In this document: piece after piece, positions 1 through 64,000 of the stretch | How the letters are laid out: each line of letters begins with the position of its first letter | Position numbering within the stretch: the stretch's first letter is position 1 | Assembly: GCA_950295325.1 (NCBI GenBank) | Contig: OX485804.1 | Span: 54,548,429-54,612,428, forward strand | Source: Polytrichum commune | Taxonomy: Eukaryota; Streptophyta; Polytrichopsida; Polytrichales; Polytrichaceae | Reading direction: 5' to 3' | Length of the DNA: 64,000 bases | The notes under the pieces: model-generated | The model's input: only the letters and a program-made list of their open reading frames with translations | Databases searched by the model: none | Told to the model about the DNA's origin: nothing | Position numbers and translations under genes: made by a program

Positions 1-1530
1 GGTGCATTATGATGTGTCATAATGGCAAAGAATTCAAGTTCAAATTAACAAGGACTCCTATGGTAGGAGGACCTAAGTTGAATTTGGTCTTAATGGACCG
101 AATGAAAAAAATAAAAAAATAAAAAAATAATGGTCGTGGTTCAATTGGAGCAACTCCAAGGAACATATGGGGAGGCTAGGAAAGATGGCCCTCCCCCAAA
201 CAACATTGGTGTGATGTTGGTGAGATACAAGGATGTATTCACCAATGTGTTGCCCAAAAAAAAATTACCGCCAAGGAGTGAAAAATAACTTTGCTCAACG
301 AGAGATTGAGTTCTTGAGGTATGTGGTGACAAAGGAAGTTGGTGGACGAACATGAAGAATGTCAAGGCAATCCAAAAGGAGAATTGGCCCTTGATTCAAA
401 AAGGGCTTAGGTCATTTGTTGGCCTAGCCAATTAGTACCACCACTTCATTCGAGAGTTTTCTAAGGTTGCTAGGACCTTATTCAACTTATTGAGGAAAAT
501 GGCTATCCCAAAAGTGGGATAAGCCTTGTCACCAAGAATTTGGGGAGTTCAAAAACAAGTTCTCTTCGCCGCCCTTGCTTAAGTTCGCGGACTTTTGACA
601 AACCTTTTGAGGTGCATACGGGGGCGAGTGACTTTACCATTGGTGGATGTTGATGCAAGATGGATGGCCATTGTATATGAGAGCATGAAGCTCGATGGTT
701 GTCCAGCCTTGTGCGACTTGTGAAAGAAATGGCTATCCCAAGAGTGGGTTGAGCCTTGTCTCCAAGTCTTTGGGGAGCTTAAGACCAAGTTCTCTTCGCC
801 GCCCGTGCTCAAGTTTGCGAAATTTGACATACCTTTTGAGGTGCATACGGTGGCGAGTGACTTTACCATTGGCGGATGTTGATCCAAGATGGATGCCCAT
901 TGCATATGGGACCATTAAGCTTAAAGGTTGTCGAACCTTGTGCGACTTGTGAAAGAAATGGCTATCTCAAGAGTGGGATGAGCCTTGTCCCAAAGTCTTT
1001 GAGGAGCTTAAGACAAAGTCCTCTTTGCCACCCGTGTTCAAGTTCGCGGAGCTTGAAAAACCTTTTGAGGTGCATACGGGGGGCGAGTGACTTTGCCATT
1101 GGCGGATGGTTAATGTAAGATGGATGGCCATTGCATATGAGAGCGTTAAGCTCGATGGTTATCCGACCTTATCCGACTTGTGAAAGAAATGACTATCCCA
1201 AGAGTGGGATGAGCCTTGCCACCAAGTCTTTGGGGAGCTTGAGAACAAGTTTTCTTCACCGCCTGTGCTCAAGTTCGCGTAGCTTGACAAACCTTTTGAG
1301 GTGCATACGGGGGTGAGTGACTTTGCCAATGGCGGATTGTTGATGTAAGATGGATGACCATTGCATATGGGAGCATGAAGCTCGATGGTTGTCAAAGAAG
1401 ACAACCAACTCATAACAAAGAACTTCTTTGCCGTAGTGCATTGCTTGAAGATGTGGCGACACTATTTGGGGTCGCACAAAGCAAAGATCTACATGGACAA
1501 TGTGTCCTAAAAGAATTTTGACATTCAAGC
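1..1530 (+). pseudogene. CV1 pol remnant: end of protease region, RT core missing, RNase H
   Basis: The first 130 bases match the region after the retropepsin in the other CV copies (peptides around CHNGKE and TRTPMVGG). The reading then passes from a stretch ending near 285 (RYKDVFTNVL) directly to IEFLRYVVTKE near 305. In Ty3/gypsy elements that second stretch lies after the reverse-transcriptase palm, so the palm with its YxDD motif is absent. Next come GLRSFVGLAN, the RT thumb and a tandem array of the thumb/RNase H junction. RNase H-like sequence with THNKELL follows near 1405-1500. Multiple stops (for example near 433 and 593) make it non-functional. The same gap is seen in CV3, CV5 and CV6. 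Confidence 0.75.
493..1403 (+). repeat. Four tandem ~229-bp copies of the RT-thumb/RNase H junction in CV1
   Basis: The unit starts with AAATGGCTATCCCAAGAGTG and includes segments encoding FEVHTGASDF-type RNase H sequence. Units begin near 493, 722, 951 and 1181, a spacing of 229-230 bp. Normal pol has one copy of this junction. Equivalent arrays of three to four units occur in the minus-strand copies CV3, CV5 and CV6. Confidence 0.85.
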
Positions 1531-1859
1531 GCAAGTGAGCGCCAAGTCATTGCGGTGGCATGATAGTTTGGCGCTTATGAAGGTGGATTGGATCCACAAA
1601 CCGGACCAAGGAAATGTGGTGCCGGATGCGCGAAGTAGACTGGAAGAGTTCCAAGCAATGAGAACCATCCAAACCTTGTGGCTAATGTGTACCGGCGAAG
1701 GAAACTTGTGATGCAACATACGGGAGGGGTAAATTAACTACCCCAAAGCACAAAAGCTTTTAGGTAAGCTTCGCAAGAGCAAGGTGCTCTAAGAGGTTAA
1801 GTTGGTGGACGGATTGTTCAAGTGCTAGCAAAGTTGGGTGTATGTGCCACAAGGCAAGT

Positions 1860-3200
1860 TGAGGCTATCGGTTTTGAAGGAGGAATATGATAGTCCTATT
1901 GCCGGCCATAGAGGAGAAAGAAAAAACCGCCATAGAATGGTGTCAAAGAGGTACCATTGGCGATGCATAAAGGAGGATATAACCCACTTTGTGAAGGCGT
2001 GAATAAAGTGCCAAGTGAACCGAGCCTCTTACCAAAAGCGAGGCGGTTTCTTGCAACCGTTGCCTATCCCGTCGGCGCCATGGCATAGTATGTGCATGGA
2101 CTTGATCACAAGTTTGCCGGAGTCACATGGGTATGATGCCATCTTGTTGATGGTAGAGCGGTTTGCCAAGTTGGCACACATGGTGCCGATTGTGGGAACC
2201 GCCACCGCGTTGGAGACCGCATAGCCTTTTCTCAAAGGATGGTTGAGGCACCACGGGTTGCCAAGAGTGATTGTGTGGGATCAAGATCCAAAGTTCACAA
2301 GTGCATTTTCAATGCATTTCTCTAAGGAGGTCGGAATGAAACTAAGGTTTAGCACGACCTTGCATTCCCAAATGGATGGGAAAGCGGAGCGTGTGAATGG
2401 AGTCTTGAAGCAATACTTGAGGAACTTGGTGGGGGCGGACCAAGGAGATTGGGCGGACTATGTGGGTCGAGCGGAGTGTAATTGCAATGTAGCCACGCAC
2501 TTGGCTACCAAGGGGTGGTCTTTCGTGGTGGCTTATGGAGTGGATGCGCTCAAACCTATTAACCTAGCTCTCGAGGGGGCACATTCAACACTCGAGTTCA
2601 ACCAAGATGGTGAGGACTTGGCCAAGAAGCGTGAACAAGTCTTGGAGATGACCAAGTTGTTGGTGGAGAAAGCCCGAAGGTGCTACGGAGTGCAAGTCAA
2701 TGCCGGAAGACGCGAAGTGGAGAATGAGGTGGGCCAAAAGGTGTTGTTGAATGTGAACAACTTGACTTAGCCAGAAGGCCTCACTCCAAAGTTCATGTCC
2801 AAAATTGGAGCTCCGTTTTCCATTGTGGAACAAGTGTTCAAGGACATATATAAGTTGGAATTACCGCCGGAGATCAAAGTGCATCCGACATTTCATGTCT
2901 CATTCCTAAAGCCATTTAAGGAGGACACCTTGTGGCCCGATCACAAGCAAGTGATTAGGCCACGTCCCGACCTTGTCGAGGTCATTTGGAACATGAGGTA
3001 GGAGGGCATCCTCAAGTGTTGGAAGCCCAAGTGAAAAGGAAAGAAAATGTACAAAGGAGTACTTGGTGAAATGGTGAGGATATCATGAGAAAGAAGTGGC
3101 TTGGGTGGCGGCAAGAGACATGGTGAACACCAATGAATTGGTGAAGCACTTTGAAGAAACTAAGGCTAAGGATTCCAATAAAATGAAGCGTAGGCATTGA
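1860..3200 (+). pseudogene. CV1 integrase and chromodomain, degenerate
   Basis: The region carries the degraded zinc-binding end (GHRGERKNRHRM), then the catalytic core. The first Asp lies in MCMDLITSLP (about 2090-2115), the second in WDQDPKFTSA (about 2277-2300), and the Glu in KAERVNGVLK (about 2380-2410). A TAG near 2222 separates the two halves, which otherwise continue in register. PPEIKVHPTFHVSFLKPF (about 2865-2920) is the usual C-terminal integrase tail of chromoviruses. The stretch KEYLVKW, stop, GYHEKEVAWVAARDM (about 3050-3125) is a recognisable chromodomain. Stops near 2768, 3000 and 3075 kill it. The same TAG inside integrase is present in CV3, CV5 and CV6. Confidence 0.85.
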
Positions 3201-4000
3201 TGAGGACATCAATCTTCTTTAGTGGGGGGAAAGACGCTAGTAGCACACTTAGCTTCGAGGTTAATTAGTCCACAACATGAACTTGTTCTTTGGCTTGAGG
3301 GAATAAAGTCCAAACTTTAGTGGTGCAAAGAGAAAAGTATGAGATGAGGTCCTAGTCTTGTACTTGTGCTTGGTTAATGGAAGAGGGGGAATAGACATGC
3401 CAAACTAGGTTGGGTAAGCCGAGTAATTGGGGGCCATGGCTTAGACGGGCCTTGGATAAAACCAAGAAACCTCTTAGCCATGGGCTTGTCCGGGCGGGGG
3501 CAAGGTGATGGCGCGTGCTCATAAAAGTGCTACCCGCGAGCTAACGAGAGTTGGCGCATGGGAGTCATGAACCCATGTCTTGAAAGAGCAAAGTGGGAAC
3601 CGAGTCGGGCGGGACTTGGCATCACCCCCGTGCGATCGAGGCGTGGCTTAACAATGGAAAGCCATCTCGGAGTTGCAACCGAGACAACTTAGTGGAAGCG
3701 TTGAGGTCTCGCCTAGATGTGTCATGTTAGGCTAGTGGAGCCTAACGGGGGGAGGCCCCAAAGGAGGGGCAACCCAAGTGAGTCCCAAAGTAGGTGGGTC
3801 TAGTGTAGGTTAGGTCCTTGGAGGAGAGATCCAAGGTCGCTAACGGACCACCTAGGAACGACACCTTTGGGACTATGCCAAATTTGAAGATGCATTGTGG
3901 GGGTCGCGCCCTAAGGTAAACACAATGCCGCACCATAGAGGATGGCAACTTGAGAATTGGTGTGCCAACTACGAGTATAGTCGATGAGGGCATCGACTCC
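3201..4000 (+). other. CV1 3' non-coding region
   Basis: About 800 bp lie between the chromodomain and the polypurine tract. I see no gene. The same stretch, on the other strand, is at 21811-22600, 44840-45610 and 55120-55910 in CV3, CV5 and CV6. Confidence 0.7.
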
Positions 4001-4016
4001 GTTTGGTGGGGGTGAG
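4001..4016 (+). promoter_or_regulatory. CV1 polypurine tract
   Basis: The tract GTTTGGTGGGGGTGAG sits directly in front of the LTR start TGTCGCGC. It is conserved next to the 3' LTR of CV3, CV5 and CV6. It would prime plus-strand DNA synthesis. Confidence 0.8.
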
Positions 4017-4114
4017 TGTCGCGCACCTCTCCATGAGGAGTGCCCGAAACACCATGGGCACAAGGGGGACCCCGGAGTGACACCCGGGACTTGTGGCGCC
4101 GTTGGTGAGAGGGC

Positions 4115-4119
4115 CCAAG
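4115..4119. repeat. Target-site duplication CCAAG, left copy (TA1)
   Basis: The same five bases follow the element at 15329-15333. Unoccupied CV LTRs have one copy at this point, which proves the insertion. Confidence 0.95.
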
Positions 4120-4820
4120 TGTGAGCCCAAAAGGGTGCCCACATTTAGTCTTAGACCCTTGAAACGTTAGTTGATGCACTTTGAAGTAGCATGTTACTTC
4201 ACAAAAATATAAAAAGAGTGAAATGTTAGTCTTAGAAGTACCATGTTGTAAGAGGCTAGGATGTGAGTTGTTATTGTGTTTTTACCTTCGGAAGGATTTG
4301 AGTGAATGAGGATAGGTAAGGAGAACTTGGATTGAGTAGTTAGTGAGTAGGCTAGTACAAATGGATGGAGACAACCAAAGTGACTCAAGAGGCAAGTGCA
4401 TTCGAATTGGGATGAATGGAGGATCACATGGAGCGCACAAGTGGACCACCTCATCATGGCCACTTAATGGGGAAGGCCCAAGGAAGAATGCAAGGTGGAG
4501 GATAAGCAAATTCTCAAAGCACCAATCAAATCACGAGTTAAGCATCGTGGTTTGAATTAAGTGGTGAGCGACGATTTGGGAAAGTAAGGGGAGAAAGTTA
4601 TGGCGGCGGAAAGCGAAGGAGGCTAAGTTTGGGTTGAAGCATCCCAAGTTTGGTAAAGTGTGGTAGGTAGAAAGCCAAGGCTAGTTAAATGTTCGAATTA
4701 GGATCCTTGTTGATCATTTGAGGGAGGAAGGCTTAAAAGATAGGATTGGCGCCTACTAAGTAGGAGGAAATCTCAAGGGCTTATCGTGAGCCTTGAGGGT
4801 GCTCACCCCCTCAAGCTTAC

Positions 4821-4828
4821 TATATAAT
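4821..4828 (+). promoter_or_regulatory. TATA box of TA1 5' LTR
   Basis: TATATAAT is followed by a pyrimidine-rich stretch, as expected for the start of an LTR transcript. The same site is at 14021-14028 in the 3' LTR. Transcript start about 30 bp downstream is inferred. Confidence 0.6.
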
Positions 4829-5343
4829 CCCTCATTCTTCCCTCACTCATCCTCTCTTTCCTTTGTGCTCCAAGGCACCCCACGAGTTATAAGTGTGGGT
4901 GTGGGAAGCCATATTGGAGCACATGTGTGTGCTTAGTTTTTAGTTTGAGAGCCAAGGCTTGTTAGCCTTGAAGAGGGCTTGACCTCTTGGTAGAATTAGT
5001 GTTGACGTGAAGGATTTTAAAGTTAATTCATGATTCCAATTTGTGGTACTTAAAGTTCATGTTTTGAATACACGTGGTTGCAAGTTCCATGTTTAAGAGT
5101 TGAGCACTTGATGTTGTGATGAGTGCAAAAATATACTTGTGTGCATTAGTTAGTCTTAGTGAAGTTAGGAAATTCTCTCTCCCCCTCTCCTCTCTAGGAT
5201 TTTAGGATTTTAGGATTAGAGAATAATTGTGTGATTAGAAAGGGGTTGTTAGTAGAATTAGGGAAATTAGGTAGGAAGATTAGTTAAGGGCTTGAATAAT
5301 TAGTGAGGTAGTTGGGGATTACAACTACAAAGTTGTGGATTCA

Positions 5344-5394
5344 TGAAGGAGCTGGGTTTATGAAGGAGCTGGGTTTATGAAGGAGCTAGGTTTA
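5344..5394 (+). repeat. Three 17-bp tandem repeats in TA1 LTR
   Basis: The unit TGAAGGAGCTGGGTTTA is present three times head to tail (the third with one change), and a related piece lies near 5424. The array is repeated at 14544-14594. Confidence 0.9.
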
Positions 5395-5712
5395 TGTAAT
5401 TAGAAAGTAAAGAGATGGGTTCATGAAGGAGCTTAGTAGATAGCCTACCTAATTAGCTCATAGACAAGTAGTTAGTTACATTATGCTAGTTAGTGTTATG
5501 GTGGCTTTTACAAGTAAATGTATTTGAGATTGACTATAGAGAATAGTGTTTTTTTTAACACTTGCATCCTCTCTTTAAAAATAAACCACGTGCACAAATT
5601 AATGGAGAATGTGGAGCACTCTCGCGATGGCAAGACAAAGGAAGCAAAGACCAAAGGTGCGAGGGAGAGATTGACATAAGTCACATAAGTATTTCTTAAT
5701 ACTTAAAGGCTT

Positions 5713-5925
5713 ATGTACGGTATGGAGACACCAAGTGAGACCTCTTATAGTAGCGATACGGAATACACAAGTGATAGTTCAAGTGGTAGTATAGAGTCAA
5801 CGGCACGGACTCCATTTAGGAGAGGGATATCCTTAAGGGCTTGTGTAGCTAAAGCGGCCGGATGGACGTTAGAAGCAAACAAAGACAAAATAGCACCCGA
5901 GCATAAGGAGGTTAAAATAACATAG
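5713..5925 (+). CDS. Small LTR-encoded protein, 70 aa, unknown function
   Basis: An ATG-started frame in the 5' LTR encodes a Ser/Thr-rich N-terminal half followed by a basic, hydrophobic half containing GISLRACVAKAAGWTLE. I know no family for it. It would lie downstream of the TATA box, in the transcribed part of the LTR or leader. It is notable because a divergent LTR at 53616-53732 (minus strand) encodes GISLKACVAKAASWTFE at the corresponding place. The match between two clearly different LTRs suggests protein-level constraint. It could still be chance retention of DNA similarity, and no translation evidence is available. Confidence 0.4.
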   Translation: MYGMETPSETSYSSDTEYTSDSSSGSIESTARTPFRRGISLRACVAKAAGWTLEANKDKIAPEHKEVKIT

Positions 5926-6128
5926 TTAACTTGTGCATTCTCCACATACGTATTGAAATTGTACATTGAGTTGTTAAAAGTGAAATTCCAGTTAAATCCA
6001 AGACCACTTGAAGGGTGAACCTTGCACTATGGACTCATCCAAGTCCAAATCCAATACCGCGGAGGAATGTGAGCCCAAACCCACTACTCGGACTACGGAC
6101 GCTTAAGGGTGGGGGGTTTGGCCTCACA

Positions 6129-7018
6129 TAATTGGTGCGTCCGCCGCGAGGGAAGCGGAAGGTAGTTACAAGACTTGGAGGCAACTAGGAAAAATTGGAG
6201 ACACAAACTTGAGAGAAGGGAAGGAGCACCCGAAACTCGGTAAGTATTCTCTCTTTGGGTTACATTTGAATTCATTGTATTTCAACTATTCCTTGGAATG
6301 AATTGCATTGTCAATTACGCAAATTCATTTTTGAGGAAGGAGCGCGGCGAAGGTACGTCCTCAACCTTTTTGGGGATTTGCTAAGAACTTAAAAGGAACC
6401 TATAACCGAGTAGCTCATTAAAACATTAGAGGGTAAATTCACCTTAGGACATTGAACTTTGACACTCACCTCGGGGTGAGTCTCAAAGTTTTGGGAGTTG
6501 TCATTTCATGCTCTAGATTAAATTAATATTTCACAAAGTTTATGGTGTTGTTACATTGAGTCACGATTGAGGGGAGTGCTAACTCACAGGGGGATGCGAT
6601 TGCTCAAGGTATGTTTATTTCTTCAAAGTGAACTCATTAACTAATTAAGGAATGCCTTTTGTACTCGTGATTGTTGTTATCCGTTGTAGAGGGTAATTCC
6701 CGAATTGTGGATGGTGTGAGAAGTTGAAGGGTGAAGCCTCGACTTTTAACATAATCTACTCGGAAGGTCACCCCCTCACAATCGGTATTGTGGTGAGTGT
6801 TAATTTGCGGGAAGGTGCGGAGGTGATGCTCCGACTTAACCAAAAAATTAACATGAACATGCCTATCCCCTATTGGGATTCTTTCACCTAAGTGGGCTTG
6901 CAGGTTCTTTTCCTCACCTCCTAAAAAAATTATAACCACACCAAGACAAGTGAAAATATTAAGAGGGGAATTGCTAGGATTATGTGTGGTCAAGTGAGGG
7001 TCGATCGATTCTTATGGA
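6129..7018 (+). promoter_or_regulatory. TA1 leader with probable primer-binding site
   Basis: This is 890 bp between the 5' LTR and the gag start. A sequence starting TGGTGCGTCCGCCGCG at 6133, four bases after the LTR, is in the place of a primer-binding site; it begins TGG as required, but I cannot assign the tRNA. No coding region is seen in the leader. Confidence 0.5.
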
Positions 7019-10000
7019 ATGCAAGGTAGGACTCGCTCACAAAAACCAAGTTTGATAGTAGGACTAGAGAAATCTACTCGAAAGAGGCGGTCCTCTAAAA
7101 TCAGTGATAGATTAGAACAAGATAATGTTAGAATAGAGAGTTGTTTGAACGTCGAACCTAGGACTAGGTCAATTCTAGACACCTTAGAACTTGGAGCTCA
7201 ACTTGAAGAGGAGATCACTCCCTCCAAATTGAGTGGTGAAACTTCTTCGGAAAATTACACACTTAGAGAAGAATTCCCGGTAGAAGTTGATAGGGGATTG
7301 TTGAATAGTTCACCGGTCACCATGGCCGAGGAACGGGGGATGGATCCACCACCCATACCCCCAATTCCGCCCATACCTCCTATACCTCCAATAGACCCAT
7401 TGGTTAGGCCAAGAGGCCTACCAATTGTGGTTCCACAAAATTTAGCGGCGATGGATATGCCATCTCATCTCCCTAAATTTTATGGGACCAAGGATGAGGA
7501 CCCCTCTCGGCACATGGAACGGTATATCGAACGGTTGGCTAGCTTCCTCATAACCGACCCGGGTTATTGGTTAGTGTGGTTTCCTACCACTCTAGAGGGG
7601 GAAGCCTATGAATGGTATCGGGATCATGCCGAGGGACATTTTAGGGGATGGGAACAATTACAAAGGGAGTTTCTTAACGAATTTAGGCCGGAAGTGGGTC
7701 AAAGTACCGCATTAAGGGCATTGTCGTCATTGAAGCAAGGAAGGGAGGAAGAAATTTCGGCTTACATTAGGAGGTTTGATTTAGTGTGCACTAGATTTGT
7801 GGGTACCATGCTCAACGACGACACGCTAAAGCAATTTTTCATTCAAGGGTTTTTTAAGTCCGGAACTATTAGGGGTGTTCTAGAAAGGAATCCCTTGACC
7901 TTGGCGGATGCCAAGCGTGCGGCTAGAGATATTGAAAACTTGGATAAAGATCACGAAAGGCTATGGAGAAGGGAGGATGAATTGATCCCACAATTCATCC
8001 CCATACGCCCTAGGGTGGTAGCGGTAGAACCCGCTAAGTATGAGAACCAAATTCCATATGCCATTGTGGACACCGGTCCCCGACCCTTAGCGGTTAGGGA
8101 ACCGGCACCTCTTTTGGCACTACCGGCCCCTAGAACGGATCCACACTTGGAGGAGGTTGAGAGAAGACTAGGTGCTAGCCAACTAGAATTCCAAGAGGCT
8201 ATGATAAAACAAATGCAAAGCCTCACGGATCAAATGTCATTAATGATCCGGAGTCAACAACCGGGGCCTCCACCCCCATTTGAGTCGGGTAGGCATTCTT
8301 CCGGATTATGGTGTGTCCAATGTGGCCAACCGGGCCACACGCGTCAATTTTGTAGAAGTGGACAAAACCGTGACCAAAGAGGAAACGGTAACCCACCTCA
8401 ACAAAATCAACGAGGTCAAGCGCCACCTCACTATGGAAATGGAAGCAATAGAGGACCACAACCTAGAGGGCAAGGTGGCCAAAATTTAGAGAAGAAGGAA
8501 TTTCATCCCTTTTGTGGAAGGTGGCACGCTCAAGGACAATGTTGGTCCGAAGGTCAAGAGTTTAATTGTAGCAATTGTGGAGGAAGTCATCCCTCGGATA
8601 CGTGTCGCCAACCGGACAAAATAATTAATGTCCCTTACCCGGTGGCTAATCCACAACAACAAGCAAGGGATAATATGCGAGGTGCTAGGCCACAAGGAGT
8701 ACCGGCCAATGAACTTAGGCCACCTAACTTATACTATGACCATAGTAATGCTAGGCAAACTTTTCATCCACCGGCGGGCTTGCAAACTACAACCGGTTAC
8801 ATTCCAATACAAAATAGACAAGGAGTTCCACCTAATGGTAGTAACGGGAGACAAGCGCCTCCAACGGATCCGGGACCATCTAACTCCCAAGATGTTAGGT
8901 TCATGGATGGAGTGTTGGAGGCCACATGTGATGACATGCTTCCTCTCCCAACGAGAATTGGAGAGGAGCAAAGTCAATGGCCTCCTCACACCAATGCTAT
9001 TACATATGAGTTAGTGAAGGGTAAGGGTGTGGTTGAAGAAGCACCTGCACTAGCGGTAACTACTAGGGCTAGGAGAGGGGATGCCCCGTTGGAGGTAGGA
9101 ATAGGAGAGCAAGGAAATTACTCTTCGGATGAAGAGATTAATCTCTCCGAGTTGGATAGGGTAGCTAGAAGAGCTACTAAGGATGTGGAGAGGGAAAATA
9201 TAATTTTACAAGATAGGGAGAGGACTAATGCGGTACATGACTTGGATAATAGCGATGTGGGTGAATGGGAAGGACCGGGGGTTCCCGTAGACGAATTCGA
9301 CGTAGTGGGTAATTCTAAGGTGGAAAGATCTACCGGGTACGACTTGTGGGCGGACCTTAGTACACTCAAGGCGGATATTACTTTCGGCCAACTATTGGAA
9401 ATTTCACCCACGGCAAGGAAAACATTAAAGGAGGGAATGCCGGTACACAAGAGGATGAGGAAGGTGAAAGCTAAAATAGCCGCTAGGATCCAATCACAAG
9501 GTGGAAGAGACGTGAAAGCTATAGAAATAGAAGTTGTTATAGTAGATAAGGTGGTTCCTAATGTGCTAGTCGACGGAGGGAGTAGTCTAAATATACTACC
9601 GGAGGATACTATGAAAAAATTGGGACTTGGACTCACGGGGCCTTCACCTTTGGTCATAAATATGGCAAATCAAAGTTCGACTACGCCTTTGGGGATGATC
9701 AAGGATTGTAGAATGACTACGGGAGGTGAGGAGTACTTGGTCACCTTCCATGTCATTAAAATGCACTCCAACAAGGACACCTTCCCCATTTTGCTAGGTA
9801 GGCCTTGGTTGCGGATGGCGAATGCTATGGTCAATTGGGGTGGACCTAAACCATCCATCACTTATGGTCCGGAGGGTAATAGGGTCATAGTGTCCATTGG
9901 TTCATTAGAAGGATGGATGAAGAAGGAGATGTATTTGCCATTGGAGAAGGAAATTGATGACTTAAACGAGAATGAGATTGGCAAGGCATTGGTGGGAGTC

Positions 10001-12952
10001 GTCCATCCCGAAGGTCAAAGGGTTGTTATAGATTCGGGCTCGGGAAGTCTAGGTCCTAATTTTTACAATTATGGGGATAATGGGGATTATGCCCAATGGC
10101 TAAGGGAGTACCCCGAGTCCGAGGTTGATGTAATGGTTACATTTCACCAAGTAGGCTTAGGGAGTGAATTTCCTAGTGTTAGTTTAGGAGAGGGCTCATT
10201 GTTGGAGCCATGTGAGGTGCTCACCGAGGAAGAGTGGGTTAGCGGTGGGTTAACACCTTGGGTAGATGACGTGGAAGAGGGTGAGGTTAGTTTAATTCAT
10301 GTAGATGGGACTCAAGAGGAGGATGTGATTATTGAGTCATCGAAATTGGAGGAGCCTTTACATTTCAAGACCACGTCTACGGGGATAGTTGTAGGTCAAG
10401 ATGTGAAAGATTACCCCAATGTGCCTTCCGATTGGTATCGGAACAAAGAGGAACAAGCACATGTGTCGGAAGCGGATTGGCGGTACGTGGATGTGAAATT
10501 AAAGAATGGAAAAACCCGACAAATGAAGATGGGCTCCAAATTGGGGGAGAAAGAGGTTAGGGAGTATAGCAATTTGGTGGATGAGTTTAGTGATACTTTT
10601 GCATGGTCCTACGATGAGCTTAAGGGAATTCCTAGGGAAATGGTAGAGCACCGGATTCCTTTAATTCCGGGGGCGAGGCCAATTAGACAAAAGGAGAGGA
10701 GGATGAATCCTCAATTGCAATTGTTGGTGAAAGCGGAATTGGAAAGGTTATTGAAGGCCGGGTTTATCAAGCCGGTGGAAATCACGGATTGGGTTTCTCC
10801 TATGGTCTTAGTAAAGAAAAAAAATGGGAAATTAAGGGTTTGTGTCGACTATAGGAAATTGAATTCGTGCACACAAAAGGATCACTTCCCCTTACCTTTT
10901 ATCACCTTGTTGCTTGAGGAGGTTGGAGGTCATTCGCGATATACCTTTATGGATGGGTATGCGGGTTATAATCAAATTTCCATAGCCCTCCAAGATATCC
11001 ATAAAACGGCTTTTACTACACCTTGGGGTACTTTTGTGTGGGTAGTGATGCCATTTGGGTTATGTAATGCCCCGGCTACTTTCCAACGATTAGTAATGTA
11101 TATCTTCACCGACTTGTTGTTCAAATCCATGACCGTCTTTGTGGACGATTTTAGCACACAAAGTAATGTGGATGATCACCTACATTGTGTTAGGGAGGCA
11201 TTGGTTAGGTGTAGGAAGATGAGGTTAGCATTGAACCCGGATAAGACATTTTTGGGAGTGAATAAGGGAGTGTTGTTGGGTTATGTTGTTAGTGAGAAAG
11301 GTAGAGAACCCAATCCGGATAAGATTGCGGCCATAAGCGACTTGGCAACTCCAACCAATTCCAAGGGGATCTCTAAGTTGTTAGGACATGTGGGATGGTA
11401 CCGGGAACTTATTCCTAATTTTTCAAAGATAGCGGTGCCCATTACCCATTTGCTCAAAAAGGATGTCAAATTCGAGTGGACGGATGCTTGTCAAAAAGCC
11501 TTTGAGGAATTGCGGGATAGGTTGAGCACCTATCCGGTGTTGATACCACCCAATTGGGGTAAACCTTTTCACGTCTATTGTGATGCTAGTAATGTGGCAA
11601 TAGGGAGTGCGCTTTGTCAAGCAACGGGAGAAAAAGAGAAGGATCAACCTATAGCTTATGCGAGTAAGCAATTGACCCCCGCCGAAAGAAACTACTCTAC
11701 AACGGAGAGGGAGTGCCTAGCCATGGTGTTTTCCGTTAAAAAGTTTAGGCATTACCTCATGTGCAACCCGGTTGTATTTTTTGTTGACCACATGGCTATC
11801 AAGTATCTAATTAACAAGGCGGAGTTAAGTGGTAGGTTAGCTAGGTGGGTTTTGTTATTAGAAGAATTCGACTACACGGTGGAATATAAACCGGGTCGTA
11901 TGCATTTACAAGCGGACCACTTGTCTAGGTTGTCGGAGGAGATAGGAAAAAATCCGGTAAATGATATGTTAGTAGATGATAGCCTCTTTGTGGTCACTTC
12001 TACACCGGAGTGGTATGCGGGCATAGTGGAATTTCTAACAACCCACAAGTTGCCCAAAGAGTGGACAAAAGAAGAGAGAAGGAAGGTGAGGGTAAATAGT
12101 AGGCAATTTGTTGTAGTGGGCCATAGGTTGTTTAGAAGGGGGTCCGATGGTATTTTACGACGATGCGTGTCAAAAACGGAGGTTGAAGCGATTTTAATCG
12201 CTTGCCACGATAGCGCTTGCGGCGGTCACTTCTCGGGTCAACTCACCGGGCAAAAAATACTTAGAGCGGGCTACTTTTGGCCTACACTATTTAAGGACGC
12301 CCATGACTATGTAAGGAAATGCGACGCTTGCCAACGGTATGCCCGAGACGACCTTAGAATGGAGATGCCTTTACATGTATCATTACCCTTAATTCCTTTC
12401 GAAAAATGGGGCATCGACTATGTGGGTGAGGTCCATCCCCAATCTTCAAAAGGAATGAAATATATTGTGGTGGCAACCGAGTACCTCACCAAGTGGGCGG
12501 AAGCCAAAGCGGTGAAGACCGACACGGCGGAACACGCGGCAACATTTATGTACGAAAACATAATTTCGCGGTTCGGGGTGCCGAAGATCCTAGTAAGCGA
12601 TAGGGGTACTCACTTTTTGAATGACTTGATTCGAGAGATGACAGAGAAATTTAAAATTGATCACCGGAAGACTACTCCCTACCACCCACAAACCAATGGA
12701 CAAACGGAAAGGGTTAACGGAATTTTGGTGAGTATACTACGCAAGACGGTTATAGACTCGAAGCGGGATTGGGATACGAAACTAACGGCGGCACTTTGGG
12801 CATACCGTACAACCTATAAGGTAACTACGCGTGCTACACCATTTTCCTTAGTCTATGGTCTTGAAGCGACACTACCAATCGAATATGAAGTCGAGTCACT
12901 TAGGGTGGCCGTGAGTACGAGACTTACCGAAAGTCAATCCTTACGAAATTGA
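7019..12952 (+). CDS. gag-pol: TA1 gag-pol polyprotein, 1,977 aa before a premature stop
   Basis: The ATG at 7019 opens a single frame with all core domains. A Pro-rich stretch (PPIPPIPPI, about 110-125) is followed by gag (about 140-310). Two CCHC-like zinc knuckles follow (CVQCGQPGHTRQFC near 432 and CSNCGGSHPSDTC near 517). The protease carries LVDGGSS near 849 and ILLGRPWL. RT carries KKKNGKLRVCVDYRKLN and the catalytic VFVDDF near 1375. RNase H carries YCDASNVAIG near 1518. The integrase has the HHCC finger (CDACQR end, about 1730-1775) and DDE residues in WGIDYVG, LVSDRGTHF and GQTERVN. The TGA at 12950-12952 interrupts the frame, which continues in register. All catalytic residues that I can name are present. 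The protein would form virus-like particles and carry out reverse transcription and integration. Confidence 0.95.
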   Translation: MQGRTRSQKPSLIVGLEKSTRKRRSSKISDRLEQDNVRIESCLNVEPRTRSILDTLELGAQLEEEITPSKLSGETSSENYTLREEFPVEVDRGLLNSSPVTMAEERGMDPPPIPPIPPIPPIPPIDPLVRPRGLPIVVPQNLAAMDMPSHLPKFYGTKDEDPSRHMERYIERLASFLITDPGYWLVWFPTTLEGEAYEWYRDHAEGHFRGWEQLQREFLNEFRPEVGQSTALRALSSLKQGREEEISAYIRRFDLVCTRFVGTMLNDDTLKQFFIQGFFKSGTIRGVLERNPLTLADAKRAARDIENLDKDHERLWRREDELIPQFIPIRPRVVAVEPAKYENQIPYAIVDTGPRPLAVREPAPLLALPAPRTDPHLEEVERRLGASQLEFQEAMIKQMQSLTDQMSLMIRSQQPGPPPPFESGRHSSGLWCVQCGQPGHTRQFCRSGQNRDQRGNGNPPQQNQRGQAPPHYGNGSNRGPQPRGQGGQNLEKKEFHPFCGRWHAQGQCWSEGQEFNCSNCGGSHPSDTCRQPDKIINVPYPVANPQQQARDNMRGARPQGVPANELRPPNLYYDHSNARQTFHPPAGLQTTTGYIPIQNRQGVPPNGSNGRQAPPTDPGPSNSQDVRFMDGVLEATCDDMLPLPTRIGEEQSQWPPHTNAITYELVKGKGVVEEAPALAVTTRARRGDAPLEVGIGEQGNYSSDEEINLSELDRVARRATKDVERENIILQDRERTNAVHDLDNSDVGEWEGPGVPVDEFDVVGNSKVERSTGYDLWADLSTLKADITFGQLLEISPTARKTLKEGMPVHKRMRKVKAKIAARIQSQGGRDVKAIEIEVVIVDKVVPNVLVDGGSSLNILPEDTMKKLGLGLTGPSPLVINMANQSSTTPLGMIKDCRMTTGGEEYLVTFHVIKMHSNKDTFPILLGRPWLRMANAMVNWGGPKPSITYGPEGNRVIVSIGSLEGWMKKEMYLPLEKEIDDLNENEIGKALVGVVHPEGQRVVIDSGSGSLGPNFYNYGDNGDYAQWLREYPESEVDVMVTFHQVGLGSEFPSVSLGEGSLLEPCEVLTEEEWVSGGLTPWVDDVEEGEVSLIHVDGTQEEDVIIESSKLEEPLHFKTTSTGIVVGQDVKDYPNVPSDWYRNKEEQAHVSEADWRYVDVKLKNGKTRQMKMGSKLGEKEVREYSNLVDEFSDTFAWSYDELKGIPREMVEHRIPLIPGARPIRQKERRMNPQLQLLVKAELERLLKAGFIKPVEITDWVSPMVLVKKKNGKLRVCVDYRKLNSCTQKDHFPLPFITLLLEEVGGHSRYTFMDGYAGYNQISIALQDIHKTAFTTPWGTFVWVVMPFGLCNAPATFQRLVMYIFTDLLFKSMTVFVDDFSTQSNVDDHLHCVREALVRCRKMRLALNPDKTFLGVNKGVLLGYVVSEKGREPNPDKIAAISDLATPTNSKGISKLLGHVGWYRELIPNFSKIAVPITHLLKKDVKFEWTDACQKAFEELRDRLSTYPVLIPPNWGKPFHVYCDASNVAIGSALCQATGEKEKDQPIAYASKQLTPAERNYSTTERECLAMVFSVKKFRHYLMCNPVVFFVDHMAIKYLINKAELSGRLARWVLLLEEFDYTVEYKPGRMHLQADHLSRLSEEIGKNPVNDMLVDDSLFVVTSTPEWYAGIVEFLTTHKLPKEWTKEERRKVRVNSRQFVVVGHRLFRRGSDGILRRCVSKTEVEAILIACHDSACGGHFSGQLTGQKILRAGYFWPTLFKDAHDYVRKCDACQRYARDDLRMEMPLHVSLPLIPFEKWGIDYVGEVHPQSSKGMKYIVVATEYLTKWAEAKAVKTDTAEHAATFMYENIISRFGVPKILVSDRGTHFLNDLIREMTEKFKIDHRKTTPYHPQTNGQTERVNGILVSILRKTVIDSKRDWDTKLTAALWAYRTTYKVTTRATPFSLVYGLEATLPIEYEVESLRVAVSTRLTESQSLRN

Positions 12953-13258
12953 CTAACCGATTTGGAAGCACTTGACGAAGGGAGGAGAATGGCGGCTCAA
13001 CATATTGAGGCAATCCAAAGAAGGAGAAAGATTACTTTCGACAAACGACATAAGAGAAGGGCCCTAACACCGGGAATGATGGTCATGATTCAAGACGCAC
13101 GAAAGCTTGAATTTCCGGCGAAATTCAATGCGGTATGGTTAGGACCTTACCTTGTCTATGAGGTCTTTCCTAATAATTCAATTCAATTGGAAACGTTGAA
13201 TGGTGAGCTCTTTCCTACCCGTACATCGGGAAGTAGATGTAAGGAGTACCGAGCTTGA
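12953..13258 (+). pseudogene. TA1 gag-pol tail (integrase C-terminus) after the in-frame TGA
   Basis: The frame is the same as gag-pol and runs to a stop at 13256-13258. It contains FDKRHKRR and the GPY/F-type motif WLGPYLVYEVF, which closes Ty3/gypsy integrases. No chromodomain follows. The break is one nonsense codon with no frameshift. An Arg CGA turned TGA by cytosine deamination is a simple explanation, but this is an inference. Loss of this tail probably makes this copy dependent on helpers. Confidence 0.85.
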
Positions 13259-13319
13259 CTAGGCAACTTACCCTTGGAGCAAGAGATGTTTGGATTCATC
13301 CCCTGATGGTCGCCAATTA
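13259..13319 (+). other. TA1 3' spacer without an obvious polypurine tract
   Basis: These 61 bp separate the pol stop from the 3' LTR. The bases next to the LTR are TGGTCGCCAATTA and not a purine run. The end of the spacer is close to the inverted complement of the bases after the 5' LTR (TAATTGGTGCG). Confidence 0.7.
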
Positions 13320-15328
13320 TGTGAGCCCAAAAGGGTGCCCACATTTAGTCTTAGACCCTTGAAACGTTAGTTGATGCACTTTGAAGTAGCATGTTACTTC
13401 ACAAAAATATAAAAAGAGTGAAATGTTAGTCTTAGAAGTACCATGTTGTAAGAGGCTAGGATGTGAGTTGTTATTGTGTTTTTACCTTCGGAAGGATTTG
13501 AGTGAATGAGGATAGGTAAGGAGAACTTGGATTGAGTAGTTAGTGAGTAGGCTAGTACAAATGGATGGAGACAACCAAAGTGACTCAAGAGGCAAGTGCA
13601 TTCGAATTGGGATGAATGGAGGATCACATGGAGCGCACAAGTGGACCACCTCATCATGGCCACTTAATGGGGAAGGCCCAAGGAAGAATGCAAGGTGGAG
13701 GATAAGCAAATTCTCAAAGCACCAATCAAATCACGAGTTAAGCATCGTAGTTTGAATTAAGTGGTGAGCGACGATTTGGGAAAGTAAGGGGAGAAAGTTA
13801 TGGCGGCGGAAAGCGAAGGAGGCTAAGTTTGGGTTGAAGCATCCCAAGTTTGGTAAAGTGTGGTAGGTAGAAAGCCAAGGCTAGTTAAATGTTCGAATTA
13901 GGATCCTTGTTGATCATTTGAGGGAGGAAGGCTTAAAAGATAGGATTGGCGCCTACTAAGTAGGAGGAAATCTCAAGGGCTTATCGTGAGCCTTGAGGGT
14001 GCTCACCCCCTCAAGCTTACTATATAATCCCTCATTCTTCCCTCACTCATCCTCTCTTTCCTTTGTGCTCCAAGGCACCCCACGAGTTATAAGTGTGGGT
14101 GTGGGAAGCCATATTGGAGCACATGTGTGTGCTTAGTTTTTAGTTTGAGAGCCAAGGCTTGTTAGCCTTGAAGAGGGCTTGACCTCTTGGTAGAATTAGT
14201 GTTGACGTGAAGGATTTTAAAGTTAATTCATGATTCCAATTTGTGGTACTTAAAGTTCATGTTTTGAATACACGTGGTTGCAAGTTCCATGTTTAAGAGT
14301 TGAGCACTTGATGTTGTGATGAGTGCAAAAATATACTTGTGTGCATTAGTTAGTCTTAGTGAAGTTAGGAAATTCTCTCTCCCCCTCTCCTCTCTAGGAT
14401 TTTAGGATTTTAGGATTAGAGAATAATTGTGTGATTAGAAAGGGGTTGTTAGTAGAATTAGGGAAATTAGGTAGGAAGATTAGTTAAGGGCTTGAATAAT
14501 TAGTGAGGTAGTTGGGGATTACAACTACAAAGTTGTGGATTCATGAAGGAGCTGGGTTTATGAAGGAGCTGGGTTTATGAAGGAGCTAGGTTTATGTAAT
14601 TAGAAAGTAAAGAGATGGGTTCATGAAGGAGCTTAGTAGATAGCCTACCTAATTAGCTCATAGACAAGTAGTTAGTTACATTATGCTAGTTAGTGTTATG
14701 GTGGCTTTTACAAGTAAATGTATTTGAGATTGACTATAGAGAATAGTGTTTTTTTTAACACTTGCATCCTCTCTTTAAAAATAAACCACGTGCACAAATT
14801 AATGGAGAATGTGGAGCACTCTCGCGATGGCAAGACAAAGGAAGCAAAGACCAAAGGTGCGAGGGAGAGATTGACATAAGTCACATAAGTATTTCTTAAT
14901 ACTTAAAGGCTTATGTACGGTATGGAGACACCAAGTGAGACCTCTTATAGTAGCGATACGGAATACACAAGTGATAGTTCAAGTGGTAGTATAGAGTCAA
15001 CGGCACGGACTCCATTTAGGAGAGGGATATCCTTAAGGGCTTGTGTAGCTAAAGCGGCCGGATGGACGTTAGAAGCAAACAAAGACAAAATAGCACCCGA
15101 GCATAAGGAGGTTAAAATAACATAGTTAACTTGTGCATTCTCCACATACGTATTGAAATTGTACATTGAGTTGTTAAAAGTGAAATTCCAGTTAAATCCA
15201 AGACCACTTGAAGGGTGAACCTTGCACTATGGACTCATCCAAGTCCAAATCCAATACCGCGGAGGAATGTGAGCCCAAACCCACTACTCGGACTACGGAC
15301 GCTTAAGGGTGGGGGGTTTGGCCTCACA
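13320..15328 (+). repeat. TA1 3' LTR
   Basis: It is 2,009 bp, the same as the 5' LTR apart from one base noticed (13749). It repeats the TATA box (14021-14028), the 17-bp array and the 70-aa frame (14913-15125). CCAAG follows at 15329-15333. Confidence 0.95.
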
Positions 15329-15505
15329 CCAAGTGATCCTAGTGTGGGTGAGGGCCCCGGGCGTTGGGAACGCCTCCCACCCACGGAGACTAGGAGGCAT
15401 GAGGGTAAGGCCATGAGCTATGCGTAGCTCATGGCGTGGTGATTCTAGAATGCTCAAGATCACCTCAAGCGGAGGTGTGAGCTAGGAGTTATGGCCATTT
15501 GAGTG

Positions 15506-15529
15506 GGGCGCTGTCCCGGGACAGCGCCC
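15506..15529. repeat. Perfect 24-bp palindrome of the CV LTR
   Basis: GGGCGCTGTCCC is followed directly by its own complement. The same palindrome lies in every CV LTR: 18443-18466, 21496-21519, 27580-27603, 28916-28939, 44523-44546, 50614-50637, 54806-54829 and 60619-60642. The window ends at its centre in CV7 (63989-64000). Confidence 0.95.
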
Positions 15530-16241
15530 TGGTACAGCAGTGCCTGGGAGTGATTCCCGGGACTGCCAAGGTTCAAACAGGCATAACTTGGTCAATACTT
15601 GCCTGAATAGGGCAAGTGAGGAGTCCATCGGCATCTACGTGAAGCGTAGATGAAGATGGAGTGGTCGCTTGTTAGAATCAGACATCATACAAGGAAGTTA
15701 TGATGGTCTGAAGCTGCTGGGGGCTTCTAGGCCCAGCGGCTAAGGGAAAGTGTCCACTTGGCCCCAACTCTTGGTGGAGAGACAAGAGGTTGGTTGACGG
15801 TGGGGTAGGGGCCCCGCGTAGAGTCCTAGAGGCTTATATGGGTGAGGTGGTGTGGCCTCACCCACCCGAGGCCGAACGGCACGGCCTCCATGGGCTTTGG
15901 CCCATTGTGAGGCCATAGTTGCCTAGTATGGTTCGGGTTGTTGTAGTGTTGCTCCGGCAATGCGATGATCAACATAGGATTGGACTTCCATGGATGGAAG
16001 TCCACATCCAGGAAATGGGTTACCGATTAAGGGGTGAGTCCCGAAAGCAAAGTAGGAGGGTTGGTTCCCTCCTATGAACTATTTGGTCCGGGGTAAGAGG
16101 AGCTAACCATTAGCATGGCGGAATGCGAATGGTTAGCGCTCGTAACCTTTGCTAGAATTGAAAATTGGCAAGATTGTCAAGGGGGCTAGCAAGGGTTGCG
16201 ACAACATCCCACCAATGTGGTTTGGAGGAGGCCCATCTTTC

Positions 16242-17709
16242 CTAGCCTCCCCATACATTCCTTGGAGTTGCTCCAATTGAACCACGACCATTATGTTTTC
16301 TATTTTTCATTTGGTCCATTAAGACCAAATTCAACTTGGGTCCTCCTACCATAGGAATCCTTGTCAATTTGATCTTCAATTCTTTGCCATTATGACACAT
16401 CATAATGCACCGCAAGCTCACCGGCTTGCACCTCACATCTATCATGTGAGTTTCAAAGTAGGCGGCCTTCACAATGACATGCATTTCATCTATTTCACAT
16501 GGTGTGAAATTTTGACAAAAATCCAATGTCCCACATTGAAAGGTTACATGCATCGCGGCCTCCTTTGTCTCATGCGGTTCGCCCTTTCCAAACCGCACCT
16601 TGGTGGGCTTGCGTTCTCTATCAATCGGCAAGCCCCAACTCCCTTGTGAGTTTTGGGCTCAAGAAGGAATGGTAGCCTTTTTGTCAACACATGAGACATT
16701 TCTCCCATTCATTGAGCCTCAAGGTACAAAAGATTTGGCCTTGGCTTAAGGCTACTAGCCTTGGCCACAATGCCATCGTCTTACATTCGGTCCTCGGCAA
16801 CTTGGCTTGGCTTGGTCCGCAAAGCCAACTTTAAACATTTCGTCCGCGGGACAAATTGGTTTGGTGCCACAAAACCAATTTCTAATAGTTTGTCCGCAAA
16901 ACAAACATGTTTTGCCTTGGTAGCACAAAGCCACCTTCCCACACTCCGTCCGCGGCACGAACATGAATTGCCTTGGTAGGACAAACCCACCTCCCAACAT
17001 TCCGTCCGCGGCACAAGTATGATTTGCTTTGGAAGCATAAAGCCACCTTTCAACATTCCGTCCGCGGCACCAACATGTTTTGCCTAAGTAAAATGGACCA
17101 AACAATTTGCACTCATTTCTTTGGGACCTACTTTGGCTAAAGCCACTTGTGGTGATGCGCCGCCAAACTTCTCTTTGGGACCATCGGCTTCAATGCTCTT
17201 GCAAACTTGATGGTCCCCACCATGTCCTCAAGAAGCCTTGGGGACTTAAACAAGGCATCCACCACCCGCTTTTAAAACCCCACCTAAAAGGATGCATTTC
17301 TTAGAAAGCTCGTCCGTTTTAGGTGTATCCCTCATTTGTGCGTTTGAATAGCGCACATAGGCCTTAAGAGGCCCCGGGTGCCTCATTAGCACTAAATTCA
17401 TTCCAACATCAATACCTTCCAAGCATTTCGAATTGGAATTTCAATCCAACATTAATGCCCTCCAAGGTTTTGGGTGCATTCGGTATTCTAGGCCCCAAAT
17501 GCTTTTTTGAGGTGTGCGGGAGCCCTTTCAAAGGACTCCACCAATTTCCTTACCAAATCCACCATCATGCCCACCATTGTCATTAGAACCAATGGTATGG
17601 TCAAATTCCCTTTACACATGATCTTTGTTCCAATTTGAGCCTCACAACCTTTTGGAAACCCCGGGCTAACCAATATAACCCTCACGTTTGATAGCCATGT
17701 CTCCCTCAA
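16242..17709 (-). pseudogene. CV2 gag and protease-like region, degenerate
   Basis: Reading from 17709 down: METWLS-like start region with RVILVSPGFPKGCEAQIG, then a Cys-rich stretch made of 56-bp tandem repeats (about 16790-17080). A protease-like segment follows (16631-16242) with HVTFQCGTLDFCQNF and EIDEMHVIVKAAYFETH, where a retropepsin C-terminal part is expected. No D-S/T-G active site is readable. Frames are broken between the parts. Confidence 0.6.
16790..17080 (-). repeat. 56-bp tandem repeats in the CV gag region
   Basis: Units are marked by CCGTCCGCGGCAC at about 16946, 17002 and 17058, with decayed units to the left. The same array is at about 25930-26240 (CV3) and 48950-49240 (CV5). 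It is reduced in CV6 near 59285. Units would encode Cys-containing peptides such as CCATKAKH-like segments. Confidence 0.8.
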
Positions 17710-17735
17710 AGTGCTAGCTCAAATATTGGAACCCT

Positions 17736-17747
17736 GCTCTGATACCA
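17736..17747 (-). promoter_or_regulatory. CV2 primer-binding site, initiator tRNA-Met
   Basis: Minus strand TGGTATCAGAGC lies two bases after the 5' LTR. This is the standard plant primer-binding site complementary to the 3' end of initiator tRNA-Met. The same site is at 26891-26902 (CV3), 49903-49914 (CV5) and 59932-59943 (CV6). Confidence 0.95.
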
Positions 17748-17749
17748 AG

Positions 17750-18740
17750 TGTCGCAACCCTTGCTAGCCCCCCTTGACAATCTTGCCAATTTTCATTTCT
17801 ACCAAAGGTTACGAGCGCTAACCATTCGCATTCCGCCATGCTAATGGATAGCTCCTCTTACCCCGGACCAATAGTTCATAGGAGGGAACCAACCCTCCTA
17901 CTTTGCTTTCGGGACTCACCCCTTAATCGCTAACCAACCCCTTTAATCGGTAACCAATCCTTAGATGTGGACTTCCATCCATGGAAGTCCAATCTTATGT
18001 TGATCATCGCGTTGCCGGAGCAACACTACAACAACCCGAACCATACTAGGCAACTATGGCCTCACATTAGGCCAATGCCAATGGAGGCCGTGCCGTTCGG
18101 CCTCGGGTGGGTGAGGCCACACCACCTCACCCATATAAGCCTCTAGGACTCTACGCGGGGCCCCTACCCCACCGTCAACCAACCTCTTGTCTCCCTACCA
18201 AGAGTTGGGGCCAAGTGGACAATTTCCTTTAGCTGCTGGGCCTAGAACCCCCCAGCAGCTTCAGACCATCATAACTTCCTTGTATGATGTCTGATCATAA
18301 CAACCAACCACTCCATCCTCATCTACGCTTCATGTAGATGCCGATGGACTCCTCACTTGCTCCATTCGAGCAAGTCTTGGGGAAGTTATGCCTGTTTGAA
18401 CCTTGGCAGTCCCGGGAATCCCTCCCAGGCACTGCTGTACCAGGGCGCTGTCCCGGGACAGCGCCCCACTCAAATGGCCATAACTCCTAGCTCACACCTC
18501 CGATTGAGGTGTTCTTGAGCATTCTAGAATCACCACGCCATGAGCTACGCATAGCTCATGCCTAACCCTTCTGCCTCCTAGTCTCCGTGGGTGGGAGGCG
18601 TTCCCAACGCCCGGGGCCCTCACCCACACTAGGATCACTTGGGCCCTCTCACCAACGGCGCCACAAGTCCCGGGTGTCACTCCGGGGTCCCCCTTGTGCC
18701 CATGGTGTTTTGGGCACTCCTCATGGAGAGGTGCGCGACA
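17750..18740 (-). repeat. CV2 5' LTR
   Basis: It is 991 bp, bounded by TGTCGCAACCC at 17750 and GCGCGACA at 18740 on the plus strand. It is somewhat longer than the 972-974-bp forms because of a duplicated short motif (AATCGCTAACC / AATCGGTAACC) near 17925-17955. Confidence 0.92.
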
Positions 18741-19172
18741 GTCGGGGTGTTCAGGAATAGGGATTCGAGACATATCCAGCGGGGGAGCAGAGTTGGTGAA
18801 GAGCCGAGTCGGTGTGATGCGATCCTTTGGTGGGAGTTGAAAACCTGCGTTCTCAAGTGCGAAGATCTCCGAGCGGGTGAGGTGGGTACCAATCTTGACA
18901 GGCCAGATTGGGGGAATGGGAGGTTTCTCTTGACCATCAGAGAACGGCATGACCCATTTCCGACGAGGGCCCTTTACGCAACGCTCTATGTCGTCGGGGC
19001 AGAAGACGAAGTCCGTGCACTTCATCGATTGGAGTTTGTAATGATGCCACATACCGGTGTAGGTAGGCGCAGGGACGCTCTTATTATTGGTGACGATTCT
19101 TGCAAAACACTTCTTCTTCGTGCCTGCATGATTAGCCCAACAAGACTTCCCTAATGTATAGGGTATGCGGGC
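18741..19172 (-). pseudogene. M1 MULE-like gene, C-terminal exon remnant
   Basis: The minus-strand reading gives SCWANHAGTKKKCFARI followed by GMWHHYKLQSMKCTDFVFCP and a tail ending PIPEHPD at the CV2 LTR. The Cys/His-rich start resembles the small zinc-binding segments that follow MULE-type transposase cores, but I cannot assign it firmly. The frame differs from the preceding exon, and I could not find a fully convincing splice junction between them. The rest of the gene lies on the far side of CV2, outside the window. Confidence 0.55.
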
Positions 19173-19178
19173 AATATG

Positions 19179-19772
19179 CTAAAGAGAGACATCTACTTTG
19201 GTTTCTTGCACTGCAGTGACACGATGGAAACCAAGTCCTGCAGGTGAAGGCACTTGAACCTCTTGAACAGACGGGGAACACTCCTCAATGATAGTAGGTA
19301 GGGTTTCTGGCTGAGATCGAGTGACTCGCTTACCGGGACGAGGGCGTGAGAAGTTCACGGTATCGGGGCGGTGGGTCTCGCCATCATCACCAATTGGAGT
19401 GTCAGGTCTTCGTTTCTGCGATCCAAACACCTCGGCGCCCTCAAGGTGTGGATCGCGAGTGCAAAACTCTTCCCCACCGGGCATGTCGAGCAAGACCTTC
19501 TGCAACACTGTGGGGTCGCCAGTACGCTGAGCTCGACGTTGAGCACCCCTGAGCTTGAGTTCCTCTTTGCTTGGACCATCTCCGCCAACTCCACCTTTAA
19601 GGAATGTGTAATATGCAACAACTTGTAGGAAGGCGCGAATGTAGTCGTCCACCGTAGCCACGTATAAATCTCCACCCTTGTTGCCCGAGGCCTGAAGCCA
19701 CTTGTTGTGGACGGACTCCGCAAGATTGCACGACGGCATCTCGGCCAACTGGTCTTGAGTCAGAACCTTGTC
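19179..19772 (-). CDS. M1 MULE-like gene, exon after the transposase core
   Basis: It follows a good intron acceptor (CCAATTAG on the minus strand) and continues in phase with the previous exon. It begins DKVLTQDQLAEMPSCNLAES, then VHNKWLQASGNKGGDLYVATVDDYIRAFLQ in consecutive segments. The NLAESVHNKW block is characteristic of the MULE-like transposase relatives found in many copies in early-diverging land plants (my recollection of the family). The second half is low-complexity and probably disordered. The frame stops at 19179. Confidence 0.6.
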   Translation of the reverse strand, partial: DKVLTQDQLAEMPSCNLAESVHNKWLQASGNKGGDLYVATVDDYIRAFLQVVAYYTFLKGGVGGDGPSKEELKLRGAQRRAQRTGDPTVLQKVLLDMPGGEEFCTRDPHLEGAEVFGSQKRRPDTPIGDDGETHRPDTVNFSRPRPGKRVTRSQPETLPTIIEECSPSVQEVQVPSPAGLGFHRVTAVQETKVDVSL

Positions 19773-19866
19773 CTAATTGGGGAGTGCAGAGGGAGTATTA
19801 GAGGGAGCACATAGAGAGGAAACTAAATCTAGTAAAAGACAATTATGAATCATGAAGGGGATTTAC
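19773..19866 (-). other. M1 intron, 94 bp
   Basis: On the minus strand the donor is GTAAATCC directly after FMEL, and the acceptor is CCAATTAG directly before DKVL. The phase is kept (0/0). Its length and pyrimidine content fit a plant intron. Confidence 0.75.
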
Positions 19867-20826
19867 CAGTTCCATGAAACCACCCCATTGAAGGTAGCGG
19901 AAGTGCCAGAAAGCAAGCCATAGCTGGAGGTGCTTGAGACCGTCCTCATTTGTACAATTCGATGATGCCCACCAAGCCTTGATAGCTAGGTACCTAGTCT
20001 CCGCCTCTGCCATAGAGGACACATTGCGATATTGAAGGCAAAGGTGTCTATGTTGGTCTTGTAACTCATGCTTTATGTAGGATTTCGTATGTTTCTCGAG
20101 CGACTGTTTCCAATGGAAAAAACAAGTGCGCTCACGGCCCTCCATAGGAACTTTGGGATCTCCTGAACCATACACAATGCGCACAGCGTTCCAATTGGCT
20201 TGCGTACTGTCCGCCATGAAGCCAATAAAGTTAGGATGCGGGATACCGTGGCGGGCCATGACATGGTTGAGGTTCTGCCAGAAGAGCACTTGGGCATCCT
20301 TATCCTCGGATTGGAAATCACAACATGAAATGGTCATGACACGTTGATAAGTCCCATCGTAGACATGAGCGGCCATGGTGGTCCACCCTTTGACCCGCTT
20401 GACGTGATCGGACATAATCCAGGCATTCTCAAGGTCCCCACCCGGTTGCATCCGACGAACCAAATCCACCCCGCTTCCAGGACCAACCTCGGACATCTTG
20501 AAGACGAACACCTTGTCGGCATCGTCACCTTGTCCTGGGAATTGGTTCCGTTGGACGTAGGCCCAATTGCTAACGCCTCGGAGCTTTGCGATGCCATCCA
20601 TAACACCGAACCTCCGCAAAAATTTGAAAGAGGTAACCTTAGATCGAAGGTTTGGGGAATTCAACCCTCTACAGCTCTCAAACACAGGTTCGAGCTCTGT
20701 TAAGGAGAGGAGACGGTGTTTCTCACTATTTTCAGAAAGGAGGAACTCACCAACAATGTCCTTGCGGGCTTCAAGGACGATCTTGCTGTACGTGGCCTGA
20801 GGCGTACGCTCAACGTGCTCCTCGAG
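19867..20826 (-). CDS. M1 MULE-like transposase core exon
   Basis: The minus-strand frame starts at the CV3 junction (VLEEHVERTPQATYSKIVLE) and runs about 320 residues. The central part reads GWTTMAAHVYDGTYQRVMTI, CDFQSEDKDAQ, FIGFMADSTQANWNAVR and RTCFFHWKQSLEKH. An RNase H-like fold with D, D and a C...H-W block is the pattern of MULE transposases. It would bind transposon ends and cut and join DNA. The exact catalytic triad cannot be fixed by eye. It is separated from its N-terminal half by the CV3 insertion, with a few codons missing at the junction, so this copy is inactive. Confidence 0.65.
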
Positions 20827-21794
20827 AACCCTTGCTAGCCCCCCCTTGACCATCTTGCCAATTTTCAATTCTAGCAAAGGTTACGAGTGGCTAACCCTTC
20901 GCATACCGCCATGCTAATGGTTAGCTCCTCTAACCCCGGACCAATAGTTCATAGGAGGGAACCAACCCTCCTACTTTGCTTTCGGGACTCACCCCTTCAT
21001 CGGTAACCCATTTCCCCAATGTGGACTTCCATCCATGGAAGTCCAATCCTATGTTGATCATCGCGTTGCCGGAGCAACACTACAACAACCCGAACCATAC
21101 TAGGCAACTATGGCCTCACAATAGGCCAAAGCCCATGGAGGCCTTGCCGTTCGGCCTCGGGTGGGTGAGGCCACACCACCTCACCCATATAAGCCTCTAG
21201 GACTTCACGCGGGGCCCCTACCCCACCGTCAACCAACCTCTTGTCTCTCTACCAAGAGTTGGGCCAAGTGGACATTTTCCTTTAGCTGCTGGGCCTAGAA
21301 CCCCCCAGCAGCTTCAGACCATCATAACTTCCTTGTATGATGTCTGATCATAACAAACAACCACTCCATCTTCATCTACGCTTCACGTAGATGCCGATGG
21401 ACTCCTCACTTGCCCCATTCGGGCAAGTGGTGAGGAAGTTATGCCTGTTTGAACCTTGGCAGTCCTGGGAATCACTCCCAGGCACTGCTGTAGCAGGGCG
21501 CTGTCCCGGGACAGCGCCCCACTCAAATGGCCATAACTCCTAGCTCACACCTCCGATTGAGGTGTTCTTGAGCTTTCTAGAATCACCACGCCATGAGCTA
21601 CGCATAACTCATGGCCTTACCCTTGTGCCTCCTAGTCTTCGTGGGTGGGAGGCGTTCCCAACGCCCGGGGCCCTCACCCACACTAGGATCACTTGGGCCC
21701 TCTCACCAACGGCGCCACAAGTCCCGGGTGTCACTCCGGGGTCCCCCTTGTGCCCATGGTGTTTCGGCCACTCCTCATGGAGAGGTGCGCGACA
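20827..21794 (-). repeat. CV3 3' LTR, six bases short at its outer end
   Basis: It starts with AACCC directly after M1 sequence CTCGAG and ends GCGCGACA. Otherwise it matches 26911-27878. Confidence 0.92.
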
Positions 21795-21810
21795 CTCACC
21801 CCCACCAAAC
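21795..21810 (-). promoter_or_regulatory. CV3 polypurine tract
   Basis: Plus strand CTCACCCCCACCAAAC, the complement of the tract described for CV1. The same sites are at 44822-44837 and 55105-55120. Confidence 0.8.
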
Positions 21811-22589
21811 GGAGTCGATGCCCTCATCGACTATACTCGTAGTCGGCACACCAATTCTCAAGTTGCCATCCTCTATGGTGCGGCATTGTGTTTACCTTAG
21901 GGCGCGACCCCCACAATGCTTCTTCAAATTTAGCATAGTCCCAAAGGTGTCGTTCCTAGGTGGTCCGTTAGCGACCTTGGATCTCTCCTCCAAGGACCCA
22001 ACCTATACTAGACCCACCTATTTTGGGACTCACTTGGGTTGCCCCTCCTTTGGGGCCTCCCCCGTTAGGCTCCACTAGCCTAACATGACACATCTAGGCG
22101 AGACCTCAACGCTTCCACTAAGTTGTCTCGGTTGCAACTCCGAGATGGCTTTCCATTGTTAAGCCACGCCTCGATCGCACGGGGGTGATGCCAAGTCCCG
22201 CCCGACTCGGTTCCCACTTTGCTCTTTCGAGACATGGGTTCATGACTCCCATGCGCCAACTCTCGTTAGCTCGCGGGTAGCACTTTTATGAGCACGCGCC
22301 ATCACCTTGTCCCCGCCCGGACAAGCCCACAACTAAGAAGTTTCTTGGTTTTATCCAAGGCCCCTCCAAGCCATGGCCCCAATTACTCGGCTTACCCAAC
22401 CTAGTTTGGCATATCTATTCCCCCTCTTCCATTAACCAAACACAAGTACAAGACTAGGACCTCATCTCATACTTTTCTCTTTGCACCACTAAAGTTTGGA
22501 CTTTATTCCCTCAAGCCAAAGAACAAGTGCATGTTGTGGAGCAATTAACCTCGAAACTATGTTTGCTACTAGAGTCTCTCCCCCACTAA

Positions 22590-23793
22590 AGGAGATTGAT
22601 GTCCTCATCAATGCCTACGCTTCATTTTATTGGAATCCTTAGCCTTAGTTTCTTCAAAGTGCTTCACCAATTCATTGGTGTGCACCATGTCTCTTGCCGC
22701 CACCCAAGCGGTTTCTTTCTCATGATATCCTCACCATTTCACCAAGTATTCCTTTGTATTTTTTCTTTCATTTTCACTTGGGCTTCCTACACTTGAGGAT
22801 GCCCTCTTACCTCATGTTCCAAATGACCTCCACAAGGTCGGGAGGTGGCCTAATCACTTGCTTGTGATCGGGCCACAAGGTGTCGTCCTAAAATGACTTT
22901 CGTAATGAGACATGAAATGTCGGATGCACTTTGATCTCCGGCGGTAATTCCAACTTATATATGTCCTTGACAACTTGTTCCACAATGGGAAACAAAGCTC
23001 CAATTTTGGACATGAACTTTGGAGTGAGGCCTTCCGGCTAAGTGAAGTTGTTCACATTCAACAACGCCTTTTGGCCCACCTCATTCTCCACTTCGCGTCT
23101 TCCGGCATTGACTTGCACTCCGTAGCACCTTCGGGCTTTCTCCACCAACAACTTGGTCATCTCCAAGACTTGTTCACGCTTCTTGGCCAAGTCCTCACCA
23201 TCTTGGTTGAACTCTAGTGTTCAATGTGCCCCCTCGAGAGCTAGGTTAATAGGTTGGAGCGCATCCACTCCATAAGCCACCACCAAAGACCACCCCTTGG
23301 TAGCCAAGTGCGTGGCTACATTGCAATTACACTCCGCTCGACCCACATAGTCCGCCCAATCTCCTTGGTCCGCCCCCACCAAGTTCCTCAAGTATTGCTT
23401 CAAGTCTCCATTCACACGCTTTGTTTTCCCATCCATTTGGGAATACACGGCCGTGCTAAACTTTAGTTTCAATACAACCTCCTTAGAGAAATGCATTGAA
23501 AATGCACTTGTGAACTTTGGATCTTGATCCCACACAATCACTCTTGGCAACCCGTGGTGCCTCAACCATCCTTTGAGAAAAGGCTATGCGGTCTCCAATG
23601 CGGTGGCGGTTCCCACAATCGGCACCATGTGTGCCAACTTGGCAAACCGCTCAACCATCAACAAGATGGCATCATACCCATGTGACTCCGGCAAACTTGT
23701 GATCAAGTCCATGCACATACTATGCCATGGCGCCGACGGGATAGGCAACGGTTGCAAGAAACCGCCTTGCTTTTGGTAAGAGGCTCGGTTCAT
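22590..23793 (-). pseudogene. CV3 integrase and chromodomain region, degenerate
   Basis: Integrase segments are CMDLITSLPESHGYDAI (from 23793), a TAG shared with CV1, then MRHHGLPRVIVWDQDPKF (from 23565). The catalytic Glu is lost: KTKRVNG replaces the KAERVNG seen in CV1. The chromodomain part towards 22600 is broken. Confidence 0.8.
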
Positions 23794-24439
23794 TTGAACC
23801 TTGATTCAAGCCTTCACAAAGTGGGCTATATCTTCCTTTATGCACCGCCAATGGTACCTCCATGACACCATTCTATGGCGGTTTTTTTTTTCTTTCTCCT
23901 CTATGGCCGGCAATAGGGCTATCACATTTTTCCTTCAAAACCGATAGCCTCAACTTGCCTTGTGGCACAAATACCCGACTTTGTTTGCACTTGAACAATC
24001 CGTCCACCAACTTAACCTCTTAGAGCACCTTGCTCTTGCGAAGCTCACCTAAAAGCTTTTGTGCTTTGGGGTAATTAATTTACCCCTCCCATATCTTGCA
24101 TCACAAGTTTCCTTTGCCGGCACACATTAGCCACAAGGTTTGGATGGTTCTCATTGCTTGGAACTCTTCCAGTCTACTTCGCGCATCCGGCACCACATTT
24201 CCACGGTCCGGTTTGTGGATCAAATCCACCTTCATAAGCGCCAAACTATCATGCCTCCGCAATGACTTGGCGTTCACTTACGCTTGTATGTCAAAATACT
24301 TTTAGGACACATTGTCCATGTAGACCTTTGCTTTGTGCGACCCCATATAATGTCGCCACATCTTCAAGCAATGCACTACGGCAAAGAAGTTCTTTGTCAT
24401 GAGTTGGTTGTCTTCTTTGACAACCATCGAGCTTTATGC

Positions 24440-25100
24440 TCCCATATGCAATGGCCATCCATCTTACACATAATCCACCATTGGCAAAGGCACTCACCCC
24501 CGTATGCACCTCGAAAGGTTTGTCAAGCTCCGCGAACTTGAGCACGGGCGGCGAAGAGAATTGGTGTTAAGCTCCCCAAAGACTCGTGACAAACATCATC
24601 CCACTCTTGGGATAGCCATTTCTTCCACAAGTCGCACAAGGTGGGACAACCATCGAGCTTCATGCTCTCATATGCCATGGCCATCCATCTTGCCTCAACA
24701 TCCGCCAATGGTAAAGTCACTCGCCCCCGTATGCACCTCAAAAGGTATGTCAAACTCCGCGAACTTGAGCACGGGCGGCAAAGAGAACTTCGTCTTAAGC
24801 TCCTCAAGGACTTGGTCGCACGGCTCATCCCACTCTTGGGATAGCCATGTCTTGCACAAGCCGGACAAGGTTTAACTACCATTGAGCTTAATCCTCTCAT
24901 AAGCAATGGTCATCCATCTTGGATCAACATCCGCTAATGGTAAAGTCCTTCGTCTCCATGTACACCTCAAAATGCTTATGAAAACCCGGAAACTTAACCA
25001 CATCTTGTGAAGGAAACTTGCTCTTGAGCTTCCCAAAGGCTTGGTGACAAGGCTCATCCCACTCTTAGGATAGCCATTTCCTCAATAAGTTGAGTAAGGT
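24440..25100 (-). repeat. CV3 tandem array of the RT-thumb/RNase H junction
   Basis: Three to four units with 228-230-bp spacing (GGATAGCCAT at about 24611, 24839 and 25068). It is homologous to 493-1403 of CV1. Confidence 0.8.
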
Positions 25101-25267
25101 CCTAGCAACCTTAAAACAAATCTAGAATGAAGTGGTGGTAGTAGTTGGCTAGGCCAACCAATGACCTAAGCTTTGTTTTAAGTCAAGGGCCAATTCTCCT
25201 CTTGGATTGCCTTGACATTCTTCATGTTTGTCCACCAACTTCCTTTGTCACCACATGCCTCAAGAAC

Positions 25268-26864
25268 TCAATTTCTTCTTGAGCAAAGTTGCAATTCACT
25301 CCTTGGTGGTAACATTTTGAGCAACACATTGGTGAATACATCCTTGTATCTCACCAACAACCCACAAGTATGGTTTGGGGGAGGCCCATCTTTCCTAGCC
25401 TCCCCATGAGTTCCTTGGAGTTGCTCCAATTGAACCACGACCATTATGTTTACCATTTTCATTTGGTCCATTAAGACCAAATTCAACTTGGGTCCTCCTA
25501 CCATAGGAGTCCTTGTCAATTTGAACTTCAATTCTTTGCCATTATGACACATCATAATGCACGGCAAGCACACCGGCTTGCGCCTCACATCTATCATGTG
25601 AGTTTCAACGTAGGCGGCCTTCACAATGACATGCATTTCATCTATTTCACATGGTGTGAAATTTTGACAAAAATCCAATGTCCCACATTGAAAGGTTACA
25701 TGCATCGCGGCCTCCTTTGTCTCATGCGGTTTGCCCTTTCCAAACCGCACCTTGGTGGGCTTCACCCCTCTACCAATCGGCAAACCCCAACTCCCTTGTG
25801 AGCTTTGGGGTCATGAAAGAATGCCTTAACTCTTTGTCAACCCATGAGACAAGTCTCCCATTCATTTGAGCCTCAAGGTACAAAATACTTGGCCTCGGCT
25901 TAAGGCTACTAGCCTTGGCCACAAAGCCATCGTCCAACATTTGGTCCTCGGCAACTTGGCTTGGCTTGGTCCGCAAAGCCAACTTTAAACATTTCGTCCG
26001 CGGGACAAATTGGTTTGGTGCCACAAAACCAATTTCTAATAATTTGTCCGCAAAACAAACATGTTTTGCCTTGGTAGCACAAAGCCACCTTCCCACACTC
26101 CGTCCGCGGCACGAACATGAATTGCCTTGGTAGGACAAACCCACCTCCCAACATTCCGTCCGCGGCACAAGTATGATTTGCTTTGGAAGCATAAAGCCAC
26201 CTTTCAACATTCCGTCTGCGGCACCAACATGTTTTGCCTAAGTAAAATGGACCAAACAATTTGCATTCATTTCTTTGGGACCTACTTTGGCTAAAGCCAC
26301 TTGTGGTGATGCGCCGCCAAACTTTTCTTGGGGACCATCGGATTCAATGATCTTGCAAACTTGATGATCCCCACCATGTCCTCAAGAAGCCTTGGGGACT
26401 TAAACAAGGCATCCACCACCCGCTTTTAAAACCCCACCTAAAAGGATGCATTTCTTAGAAAGCTCGTCCGTTTTAGGTGTATCCTTCATTTGTGCGTTTG
26501 AATAGCGCACATAGCCCTTAAGAGGCCCCGGGTGCCTCATTAGCACCAAGTTCATTTCAACATCCGAACCTTCGAAGCATCTCGAATTGAAATTTCAATC
26601 CAACATTAATACCCTCCAAGGTTTTGGGTCCTTTCGGTATTCTAGGCCCCAAATGTTTTTTTGAGGTTTGAGGGAGCCCTTTTCAAAGCACTCCTCCATT
26701 TTCCTTACCAAATCCACCCTCATGCCCACCATTGTCATTAGAACCAATGGTATGGTCAAATTCCACTTGCACATGATCCTTGTTCCAATTTGAGCCTCAC
26801 AACCTTTTGGAAACCCCGGGCTCACCATTATAACCCGCATTTTTGATAGCCATGTTTCCCTCAA
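25268..26864 (-). pseudogene. CV3 gag and protease-like region, degenerate
   Basis: It has the same order as in CV2. The gag start region (26864-26595) holds SPGFPKGCEAQIGTRIMC, followed by the 56-bp repeats and the protease-like stretch 25783-25268. The frame of this stretch reaches FTNVLLKMLPPRSELQLCSR and then runs directly into post-palm RT sequence, so the shared RT deletion is visible near 25270-25310. Confidence 0.65.
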
Positions 26865-26904
26865 AGTGCGAGCTCAAAACTTGGAACCCTGCTCTGATAC
26901 CACG

Positions 26905-27878
26905 TGTCGCAACCCTTGCTAGCCCCCCCTTGACCATCTTGCCAATTTTCAATTCTAGCAAAGGTTACGAGTGGCTAACCCTTCGCATACCGCCATGCTA
27001 ATGGTTAGCTCCTCTAACCCCGGACCAATAGTTCATAGGAGGGAACCAACCCTCCTACTTTGCTTTCGGGACTCACCCCTTCATCGGTAACCCATTTCCC
27101 CAATGTGGACTTCCATCCATGGAAGTCCAATCCTATGTTGATCATCGCGTTGCCGGAGCAACACTACAACAACCCGAACCATACTAGGCAACTATGGCCT
27201 CACAATAGGCCAAAGCCCATGGAGGCCTTGCCGTTCGGCCTCGGGTGGGTGAGGCCACACCACCTCACCCATATAAGCCTCTAGGACTTCACGCGGGGCC
27301 CCTACCCCACCGTCAACCAACCTCTTGTCTCTCTACCAAGAGTTGGGCCAAGTGGACATTTTCCTTTAGCTGCTGGGCCTAGAACCCCCCAGCAGCTTCA
27401 GACCATCATAACTTCCTTGTATGATGTCTGATCATAACAAACAACCACTCCATCTTCATCTACGCTTCACGTAGATGCCGATGGACTCCTCACTTGCCCC
27501 ATTCGGGCAAGTGGTGAGGAAGTTATGCCTGTTTGAACCTTGGCAGTCCTGGGAATCACTCCCAGGCACTGCTGTAGCAGGGCGCTGTCCCGGGACAGCG
27601 CCCCACTCAAATGGCCATAACTCCTAGCTCACACCTCCGATTGAGGTGTTCTTGAGCTTTCTAGAATCACCACGCCATGAGCTACGCATAACTCATGGCC
27701 TTACCCTTGTGCCTCCTAGTCTTCGTGGGTGGGAGGCGTTCCCAACGCCCGGGGCCCTCACCCACACTAGGATCACTTGGGCCCTCTCACCAACGGCGCC
27801 ACAAGTCCCGGGTGTCACTCCGGGGTCCCCCTTGTGCCCATGGTGTTTCGGGCACTCCTCATGGAGAGGTGCGCGACA
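26905..27878 (-). repeat. CV3 5' LTR
   Basis: It is 974 bp, from TGTCGCAACCC to GCGCGACA. Two bases separate it from the tRNA-Met primer-binding site at 26891-26902. Confidence 0.94.
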
Positions 27879-28241
27879 ATTGATGCGCTTCCGACTGTCT
27901 CTGCAGTCCCCAACCTTCACTGGATGTTGATGGTTTCCGATATGAATGCAGGCTCTTTGGGAGAAATTCTTCCCATGGACGTAGAAAATCTTCGCCTCGC
28001 AAAATGCAATGCATTTGGGAGGTTGTTTGCAGATCTTGCACACAAGAGTAGATCCGGATGGCACAATGCCAGAGAGAGGGAATGGCTGAGTAGTGAAACC
28101 ATCAAATTCCGTGTCGTTGACATGAGAGATACGATGGGCGCGTTGAAGGAAATCACAACAAGTGTTTTGGCATTGGAGATGGCCAACACAGGTAGAGGAA
28201 CGAAATAGAAGGCCAACGTCGTTTGTAATGTTGGTGGTCTG
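27879..28241 (-). CDS. M1 MULE-like gene, Cys/His-rich segment
   Basis: On the minus strand the frame carries many paired cysteines: CVGHLQCQNTCC, LVCKICKQPPKCIAFCEAK, then YVHGKNFSQRACIHIGNHQH and VKVGDCR. This looks like a zinc-binding DNA-binding region placed before the transposase core, in the position FLYWCH-type or related fingers take in MULE proteins. It reads into CV3 at 27879 and into the solo LTR at 28242. The frame is continuous with the N-terminal part beyond the solo LTR, with the duplicated GTCTG between them. Confidence 0.6.
28237..28241. repeat. Target-site duplication GTCTG of CV4, left
   Basis: The same bases are at 29214-29218. Confidence 0.93.
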
Positions 28242-29213
28242 TGTCGCAACCCTTGCTAGGTCCCTTAACAATCTTGCCAATTCTCGTTTCTAGCAAAGGT
28301 TACGAGCGCTAACCATTCGCATTCCGCCATGCTAATGGATAGCTCCTCTTACCCCGGACCAATAGTTCATAGGAGGGAACCAACCCTCCTACTTTGCTTT
28401 CGGGACTCACCCCTTAATCGGTAACCCATTTCCCCAATGTGGACTTCCATCCATGGAAGTCCAATCCTATGTTGATCATTGCGTTGCCGGAGCAACACTA
28501 CAACAACCCGAACCATACTAGGCAACTATGGCCCTACAATGGGCCAATGCCCATGGAGGCCGTGCCGTTCGGCCTCGGGTGGGTGAGGCCACACCACCTC
28601 ACCCATATAAGCCTCTAGGACTCTACACGGAGCCCCTACCCCACCGTCAACCAACCTCTTGTCTCTCTACCAAGAGTTGGGGCCAAGTGGACATTTTCCC
28701 TTAGCTGCTGGGCCTAGAACCCCCCCAGCAGCTTCAGACCATCATAACTTCCTTGTATGATGTCTGATAATAACAACCAACCACTCCATCCTCATCTACG
28801 CTTCACGTAGATGCCTATGGACTCCTCACTTGCCCCATTCGGGCAAGTCTTGAGGAAGTTATGCCTGTTTGAACCTTGGCAGTCCCGGGAATCACTCCCA
28901 GGCACTGCTGTAGCAGGGCGCTGTCCCGGGACAGCGCCCCACTCAAATGGCCATAACTCCTAGCTCACACCTCCGATTGAGGTGATCTTGAGCATTCTAG
29001 AATCACCACGCCATGAGCTACGCATAGCTCTTGGCTTCACCCTCATGCCTCCTAGTCTCCGTGGTGGGAGGCGTTCCCAACGCCCGGGGCCCTCACCCAC
29101 ACTAGGATCACTTGGGCCCTCTCACCAACGGCGCCACAAGTCCCGGGTGTCACTCCGGGGTCCCCCTTGTGCCCACGGTGTTTCGGGCACTCCTCATGGA
29201 GAGGTGCGCGACA
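28242..29213 (-). mobile_element. CV4: solo LTR of the chromovirus family in M1
   Basis: A single 972-bp LTR (TGTCGCAACCC...GCGCGACA) is flanked by GTCTG on both sides. There is no internal sequence, so it is the product of recombination between the two LTRs of one insertion. It interrupts the M1 coding frame. Confidence 0.95.
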
Positions 29214-29995
29214 GTCTGAGTCTTCGTCCAAACATGGCCATCATATTGCTTGTCCATGCCGTCCATGGACCTGGCCCTGGAAAGAGAGGAAGAGACTTCT
29301 GGTGCAGGGAGGACAAATAACTGGGTAGCATCGAAACGAGGGGGGAGGTGATTAACCTCTTGGATTTTGATCTTATCGTAATCTATTTTCTTGAGGACGC
29401 TTTTACTACCGGGTATAGAACCTAGACGACGAAGACATTGAGCAATAGGTGGAGGAGGTTTGGACGTAGACGGTACGGAAGGAGATAAAGGAACATAGCG
29501 AGAAGGTGAAGGCGTTACAAAGGAATCAGAGGGAAACAAAGGAGGGGAATCATGAACATCAGCCTTCCTCATAGATACATCTTCAGTCGAAGAATCAGAC
29601 AAGTCTACAACATTGTCTATGTCAGGCTCGGTCTTGACACTTACTACCGGAGGTGTGCTAAAGTCACCAGTGGAAGATCGAAGAGGAGCATGGAGTTTTG
29701 TTGACACTCCCATCTGAGAAGCTGGCCAGCCAACAACCCTATACTTTCCAGGGCCAAGCTCCCACACTACATTGCCATTGTCAGTTACCTTGGAGGATTC
29801 ATGGAAGGAATGAACGAGCAATCCAGTATCAGGATTGAAGATCTCACGATCTACCCATATTGTATTAAGTTGAAGAGAGAACCTAATGCTAAGATGAAGC
29901 TCCGAGACAACAGCAATACCCTGTGCACCAATGGGGAAGAGAATAGGGACATCGTTGGCATTGGAACGAAGTTCGGCCATTGAGCTGGAAGCCAT
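29214..29995 (-). CDS. M1 MULE-like gene, N-terminal exon
   Basis: The chosen start is the ATG at 29995 (MASSSMAELRSNANDV), 43 bp downstream of a minus-strand TATAAAT. The frame is open further upstream, but that part is hydrophobic low-complexity sequence without support. About 260 residues: an N-terminal globular part, then a Ser/Pro-rich linker (VDLSDSSTEDV, PSPSRYVPLSPSVPSTSKP) and LPPRFDATQLFVLP, ending at HVWTKTQ where CV4 enters. It is transcribed away from the ParB-methyltransferase-like gene. Confidence 0.6.
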
Positions 29996-30318
29996 GAAGG
30001 CAAAAAAACAGAAACGTAAATGAACAAAGATGCAAAGATTTATAAGGAAGAAAAATGGTGAAGACAAAGGTTGTGATATCACCATGTGCATCACCGAAGG
30101 AACAGATGTTGAGGAACTAATGTATATAAAAAAGGAGTAGGGGGAGGATGCCAAAAAGGGAAAACAAGGGACGGCTGCCAAAAAGAGGGAAACCCTAACC
30201 CTGAAGCACTGGCAATATAAAGAACAATACAAGCAAAGGAACGAGTTATTATGTGAGTGCGATGCCCTAATAGAAGAGTATAGGAGAGAGACGATTATTG
30301 GGACGCCGGGACGCACAC
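29996..30318. promoter_or_regulatory. 323-bp divergent promoter region between M1 and the plus-strand gene
   Basis: It separates the two start codons. The plus strand has TATATAAA at 30123-30130. The minus strand has TATAAAT at 30044-30038. Two TATA-like boxes on opposite strands between head-to-head genes fit a shared promoter. No transcription start has been seen. Confidence 0.5.
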
Positions 30319-30663
30319 ATGAAGGAACCAGGAAATAGTCAAGTCTCCACAGCCGATCCTGGAAGGAAGAAGAAGAAAAGAAAGGGAGGGACGAGTTTTA
30401 GCAATTCAAAGCAGAGGCGACGGAGAGAACTTAGGAAGAAGGAGCAATCTTGTACACAGGGAAGTGAACCACCAACAGATTTGAGCAAGACGGGGGGAGA
30501 GGCAGAGACAGGGACGTCTAGCAGGAACGAGGAATTGGAACGGATAGAGGAAGAACGGGAGCAGAGTGGATCGCGCGAACCATCGATGGGAGAGAGCGAG
30601 CATCGAAGCGATTCGGATTCAAGCGAATCTGAGGAGGAGATAAAAGAGGACTCAATTGGCACA
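30319..30663 (+). CDS. Exon 1 of the ParB/methyltransferase-like gene
   Basis: It starts MKEPGNSQVSTADPGRKKKK and ends KEDSIGT at a consensus donor, ACA/GTAAGT. It is highly charged and probably disordered. An in-frame TTG at 30298 is an unlikely start. Assignment to the downstream exons rests on phase (0/0) across a 5.3-kb intron. It is the least certain join of the model. Confidence 0.6.
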
Positions 30664-33600
30664 GTAAGTTTGGGTTTAGCGTATTATGCACTAGGCTCAC
30701 ATATACATTTAGGATATTTAAAAGATGGAATTTGATATTGAGTTATGTAATGTGATTCTTAACGACCAACATGTGAAATATTGGAAGTTCTTATTTTGTT
30801 TAAGTTGGTTAGAGGGGAATATAGAACCAAACCCTCTCGGAACCGAGAGGGTCAAAAATTATGCACCACGAATAGGCTATAAGCTAAGCACGAAGTTGTG
30901 CGGGGCCGCCACCTCCCAAACACGGCACATAGGACATAGGCTTTCGGCCCATACCATTTTGGGGTGAGGTACATAGGCCAAAGTATCCCGATTCCTCTAG
31001 CTCCTAGGAACCATCCACCACACCAAGGAACCCTTGAGTCTAACCTAGATTAGTCTTCGGAGGCGCCTCCACTATATGCCGGCCGAAGCAAGGAGGAGGG
31101 CATTCGTGAGAGGTTGGAAGTTCGGGATTCTCAGGTGCATGTCTACTTGTGATATTCTGAATGTTGATTTCTCAAGACTGGAATCTGAAATGTGGATATG
31201 GAGTCCATATAGGTAGTTTTGAATTTGAAAAGTTGATAATATGGTCAACATGGTAGGACAAGGACACCCTCTCGGTTCCGAGAGGGTGGAGAAATGTGGA
31301 TTGTTGAGGCTCATCACTAGAACCAGATTTGTGCTTATTGAGCAAATATATGAAATTCTGATTTTCGAAAGTTCAAAATAAGGTCAGATTAGGAGAAGTG
31401 GGTGCCGAAATGCGGGTGTTGGGTTCTCATGACTAGAATCTGATATGTGAATATCGAGCCAATATAGGTAGTTTTGATTCGAAATTTGGATTATTGAGGC
31501 TCGTCACTAGAATCAAATTTGTGCTTATAGAGCATATATTCGAACTTTTGATTTTCGAAAGTTCAAAAAATGGTCAGATTAGGAGAAGGTTGGTGCCGAA
31601 ATGTGGATGTCGGGTTCTCAAGAGTAGAATCTGAAATGTGGGAATGGAGCTCATATAGGTAGCTTTGAATTTGAAAAATTGATAATATGGTCAATATGGT
31701 ACGACAGGGACACCCTCTCGGTTCCGAGAGGGTGGAGAGATGTGGAAATTTGAGGCTTATGACTAGAATCTGATTTGTGGAAAATGGGACCATATCAGAA
31801 GTTTTGATTTTCAAAAGTTGAAAATCTGGTTAGGATAGTTAGACTGGGACACCCTCTCGGTTCCGAGAGGGTGGAGAGATGTGGAAATTTGAGGCTTATG
31901 ACTAGAATCTGATTTGTGGAAAATGGGACCATATCAGAAGTTTTGATTTTCAAAAGTTGAAAATCTGGTTAGGATAGTTAGACTGGGACACCCTCTCGGT
32001 TCCGAGAGGGTGGAGAAATGTGCACTTTGGAGGCTCATGACTAGAATCGGAAATATGGATTAAGGGCCCATATAGGTAGTTTTGATTTTCATAATGTCAA
32101 AATATGGTCATTATAGTAGGACAGAGACACCCTCTCGGTTCTGAGAGGGTGGAGAAATGTGGAAATTTGAGGCTGATGACTAGAATCTTATTTGTGGATA
32201 ATGGGACCATATAGGTAGTCTTGATTTTCAAAACTAGAAAATCTGGATAAATTAGTTAGACTGGGACACCCTCTCGGTTCCGAGAGGGTGGAGAAATGTG
32301 GACTTTGGAGGCTCATGACTAGAATCTGAAATATGGATTAAGGGCCCATATAGGTAGTTTTGATTTTCATAATGTCAAAATATGGTCATTATAGTAGGAC
32401 AGAGACACCCTCTCGGTTCCGAGAGGGTGGAGAAATGTGGAAATTTGAGGCTGATGACTAGAATCTGATTTGTGGATAATGGGACCATATAGGTAGTTTT
32501 GATTTTCAAAACTAGAAAATATGGTTAGGATAGTTAGACTGGGACACCCTCTCGGTTCCGAGAGGGTGGAGAAATGTGGACTTTGGAGGCTCATGACTAG
32601 AATCTGAAATGTGGATTAAGGGCCCATATAGGTAGTTTTGATTTTCAAAAGTTGAAAATATGGTTAGGATAGTTAGACTGGGACACCCTCTCGGTTCCGA
32701 GAGGGTGGAGAAATGTGGACTTTGGAGGCTCATGACTAGAATTTGAAATGTGGATTAAGGGTCCATATAGGTAGTTTTGATTTTCATAATGTCAAAATAT
32801 GGTCAGTATAGTAGGACAGGGACACCCTCTCGGTTCCGAGAGGGTGGAGAAATGTGGAAATTTGAGGCTTATGACTAGAATATGATTTGTGGATAATGGG
32901 ACCATATAGCTAGTTTTGATTTTCATAAGTTGAAAATCTGGTTAAATTAGTTAGACTGGGACACCCTCTCGGTTCCGAGAGGGTCGAGAAATGTGGACTT
33001 TGGAGGCTCATGACTAGAATCTGAAATATGGATTAAGGGCCCATATAGGTAGTTTTGATTTTCATAAGTCGAAAATATGGTTAGGATAGTTAGACTGGGA
33101 CACCCTCTCGGTTCCGAGAGGGTGGAGAAATGTGGACTTTGGAGGCTCATGACTAGAATCTGAAATGTGGATTAAGGGCCCATATAGGTAGTTTGGATTT
33201 TCATAAGTTGAAAATATGGTTAGGATAGTTAGACTGGGACACCCTCTCGGAACCGAGAGGGTGGAGAAATGTGGAAATTTGAGGCTTATGACTAGAATAT
33301 GATTTGTGGATAATGGGACCATATAGGTAGTTTTGATTTTCAAAAGTTGAAAATCTGGATAAATTAGTTAGACTGGGACACCCTCTCGGTTCCGAGAGGG
33401 TGGAGAAATGTGGACTTTGGAGGCTCATGACTAGAATCTGAAATGTGGATTAAGGGCCCATATAGGTAGTTTTGATTTTCAAAAGTTGAAAATATGGTTA
33501 GGATAGTTAGACTGGGACACCCTCTCGGTTCCGAGAGGGTGGAGAAATGTGGAAATTTGAGGCTGATGACTAGAATCTGATTTGTGGATAATGGGACCAT

Positions 33601-36600
33601 GTAGGTAGTTTTGATTTTCAAAACTAGAAAATCTGGTTAGGATAGTTAGACTGGGACACCTTCTCGGTTCCGAGAGGGTGGAGAAATGTGGACTTTGGAG
33701 GCTCATGACTAGAATCTGAAATGTGGATTAAGGGCCCATATAGGTAGTTTTGATTTTCATAATGTCAAAATATGGTCAGTATAGTAGGACAGGGACACCC
33801 TCTCGGTTCCGAGAGGGTGGAGAAATGTGGAAATTTGAGGCTTATGACGAGAATCTGATTTGTGGATAATGGGACCATATAGGTAGTTTTGATTTTCAAA
33901 AGTTGAAAATCTGGTTAAATTAGTTAGACTGGGACACCCTCTTGGTTCCGAGAGGGTGGAGAAATGTGGACTTTGGAGGCTCATGACTAGAATATGAAAT
34001 GTGGATAAAGGGCCCATATAGGTAGTTTTGATTTTCATAATGTCAAAATATGGTCAGTATAGTAGGACAGGGACACCCTGTCGGTTCCGAGAGGGTGGAG
34101 AAATGTGGAAATTATAGGCTCATGACTTGATTCTGATTTGTGTATATTGGGCCAATATAGGATGTATTTATTTTCATATGGTCAATATATGGTCATTATT
34201 CTAGGACAGGGACACCCTCTCGGTTCCGAGAGGGTGGAAAAATGTGGAAATCTGAGGCCCTTCACTAGAATCTGAAATGTGGATTAAGGGCCCATATAGG
34301 TAGTTTTGATTTTCATAATGTCAAAATATGGTCAGTATAGTAGGACAGGGACACCCTCTGGGTTCCGAGAGGGTGGAGAAATGTGGAAATTATAGGCTCA
34401 TGACTTGATTCTGATTTGTGTATATTGGGCCAATATAGGATGTATTTATTTTCATATGGTCAATATATGGTCATTATACTAGGACAGGGACACCCTCTCG
34501 GTTCCGAGAGGGTGGAGAAATGTGGAAATTTGATGCCCTTCTCTAGAATCTGATTTGTGGATAATGGGACCATATAGGTAGTTTTGATTTTCAAAAGTTG
34601 AAAATCTGGATAAATTAGTTAGAGTGGGACACCCTCTCGGTTCCGAGAGGGTGGAGAAATGTGGACTTTGGAGGCTCATGACTAGAATCTGAAATGTGGA
34701 TTAAGGGCTCATATAGGTAGTTTTGATTTTCATATGGTAAGGTTAGTTAGACTGGGACACCCTCTCGGTTCCGAGAGGGTGGAGAAATGTGGATTTTGGA
34801 GGCTCATGACTAGAATCTGAAATGTGGATTAAGGGCCTATATAGGTAGTTTTGATTTTCATATGGTCAATATATGGTAAGGTTAGTTAGACTGGGACACC
34901 CTCTCCGTTCTGAGAGGGTGGTGAAATGTGGAATTTTTAGGCTCATGACTAGAATCTGATTTGTGGATATTGGGCCAATATAGGATGTATTTTTTTTCAT
35001 ATGGTCAGTATATGGTCATTATAGTAGGAAGGGGACACCTCTCGGTTCGAGAGGGTGGTGAAATGTGGACTTTTTGGGCTCATGGCTAGAATCTGATTTG
35101 TGGATAATGGGCCCATATAGGTAGTTTTGATTTTCAAAAGTTGAATATATGGTAAGGTTAGTTAGACTGGGACACCCTCTCGGAACCGAGAGGGTGGTGA
35201 AATGTGGAAATTTTAGGCTCATGACTAGAATCTGATTATTGGATAATGGGCCAATATAGGATGTATTGATTTTCATATAGTCAAAATATGGTCATTATAG
35301 TAGGAATGGGACACCCTCTCGGTTCCGAGAGGGTGGAGAAATGTGGACTTTTTAGGCTCATGGCTAGAATCTGAAATGTGGATAATGCGCCAATATAGGT
35401 AGTTTTGATTTTCATTAGTTCAGACTATGGTCATTATAGTAGGACATGGTCACCCTCTCGGTTCCAAGAGGGTGGTGAAATGTGGAAATTTTAGGCTCAT
35501 GACTAGAATCTGATTTGTGGATAATGGGCCCATATATTTAGTTTTGAATTAGTTAGACTGCGTGTATGTCCTCTCGGTTCCTAGAGGGGGAGAAATGTGG
35601 AAATTTGAGGCCCAACACTAGAATCTTATATGTGGTTATATAGCCTTTAAAGGTATTTCTGATTTCCGAAAGGTGAAAATATGGTCTGGTTTGTTAGACT
35701 TGGTCACCCTATCGGTTCCGAGAGGCTGGAGAATTGTGGATTTCTAGGCTCATCAGAAGAATCATATATGTGGTTTAAGGTTACTTTAGTAGGACAGGAC
35801 ACCCTATCGGTTCCGAGATGGTGGAGAAATGGTGTTTATATGGGCTCTTCACTCTATTCTTATTTCAGATTTTCGGATTCAATAGGCTGGGTTTGAAGTA
35901 TATGGATTATTTGTATGTGTATGGAGTGCATTCTAAAAGGACTGGGGCATCATCTCGATGTATTTTGTGCATACAGGCATCGCAGGCTTTGGCCCTTACT
36001 GTGGCGCGTGTCCAATACATGGCGGATGGGCATATTCTATTGTCGCCTCGTGAAGATTGCCATAGGGCACTGGATGACATCTCACAGGGAGAGGTGTTTG
36101 ATTCGTTGAAATTCTGTTGTATTTTTGTTTGCCTCTGCTTCTTGTTTGTTTCGTCTTATAGTTTTTTTCTGATGCTTCCCTCCTCTTCTCTTGTAGATTG
36201 ATGTTCCGCTTGTTTCCGACTGCATTCGACCTCTTGATGAGGAGAATCCAGATGAAGCCGAGCTCAAGGTTCGGAGATCGCAGAAGCAAGACTCTAACAC
36301 CGTGATTCAGCGGGTGCGATTCAAGCCTCTTGGGAAGTCTCGTTTCTCTATTCCATTGTGTCGCTTGCGGAGTCTTCCTCTTGTTTGGCCAATCAACGAC
36401 GTTGATGTTTCTCGTTTGGAGAATGAGTTCGTCATGGGATACCGTGATGGTGACCGCGCTTTGTACGTCTCTCTATATATATAACAACCTCGATGAGGTC
36501 CTTCATGTCTCCGATGACGTCAAGTCCTCCTGGAGTCCATTATGGCAAGAGGCCAATGCAGAGTTTGATGCCATTCTCGAAAGAGACCCCGACCTTGCTA

Positions 36601-39600
36601 ACTTTGTTGGCAAAATGTTCTACGTGTGGGAGGGGAACCATCGGTTGACAGATTGGTGGAGGCACATCAACAAGCATCACCCTTTGGACAAAGATTGGCA
36701 TATATGGGCTGATTGTATTTTGGTGGATCCAAGAAATTGCACCGCCCTCTTCCTTAATGCTATGAATGGCATCAACTGGTGAGTTCAACATTTAATGTTG
36801 CTGATATTCTCTTTTGTTTGTTCTCATTTTTCCCTCTAACATTTTGTTTGTTATAGGTCCACGGAGCATGACCATGTTAAAGATAACCTCCCCGCCAAGT
36901 TACTTCGCATTCGCACGTTTGGAAAGATGAGGCTAGAGGAGTTCAAAGACCTCCTTTCCGTTTCGGACTACAAGATGTGTGAGTCCAAGATGGAGAAGAC
37001 TCCTACTTGGTATCCCCTGACATTAGATGTCTTCGTCAAATTCTTATACAAGGTAAAGTTTGTTTAAACTTTCCTTGACTTTCCTTCTCCCATGTTTATG
37101 TGCGTTCCTTATCCTTCTTTGTGTTTGTTTCAGAGAGAGATATCCAACGCGGCTGATACGGCTGCGAGGTTATACCGTGAGGCCACTCCCGAGGCTCTCC
37201 GATCTTCGACAAAAATTTGGGATATTATGTCAAAAGCCCAGGATAGGTTGATCAAAAGCATTCGTTCTCGGAACTTTGAGAAGTTCATTTCCGTTGCCCA
37301 CAAGGACAACGGGGATGATTTCTTCAACGAGGTGTCTCTCTTATCCTTGTGTTTTCATTTATTCTTTCATTCTCATTTACATCATGTCGTGCTTGATATC
37401 TCTTTCTTACTTATCTCTATTCTTACTTCATATCTATGTGGCAGATTGACCGTCATTTCTCCACCTTCCTCGTCCCTGATATGACAATCGAAAAACTTCA
37501 AAAGGTGGCTACCGCACATGTGGATGCCCATTTCAAGGCCAAGTGGCTTCGTTGGTGGAACTCCCCTGCCGATGTCAAGGAAAAGAATAGATTTCCGTCG
37601 TCTCTCCCTCTTAGGGAGAAAGTCCTCGAAAACTGGCTCAACAAAGCTTCTTTCTGGGCGCAGGTGCAATTCTTGTTTTTTTCCTCTTTCTATTATTTGA
37701 AATCTTCATACCAAGGACTAGGAAACCCTCTCGGTTCCGAGAGGGTGGAGAAATGTGGATATCTTAGGCTCAAGACTCTAATCTGAAATGTGGATATTGA
37801 GCCAATATAGGTACTTTAGAATTTCAAAAGTTGAAAACATGGTCATTGTAGAAGGACTAGGACACCCTCTCGGTTCCGAGAGGGTGGAGAAATGTGGAAA
37901 TCTCAGGCTCAAGAATAGATTCTGACTTGTGGATAATGGGCTCATATAGGTAGTTTTGATTTTCAAAAGTTCAAAATATGGTTAGGTTAGTTATTCTGGG
38001 ACACCCTCTCGGTTCCGAGAGGGTGGAGAAATATGGAAATATTAGGCTCATGTCTAGAATCTGATTTTTGGATAATGGGCCCATATAGGTAGTTCTGATT
38101 TTTACAAGTTCAAAATATGGTTAGGTTAGTTAGACTGGGACACCCTCTCGGAAATTAATGGCTCATGACTAAAATCTGGTTTGTGCTTATTTAGCCAATA
38201 TAGGTAATTCTGGTTTTTTAAAAGATGAAAATATGGTGAAAATGCTAGGACAGGGACACCCTCTCGGTTCCGAGAGGGTGGACAAATGTGGAAATTTTAG
38301 GCTCATCACTAGAATCTGATTTGTGGATAATGGGACCATATAGGTAGTTTAGATTTTCAAAAGTTGAAAATATGGTTCGGATAGTTAGACTGGGACACCC
38401 TCTCGTTTCCGAGAGGGTGGAGAAATGTGGAAATTTGAGGCCCTTCACTAGAATCTGATTTGTGGATAATTGGCCCATATAGGTAGTTTTGATTTTTAAA
38501 TGTTTAAAATATGGTCATTATAGTAGGACAGGGACACCCTCTTGGTTCCGAGAGGGTGGACAAATGTGGAAATTTTGTGCTCATGACTAAAATCTGATTT
38601 GTGGAAAATGGGCCCATATAGGTAGTTTTGATTTTCCAAAGTTGAAATTGTGGTTAGGATAGTTAGACAGTGACACCCTCTCGGTTCCGAGAGGGTGGAG
38701 AGGTGTGGAAATTAATGGCTCATGACTAGAATCTGGTTGGTGATTATTTAGCCAATATATGTAATTCTGATTTTCAAAAGTTCAAGTGAAAATAGTAGGA
38801 CAGGGACACCCTCTCGATTCCGAGAGGGTTGAGAAATGTGGAAATCTTAGGCTCGAGAGTAGAATCTGACTTGTGCATATTGAGCCAATATAGGTAATTC
38901 TTATTTTCAGAACTCGAAAATATGGTCATTTTTTATTTTAGTGTTTTCCGGAATTTGGATTTGGGGTTCTCATGACTGGAATCTGATATGTGCTTATGAA
39001 GCCAATATAGGTATTTTTGGTTTTCAAAACTTTAAAATATGGTCAGTCTATTAGGACGGGACACCCTCTCGGTTCCGACCGGGTGGATAAATGTATATAT
39101 TTGAGGCTCAATACTAAAATCTGATTTGTGCTTCTTGAGCCAATAAGGGAATTTCAAGTTTTGATACTAAGGTCATTTTCGTATTAGTGGGTGCCTAGAT
39201 GTGGAATTTGGGTTCTCAAGACTAGAATCTGATATGTGGATATTGAGCCCATATAGGTAATTCTGATTTTCAAAAGTTATGGTCATATAGATAATGGGCC
39301 CATTTAGGTAGTGTTCATTTTGAAAAGTTCAAAATATGGATAGGTAGTTAGACTGGGACACCCTCTCGGTTCCGAGAGGGTGGAGAGATGTGGAAATTAA
39401 TGGCTCATGACTACAATCTGTTTTTGCTTATTTAGCCCATATAGGTAATTCTGATTTTCAAAATTTGAGAAAATGGTCATTATAGTAGGACCGGGACACC
39501 CTCTCGGTTCCGAGAGGGTGGAGAAATGTATGTTTTGAGGCTCAAGACTAGAATATGATTTGTGCTTATTTAGCTAATAAGGGAATTTCAGATTTTGAGA

Positions 39601-42229
39601 ATTTGTCACTGTGGTCATTTTGGGTGACAACTTGAAAATATGGTCTGATTTCCCGGTCCAGTTTTCTAATGTGCATAAGTGATGCTAATATGTGGTGCTA
39701 ATATGTGGTGCTCATATGTGGATTTATTTGGCTATGTAGGTTATTCAGCTAATATGTTTATTTCTTGTTTGGAAATATAGAATGTTTGACTGGGACACCC
39801 TCTCGGTATGAGTGGGACACCCTCTCGGTCTTTTTGTCATGTCTAAGGTTTTTTTTTTATGTGTCTAGAGTCTAAGTTCATGTTTGTAGGTTATTGAGTT
39901 GTTCTTTTCTTACTATTTTCCTTTTCTGTCATAGTTGGAGAAGGGGGTTGAGGCTGAGATTGCTTCATTTGAGAATGTGTGTTCCGTTGAAATCGATTGG
40001 AGTTCTACGGAAGATATTTTTCAACCGGGAGATTATGTTGAGCATTGGAGGCTGATTCTTTGGGACAAGGCATTTTTGGTTTATTTTGACGATAATGGAG
40101 ATCTAAAATTTGTCAAAGGCCTTGATCTCATGGATTTTAGGGACGGCCCCATATCAATCAAACGTGTCGCTTACCGGTAATATTCTAAGTTTTCTTTGAC
40201 TACATGTGGTTTTTGTTTCATTTCCTTTTCCCCACCGTCTTTGTTTCTCATGTTCTTCATTTTTCAGGTTCATTCACCGTGAGCTCGTTGTGAAGAATGC
40301 ATTGCCTTCTTCGTGCTTGCCAACTTTCCTTTTACATTGGCTCGATGCCAACTCCAATCTTTGTGTTTTTACGCCCAATCAAGTTGCCAAGTTTCCGCAG
40401 TCTCACTTGCAAGCTGGGGGATGGTACTTGGATTGTTCTGGAGGATTTGTGCCTGCGGAAGAAAAGCCTCTTCTTACTAGCCTTGTGCGTAGTGCTCCCG
40501 AGGTGAACATTGTCCCGGATGAGGAGCCCGACATCGTTGAGCTTCCTCCTCCACCGCCCAAGGCACCCAAGGCAAAGGGCAGAGGTAAGAATACCGGCAC
40601 TCAATTAACTCGGTCCGCCTCAAAGACCCCCGTTCAGCCACCCACCTTACTACAGAGTCCACCTAGCACTCCCTCCGTTGCTCCATCAGCTGCCCCCTCT
40701 ATCACTCCCTCCGCATGTCGGCCACCAACTGTTGCTACTCCTTCTCACAGTGGCACTTCTCTTCTCTCCTTGCCTCGCAAGAGGAAGGCCGCCCTCTTGG
40801 ATACGAGTGCCACCTCTTCGGATTCACCTACCACGCTTTCCCTCATCGAAAATGTGGACATGGTACAACTCATGCTCGATTGCGACCTTGCAGGAGGTCC
40901 CCTCCCGGCATATACGCGCATCCAACAGTTCATTGCCAAGGTTTGTATGTTTTTTATTGGCATTCATCAAACTCCTTTCCATTTGGTTTACGTTTTTTTT
41001 TCCTTCTTCATTTTTTCTCATGGATTTTTCATTGCAGGCCGGGGAAGGTCGTTCCCGTGTGAACACCTCCTCTACACATCACAAGGGACTGGATTTACTC
41101 TTCGCGGACATTCCCGAAAATTTGCCGGTGCCCAACATCTCCACGGATGTTCCTGATTGGAACAAGCTCCATGACTCTTACTATGACTGTTTTTTTGCTT
41201 TTGCAAAATCTAACCTCTATGATCATGGCGTCCTTGTTATTGTCCATTGTGCGAGTGCAAGTGTTTCTAGGCTTATTTTCGATTGGGCTCACACTTACGA
41301 CTTCTATGTCGCCGAAGATTGGTTCGGTATGGCTGATTTGGACCTCCAATCTCCGGTGGACCCCTCTGGAGTGGTAAGCAACTATCCCTCTCCTAGTCCA
41401 TTTTTGTTTTTTTTTTTCATTTCACTTCTTCCGATTCTTATGGAATCGTTTTCATTTTTTCAGACTCGTAAATTCAGTATCAAGGTTCTTGTTCATGTTA
41501 ACTCCGTTCTGAAAGTGCGACCGGAGGCCGCCAAGGAGTATGGTTACTACCTCCAGCGAGATGGATGGTTGAATGCTTTCACCGATGAGAAGAGCCAGAC
41601 GATGCGCAGTGATGGGATACCCTGGAGAGGTGCTCGCGAGAAGCATCAAGTTTTCTTCTCTATCATTTTTGCTACTCTCACAGATAAGAATGATGTTGTT
41701 ATGGACTGGCATTGTGGTGTAGGTGGTTCAATTACAGCGTGTCGCTCCATTGAGCGGCATATTGTGGCCCTTGAGAGTGACCCAGTGATTTTCAATGCGA
41801 TCCTACTCCCCATGCGTGAAAACCAACCTTCGCAACCCTCCCGCTCAAATGCCCCACCGTCCACCTCTATGTTTGATCCGCCTAAGAAGATGACCAAACA
41901 AGCATTCGGTTTTCTTTGTGCGTAAGTTTTCTTTCTATGTTTTGTCATGTTTGCCTTCTAGTGATTTTCCCATCTTCGTGTGTCATCTTGTTTCTAATCT
42001 TATTGCTTTTTGGTTCAGAGCGCCAAGGGAGAACGCATGTATGAGTTCGAGTCCTTCCAAGACATTTGAGCTCCCTTGCTATGCGGCCGGGCTTGCCAAT
42101 CTTTTGGCGGAAGCTCCGTCTCCACCTCCCAGTCGCATCCGACCTTTCAACAAACTAGTAGAGGAGTATTTAGACGTAGAGGCGGAGGACGGCGAGGATA
42201 GTGATAGACATGGTAGTCCTAGTTTTTGA
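30319..42229 (+). CDS. ParB-like / amino-methyltransferase-like protein, 11 exons
   Basis: Exons: 30319-30663, 35977-36093, 36197-36778, 36857-37052, 37134-37331, 37445-37663, 39935-40176, 40268-40940, 41038-41373, 41464-41921, 42019-42229. All ten introns are GT-AG and the phases join correctly, giving about 1,192 residues. Residues 1-115 carry basic clusters (KKKKRK, KQRRRR; possible nuclear signals) and an acidic Ser/Glu stretch. About 116-350 resemble a ParB/sulfiredoxin fold with GNHR near 301. About 350-720 are not recognised, 720-800 are a Pro/Ser-rich linker, and 860-1080 resemble beta-class amino-methyltransferases. Exon 3 holds a frameshift at a (TA)5 run (36474-36483) that creates a TAA at 36482-36484; every other exon is open. 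The ParB-plus-methylase arrangement is known from bacteria and phages, but introns and nuclear signals make this a eukaryotic gene. It probably belongs to the same transposon as M1. A methyltransferase role is inferred from fold only. Confidence 0.7.
30831..35830 (+). repeat. Intron 1 array: about 33 near-palindromes every ~140 bp
   Basis: Each ~140-bp unit holds arm ACCCTCTCGG, a two-base centre (usually TT) and the inverted arm, followed by GGAGAAATGTGG. The rest of the unit (CATGACTAGAATCTG, CATATAGGTAGTTTTGATTT) is conserved too. Two unit types alternate, GACTTTGGAGGC and GAAATTTGAGGC, so a ~280-bp higher-order period is likely between 31850 and 34760. Sites lie near 30830, 31266, 31709, 31850, 31990 and onward to 35801. 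The array fills intron 1 and contains no gene. Confidence 0.92.
35977..36778 (+). CDS. Exons 2-3: ParB/sulfiredoxin-like region
   Basis: Exon 2 (35977-36093) reads VARVQYMADGHILLSPRED. Exon 3 (36197-36778) reads IQRVRFKPLGKSRFSIPL, a long helical part and FYVWEGNHRLTDWWRHI, ending FLNAMNGINW. A GNHR-type motif after a hydrophobic strand is the phosphate-binding signature of the ParB/Srx fold. The length to the motif is greater than in minimal ParB domains. The (TA)5 frameshift sits between ALYVSL and NNLDEV. Confidence 0.6.
36474..36483 (+). repeat. (TA)5 microsatellite that shifts the exon 3 frame
   Basis: Upstream sequence is open in one frame and downstream sequence in another, and they meet at this dinucleotide run. 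A run of three or six TA units would keep the frame. The total exon length is one base over a multiple of three, which fits loss of one TA unit. Confidence 0.8.
36857..37663 (+). CDS. Exons 4-6 of the ParB/methyltransferase-like gene
   Basis: Exons 36857-37052, 37134-37331 and 37445-37663, separated by introns of 81 and 113 bp. Peptides include LPAKLLRIRTFGKMRLEEF, REISNAADTAARLYREATPE and FSTFLVPDMTIEKLQKV. They look mostly alpha-helical and I do not recognise a family. The helical segments follow the ParB-like region, where bacterial ParB proteins have their helix-turn-helix domain; this is position only, not a motif match. Confidence 0.6.
37725..39830 (+). repeat. Intron 6 array: about 14 more near-palindromes
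   Basis: It has the same unit as in intron 1, with sites near 37728, 37866, 38003, 38144 (half site), 38257, 38398, 38537, 38676, 38811, 39062, 39360, 39499 and two half sites near 39797 and 39818. Spacing is less regular and units are more decayed than in intron 1. It occupies most of the 2,271-bp intron 6 (37664-39934). Confidence 0.9.
39935..40940 (+). CDS. Exons 7-8 of the ParB/methyltransferase-like gene
   Basis: Exons 39935-40176 and 40268-40940. Exon 7 reads WRLILWDKAFLVYFDDNG and KFVKGLDLMDFRDGP, probably a beta-rich domain. Exon 8 continues HRELVVKNALPSSCLPTFLL and HLQAGGWYLDCSGGFVPAEE, then a long Pro/Ser/Thr linker with KAKGRGKN and LPRKRKAALLD (possible second nuclear signal), and ends in a helix before the methyltransferase-like domain. 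Confidence 0.6.
41038..41921 (+). CDS. Exons 9-10: beta-class amino-methyltransferase-like domain
   Basis: Exon 9 (41038-41373) holds GLDLLFADIPENLPVP at the place of catalytic motif IV (DPPY/F/W in active enzymes), followed by YDHGVLVIVHCASASVSRLI. Exon 10 (41464-41921) holds GIPWRGAREKHQVF and then NDVVMDWHCGVGGSITAC with IERHIVALESDP, the place of motif I (D-P-F-x-G-S-G) and the following acidic residue that binds AdoMet. The order IV before I is that of beta-class DNA amino-methyltransferases. Both signatures deviate: DIPE for DPPY, and CGVGGS for FxGSG. Catalysis is therefore doubtful, and a binding role is possible. Confidence 0.6.
42019..42229 (+). CDS. Exon 11, C-terminal tail of the ParB/methyltransferase-like gene
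   Basis: It begins after TTCAG, completes the Ala codon split in phase 2, and ends with TGA at 42227-42229. The peptide is Pro/Ser-rich, then acidic (EYLDVEAEDGEDSD), and probably unstructured. Confidence 0.6.
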
Positions 42230-42695
42230 CTACGCATCGGACCTCCATTTTGTTTGTATTGATTTTACTTTATAAGTTTATTTCTTGAATTTTTATGTGG
42301 CTTTTGCAAACCTTATTCAATCCCTCATTGAAGTTCGTTAGTGTTTGATTTCAATTCTCTAGATAGGTTCGGGTGGACAGGTTGAGTATACTTTGAAGGT
42401 TGTCTTCTTTAGTTGTACTTGAGAGATGGTAAGGTTGTGAGTGATTTTGAATGGTTTGAATGTTTGTGTTCAACTTTAACTCTTGGCCACATTCCATACC
42501 GCTTTAATGTTTGTGTTAAGCTTCAATTGATGACGTAAGCCCTAATTTAATATAAACGTATTCGAAACCTAGACTATAAGATGTTTGATAACAAACACTA
42601 TCTTCCACGCCTATAGGTTCGGTTGGTTCACCGAACAAAGTTCGGTTCTTATTTACACGGGAATGGGGTGCCTTTCCGACAAATTGAAGACAAAC
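42230..42695 (+). other. 3' flank of the ParB/methyltransferase-like gene
   Basis: AT-rich, with no gene seen. A terminator or poly(A) site cannot be placed with confidence. Confidence 0.5.
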
Positions 42696-42699
42696 TATC

Positions 42700-42795
42700 A
42701 ATAAAATCCACGGAAATAGGCATGACTTCTCCTATAATTACCCAACAAATTTGAAAATCTCCGCTCTCCAATCTCCGCTCTCCGCTCTCTGAGCT
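42700..42795. repeat. Possible right end of the M1/methyltransferase transposon
   Basis: The block contains TCCACGGAAATAGG and a run of TCCGCTCTCC motifs. An inverted, partly expanded version lies at 62573-62735 (GAGCGGAGAGCGG ... CCTATTTCCGTGGA). Past 42795 the sequence changes to LTR-type material. These may be ends of related elements. Confidence 0.35.
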
Positions 42796-43355
42796 ATGCT
42801 CACATACTTCAGTTTCCCAGTTCTGGGCTAAGAAGCTACTAGCCCAAGGCCGGTTGGGCAGAAATGGTGGTTGAGTTCTGGGCTAAGATCCTGCTGGCCC
42901 AAGGCCGGTTGGGCAGAAATGGTGATTGACTCTGGTGCTAAGGGCTGCTTGACCAAGGTTGGGGCCGAGGATAGGTTGTTTATCGAAACGCGAGCCGGTT
43001 ATTGAACCGGGTATAGGCCAAGGCGGAAGCTCGAAGTATATGGAAAGGACAAGGGCCAAGGGCATTAGGGGGAATTTAGCTCACATGAATCAAAGGGTAG
43101 TCTAGGGGGGTTAGAGTTTGGTAATGATTTTAGGGTTGGGGTGTGAATTAGTATAGGGAGAAAGGGTTGAATCAAGAAAAACATTTCTTAATGCTTGTAA
43201 CCTTATTATGGAATAAATTGGTGTGCAAGAATTAATGGGAATTGAGTTGGAGTTTCATGAAGTTGGTAAAAGGGAGCTATGTGAACATGAATGTGATACC
43301 CATTCCCTCACCCGGACTAGGACGCTTAAGGGTGGGTGGTTTGGCCTCACACCGC
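42796..43355 (+). mobile_element. D: 3' part of a Tat-type LTR, plus strand
   Basis: It ends GACGCTTAAGGGTGGGTGGTTTGG then CCTCACA at 43355, matching the TA1 LTR end. It includes two 55-bp tandem copies starting TTCTGGGCTAAGA (42819-42928) with similarity to the GGCAGCTAGCTGACT array of LTR C. The LTR start is not found, and the left side appears cut near 42795. Confidence 0.6.
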
Positions 43356-43820
43356 AGCTCTGCCTCCTCTGCCGACCAAGGAGGGAGACATATTCATCAA
43401 TTCCTAGTTCGAATGTCTGCCAAAATCAAGGTGCAGAGTGGTGGGGAGTTGTCTACCACCTCGGTCAGCCACCAGCCTCCACCTCGCCTCAAATTCTCCG
43501 GGTTGCAGACTGCAATCCGCGTACCCCGGCCCTTCCAAATCCTCCTCTCTTACTTCGGGCAGCATTCACCGGCCCTTAATTTATTGCTAAGCGCTCATCC
43601 CATCTGAAGATTCACCCAGTTGCCTCCCAGTGGCCTCCCTTCTTTGAGGCATCAGTGAATCTTGAGTGCAAATGACAAAATTGCCCCGGCAACCAATGCA
43701 GATTCTTCCCGATTCTTTTCCGACTAGCACGTTGAAAGATGGGCATTGAGAGGCCTCTGCGGCATTCCACTCGACATTGCAGAGCGCAGCAGGCTCGTAA
43801 ATCTCCACCTCCTTCGCCGA

Positions 43821-43825
43821 ATAAG
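43821..43825. repeat. Target-site duplication ATAAG of CV5, left
   Basis: The same bases are at 50913-50917. Confidence 0.95.
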
Positions 43826-44821
43826 TGTCGCAACCCTTGCTAGCCCCCCCTTGACCATCTTGCCAATTTTCAATTCTAGCAAAGGTTACGAGTGGCTAAC
43901 CCTTCGCATACCGCCATGCTAATGGTTAGCTCCTCTAACCCCGGACCATTAGTTCCTAGGAGGGGAACCAACCCTCCTACTTTGATTTCGGGACTCACCC
44001 CTTTAATCGGTAACCAACCCTTTTTATCGGTAACCAATCCTTAGATGTGGACTTCCATCCATGGAAGTCCAATCTTATGTTGATCATCGCATTGCCGGAG
44101 CAACACTACAACAACCCGAAGCATACTAGGCAACTATGGCCTCACAATGGGCCAAAGCCCATGGAGGCCGTGCCGTTCGGCCTCGGGTGGGTGAGGCCAC
44201 ACCACCTCACCCATATAAGCCTCTAGGACTCTACGCGGGGCCCCTACCCCACCGTCAACCAACCTCTTGTCTCTCTACCAAGAGTTGGGGCCAAGTGGAC
44301 ATTTTCCCTTAGCCGCTGGGCCTAGAAGCCCCCAGCAGCTTCAGACCATCATAACTTCCTTGTATGATGTCTGATCATAACAACCAACCACTCCATCTTC
44401 ATCTACGCTTCACGTACATGCCGATGGACTCCTCACTTGCCCCATTCAGGCAAGTCTTGAGGAAGTTATGCCTGTTTGAACCTTTGCAGTCCCGGGAATC
44501 ACTCCCAGGCACTGCTGTACCAGGGCGCTGTCCCGGGACAGCGCCCCACTCAAATGGCCATAACTCCTAGCTCACACCTCTGATTGAGGTGTTCTTGAGC
44601 ATTCTAGAATCACCACGCCATGAGCTACGCATAGCTCATGGCCTTACCCTTGTGCCTCCTAGTCTCCATGGGTGGGAGGCGTTCCCAACGCCCGGGGCCC
44701 TCGCCCACACTAGGATCACTTGGGCCCTCTCACCAACGGCGCCACAAGTCCCGGGTGTCACTCCGGGGTCCCCCTTGTGCCCATGGTGTTTCGGGCACTC
44801 CTCATGGAGGGGTGCGCGACA
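43826..44821 (-). repeat. CV5 3' LTR
   Basis: TGTCGCAACCC...GCGCGACA on the plus strand, with the polypurine tract next to it. Confidence 0.95.
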
Positions 44822-45619
44822 CTCACCCCCACCAAACGGAGTCGATGCCCTCATCGACTATACTCGTAGTCGGCACACCAATTCTCAAGTTGCCATCCTC
44901 TATGGTGCGGCATTGTGTTTACCTTAGGGCGCGACCCCCACAATGCATCTTCAAATTTGGCATAGTCCCAAAGGTGTCGTTCCTAGGTGGTCCGTTAGCG
45001 ACCTTGGATCTCTCATCCCAGGACCTAACCTATACTAGACCCACCTACTTTGGGACTCACTTGGGTTGCCCCTCCTTTGGGGCCTCCCCCGTTAGGCTCC
45101 ACTAGCCTAACGTGACACATCTAGGCGAGACCTCAACGCTTCCACTAAGTTGTCTCGGTTGCAACTCCGAGATGGCTTTCCATTGTTAAGCCACGCCTCG
45201 ATCGCACGGGGGTGATGCCAAGTCCCGCCCGACTCGGTTCCCACTTTGCTCTTTCGAGACATGGGTTCATGACTCCCATGCGCCAACTTTCGTTTGCTCG
45301 CGGGTAGCACTTTTATGAGCACGCGCCATCACCTTGTCCCCGCCCGGACAAGCCCACGGCTAAGAAGTTTTTTGGTTTTATCCAAGGCCCCTCCCAGCCA
45401 TGGCCCCAATTACTCGGCTTACCCAACCTAGTTTGGCATATCTATTCCCCCTCTTCCACTAACCAAGCACAAGTACAAGACTAGGACCTCATCTCGTACT
45501 TTTCTCTTTGCACCACTAAAGTTTGGACTTTATTCCCTCAAGCCAAAGAACAAGTTCATGTTGTGGAGCAATTAGCCTCGAAGCTAAGTGTGCTATTAGC
45601 GTCTCTCCCCCACTAAAGG

Positions 45620-46821
45620 AGATTGATGTCCTCATCAATGCCTACGCTTCATTTTATTGGAATGTCTAGCCTTAGTTTCTTCAAAGTGCTTTACCAATTC
45701 ATTGGCGTTCATCATGTCTCTTGCCGCTACCCAAACGGCTTCTTTCTCATGGTATCCTCACCATTTCACCAAGTACTCCTTTGTACATTTTCTTTCATTT
45801 TCACTTGTGCTTCCTAAACTTGAGGATGCCCTCTTACCTCATGTTCCAAATGACCTCCACAAGGTTGGGACGTGGCCTAATCACTTGCTTGTGTTCGGGC
45901 TACAAGGTGTCGTCCTAAAATGACTTTCGTAATGAGACATGAAATGTCGGATGCACTTTGATGTCCGGCGGTAATTCCAACTTATACATGTCCTTGAACA
46001 CTTGTTCCACAATGGAAAACGAAGCTCCAATTTTGGACATGAACTTTTGGAGCGAGGCCTTCCGGCTAAGTGAAGTTGTTCACATTCAACAACACCTTTT
46101 GGCCCACCTCATTCTCCACTTCGCGTCTTCCAGCATTTACTAGCACTCCGTAGCACCTTTGGGCTTTCTCCACCAACAACTTGGTCATCTCCAAGACTTG
46201 TTTACCATCCTTGGCCAAGTCCTCACCATCTTGGTTAAACTCTAGTGTTGAATGTGCCCCCTCGAGAGCTAGGTTAATAGGTTGGAGCGCATCCACTCCA
46301 TAAGCCACCACCAAAGACCACCCCTTGGTAGCCAAGTGCGTGGCTACATTGCAATTACACTCCGCTCGACCCACATAGTCCGCCCAATCTCCTTGGTCCG
46401 CCCCCACCAAGTTCCTCAAGTATTGCTTCAAGACTCCATTCACATCCTCCGCTTTCCCATTCATTTGGGAATGCAAGGCCGTGCTAAACCTTAGTTTCAT
46501 TCCGACCTCCTTAGAGAAATGCATTGAAAATGCACTTGTGAACTTTGGATCTTGATCCCACACAATCACTCTTGGCAACCCGTGGTGCCTCAACCATCCT
46601 TTGAGAAAAGGCTATGCGGTCTCCAACGCGGTGGCGGTTCCCACAATTGGCACCATGTGTGCCAACTTGGCAAACCGCTCTACCATCAACAAGATGGCAT
46701 CATACCCATGTGACTCCGGCAAACTTGTGATCAAGTCCATGCACATACTATGCCATGGCGCCGACGGGATAGGCAACGGTTGCAAGAAACCGCCTTGCTT
46801 TTGGTAAGAGGCTCGGTTCAC
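45620..46821 (-). pseudogene. CV5 integrase and chromodomain region, degenerate
   Basis: MCMDLITSLPESHGYDAI lies downstream of 46821, then the shared TAG, then the core half from 46593 to 46066 with VIVWDQDPKFTSAF and KAEDVNGVLKQ, followed by a stop. The catalytic Glu is still readable. The chromodomain part near 45650-45900 is broken. Confidence 0.8.
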
Positions 46822-47419
46822 TTGGCACTTTATTCACGCCTTCACAAAGTGGGTTATATCCTCCTTTATGCACCGCCAATGGTACCTCCATGACACCATT
46901 CTATGGCGGTTTTTTCTTTCTCCTCTATGGCCGGCAATAGGACTATCACATTTTTCCTTCAAAACCGATAGCCTCAACTTGCCTTGAGGCACATACACCC
47001 AACTTTGCTTACACTTGAACAATCCGTCCACCAACTTAACCTCTTTGAGCACCTTGGTCTTGCGAAGCTCACCTAAAAGCTTTTGTGCCTCGGGGTAGTG
47101 AATTTACCCCTCCCGTATCTTGCATCACAAGTTTCCTTCGCCGGCACACATTAGCCACAAGGTTTGGATGGTTCTCATTGCTTGGAACTCATCCGGTCTA
47201 CTTAGCACATCCGGCACCACATTTCCACGGTCCGGTTTGTGGACCAAATCCACCTTCATAAGCGCCAAGCTATCATGCCAACGCAATGATTTGGCGCTCA
47301 CTTACGCTTGTATGTCAAAATACTTTTAGGACACATTGTCCTTGTAGACCTTTACTTTGTGCGACCCCAACTAGTGTCGCCACATCTTCAAGCAATACAC
47401 TACGCAAAGAAGTTCTTTG

Positions 47420-48110
47420 TCATAAGTTGGTTGTCTTCTTTGACAACCATCGAGCTACATGCTCGCATATGCAATGGCCATCCATCTTACACATAATCCA
47501 CCATTGGCAAAATCATTCACCCCCATATGCACCTCAAAAGGTTTGTCAAGCTCCGTGAACTTGAGCACGGGCGGCGAAGAGAACTTGGTCTTAAGCTCCC
47601 CAAAGACTCGTGACAAACATCATCCCACTCTTGGGATAGCCATTTCTTCCACAAGTCGAACCATCGAGCTTCATGCTCTCGTATGCAATGGCCATCCATC
47701 TTGCATCAACATCTGCCAATGGTAAAGTCCTCGCCCCCCGTATGCACCTCAAAAGGTTTTTCAAGCTCCGCGAACTTGAACACGGGTGGTAAAGAGAAAC
47801 TTGGTCTTAAGCTCCTCAAAGAGTTGGTGGCAAGGCTCATCCCACTCTTGGGATAGCCATTTCTTGCACAAGTTGGACAAGCTTCTACAACCATGGAGCT
47901 TAATGCTCCCATAAGCAATGGTCCTCCATCTTGGATCAACATCCGCCAATGGTAAAGTCTTTTGCCTTTATGTGCACCTCAACATGCTCATGAAAACCCG
48001 AAACTTGACCACATCTTGTGAAGAGAACTTTTTCTTGAGCTCCCCAAAGGCTTGGTGACAAGGCTCATCCCACTCTTGGGATAGCCATTTTTCCAACATG
48101 TTGACTAAGG
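47420..48110 (-). repeat. CV5 tandem array of the RT-thumb/RNase H junction
   Basis: Units are marked by GGGATAGCCATTT near 47633, 47860 and 48080, with spacing of about 220-228 bp. Further sequence towards 48300 is RT thumb (FGSLTNYYHHFI). Confidence 0.78.
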
Positions 48111-48299
48111 TTCTAGCAACCTTAGGAAAACCATGAATGAAGTGGTGGTAGTAGTTGGTTAGGCTTCCAAATGACCTAAGCCCTTTTCTTGAGTCAAGGG
48201 CCAATTCTCTTCTTGGATTGCCTTGACATTCTTCATGTTTGTCCACCAACTTCCTTTGTCACCACATACCTCAAGAACTCAATCTCTCGTTGAGCAAAG

Positions 48300-49876
48300 T
48301 TATTTTTCATTCCTTGGCGGTAACTTTTTGGGCAACACATTGGTGAATACATCCTTGTATCTCACCAACATCCCACCAATGTGATTTGGAGGAGGCCCAT
48401 CTTTCCTAGCCTCTCCATACATTCCTTGGAGTTGCTCCAATGGAACCACGACCATTATGTTTTCTATTTTTCAGTTGGTCCATTAAGACCAAATTCACCT
48501 TGGGTCCTCCTACCATAGGAGTCCTTGTCAATTTGAACTTCAATTCTTTGCCATTATGACACATCATAATGCACCGCAAGCTCACCGGCTTGCACCTCTT
48601 ATTTAGCATGTGAGTTTCAAAGTAGGTGACCTTTCCAATGACATGCACCTCATTTATTTCACATAGAGTGAAATATTGACAAAAATCTAATGTCCCACAT
48701 CAAAAAGTTACATGCATCGCCGCCTCCTTTGCTTCATGCGGTTCGCCCTTTGCAAACCGTACTTTGGTGGGCTTGCCGGCTCTACCCGTCCGCGACCCCC
48801 AACCCCCTTGTGAGCTTTCGGCTCATGAAAGAGTCCGTTGCCTCTTTGACAACTCATGAGACATATCTCCCATTCATTTGAGCCTCAAGGTATACATGAC
48901 TTGGCCTTGGCTTAAGGCTACTAGCCTTGGCCACAAAGCCACCATCTAATTCTCCGTCCACCGCAACAATATGTTTTGGCTCGGTCCGGAAAGCCAACTT
49001 TTAACATTTCGTCCGTGGGACGAATTGGTTTAGTGCCACAAAAGCAATTTCCAATAATTTGTCCACAAAACAAACATGTTTTCCCTTGATAGCACAAAGC
49101 CACCTTCCCACACTCCGTATGCGGCACGAACATGAATTGCCTTGGTAGGACAAACCCACCTTCCAACATTCCGTCCGCGGCATGAGTATGATTTGCCTTG
49201 GAAGCATAAAGCCACCTTTCAACATTCCGTTAGCGGCACCAACATATTTTGCCTAAGTAAAATGAACCAAACAATTTGCACTCATTTCTTTGGGACCTAC
49301 TTTGGCTAAAGCCACTTGTGGTGATGCGCCGCCAAACTTCTCTTTGGGACCATCGTCTTCAATGCTCTTGCAAACTTGATGGTCCCCACCATGTCCTCAA
49401 GAAGCCTTGGGGACTTAAACAAGGCATCCACCACCCGCTTTTAAACCCCACCTAAAAGGATGCATTTCTTAGAAAGCTCGTCCGTTTTAGGTGTATCCTT
49501 CATTTGTGCGTTTGAATAGCGCACATAGGCCTTAAGAGGCCCCGGGTGCCTCATTAGCACCAAGTTCATTTCAACATCCGAACCTTCGAAGCATCTCGAA
49601 TTGAAATTTCAATCCAACATTAATACCCTCCAAGGTTTTGGGTGCATTCGGAATTCTAGGCCCCAAATACTATTTGAGGTTTGCAGGAGCCCTTTCAAAG
49701 GACACCTCCATTTTCCTTACCAAATCCACCCTCATGCCCACCATTGTCATTAGAACCAATGGTATGGTCAAATTCCACTTGCACATGATCCTTGTTCCAA
49801 TTTGAGCCTCACAACCTTTTGGAAACCCCGGGCTCACCATCATAACCCGCATTTTTGATAGCCATGTTTCCCTCAA
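48300..49876 (-). pseudogene. CV5 protease-like and gag region, degenerate; RT core absent
   Basis: Order on the minus strand: gag start region (49876-49670, SPGFPKGCEAQIGTRIMC), 56-bp repeats (about 48950-49240), protease-like part (48780-48406), then a direct step to post-palm RT sequence near 48300. Many stops. Confidence 0.65.
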
Positions 49877-49916
49877 AGTGCTAGCTCAAAACTTGGAACC
49901 CTGCTCTGATACCACG

Positions 49917-50912
49917 TGTCGCAACCCTTGCTAGCCCCCCCTTGACCATCTTGCCAATTTTCAATTCTAGCAAAGGTTACGAGTGGCTAACCCTTCGCAT
50001 ACCGCCATGCTAATGGTTAGCTCCTCTAACCCCGGACCATTAGTTCCTAGGAGGGGAACCAACCCTCCTACTTTGATTTCGGGACTCACCCCTTTAATCG
50101 GTAACCAACCCTTTTTATCGGTAACCAATCCTTAGATGTGGACTTCCATCCATGGAAGTCCAATCTTATGTTGATCATCGCATTGCCGGAGCAACACTAC
50201 AACAACCCGAAGCATACTAGGCAACTATGGCCTCACAATGGGCCAAAGCCCATGGAGGCCGTGCCGTTCGGCCTCGGGTGGGTGAGGCCACACCACCTCA
50301 CCCATATAAGCCTCTAGGACTCTACGCGGGGCCCCTACCCCACCGTCAACCAACCTCTTGTCTCTCTACCAAGAGTTGGGGCCAAGTGGACATTTTCCCT
50401 TAGCCGCTGGGCCTAGAAGCCCCCAGCAGCTTCAGACCATCATAACTTCCTTGTATGATGTCTGATCATAACAACCAACCACTCCATCTTCATCTACGCT
50501 TCACGTACATGCCGATGGACTCCTCACTTGCCCCATTCAGGCAAGTCTTGAGGAAGTTATGCCTGTTTGAACCTTTGCAGTCCCGGGAATCACTCCCAGG
50601 CACTGCTGTACCAGGGCGCTGTCCCGGGACAGCGCCCCACTCAAATGGCCATAACTCCTAGCTCACACCTCTGATTGAGGTGTTCTTGAGCATTCTAGAA
50701 TCACCACGCCATGAGCTACGCATAGCTCATGGCCTTACCCTTGTGCCTCCTAGTCTCCATGGGTGGGAGGCGTTCCCAACGCCCGGGGCCCTCGCCCACA
50801 CTAGGATCACTTGGGCCCTCTCACCAACGGCGCCACAAGTCCCGGGTGTCACTCCGGGGTCCCCCTTGTGCCCATGGTGTTTCGGGCACTCCTCATGGAG
50901 AGGTGCGCGACA
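49917..50912 (-). repeat. CV5 5' LTR
   Basis: 996 bp, with ATAAG following at 50913-50917. Confidence 0.95.
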
Positions 50913-51699
50913 ATAAGGGTCTAGTCATCGCCCAGCTAGAGACCCCGCAGCCAACACCCACTGATGTTGGTTCCTCCTTCGCACTACACTCAAGGCTTGC
51001 TGAATTCCACTATCCCATGTTCTCTTCCCCTCAGATCCCAACTCTCTCCCTAACCAGCATTCACGCACCATTCGCCTCCACCGCAATCCATAACCGAGTG
51101 ACATTCAAGCTGCTTCGATGGCAGCTTCCACCGCGTTCATGCTCCCAGCTCAGCCCCTGGACCTGGTAGCTCTCCTTCCTTCGAGCTAACCCCCTCCCTT
51201 CAGGCAGCCTCGGCAACCACATTTTTTTCCCAACAACCGCACGTTGCCCCCCTGTTCCCGCAGCAGCAGCGAGCCCCCTCAAAGACCAACCGCCTCCTCA
51301 TTCCCAAACTCCGGAATTCACTAGGGTCACAACCCACGAGCCCACTGGCCCTCACCTTAAACGGTCAACAGCGACCTCCCAATCGAACATTACCACCCCT
51401 TCGGCTTAGTTTCTTCTTAGAAATTGAACTAAACTTGAATTAACCAATCCCTAATCCCTAAATGAATTCCCCTATGCTCTAAACACTCCTAACTACCATC
51501 TAGCTTTTAAACTCAATTTCAATCCAAACCCAAGAACCCCAACCTTTTAATCTTTTCATACGATTAATGTGAATGCCAAAGACTAAGTTTCAATCAATTT
51601 AAGTGTCAAGAACCCATGTGGGCACCATATTGGGCTCACAATAGATGAATATGATAATGCAAATGCAACAATGAAAGCGAACATGTCAAAGACACGTAC

Positions 51700-51793
51700 C
51701 AGTTGATATCGTTCATAGCATTAAGGAACAAAGCAATAGAGTTTCCGGGATCAACCACAATGTAGTCGACGGAGATGTGCCATATAGTTAAGG
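51700..51793 (-). pseudogene. Fragment of a second ParB/methyltransferase-like gene
   Basis: On the minus strand the frame reads WHISVDYIVVDPGNS followed by IALFLNAMNDINW, and stops at a donor-like GTACGT. The gene at 30319-42229 has WHIWADCILVDPRNC and TALFLNAMNGINW at the end of exon 3, followed by GTGAGT at the same codon position. Both the protein and the exon edge match. Upstream exon sequence is not recognisable here. Confidence 0.7.
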
Positions 51794-53446
51794 TTTTTGC
51801 TAGGGCTCAAACCAACCCAAAGACAATAACCCAAGGACTAGGTCTCAAGAAAGACTGAGCTAGTGTCTATAAGGATTAATGTCACATTGGATTAAGGTTC
51901 TAACAACAATCTAGGTCTTTTACTCTTTTATCTCCTCTCCCTCACGCTTTACTTCCACGCTTATGGCTCATTGGTGCTTTGAGTCGTGTGTGGGTCTGTC
52001 CTATATGATGACTCCTATCACTCTAGTTTCATACTTTCTAATTTTGTTGTGAAGCTCAACAACTTTGGCAATAGTCTTTTCGTATCTTGGAAATAGTCTC
52101 CAATGGATTTATATCCTATTGGGGTAAGTACCTTTTTGCTTCCATAAAACAATAATGCAATGCCATCAATCTTAATTCAAATGATTTCATTCAACACAAT
52201 GGTTCAATTCGTTATTTTTCTTATATTAATATTTCTTTATGAACTTATCTCATTCATGAACCATCACACATAACATCTTGGTCCGCACTCTCTGCACAAT
52301 TCAAGATAATACGAACATGCACGGCTATATTTTGTAGTAGCATGAAGCTTAATTAGCCAAGCATTAATCAAGTCAAATAAGATAGGTAATATCTACCATT
52401 CATTTCTGAGTCGATCATCTCAATGTCATGTGGCACATTTCCATACTAAGTAATGATGAATGTAACACTTCTCGGCCCACACTTCTCTCACATACTTCCA
52501 AGGTTAACATGTCCATGTTCTTATCATTAAATTGCACTCCTCTCCATTCTGCCAACGCTGCCTCTCGGACACTCACTCTAACTAACTCTCACTGTCTTTG
52601 TTTTTTTCTCTCTCGTTGGCGATAGGCATGCTCGATCCCTACTCTCTCAGACTCTCTCTCCAACCAACCTTTCTTCTCACAGGTTGCTATCTGGCTCAAA
52701 TGGCTATAGTCTTTCTCTGGCTTCCCAACCTTCTAGCCTTCTCTCACATACTGTGCTCATGGCCCAGTATTTGCCTCCAAACTAGCTTTCAACAACATCA
52801 ATTAGGTTAAACTTTGACATAGCAATCATATGTCTTCTTTTTGTATGAGAATTCTATTTGGCTATATTATGGTTGCTTTGGCACCACTCTAGTCTTTTCC
52901 TCTATGGTTCATTCAACCTCTCGTCTCTCTTAGGTATTTCATTTTCGATTTCTTTCTCATTGTTGTATGTTTCTCTTTCCCGAGATGCCTTCACTCGCAC
53001 CTTCTCTATAAGACGACTTGTTCTCCCATACTTAATTCCTTAGATTACTACTCATATTGTTGCTATGGTCCCTCTCTTCTATCTTCTGAATGTATGCATT
53101 CGTTCCACAACATGTTGTCATTCCCACACACTTACATCTTTGACAAGTTAGAATAACTTCATTTATTGATGGCTATAGCCTGAATTAATATTCATTTCAC
53201 TGCCTCACTTTGCTCTATCACAAAGTCAATACAAAGGCATTTAACTTCGGCACTTTGCCAGTCCTACACATTCCTTGCTATCTACGACTACTCTAGCTTA
53301 TTGCTCAAAAATCCTCTTTGATTATGGCATGTCTCCTGTCTTCGGCAATAGTCTCTTATCCTATGACTTCTCTGAGATGGTTATAACTCCTTCCTAGCGT
53401 CACTCGGTTGCTAAAACCGCTACAAAGGTCCTTCCATTTGACCATA
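51794..53446. other. No gene recognised
   Basis: AT- and pyrimidine-rich DNA between the gene fragment and LTR C. It holds only short open frames without family features. It may be intron or spacer of the second transposon, or internal sequence of element C. Confidence 0.5.
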
Positions 53447-53615
53447 TGTGAGGCCAAACCCACCACCCTTAAGCGTCCTAGTCCGGGTGATGGTTTTGAG
53501 AATCACATGTATTGTTTGTGTATTGAAAATGCTCCCTTCACATCCCAAGGCATTCATGTCATTTTGAATCACTTTGTTTATTAATGGTAGCCTCTTGACT
53601 TGTGGCCGAATTGGC

Positions 53616-53732
53616 CTATTCAAAGGTCCAACTGGCGGCCTTGGCAACACAAGCTTTCAAAGATATTCCCCTTTGGCCTTTGATTATCCTCTCCTTCACT
53701 TTTCCATTGCTAGAGTCTTCCACTTTCTCCAT
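53616..53732 (-). CDS. LTR micro-ORF related to that of TA1, 38 aa
   Basis: ATG at 53732, stop TAG at 53618-53616. The peptide starts MEKVEDSSNG and contains GISLKACVAKAASWTFE, which matches GISLRACVAKAAGWTLE of the 70-aa frame in TA1. The frame is shorter at both ends. Product not known. Confidence 0.35.
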   Translation of the reverse strand: MEKVEDSSNGKVKERIIKGQRGISLKACVAKAASWTFE

Positions 53733-54127
53733 CAGCCTAACCTCCTTCGTCTCGCCACCGCGGATGTCCTCCACCTTCTCCATTAGTAATCCAAGTGATT
53801 TATTTTGACCAATAGGTTCAAGTGTTGAAAAACACTTTTATCAATGGTTCAAGCACCAATACATTCAAAAGTCACACATGCCCTACCTAGCCTAATGAAT
53901 CCAATACTTACCTAAGGCCTAAGATATTCTAAAATAATCTATTGTGGTCCAAGGTTAATTTGTGGTGAGGCAACTAAGGTTACTATGTATTGATTCGTTA
54001 AGTGAAGGCCTAACAAGGCTTAGCCCGGGCTTAATCCAAGATTTGCCTCGGCCCAGTAGACTTAGCTAGCTGCCCCAGTTGGCTTCGGCCAGTAGAGTTG
54101 TATTTGGCAGCAGAGTCAGCTAGCTGC

Positions 54128-54132
54128 CCCAG
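54128..54132. repeat. Target-site duplication CCCAG of CV6, left
   Basis: The same bases are at 60918-60922. Confidence 0.95.
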
Positions 54133-55104
54133 TGTCGCAACCCTTGCTAACCCGCTTAGCAATCTTGCCAATTTTCAATTCTAGCAAAGGTTACGAGCGC
54201 TAACCATTCGCATTCCGCCATGCTAATGGTTAGCTCCTCCTACCCCGGACCTTATAGTTCATAGGAGGGAACCAACCCTCCTACTTTGCTTTAGGGACTC
54301 ACCCCTTAATCGGTAACCCATTCCTAGATGTGGACTTCCATCCATGGAAGTCCAATCCCATGTTGATCATCGCGTTGCCGGAGCAACACTACAACAACCC
54401 GAACCATACTAGGCAACTATGGCCTCACATTGGGCCAATGCCCATGGAGGCCGTGCCGTTCGGCCTCGGGTGGGTGAGGCCACACCACCTCACCCATATA
54501 AGCCTCTAGGACTCTACACGGGGCCCCTACCCCACCGTCAACCAACCTCTTGTCTCTCTACCAAGAGTTGGGGCCAAGTGGACACTTTCCCTTAGCCGCT
54601 GGGCCTAGAAGCCCCCAGCAACTTCAGACCATCATAACTTCCTTGTATGATGTCTGATCATAACAACCAACCACTCCATCTCCATCTACGCTTCACGTAG
54701 ATGCCGATGGACTCCTCACTTGCCCCATTCAGGCAAGTCTTGAGGAAGTTATGCCTGTTTGAAGCTTGGCAGTCCCGGGAATCACTCCCAGGCACTGCTG
54801 TACCAGGGCGCTGTCCCGGGACAGCGCCCCACTCAAATGGCCATAACTCCTAGCTCACACCTCTGATTGAGGTGTTCTTGAGCATTCTAGAATCACCACG
54901 CCATGAGCTACGCATAGCTCATGGCCTTACCCTTGTGCCTCCTAGTCTCCGTGGGTGGGAGGCGTTCCCAACGCCTGGGGCCCTCGCCCACACTAGGATC
55001 ACTTGGGCCCTCTCACCAACGGCGCCACAAGTCCCGGGTGTCACTCCGGGGTCCCCCTTGTGCCCATGGTGTTTCGGGCACTCCTCATGGAGAGGTGCGC
55101 GACA
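54133..55104 (-). repeat. CV6 3' LTR
   Basis: Bounded by TGTCGCAACCC and GCGCGACA, with the polypurine tract at 55105-55120. Confidence 0.95.
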
Positions 55105-55899
55105 CTCACCCCCACCAAACGGAGTCGATGCCCTCATCGACTATACTCGTAGTCGGCACACCAATTCTCAAGTTGCCATCCTCTATGGTGCGGCATTGTG
55201 TTTACCTTAGGGCGCGACCCCCACAATGCATCTTCAAATTGGGCATAGTCCCAAAGGTGTTGTTCCTAGGTGGTCTGTTAGCGACCTTGGATCTCTCCTC
55301 CAAGGACCTAACCTACACTAGACCCACCTACTTTGGGACTCATTTGGGTTGCCCCTCCTTTGGGGCCTCCCCCGTTAGGCTCCACTAGCCTAACATGACA
55401 CATCTAGGCGAGACCTCAACGCTTCCACTAAGTTGTCTCGGTTGCAACTCCGAGATGGCTTTCCATTGTTAAGCCACGCCTCGATCGCACGGGGGTGATG
55501 CCAAGTCCCGCCCGACTCGGTTCCCACTTTGCTCTTTCGAGACATGGGTTCATGACTCCCATGCGCCAACTCTCGTTAGCTCGCGGGTAGCACTTTTATG
55601 AGCACGCGCCATCACCTTGTCCCCGCCCGGACAAGCCCACAACTAAGAAGTTTCTTGGTTTTATCCAAGGCCCCTCCAAGCCATGGCCCCCAATTACTCG
55701 GCTTACCCAACCTAGTTTGGCATATCTATTCCCCCTCTTCCATTAACCAAGCACAAGTACAAGACTAGGACCTCATCTCATACTTTTCTCTTTGCACCAC
55801 TAAAGTTTGGACTTTATTTCCTCAAGCCAAAGAACAAGTTCATGTTGTGGAGTAATTAGCCTCGAAGCTAAGTGTGCTACTAGCGTCTCTCCCCCACTA

Positions 55900-57432
55900 A
55901 AGGAGATTGATGTCCTCATCAATGCCTACGCTTCATTTTATTGGAATCCTTAGCCTTAGTTTCTTCAAAGTGCTTCACCAATTCCTTGCCGTTCATCATG
56001 TCTCTTGCCGCTACCCAAACGGTTTCTTTCTCATGGTATCCTCACCATTTCACGAAGTACTCCTTTGTACATTTTCTTTCATTTTCACTTGGACTTCCTA
56101 CACTTGAGGATGCCCTCCTACCTCATGTTCCAAATGACCTCCACAAGGTCGGGACGTGGCCTAATCACTTGCTTGTGATCGGGCCACAAGGTGTCGTCCT
56201 AAAATGACTTTCGTAATGAGACATGAAATGTCAGATGCACTTTGATGTCCGGCGGTAATTCCAACTTATACATGTCCTTGAACACTTGTTCCACAATGGA
56301 AAACGAAGGTCCAATTTTGGACATGAACTTTTGGAGTAAGGCCTTTGGGCAAGGTGAAGTTGTCCACATTCAACAACACCTTATTGGCCCACCTCATACT
56401 CCACTTCGCGTCTTCCGGCATTGATTTGCACTCCGTAGCACCTTCGGGCTTTCTCCACCAACAACTTGGTCATCTCCAAGACTTGTTTACCATCCTTGGC
56501 CAAGTCCTCATCATCTTGGTTGAACTCTAGTGTTGAATGTGCCCCCTCGAGAACTAGGTTAATAGGTTGGAGCGCATCCACTCCATAAGCCACCATCAAA
56601 GACAACCCCTTGGTCGCCAAGTGCGTGGCTACATTACAACTAAACTCCGCTCGACCCACATAGTCCGCCCAATCTCCTTGGTCCGCCCCCACCAAGTTCC
56701 TCAAGTATTGCTTCAAGACTCCATTCACACGCTTTGTTTTCCCATCCATTTGGGAATGTAAGGCCGTGCTAAGCCTTAGTTTCAATACAACCTCCTTAGA
56801 GAAATGCATTGGAAATGCACTTGTGAACTTTGGATCTTGATCCCACACAATCACTCTTGGCAACTCGTGGTGCCTCAACCATCCTTTGAGAAAAGGCTAT
56901 GCGGTCTCCAACGCGGTCGCGATTCCCACAATCGGCACCATGTGTGCCAACTTGGCAAACCGCTCTACCATCAACAAGATGGCATCATACCCATGTGACT
57001 CCGGCAAACTTGTGATCAAGTCCATGCACATACTATGCCATGGCGCCGACGGGATGGGCACGGTTGCAAGAAACCGCCTTGCTTTTGGTAAGAGGCTCGG
57101 TTCACTTGGCATTTTATTCACGCCTTCACAAAGTGGGCTATATCTTGCTTTATGCACCGCCAATGGTACCTCCATGATACCATTCTATGGCGGTTTTTTC
57201 TTTCTCCTCTAAGGCCGGCAATAGGACTATCAAATTCCTCCTTCAAAACCGATAGCCTCAACTTGCCTTGTGGCACATACACCCAACTTTGCTTGCACTT
57301 GAACAATCCGTCCACCAACTTAACCTCTTTGAGCACCTTGCTCTTGCGAAGTTCACCTAAAAGTTTTTGTGCTTTTGGGGTAGTTAATTTACCCCTCCCG
57401 TATCTTGCATCACAAGTTTCCTTCGCCGGCAC
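55900..57432 (-). pseudogene. CV6 integrase and chromodomain region, degenerate
   Basis: The zinc-finger end (57432-57118) has GLRGERKNRHRMV. The core first half (57175-56897) has MCMDLITSLPESHGYDAI, then the shared TAG. The second half (56878-56381) has VIVWDQDPKFTSAF and KTKRVNGVLKQ, where the catalytic Glu is replaced by Lys as in CV3. Confidence 0.8.
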
Positions 57433-57699
57433 ACATTAGCCACAAGGTTTGAATGGTTCTCATTGCTTGGAACTCATCCGGTCTACTTCGCGCATCCGGC
57501 ACCACATTTCCACGGTCCGGTTTGTGGATCAAATCCACCTTCATAAGCGCCAAACTATCATGCCACCGCAATGACTTGGCGCTTACTTGCGCTTGAATGT
57601 CAAAATTCTTTTAGGACACATTGTCCATGTAGACCTTTGCTTTGTGCAACCCCAAATAGTGTCGCCACATCTTCAAGCAATGCTCTACGACAAAGAAGT

Positions 57700-58400
57700 T
57701 CTTTGTCATGAGTTGGTTGTCTTCTTTGACAACCATCGAGCTTCATGCTCCCATATGCAATGGCCATCCATCTTACATCAACAATCCGCCATTGGCAAAG
57801 TTAATCAACCCCGTATGCACCTCAAAAGGTTTGTCAAGCTCCGCGAACTTGAGCACGGGCGTCTAAGAACACTTGCTCTCAAGCTCCCTAAAGACTTGGT
57901 GGCAAGGCTCATCCCACTCTTGGGATAGCCATTTCTTTCACAAGTCGGATAAGGTCGGATAACCATCAAGCTTAACGCTCTCATATGCAATGGCCATCCA
58001 TCTTACATTAACCATCCGCCAATGGCAAAGTCACTCGCCACCCCGTATTCACCTCAAAAGGTTTGTCAAGCTCCGCGAACTTGAACACGGGTGGCAAAAA
58101 CAACTTTGTATTAAGCTCCCCAAAGACTTTGGGGGCAAGGCTCATCCCACTCTTAAGATAGCCATTTCTTGCACAAGCCGTACAAGGTTCGACAACCATG
58201 GAGCTTAATGCTCCCATAAGCAATGGTCATCCATCTTGGACCAACATCCGCCGATGGTAAAGTCCTTCGCCTCCATGTGCATCTCAAAATGCTTGTGAAA
58301 GCTCGGGAACTTAACCACATCTTGTGAAGGAAACTTGCTCTTGAACTCCCCAAAGGCTTGGTGACAAGGCTCATCCCACTCTTGGGATAGCCATTTTTCC
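57700..58400 (-). repeat. CV6 tandem array of the RT-thumb/RNase H junction
   Basis: Units near 57925, 58155 and 58383 (GATAGCCATTT), with spacing 228-230 bp. Confidence 0.8.
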
Positions 58401-58569
58401 AACAAGTTGACTAAGGTCCTAGCAACCTTAGAAACACCTCGAATGAAGTGGTGGTAGTAGTTGGCTAGGCCAACAAATGACCTTAGCCCTTCTCTTGAGT
58501 CAAGGGCCAATTCTCCTCTTGGATTGCCTTGACATTTGTCATGTTCATCCACCAACTTCCTTTGTCATC

Positions 58570-59905
58570 ACATACCTCAAGAACTCAACCTCTCGTTGAG
58601 CAAGTTTTTTTTTTTTTTTTTAAATTTTATTTTTCCACTCGTTGGCGGTAACATTTTGGACAACACATTGGTGAATACATCCTTGTACCTCACCAACATC
58701 CCACCAATATGGTTTTGGGGAGGCCTATCTTTCCTAGCCTCCCCATGAGTTCCTTGGAGTTGCTCCAATTGAACCACGACCATTATTATTATGTTCTTCC
58801 GTTTATTCATTTGGTCCATTAAGACCAAATTCGAGTTGGTTCCTCCTACCATAGGAGTCCTTGTCAATTTGTAGTGCAATTCTTTGCCATCAAGACATCA
58901 CAAATGCACCGCAAGCTCACCGGCTTGCACCTCACATCTATCATGTGAGTTCCAAAGAAGGTAGCCTTCACAATGACATGCATTTCATCTATTTCACATG
59001 GTGTGAAATTTTGACAAAAATCCAATGTCCCACATTGAAAAGTTACATGCATCGCGGCCTCCTTTGTTTCATGCGGTTCGCCCTTTCCAAACCGCACCTT
59101 GGTGGGCTTGCCCGCTCTATCAATCGGCAAGCCCCAACTCCCTTGCGAGTTTTGGGCTCAAGAAGGAATGGTAGCCTCTTTATCAACCCATGAGACATTT
59201 GTCCCATTCATTTGAGCCTCAAAGTACAAAAGACTTGGCCTCGGCTTAAGGCTACTAGCCTTGGCCACAATGCCATCGTCTTACATTCGGTCCGCGGCAT
59301 AAGTATTATTTGGCGTGGTACCTATCTCCCCTCAACGTCCATTGTTGTAAGGCACCACCAAATTTCTTATTGGGGTCATCGGCCTTAATGCTCGTTGCAA
59401 TTTTGATGATCCCCGCCACAACCTTAATAAACTTTTGGAAATTTGAACTTGGTATTCACCACCCGCTTTTGAAACCCCACCTAAAACGATGTACTTCTTA
59501 GAAAACTCGTTCATCTAAGATGCACAATTCATTTGGATGTGAAATTCGCGCATATACGCCTTAAGAGGCCCGCACGCCTCATTTCCACCAAATTCATTCC
59601 AACATCAATACCTTCCAAGCATTTCGAATTGGAATTTCAATCCAACATTAATGCCCTCCAAGGTTTTGGGTACATTCGGCATTCTAGGCCCCAAATGCTT
59701 TTTTGAGGTGTGCGGGAGCCCTTTCAAAGGACTCCACCAATTTCCTTACCGAATCCACCATCATGCCCACCATTGTCATTAGAACCAATGGTATGGTCAA
59801 ATTCCCTTTACACATGATCTTTGTTCCAATTTGAGCCTCACAACCTTTTGGAAACCCCGGGCCAACCATAATAACCCTCACGTTTGATAGCCATGTCTCC
59901 CTCAA
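58570..59905 (-). pseudogene. CV6 protease-like and gag region, degenerate; RT core absent
   Basis: The gag start region (59905-59684) has SPGFPK-like GPGFPKGCEAQIGTKIMC. The protease-like part (59130-58864) has HVTFQCGTLDFCQNF. A poly(A/T) tract at 58606-58631 sits at the place of the RT gap. Confidence 0.65.
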
Positions 59906-59945
59906 AGTGCTAGCTCAAATATTGGAACCCTGCTCTGATACCAAG

Positions 59946-60917
59946 TGTCGCAACCCTTGCTAACCCGCTTAGCAATCTTGCCAATTTTCAATTCTAGCAA
60001 AGGTTACGAGCGCTAACCATTCGCATTCCGCCATGCTAATGGTTAGCTCCTCCTACCCCGGACCTTATAGTTCATAGGAGGGAACCAACCCTCCTACTTT
60101 GCTTTCGGGACTCACCCCTTAATCGCTAACCCATTCCTAGATGTGGACTTCCATCCATGGAAGTCCAATCCCATGTTGATCATCGCGTTGCCGGAGCAAC
60201 ACTACAACAACCCGAACCATACTAGGCAACTATGGCCTCACATTGGGCCAATGCCCATGGAGGCCGTGCCGTTCGGCCTCGGGTGGGTGAGGCCACACCA
60301 CCTCACCCATATAAGCCTCTAGGACTCTACACGGGGCCCCTACCCCACCGTCAACCAACCTCTTGTCTCTCTACCAAGAGTTGGGGCCAAGTGGACACTT
60401 TCCCTTAGCCGCTGGGCCTAGAAGCCCCCAGCAACTTCAGACCATCATAACTTCCTTGTATGATGTCTGATCATAACAACCAACCACTCCATCTCCATCT
60501 ACGCTTCACGTACATGCCGATGGACTCCTCACTTGCCCCATTCAGGCAAGTCTTGAGGAAGTTATGCCTGTTTGAAGCTTGGCAGTCCCGGGAATCACTC
60601 CCAGGCACTGCTGTACCAGGGCGCTGTCCCGGGACAGCGCCCCACTCAAATGGCCATAACTCCTAGCTCACACCTCTGATTGAGGTGTTCTTGAGCATTC
60701 TAGAATCACCACGCCATGAGCTACGCATAGCTCATGGCCTTACCCTTGTGCCTCCTAGTCTCCGTGGGTGGGAGGCGTTCCCAACGCCTGGGGCCCTCGC
60801 CCACACTAGGATCACTTGGGCCCTCTCACCAACGGCGCCACAAGTCCCGGGTGTCACTCCGGGGTCCCCCTTGTGCCCATGGTGTTTCGGGCACTCCTCA
60901 TGGAGAGGTGCGCGACA
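59946..60917 (-). repeat. CV6 5' LTR
   Basis: 972 bp, followed by CCCAG at 60918-60922. Confidence 0.95.
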
Positions 60918-60919
60918 CC

Positions 60920-61255
60920 CAGAGTGGGCTTCGGCCAGCAGAGTTGTATTTGGCAACAGAGTCAGCTAGCTGCCCCAGAGTGGGCTTCGGCCAGCATGGT
61001 TGTATTTGGCAGCAGAGTTAGCTAGCTGCCCCAGAGTGGGCTTCGGTCAGCATGGTTGTATTTGGCAGCAGAGTCAGCTAGCTGCCCCAGAGTGGGCTTC
61101 GGCCAGCATGGTTGTATTTGGCAGCAGAGTCAGCTAGCTGCCCCAGAGTGGGCTTCGGCCAGCATGGTTGTATTTGGTAGCAAAGTCAACTAGCTGCCCC
61201 AGAGTGGGCTTCGGCCAGCATGGTTGTATTTGGTAGCAAAGTCAACTAGCTGCCC
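60920..61255 (-). repeat. Six 56-bp tandem units in LTR C
   Basis: The unit begins CAGAGTGGGCTTCGGCCAGC and contains CAGCTAGCTGCCCC. Starts at 60920, 60976, 61032 and so on. At least one further unit lies left of CV6 (about 54066-54132), so CV6 entered the array. Confidence 0.92.
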
Positions 61256-61873
61256 CCCTTAAATGATACAACCTTAGGTGCTAATCAAACATCCACTAAT
61301 TCCTTCTTCTTTGCACTTTGGCTAAATGAGCTAACCTACACCGCTAATGAACTAAACTAATCTAACACACAACTACTCTAAGAGCTACTTACTTCACACA
61401 CCTTGTCTCAAGCTCTAAGAGCTCACCCCCTTGAGAGACAATGAGAGAGAGAGAGCAAAAATGAGAGAGGGAAGCCTTAAGTAGCAAAGAGAGAGAGAGA
61501 GGTCATGAGGTAAGGATAGGATGAGAGGATTAGCACCTCCAATCCCAACCCCCTTAATCCTTTCCTCTTAAGTAGGGACTCATCCCATCCACAAAGCTCT
61601 TACATTCCTAAATCAACAAGGTGGATCCTAATGTGGGCATTTAACCCGAGGAGCTCACCTTGCCTCACCTTACTTCATACTCACCTAGTCAAGGCATCAC
61701 TTATTGAACTTAACCTTGAAACAATCACACAACACCACCTAATGTCTAAACTTAAATCCACACCACACTTCACTCTTTTTATATTTTTGTGAACAATCAT
61801 AACACTTCAAAGTCTAACTAAAATTGGTTTCAAAGAGTTAATCACCACATGTGGGCACCATTTTGGGCTCACA

Positions 61874-62320
61874 CACACCCACACTTACACCACATGGAAT
61901 GCCAAGGGAGCAAAAATAAAAATAAAAAAATAAAAATGAAGAATACATAGGGAGAGAAAATGGAAGAGGTGAGCACCCCTGAAGCTCAAGATAAGCCTTT
62001 TGATCCTCTCCTACTTCGTAGGCTCTCATCCTATCCCCTAAGCCTTCAACTCCTAAACCAACGACATGGATCCCAATTCAAACATTTAACTCAAGGAGCT
62101 ACCCTTGGTTCACCACACACTACACTCACCTAACCAAAGAACTTCCTTCCTGCCGCTACGCTTCTAATCAACTACACCACATAAGCTTAAGGCCTAAACA
62201 TAACTTCACACCAAGCCTCATTTTTTTAATATTTTTTAGAATAATCATAAAACATCAAAATGTAACTCCTAATGGTTTCAAAGGGTTAATAACACATGTA
62301 GGCACCATTTTGGGCTCACA
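61874..62320 (-). mobile_element. F: 5' part of a TA1-like LTR, minus strand
   Basis: On the minus strand it starts TGTGAGCCCAAAATGG at 62320 and follows the TA1 LTR through TAGGATGAGAGCCTACGAAG, TTATCTTGAGC and GTAAGTGTGGGTGTG, where LTR C begins. The remainder is not found next to the other edge of C. Confidence 0.6.
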
Positions 62321-62572
62321 AGCAACCAACCAAGCCTCCCTGTGATTGAATCGAACAACATAATTTCTGCAGGGCTCCGCCCTGCGGCCCAGTGGCTTCG
62401 AGAGAGAGTGCGAGGGAGGAGTCCAAGAGATCCAGGGAGGTGGTCTCTGGATCCGGAAATCTGGAAAACCCAATCTCTTTAACGGTTTCGAGCCTAACGT
62501 GAACCCCCTCAAGCCTAAAACAAACACTTCTAAACCCCTTTCTAAACACATAAACGGACGAGGCTTGTATGC
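62321..62572. other. No feature recognised
   Basis: About 250 bp between LTR fragment F and the GAGCGG-rich block. Contains a small hairpin, AGGGCTCCGCCCT. Confidence 0.5.
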
Positions 62573-62735
62573 GAGCGGTGAGCGGAGAGCGGCGATTTGG
62601 AGAGCGGAGAGCGGAAATGTGGTAAAAATAGGATAGATTCTGCATTAAATGTAGAATTACCTAAAATAATAAAACAATATTCTTAGAATATTCTAGATTC
62701 TGTCAAAAATAGAAAATTTTTGGGACCTATTTCCG
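62573..62735. repeat. GAGCGGAGAGCGG block, inverted relative to 42700-42795
   Basis: It starts GAGCGGTGAGCGGAGAGCGG and reaches CCTATTTCCGTGGA at about 62720-62735. The order of motifs is the mirror of the block at 42700-42795, with about 70 extra bases. Possibly the end of another transposon extending to the right. Confidence 0.35.
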
Positions 62736-63103
62736 TGGAATGTATGGGCACTAAATAAAATAAATGCCCTGAATTTGAAATGGTCTGATTTAGTTTGAGA
62801 ATCGTGAAGTGCCAAAATGATCGTAAAATTGTGATATAATAATTAAGTAGATGATGAAAACCAATGATGATCCCAATATGTATAGAGACACATGATACGG
62901 TTGAGTATTGTAATCCAACTTTTTGAGCTGAATAAAAATAATCCATGGAATTATATTTATTATATTTTTGAGATGACAATATTTAATTATTCAATGAAAA
63001 TCTTATATCACTTAGTATATGGTGTACTCTATTAGAAACACGGATGAATAGGCACTACTTCATCTATCATGTTGATGGGAGAAAGGGACACTTAGAGTAA
63101 ATC
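62736..63103. other. AT-rich stretch, no gene seen
   Basis: Only short frames without family features. Confidence 0.5.
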
Positions 63104-63309
63104 CTAGGCCTGATCTAAAGGGTGAGTTAAAATTCCACTCTCGAGAATAACTTTGACCTCGTTGAAGTTGAAGGTTGGCGCGTGGATGAAAAGGTCTACA
63201 TCAGGATTGCGATGGCAGACCTTTAAAAAAATATAGTAAACATGCTTGCAATACGAGAATTGACTCCGCCCTCGAAAGTTGGTCATTGTCTTCTTGAATG
63301 CAGGGCAGG
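63104..63309 (-). pseudogene. SWIM-like zinc-finger protein, C-terminal fragment
   Basis: The minus-strand frame reads CDTCPAF, then QFSYCKHVYYIFLKV and a short tail ending LTHPLDQA. The C-x-C-like pair followed by C-K-H is the SWIM pattern found in MULE transposases and in SWIM-type ubiquitin ligases, although here the first pair is C-x2-C. The N-terminal side is cut by the CV7 LTR at 63310. It may be a transposon gene piece. Confidence 0.45.
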
Positions 63310-64000
63310 TGTCGCAACCCTTGCTAGCCCCCCTTGACAATCTTGCCAATTTTCCATTCTAGCAAAGGTTACGAGCGCTAACCCTTCGCATACCGCCATG
63401 CTAATGGTTAGCTCCTCTTACCCCGGACCATATAATTCAAAGGAGGGGAACCAACCCTCCTACTTTGCTTTCGGGACTCACCCCTTAATCGGTAACCCAT
63501 TTCTTCGATGTGGACTTCCATCCATGGAAGTCCCATCTTATGTTGATCATCGCATTGCCGGAGCAACACTACAACAACCCGAACCATACTAGGCAACTAT
63601 GGCCTCACAATGGGCCAATGCCCATGGAGGCCTTGCCGTTCGACCTCGGGTGGGTGAGGCCACACCACCTCACCCATATAAGCCTCTAGGACTTCACGCA
63701 GGGCCCCTACCCCACGTCAACCAACCTCTTGTCTCTCTACCAAGAGTTGGGGCCAAGTGGACATTTTCCTTTAGCTGCTGGGCCTAGAACCCCCCAGCAG
63801 CTTCAGACCATCATAACTTCCTTGTATGATGTCTGATCATAACAACCAACCAACCACTCCATCTTCATCTACGTTTCACGTAGATGCCGATGGACTCCTC
63901 ACTTGCCCCATTTGGGCAAGTATTGAGGACGTTATGCCTCTTTGAACCTTGGCAGTCCTGGGAGTCACTCCCAGGCACTGCTGCACCAGGGCGCTGTCCC
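63310..64000 (-). mobile_element. CV7: chromovirus LTR, cut by the window end
   Basis: It starts TGTCGCAACCC and follows the CV LTRs to the centre of the 24-bp palindrome, where the window stops. Whether it is a solo LTR or part of a full element cannot be told. Confidence 0.93.

Follow-up and report, generated by a model that had tools for sequence, protein, structure and literature searches.

The window analysed here, a 64,000-nucleotide stretch of Polytrichum commune DNA, holds a Mutator-like (MULE) transposase gene head to head with a gene for a ParB-like, methylase-like protein. This arrangement raises two questions: whether the two genes move as one unit, and what the accessory protein would do for the element. 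ParB-methylase accessory genes have already been reported in algal transposons. In the available part of PMC12477816, Sola1-1_Ec32 of Ectocarpus is described as a large DNA transposon carrying a ParB-like and DNA-methyltransferase gene, and further ParB-methylase elements are cited from green and red algae. Like the protein studied here, its 1104-aa accessory protein combines ParB-like and N4C/N6A methylase domains, is encoded on the strand opposite the transposase, and has been proposed to bind the element that carries it and to modify it. We liken the two by description; unlike the present element, Sola1-1_Ec32 has a Sola transposase rather than a MULE one, and that part of the source makes no mention of binding-site arrays.

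Organization of the window element

The original prediction had placed the pair at 18741..42229. Both genes indeed lie within this range, but the element extends beyond it to a right end at 42818. The right terminal inverted repeat (42758..42818, - strand, inner border approximate) ends in ...CATACTTCAGTTTCCC at 42818 and matches both the shared end of sibling copies and the termini of young copies. The 14-base inverted-repeat pattern had one match in the window at ≤1 mismatch (42794-42807) and three elsewhere at 2 mismatches; the left end of the window element was not found.

The leftward MULE-like gene with its ATG at 29995 is present, with the correction that it is cut by LTR insertions and has an in-frame TAG. 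Its pieces, all on the - strand, are an N-terminal piece (29214..29995), a zinc-binding-like piece (27879..28241), the catalytic-domain exon (19867..20828) and the next exon (18741..19772), which holds the TAG at 19179-19181. Within the gene lie a solo LTR (28242..29213, - strand), with GTCTG duplicated on both sides as read by eye, and a full LTR retrotransposon (20829..27878, start approximate, - strand), recognized by LTR motifs and the gap between sibling matches. By eye, the 3' LTR end of the latter is shortened. A third LTR, without a target duplication, occupies the left border of the element (17750..18740, - strand).

The rightward gene with its ATG at 30319 was likewise found as proposed, all 11 exons having AG/GT borders where expected. 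Specifically, exon 1 (30319..30663, + strand) encodes a charged N-terminus and is delimited by its GT border and sibling copies. On the same strand follow exons 2 (35977..36093), 3 (36197..36778), 4 (36857..37052), 5 (37134..37331), 6 (37445..37663), 7 (39935..40176), 8 (40268..40940), 9 (41038..41373), 10 (41464..41921) and 11, with the stop (42019..42229). The genes share an intergenic promoter region of 323 bp (29996..30318), where a TATA-like box can be made out by eye in both directions, as proposed. The start-to-start spacing was 321, 323 and 323 bp in the three siblings with both starts.

Exon 3 of the window copy has a surplus of 4 bp relative to six of six close siblings, which reading of the sequence puts in the (TA)n run around 36473-36484; this surplus breaks the accessory reading frame. 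The window copy is a dead MULE-type unit, with three LTR insertions, a lost left end, an in-frame stop and a frameshift. The accessory gene is under purifying selection, with dN/dS values of 0.20 (936 codons) and 0.18 (945 codons).

The two genes as one repeated mobile unit

Genome-wide, we used the best 127 of 1754 first-look MULE candidates and the best 150 of 1059 ParB-exon candidates. Among these listed matches, 84 of the 127 MULE matches had a listed ParB-exon match within 40 kb; 77 of the 84 pairs were head to head, with 4 and 3 in the other orders. Random placement, uniform on contigs of rounded size, gave a mean of 1.07 head-to-head pairs and a maximum of 5 in 500 trials. The other 43 of 127, without a ParB-exon match within 40 kb among the best 150 of 1059, were kept in the total and not classed by order; as both lists end at these numbers, they do not count as evidence of separate placement.

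Two complete units of 16.2 and 16.7 kb were read. Both are young and have both genes, inverted repeats and target duplications. In five more copies, matches of both genes lay between ends with a duplication. Ten copies were examined for target duplications: six had 10 bp, one had 9 of 10 matching, and three had no resolved duplication. A relative was also present in another genome bin.

A single window viewed alone would permit the accessory gene to be an ordinary host gene, placed beside the transposase by chance or by a one-off capture. At least 150 ParB-exon matches, the head-to-head pairs among those listed and the relative in another bin make this scarcely credible, and we rejected chance pairing and one-off capture on the excess of such pairs over random placement and on the duplications in 7 of 10 copies. 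The original prediction had inferred one mobile unit, to be overturned if the genes proved independently placed, and had asked whether shared ends and target duplications recur. Independent placement was mostly not what we saw, and both inverted ends and duplications recurred. The family is a MULE-type DNA transposon whose transposase gene is joined with a divergent ParB-like/methylase-like accessory gene in one mobile unit.

Superfamily assignment of the transposase

MULE target duplications are 8-11 bp, and the inverted repeats and duplications of this family fit that superfamily. An AlphaFold model of the catalytic exon had a pLDDT of 71. Its top three PDB matches were all to the ISCth4 transposase, which we take to be of the IS256 family, at E 3.2e-4 to 4.8e-4 and probability 0.99-1.00 with low TM values of 0.26-0.34. 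The model points to a DDE transposase with an RNase H-like fold and kinship to IS256, as in the Mutator-like superfamily. The likeness to IS256/Mutator transposases is one of predicted fold; unlike them, none of 28 family members scanned at E 1 had a Pfam MULE or Mutator transposase domain. One of the 28 had a DDE_Tnp_1-like zinc finger match at E 0.76. A SWIM zinc finger is predicted after the catalytic domain in copies y2, y3 and c4b, where the stretch matches the C-terminal part of P0002 at 38-39%; the CxC...CxH motif was read by eye in P0002. No SWIM-type stretch was found adjoining the truncated window copy, and a scan of IMG/VR for MULE relatives found none.

The accessory protein

The GNHR, 'ADIPE' and 'DWHCGVGG...ALESD' motifs were all present in the order claimed. 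GNHR lies in the ParB-like region of exon 3 and occurs in all three lineages aligned, DIPE lies at the DPPY-like position in exon 9, and the AdoMet-binding motif DWHCGVGG...ALESD lies in exon 10. By the terms of the original prediction, a lack of profile matches both to ParB/Srx and to methyltransferases would have counted against it. Matches were obtained for the methylase-like half, but the putative ParB identity of the N-terminal half is by motif alone: Pfam and PDB profile searches gave no ParB or Srx match, and hhalign against SopB gave a probability of 1.6. The ParB part also matched a phage protein at E 9; we discarded this, as the record examined carried a sigma-factor annotation.

For the methylase-like half, profile support was modest. 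The X-I-II part matched 5hfj (labelled DpnA), an adenine methylase and the best solved relative, at E 4.9e-4, and the half matched a PHROG methyltransferase at E 0.0016. The distant relative L002 matched N6_N4_Mtase at E 1.8e-4, below Pfam's cut-off. The motif order, IV before X-I-II, together with the AdoMet motif, is that of beta-class amino-methyltransferases, with motif IV read by eye and X-I-II covered by the profile. The beta-class catalytic motif is [DNS]PP[YFW]; here it is degenerate: of the three lineages aligned, two have DIPE and one has DVPE.

The protein might be an N6-adenine or N4-cytosine methyltransferase that is active and labels the DNA of its own element. Motif order, AdoMet motif and the matches to 5hfj and N6_N4_Mtase favour such an activity, as does the prediction, in the available part of PMC12477816, that the similar algal protein methylates. 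Because DPPY reads D[IV]PE in every lineage aligned, however, we consider an active amino-methylase doubtful and this reading unlikely.

A structure prediction of the methylase part had a pLDDT of 50 and was not used. The whole spliced protein had no match at E 0.01 among 5.8 billion proteins, probably because exon-split gene predictions fall below the length filter: exon 10 alone gave 47 matches, with identities of 39-91% and E values no weaker than 1.2e-22. The IMG/VR methylase scan gave one weak match of 32 residues. In phages, according to the available part of PMC12704722, a ParB-CTPase fold, ParB being a DNA-loading clamp, is fused to N6_N4 methylase domains. Like these bacterial and phage fusions, the present protein joins a ParB-like half to a methylase-like half; unlike them, it is encoded by a eukaryotic-type, intron-rich gene and its ParB homology is by motif.

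Palindrome arrays in the introns

The accessory-gene introns hold arrays of palindromes of about 22 bp, a new observation that was absent from the original prediction. Examples are ACCCTCTCGG-TT-CCGAGAGGGT and GAGGCCTCGG-AT-CCGAGGCCTC. In the family the arrays occupy intron 1 of the accessory gene, and in the window copy intron 6 as well. The inner core, CTCGG-NN-CCGAG, is nearly invariant and the outer arms differ between subfamilies. All 42 sites of the window element (core ≤1 mismatch) lie in introns 1 and 6: 31 in intron 1 (30664..35976, + strand), which includes a 139-bp tandem array at 31617-35547, and 11 in intron 6 (37664..39934, + strand). Perfect 10+2+10 palindromes numbered 29 in the window gene versus 0.02 in shuffles, and 30 in a young copy versus 0. 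Within the repeat unit of the window, no 22-column block is more conserved than the palindrome (0.971 versus 0.805).

Across the genome, the core had 7,400 exact matches, versus 154 for the reversed pattern, and each of the 100 listed lay within 1 kb of another. For two listed arrays without an earlier match, one flank of each held family pieces. Core arrays (≤1 mismatch) occurred in 19 of 21 family loci. The exceptions were L034 and L037, the latter with an array that contains a half-site. Three sites of the type TGGGTCTCGG-AT-CCGAGAcCCA are present in L002, which is 28-44% identical.

Arm changes were symmetrical among eight hand-picked site types, with 17 cells changed on both sides versus 7.2 in shuffles. 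Two of five covariation measures were not above shuffles (both-side-changed pairs, 5 versus 4.4; pair types, 8 versus 7.4). Outer arms were partly asymmetric in L035, L031 and L042.

Possible role of the arrays

VANDALs are Mutator-like and, to our knowledge, lack typical inverted repeats. In Arabidopsis VANDALs, as described in the available part of PMC5735166, the element's own protein, VANC, binds motif arrays in introns. As in the present family, an accessory protein is paired with non-coding tandem arrays of target motifs, including in accessory-gene introns; targets vary among related elements, the transposase is more conserved, and protein and sites change together (PMC5735166). The systems differ in that VANC is a DUF1985/DUF287 protein, with no such Pfam match here in exons 3-6 and the methylase part, and in that its motif, YAGTATTAY, is short and has one orientation. 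VANC binding and demethylation were shown experimentally (PMC5735166), whereas the present system is known from sequence.

The best explanation, to which we lean slightly, is that the accessory protein reads its own element's arrays and acts on local chromatin. It would bind the palindromes as ParB binds parS, which is palindromic, or as VANC binds its motif arrays, and would mark only copies carrying its own address. The methylase-like half, delivered to the arrays, would alter local chromatin or DNA methylation; the element could escape host silencing, and both divergent promoters would remain usable. Given its degenerate catalytic motif, this half may transfer methyl groups or do no more than bind AdoMet.

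Alternatively, the ParB-like half could clamp and bridge arrays, helping a long element to transpose or joining copies, with no silencing role. The element is 16 kb long and ParB-like proteins spread from palindromic sites; a weak objection is that the arrays lie within introns and have no tested tie to termini or transposition. We regard this as improbable.

If self-recognition is correct, a Mutator-like element would have evolved sequence-specific recognition of itself a second time and independently, with a prokaryote-type DNA-binding fold. It would also bear on the use of adenine- or N4-cytosine-type methylases by eukaryotic mobile elements. The 22-bp palindrome offers a concrete target for the ParB-methylase class of transposon proteins, about whose function there have so far been only suggestions.

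Site type and the ParB half

Site type goes with the ParB-half clade and not with MULE identity. Among copies 94-96% MULE-identical to the window, ACCCT-type arms occurred in c2b and partly in L031, and GAGGC/GAGCC-type arms in y2, L038 and L042. Among those at 81-87%, L032 had ACCCT, L039 GAGGC, L035 a third type and L034 none.

These data bear on whether the palindromes instead serve transposition or gene expression, as transposase-binding sites, intronic RNA hairpins or insulators, while the accessory protein does something else. The arrays lie in introns between the promoters and most of the accessory coding part, and the palindromes would fold as RNA too. However, the same arm types recur at both levels of MULE identity, and one-side (G-U) changes were rare (1 of 80 cells). 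Such roles seem to us rather unlikely.

Third-position identity was 38-43% in exons 3-7, versus 82-86% in the MULE gene and 72-79% in exons 8b-10. These values mark the array and ParB half as an old block between younger flanks and therefore suggest an exchanged recognition cassette. Returning to self-recognition, we give an even chance to a parS-like form of it, in which a ParB-derived, methylase-fused protein reads the intronic palindromes and array and reader are swapped as one cassette, producing mutually blind subfamilies. In restriction-modification systems, swaps of target recognition domains would offer a parallel to such an exchange; the genome appears to contain natural swaps between subfamilies. 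Given the physical linkage of array and ParB half, their association could also be hitch-hiking. L035 has the window's ParB type, yet its own arm type.

The MULE match at C1:2249091, without a listed ParB match within 40 kb, has a palindrome array at the expected place of intron 1. Sites were also seen outside the fetched element spans in c3 (5), c4a (7) and c6 (3); these are probably pieces of other copies, as they are partly at 139-bp spacing.

Gene pair and condition of the window copy

A leftward gene (ATG at 29995) and an 11-exon rightward gene (ATG at 30319) had been proposed for the window (G000:C2:54548429-54612428; genome of 407.8 Mb in 64 contigs), and both are present with standard splice borders. 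This copy of the transposon is dead. Its transposase gene contains an in-frame stop and two insertions, one a solo LTR and the other a full LTR retrotransposon; a third LTR, which lacks a target duplication, adjoins the element on the left. All three belong to one family and occupy 17750-18740, 20829-27878 and 28242-29213. Exon 3 of the accessory gene carries 4 additional bases relative to all six close siblings. Searching the window for the inverted-repeat pattern with ≤1 mismatch gave a single match, at 42794-42807, and recovered the right end of the element alone; the left end was not found by this search.

Motif positions, which continue to 63310, indicate that the LTR family (LTRs of ~1 kb, TGTCGC...GCGACA) inserted several times in the window. 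Judging from its flank, the young copy y3 also appears to sit inside an LTR of this family. Separate from the studied element, 63128-63340 on the minus strand matches the SWIM-like C-terminal end of a MULE transposase at 39-40%.

Recurrence of the pair as a mobile unit

Querying the genome with 100 aa of the ParB-like exon gave at least 150 matches at 61-100% identity (150 scored among 1059 candidates). The transposase catalytic exon gave at least 127 matches at 79-100% identity (127 scored among 1754 candidates). Among the matches listed, 84 of the 127 MULE matches had a ParB match within 40 kb and 43 did not. The pairs were head to head, with MULE on the 5' side, in 77 of these 84 listed cases, the other orders accounting for 4 and 3; placing the matches at random, uniformly along contigs of rounded size, yielded a mean of 1.07 head-to-head pairs and a maximum of 5 in 500 trials. 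This excess among the listed matches bears out the original prediction that the two genes form one mobile unit.

Six close siblings were fetched at 30 kb apiece. Three contained both genes, with ATG-to-ATG spacings of 321, 323 and 323 bp versus 323 bp in the window; MULE was absent from the 30-kb stretch of the other three. A head-to-head MULE match lies 30 kb from sibling c6, outside its fetched stretch. The young copies y2 (16.2 kb) and y3 (16.7 kb) each contain both genes and share two long collinear blocks of 8.5 and 6.8 kb at 99.1 and 99.5% identity. The ends of ten young copies were examined: seven copies were readable at both ends and three were unreadable at one or both; the target duplication was an exact 10 bp in six and 9/10 bp in one. 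Ten of the listed MULE matches have an identical score and each an open frame of 766 aa, a sign of recent amplification.

The part of contig C4 beyond 41.9 Mb holds 50 of the 150 listed ParB-exon matches and 28 of the 127 listed MULE matches, often of lower identity or with stops. This region is possibly non-recombining or heterochromatic.

Transposase

Public contigs contain 70 transposase relatives at 48-95% identity. Pfam did not recognize a MULE domain in the 28 family members scanned. The catalytic exon was modeled (pLDDT 71), and the structure closest to this model was the ISCth4 transposase (E = 3.2e-4), with a low TM of 0.26-0.34; ISCth4 is a member of the IS256 group, bacterial kin of Mutator. 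Copies y2, y3 and c4b have a further stretch matching the C-terminal part of a relative, in which a SWIM-like CxC...CxH motif was read by eye.

Accessory protein

The window sequence matched Pfam N6_N4_Mtase at E = 0.056-0.1, under the cut-off, and only two of 48 exon-10 family members reached this profile at E = 1. A distant relative matched it at E = 1.8e-4, likewise below the cut-off. Further matches were to a PHROG methyltransferase (E = 0.0016) and, by profile, to the adenine methylase 5hfj (E = 4.9e-4). The ParB half carries a GNHR motif in all three lineages; no ParB match was found in Pfam or PDB, and none to SopB. Of the predicted ParB-like and methyltransferase-like fusion, profile support for the methylase-like part is modest, and kinship of the other part to ParB is suggested by its motif. 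All three lineages aligned have D[IV]PE in place of DPPY, which places catalysis by the methylase-like half in doubt. The structure model of this half was too poor to be of use.

Comparing siblings c5 or c2b with y2 over 936 and 945 codons gave dN/dS values of 0.20 and 0.18, which are rough because part of the gene is saturated for synonymous differences and because exon 6 of c5 lacks one base and exon 8 of c2b contains one stop. Overall, the data support a methylase-like, AdoMet-motif protein under selection. Pieces of the distant relatives L002 and L003 match the gene in the same order, at 28-44% and 25-45% identity, respectively.

L002 and L003 are contigs of bin AVDCRST_MAG81 (L002, L003, L004), filed as a soil-crust cyanobacterium, in which the ParB/methylase contigs have introns and one MULE relative occurs; these contigs are probably eukaryotic contamination. 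Exon-10 homologs including P0076, P0082 and P0086, together with y2, seemingly carry an additional intron that splits the AdoMet motif itself (GVG|GGS) and is absent from the window copy.

Palindrome arrays

The accessory gene of the window contains the palindrome ACCCTCTCGG-TT-CCGAGAGGGT at 31 sites in intron 1 and 11 in intron 6; none of these 42 sites (core with ≤1 mismatch) lies in an exon. Perfect 10+2+10 palindromes numbered 29 in the gene region versus 0.02 in dinucleotide shuffles, and 30 in a young copy versus 0. The rest of the window (outside 17750-42900) has 11 perfect palindromes, belonging to three different sequences that lack the CTCGG core. Within the 139-bp repeat unit of the window, no other 22-column block is as well conserved as the palindrome (0.971 vs 0.805 in 43 units), a difference somewhat favored by the choice of units for likeness to the site (≤4/22 mismatches). 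The units of y2 and y3 are unlike those of the window and carry GAGGCCTCGG-AT-CCGAGGCCTC.

Twelve further subfamily members were sampled at ~2.7 kb apiece. Core arrays (≤1 mismatch) occurred in ten, the L031 array having no exact core; L034 and L037 had none in these samples, L037 having an array with a half-site. Including nine larger regions, 19 of 21 loci had core arrays, and six background pieces totaling 80 kb had no core at ≤1 mismatch. Outside the element, sites also occur in regions c3, c4a and c6 (5, 7 and 3, respectively), some of them at 139-bp steps. L002 has three sites of type TGGGTCTCGG-AT-CCGAGACCCA, in one of which an arm contains a mismatch; L003, whose sequence begins further inside the gene, has none. 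Across the genome, exact matches to the core CTCGGNNCCGAG number 7,400 versus 154 for the reversed control pattern, and each of the first 100 sites listed lies within 1 kb of another. Two C1 arrays not explained by earlier matches were followed into four flanking pieces. For the first array, one flank (L065) has a divergent ParB-like exon (38-42%), 5' side towards the array; for the second, one flank (L063) has accessory exon 1 and the end of a transposase. Neither of the remaining flanks (L062, L064) gave a match.

The listed C1 arrays vary in their central dinucleotide (AG, TA, GA, AT and others); such differences may define further subfamilies.

Co-variation of the arms with the ParB half

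Eight distinct site types were hand-picked, one row each, leaving out loci that repeat a 22-mer already taken. The inner core is nearly invariant and the outer five pairs vary jointly on both sides. Counting lineages and not independent events, 17 cells were changed on both sides versus 7.2 in shuffles, and the covariation score was 0.507 versus 0.180 (0/500 shuffles as high in either case); slid controls scored lower. Neither the pairs with change on both sides (5 vs 4.4) nor the pair types (8 vs 7.4) exceeded shuffles.

Arm type goes with the ParB half. ACCCT arms accompany NNLDE-type ParB in L032, L033, L036, the siblings of the window and, in part, L031; the exceptions of this type are L035, with a third arm type, and L034 and L037, with none. 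GAGGC or GAGCC arms accompany FNDxxV-type ParB in y2, y3 and L038-L042. Both arm groups include copies whose MULE is 94-96% identical to that of the window (e.g., L031 and L042) and copies at 81-87% (L032 and L039). Between the subfamily of the window and y2, third-position identity reaches 82-86% for the transposase. Within the accessory gene, it is 38-43% for exons 3-7, 55% for exon 8a, 72-79% for exons 8b-10 and 47% for exon 11. The array and the ParB half are thus an old block flanked by younger parts, as expected if reader (the ParB half) and sign (the array) were swapped together. Physical linkage by itself would also hold the two together, but leaves unexplained why the core is conserved while the surrounding repeat units differ.

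Proposed function

The palindromes are putative binding sites of the accessory protein, with the probability about evenly balanced. Titles and abstract openings listed on ParB in connection with transposons, palindromes, methyltransferases, plants or algae, including few subscription papers, mentioned no ParB-methylase element beyond Sola1-1_Ec32 of Ectocarpus (PMC12477816) and no palindrome arrays in such a transposon. Those listed on methylases as accessory proteins of transposons, ParB aside, likewise gave no other such element.

VANC of the Arabidopsis VANDAL elements provides the closest working model, and by analogy with it we infer that anti-silencing may be the outcome. VANC is an accessory protein that binds arrays of a motif within non-coding stretches of its own element, introns included, and causes loss of DNA methylation; protein and targets change together, the transposase being more conserved (PMC5735166).
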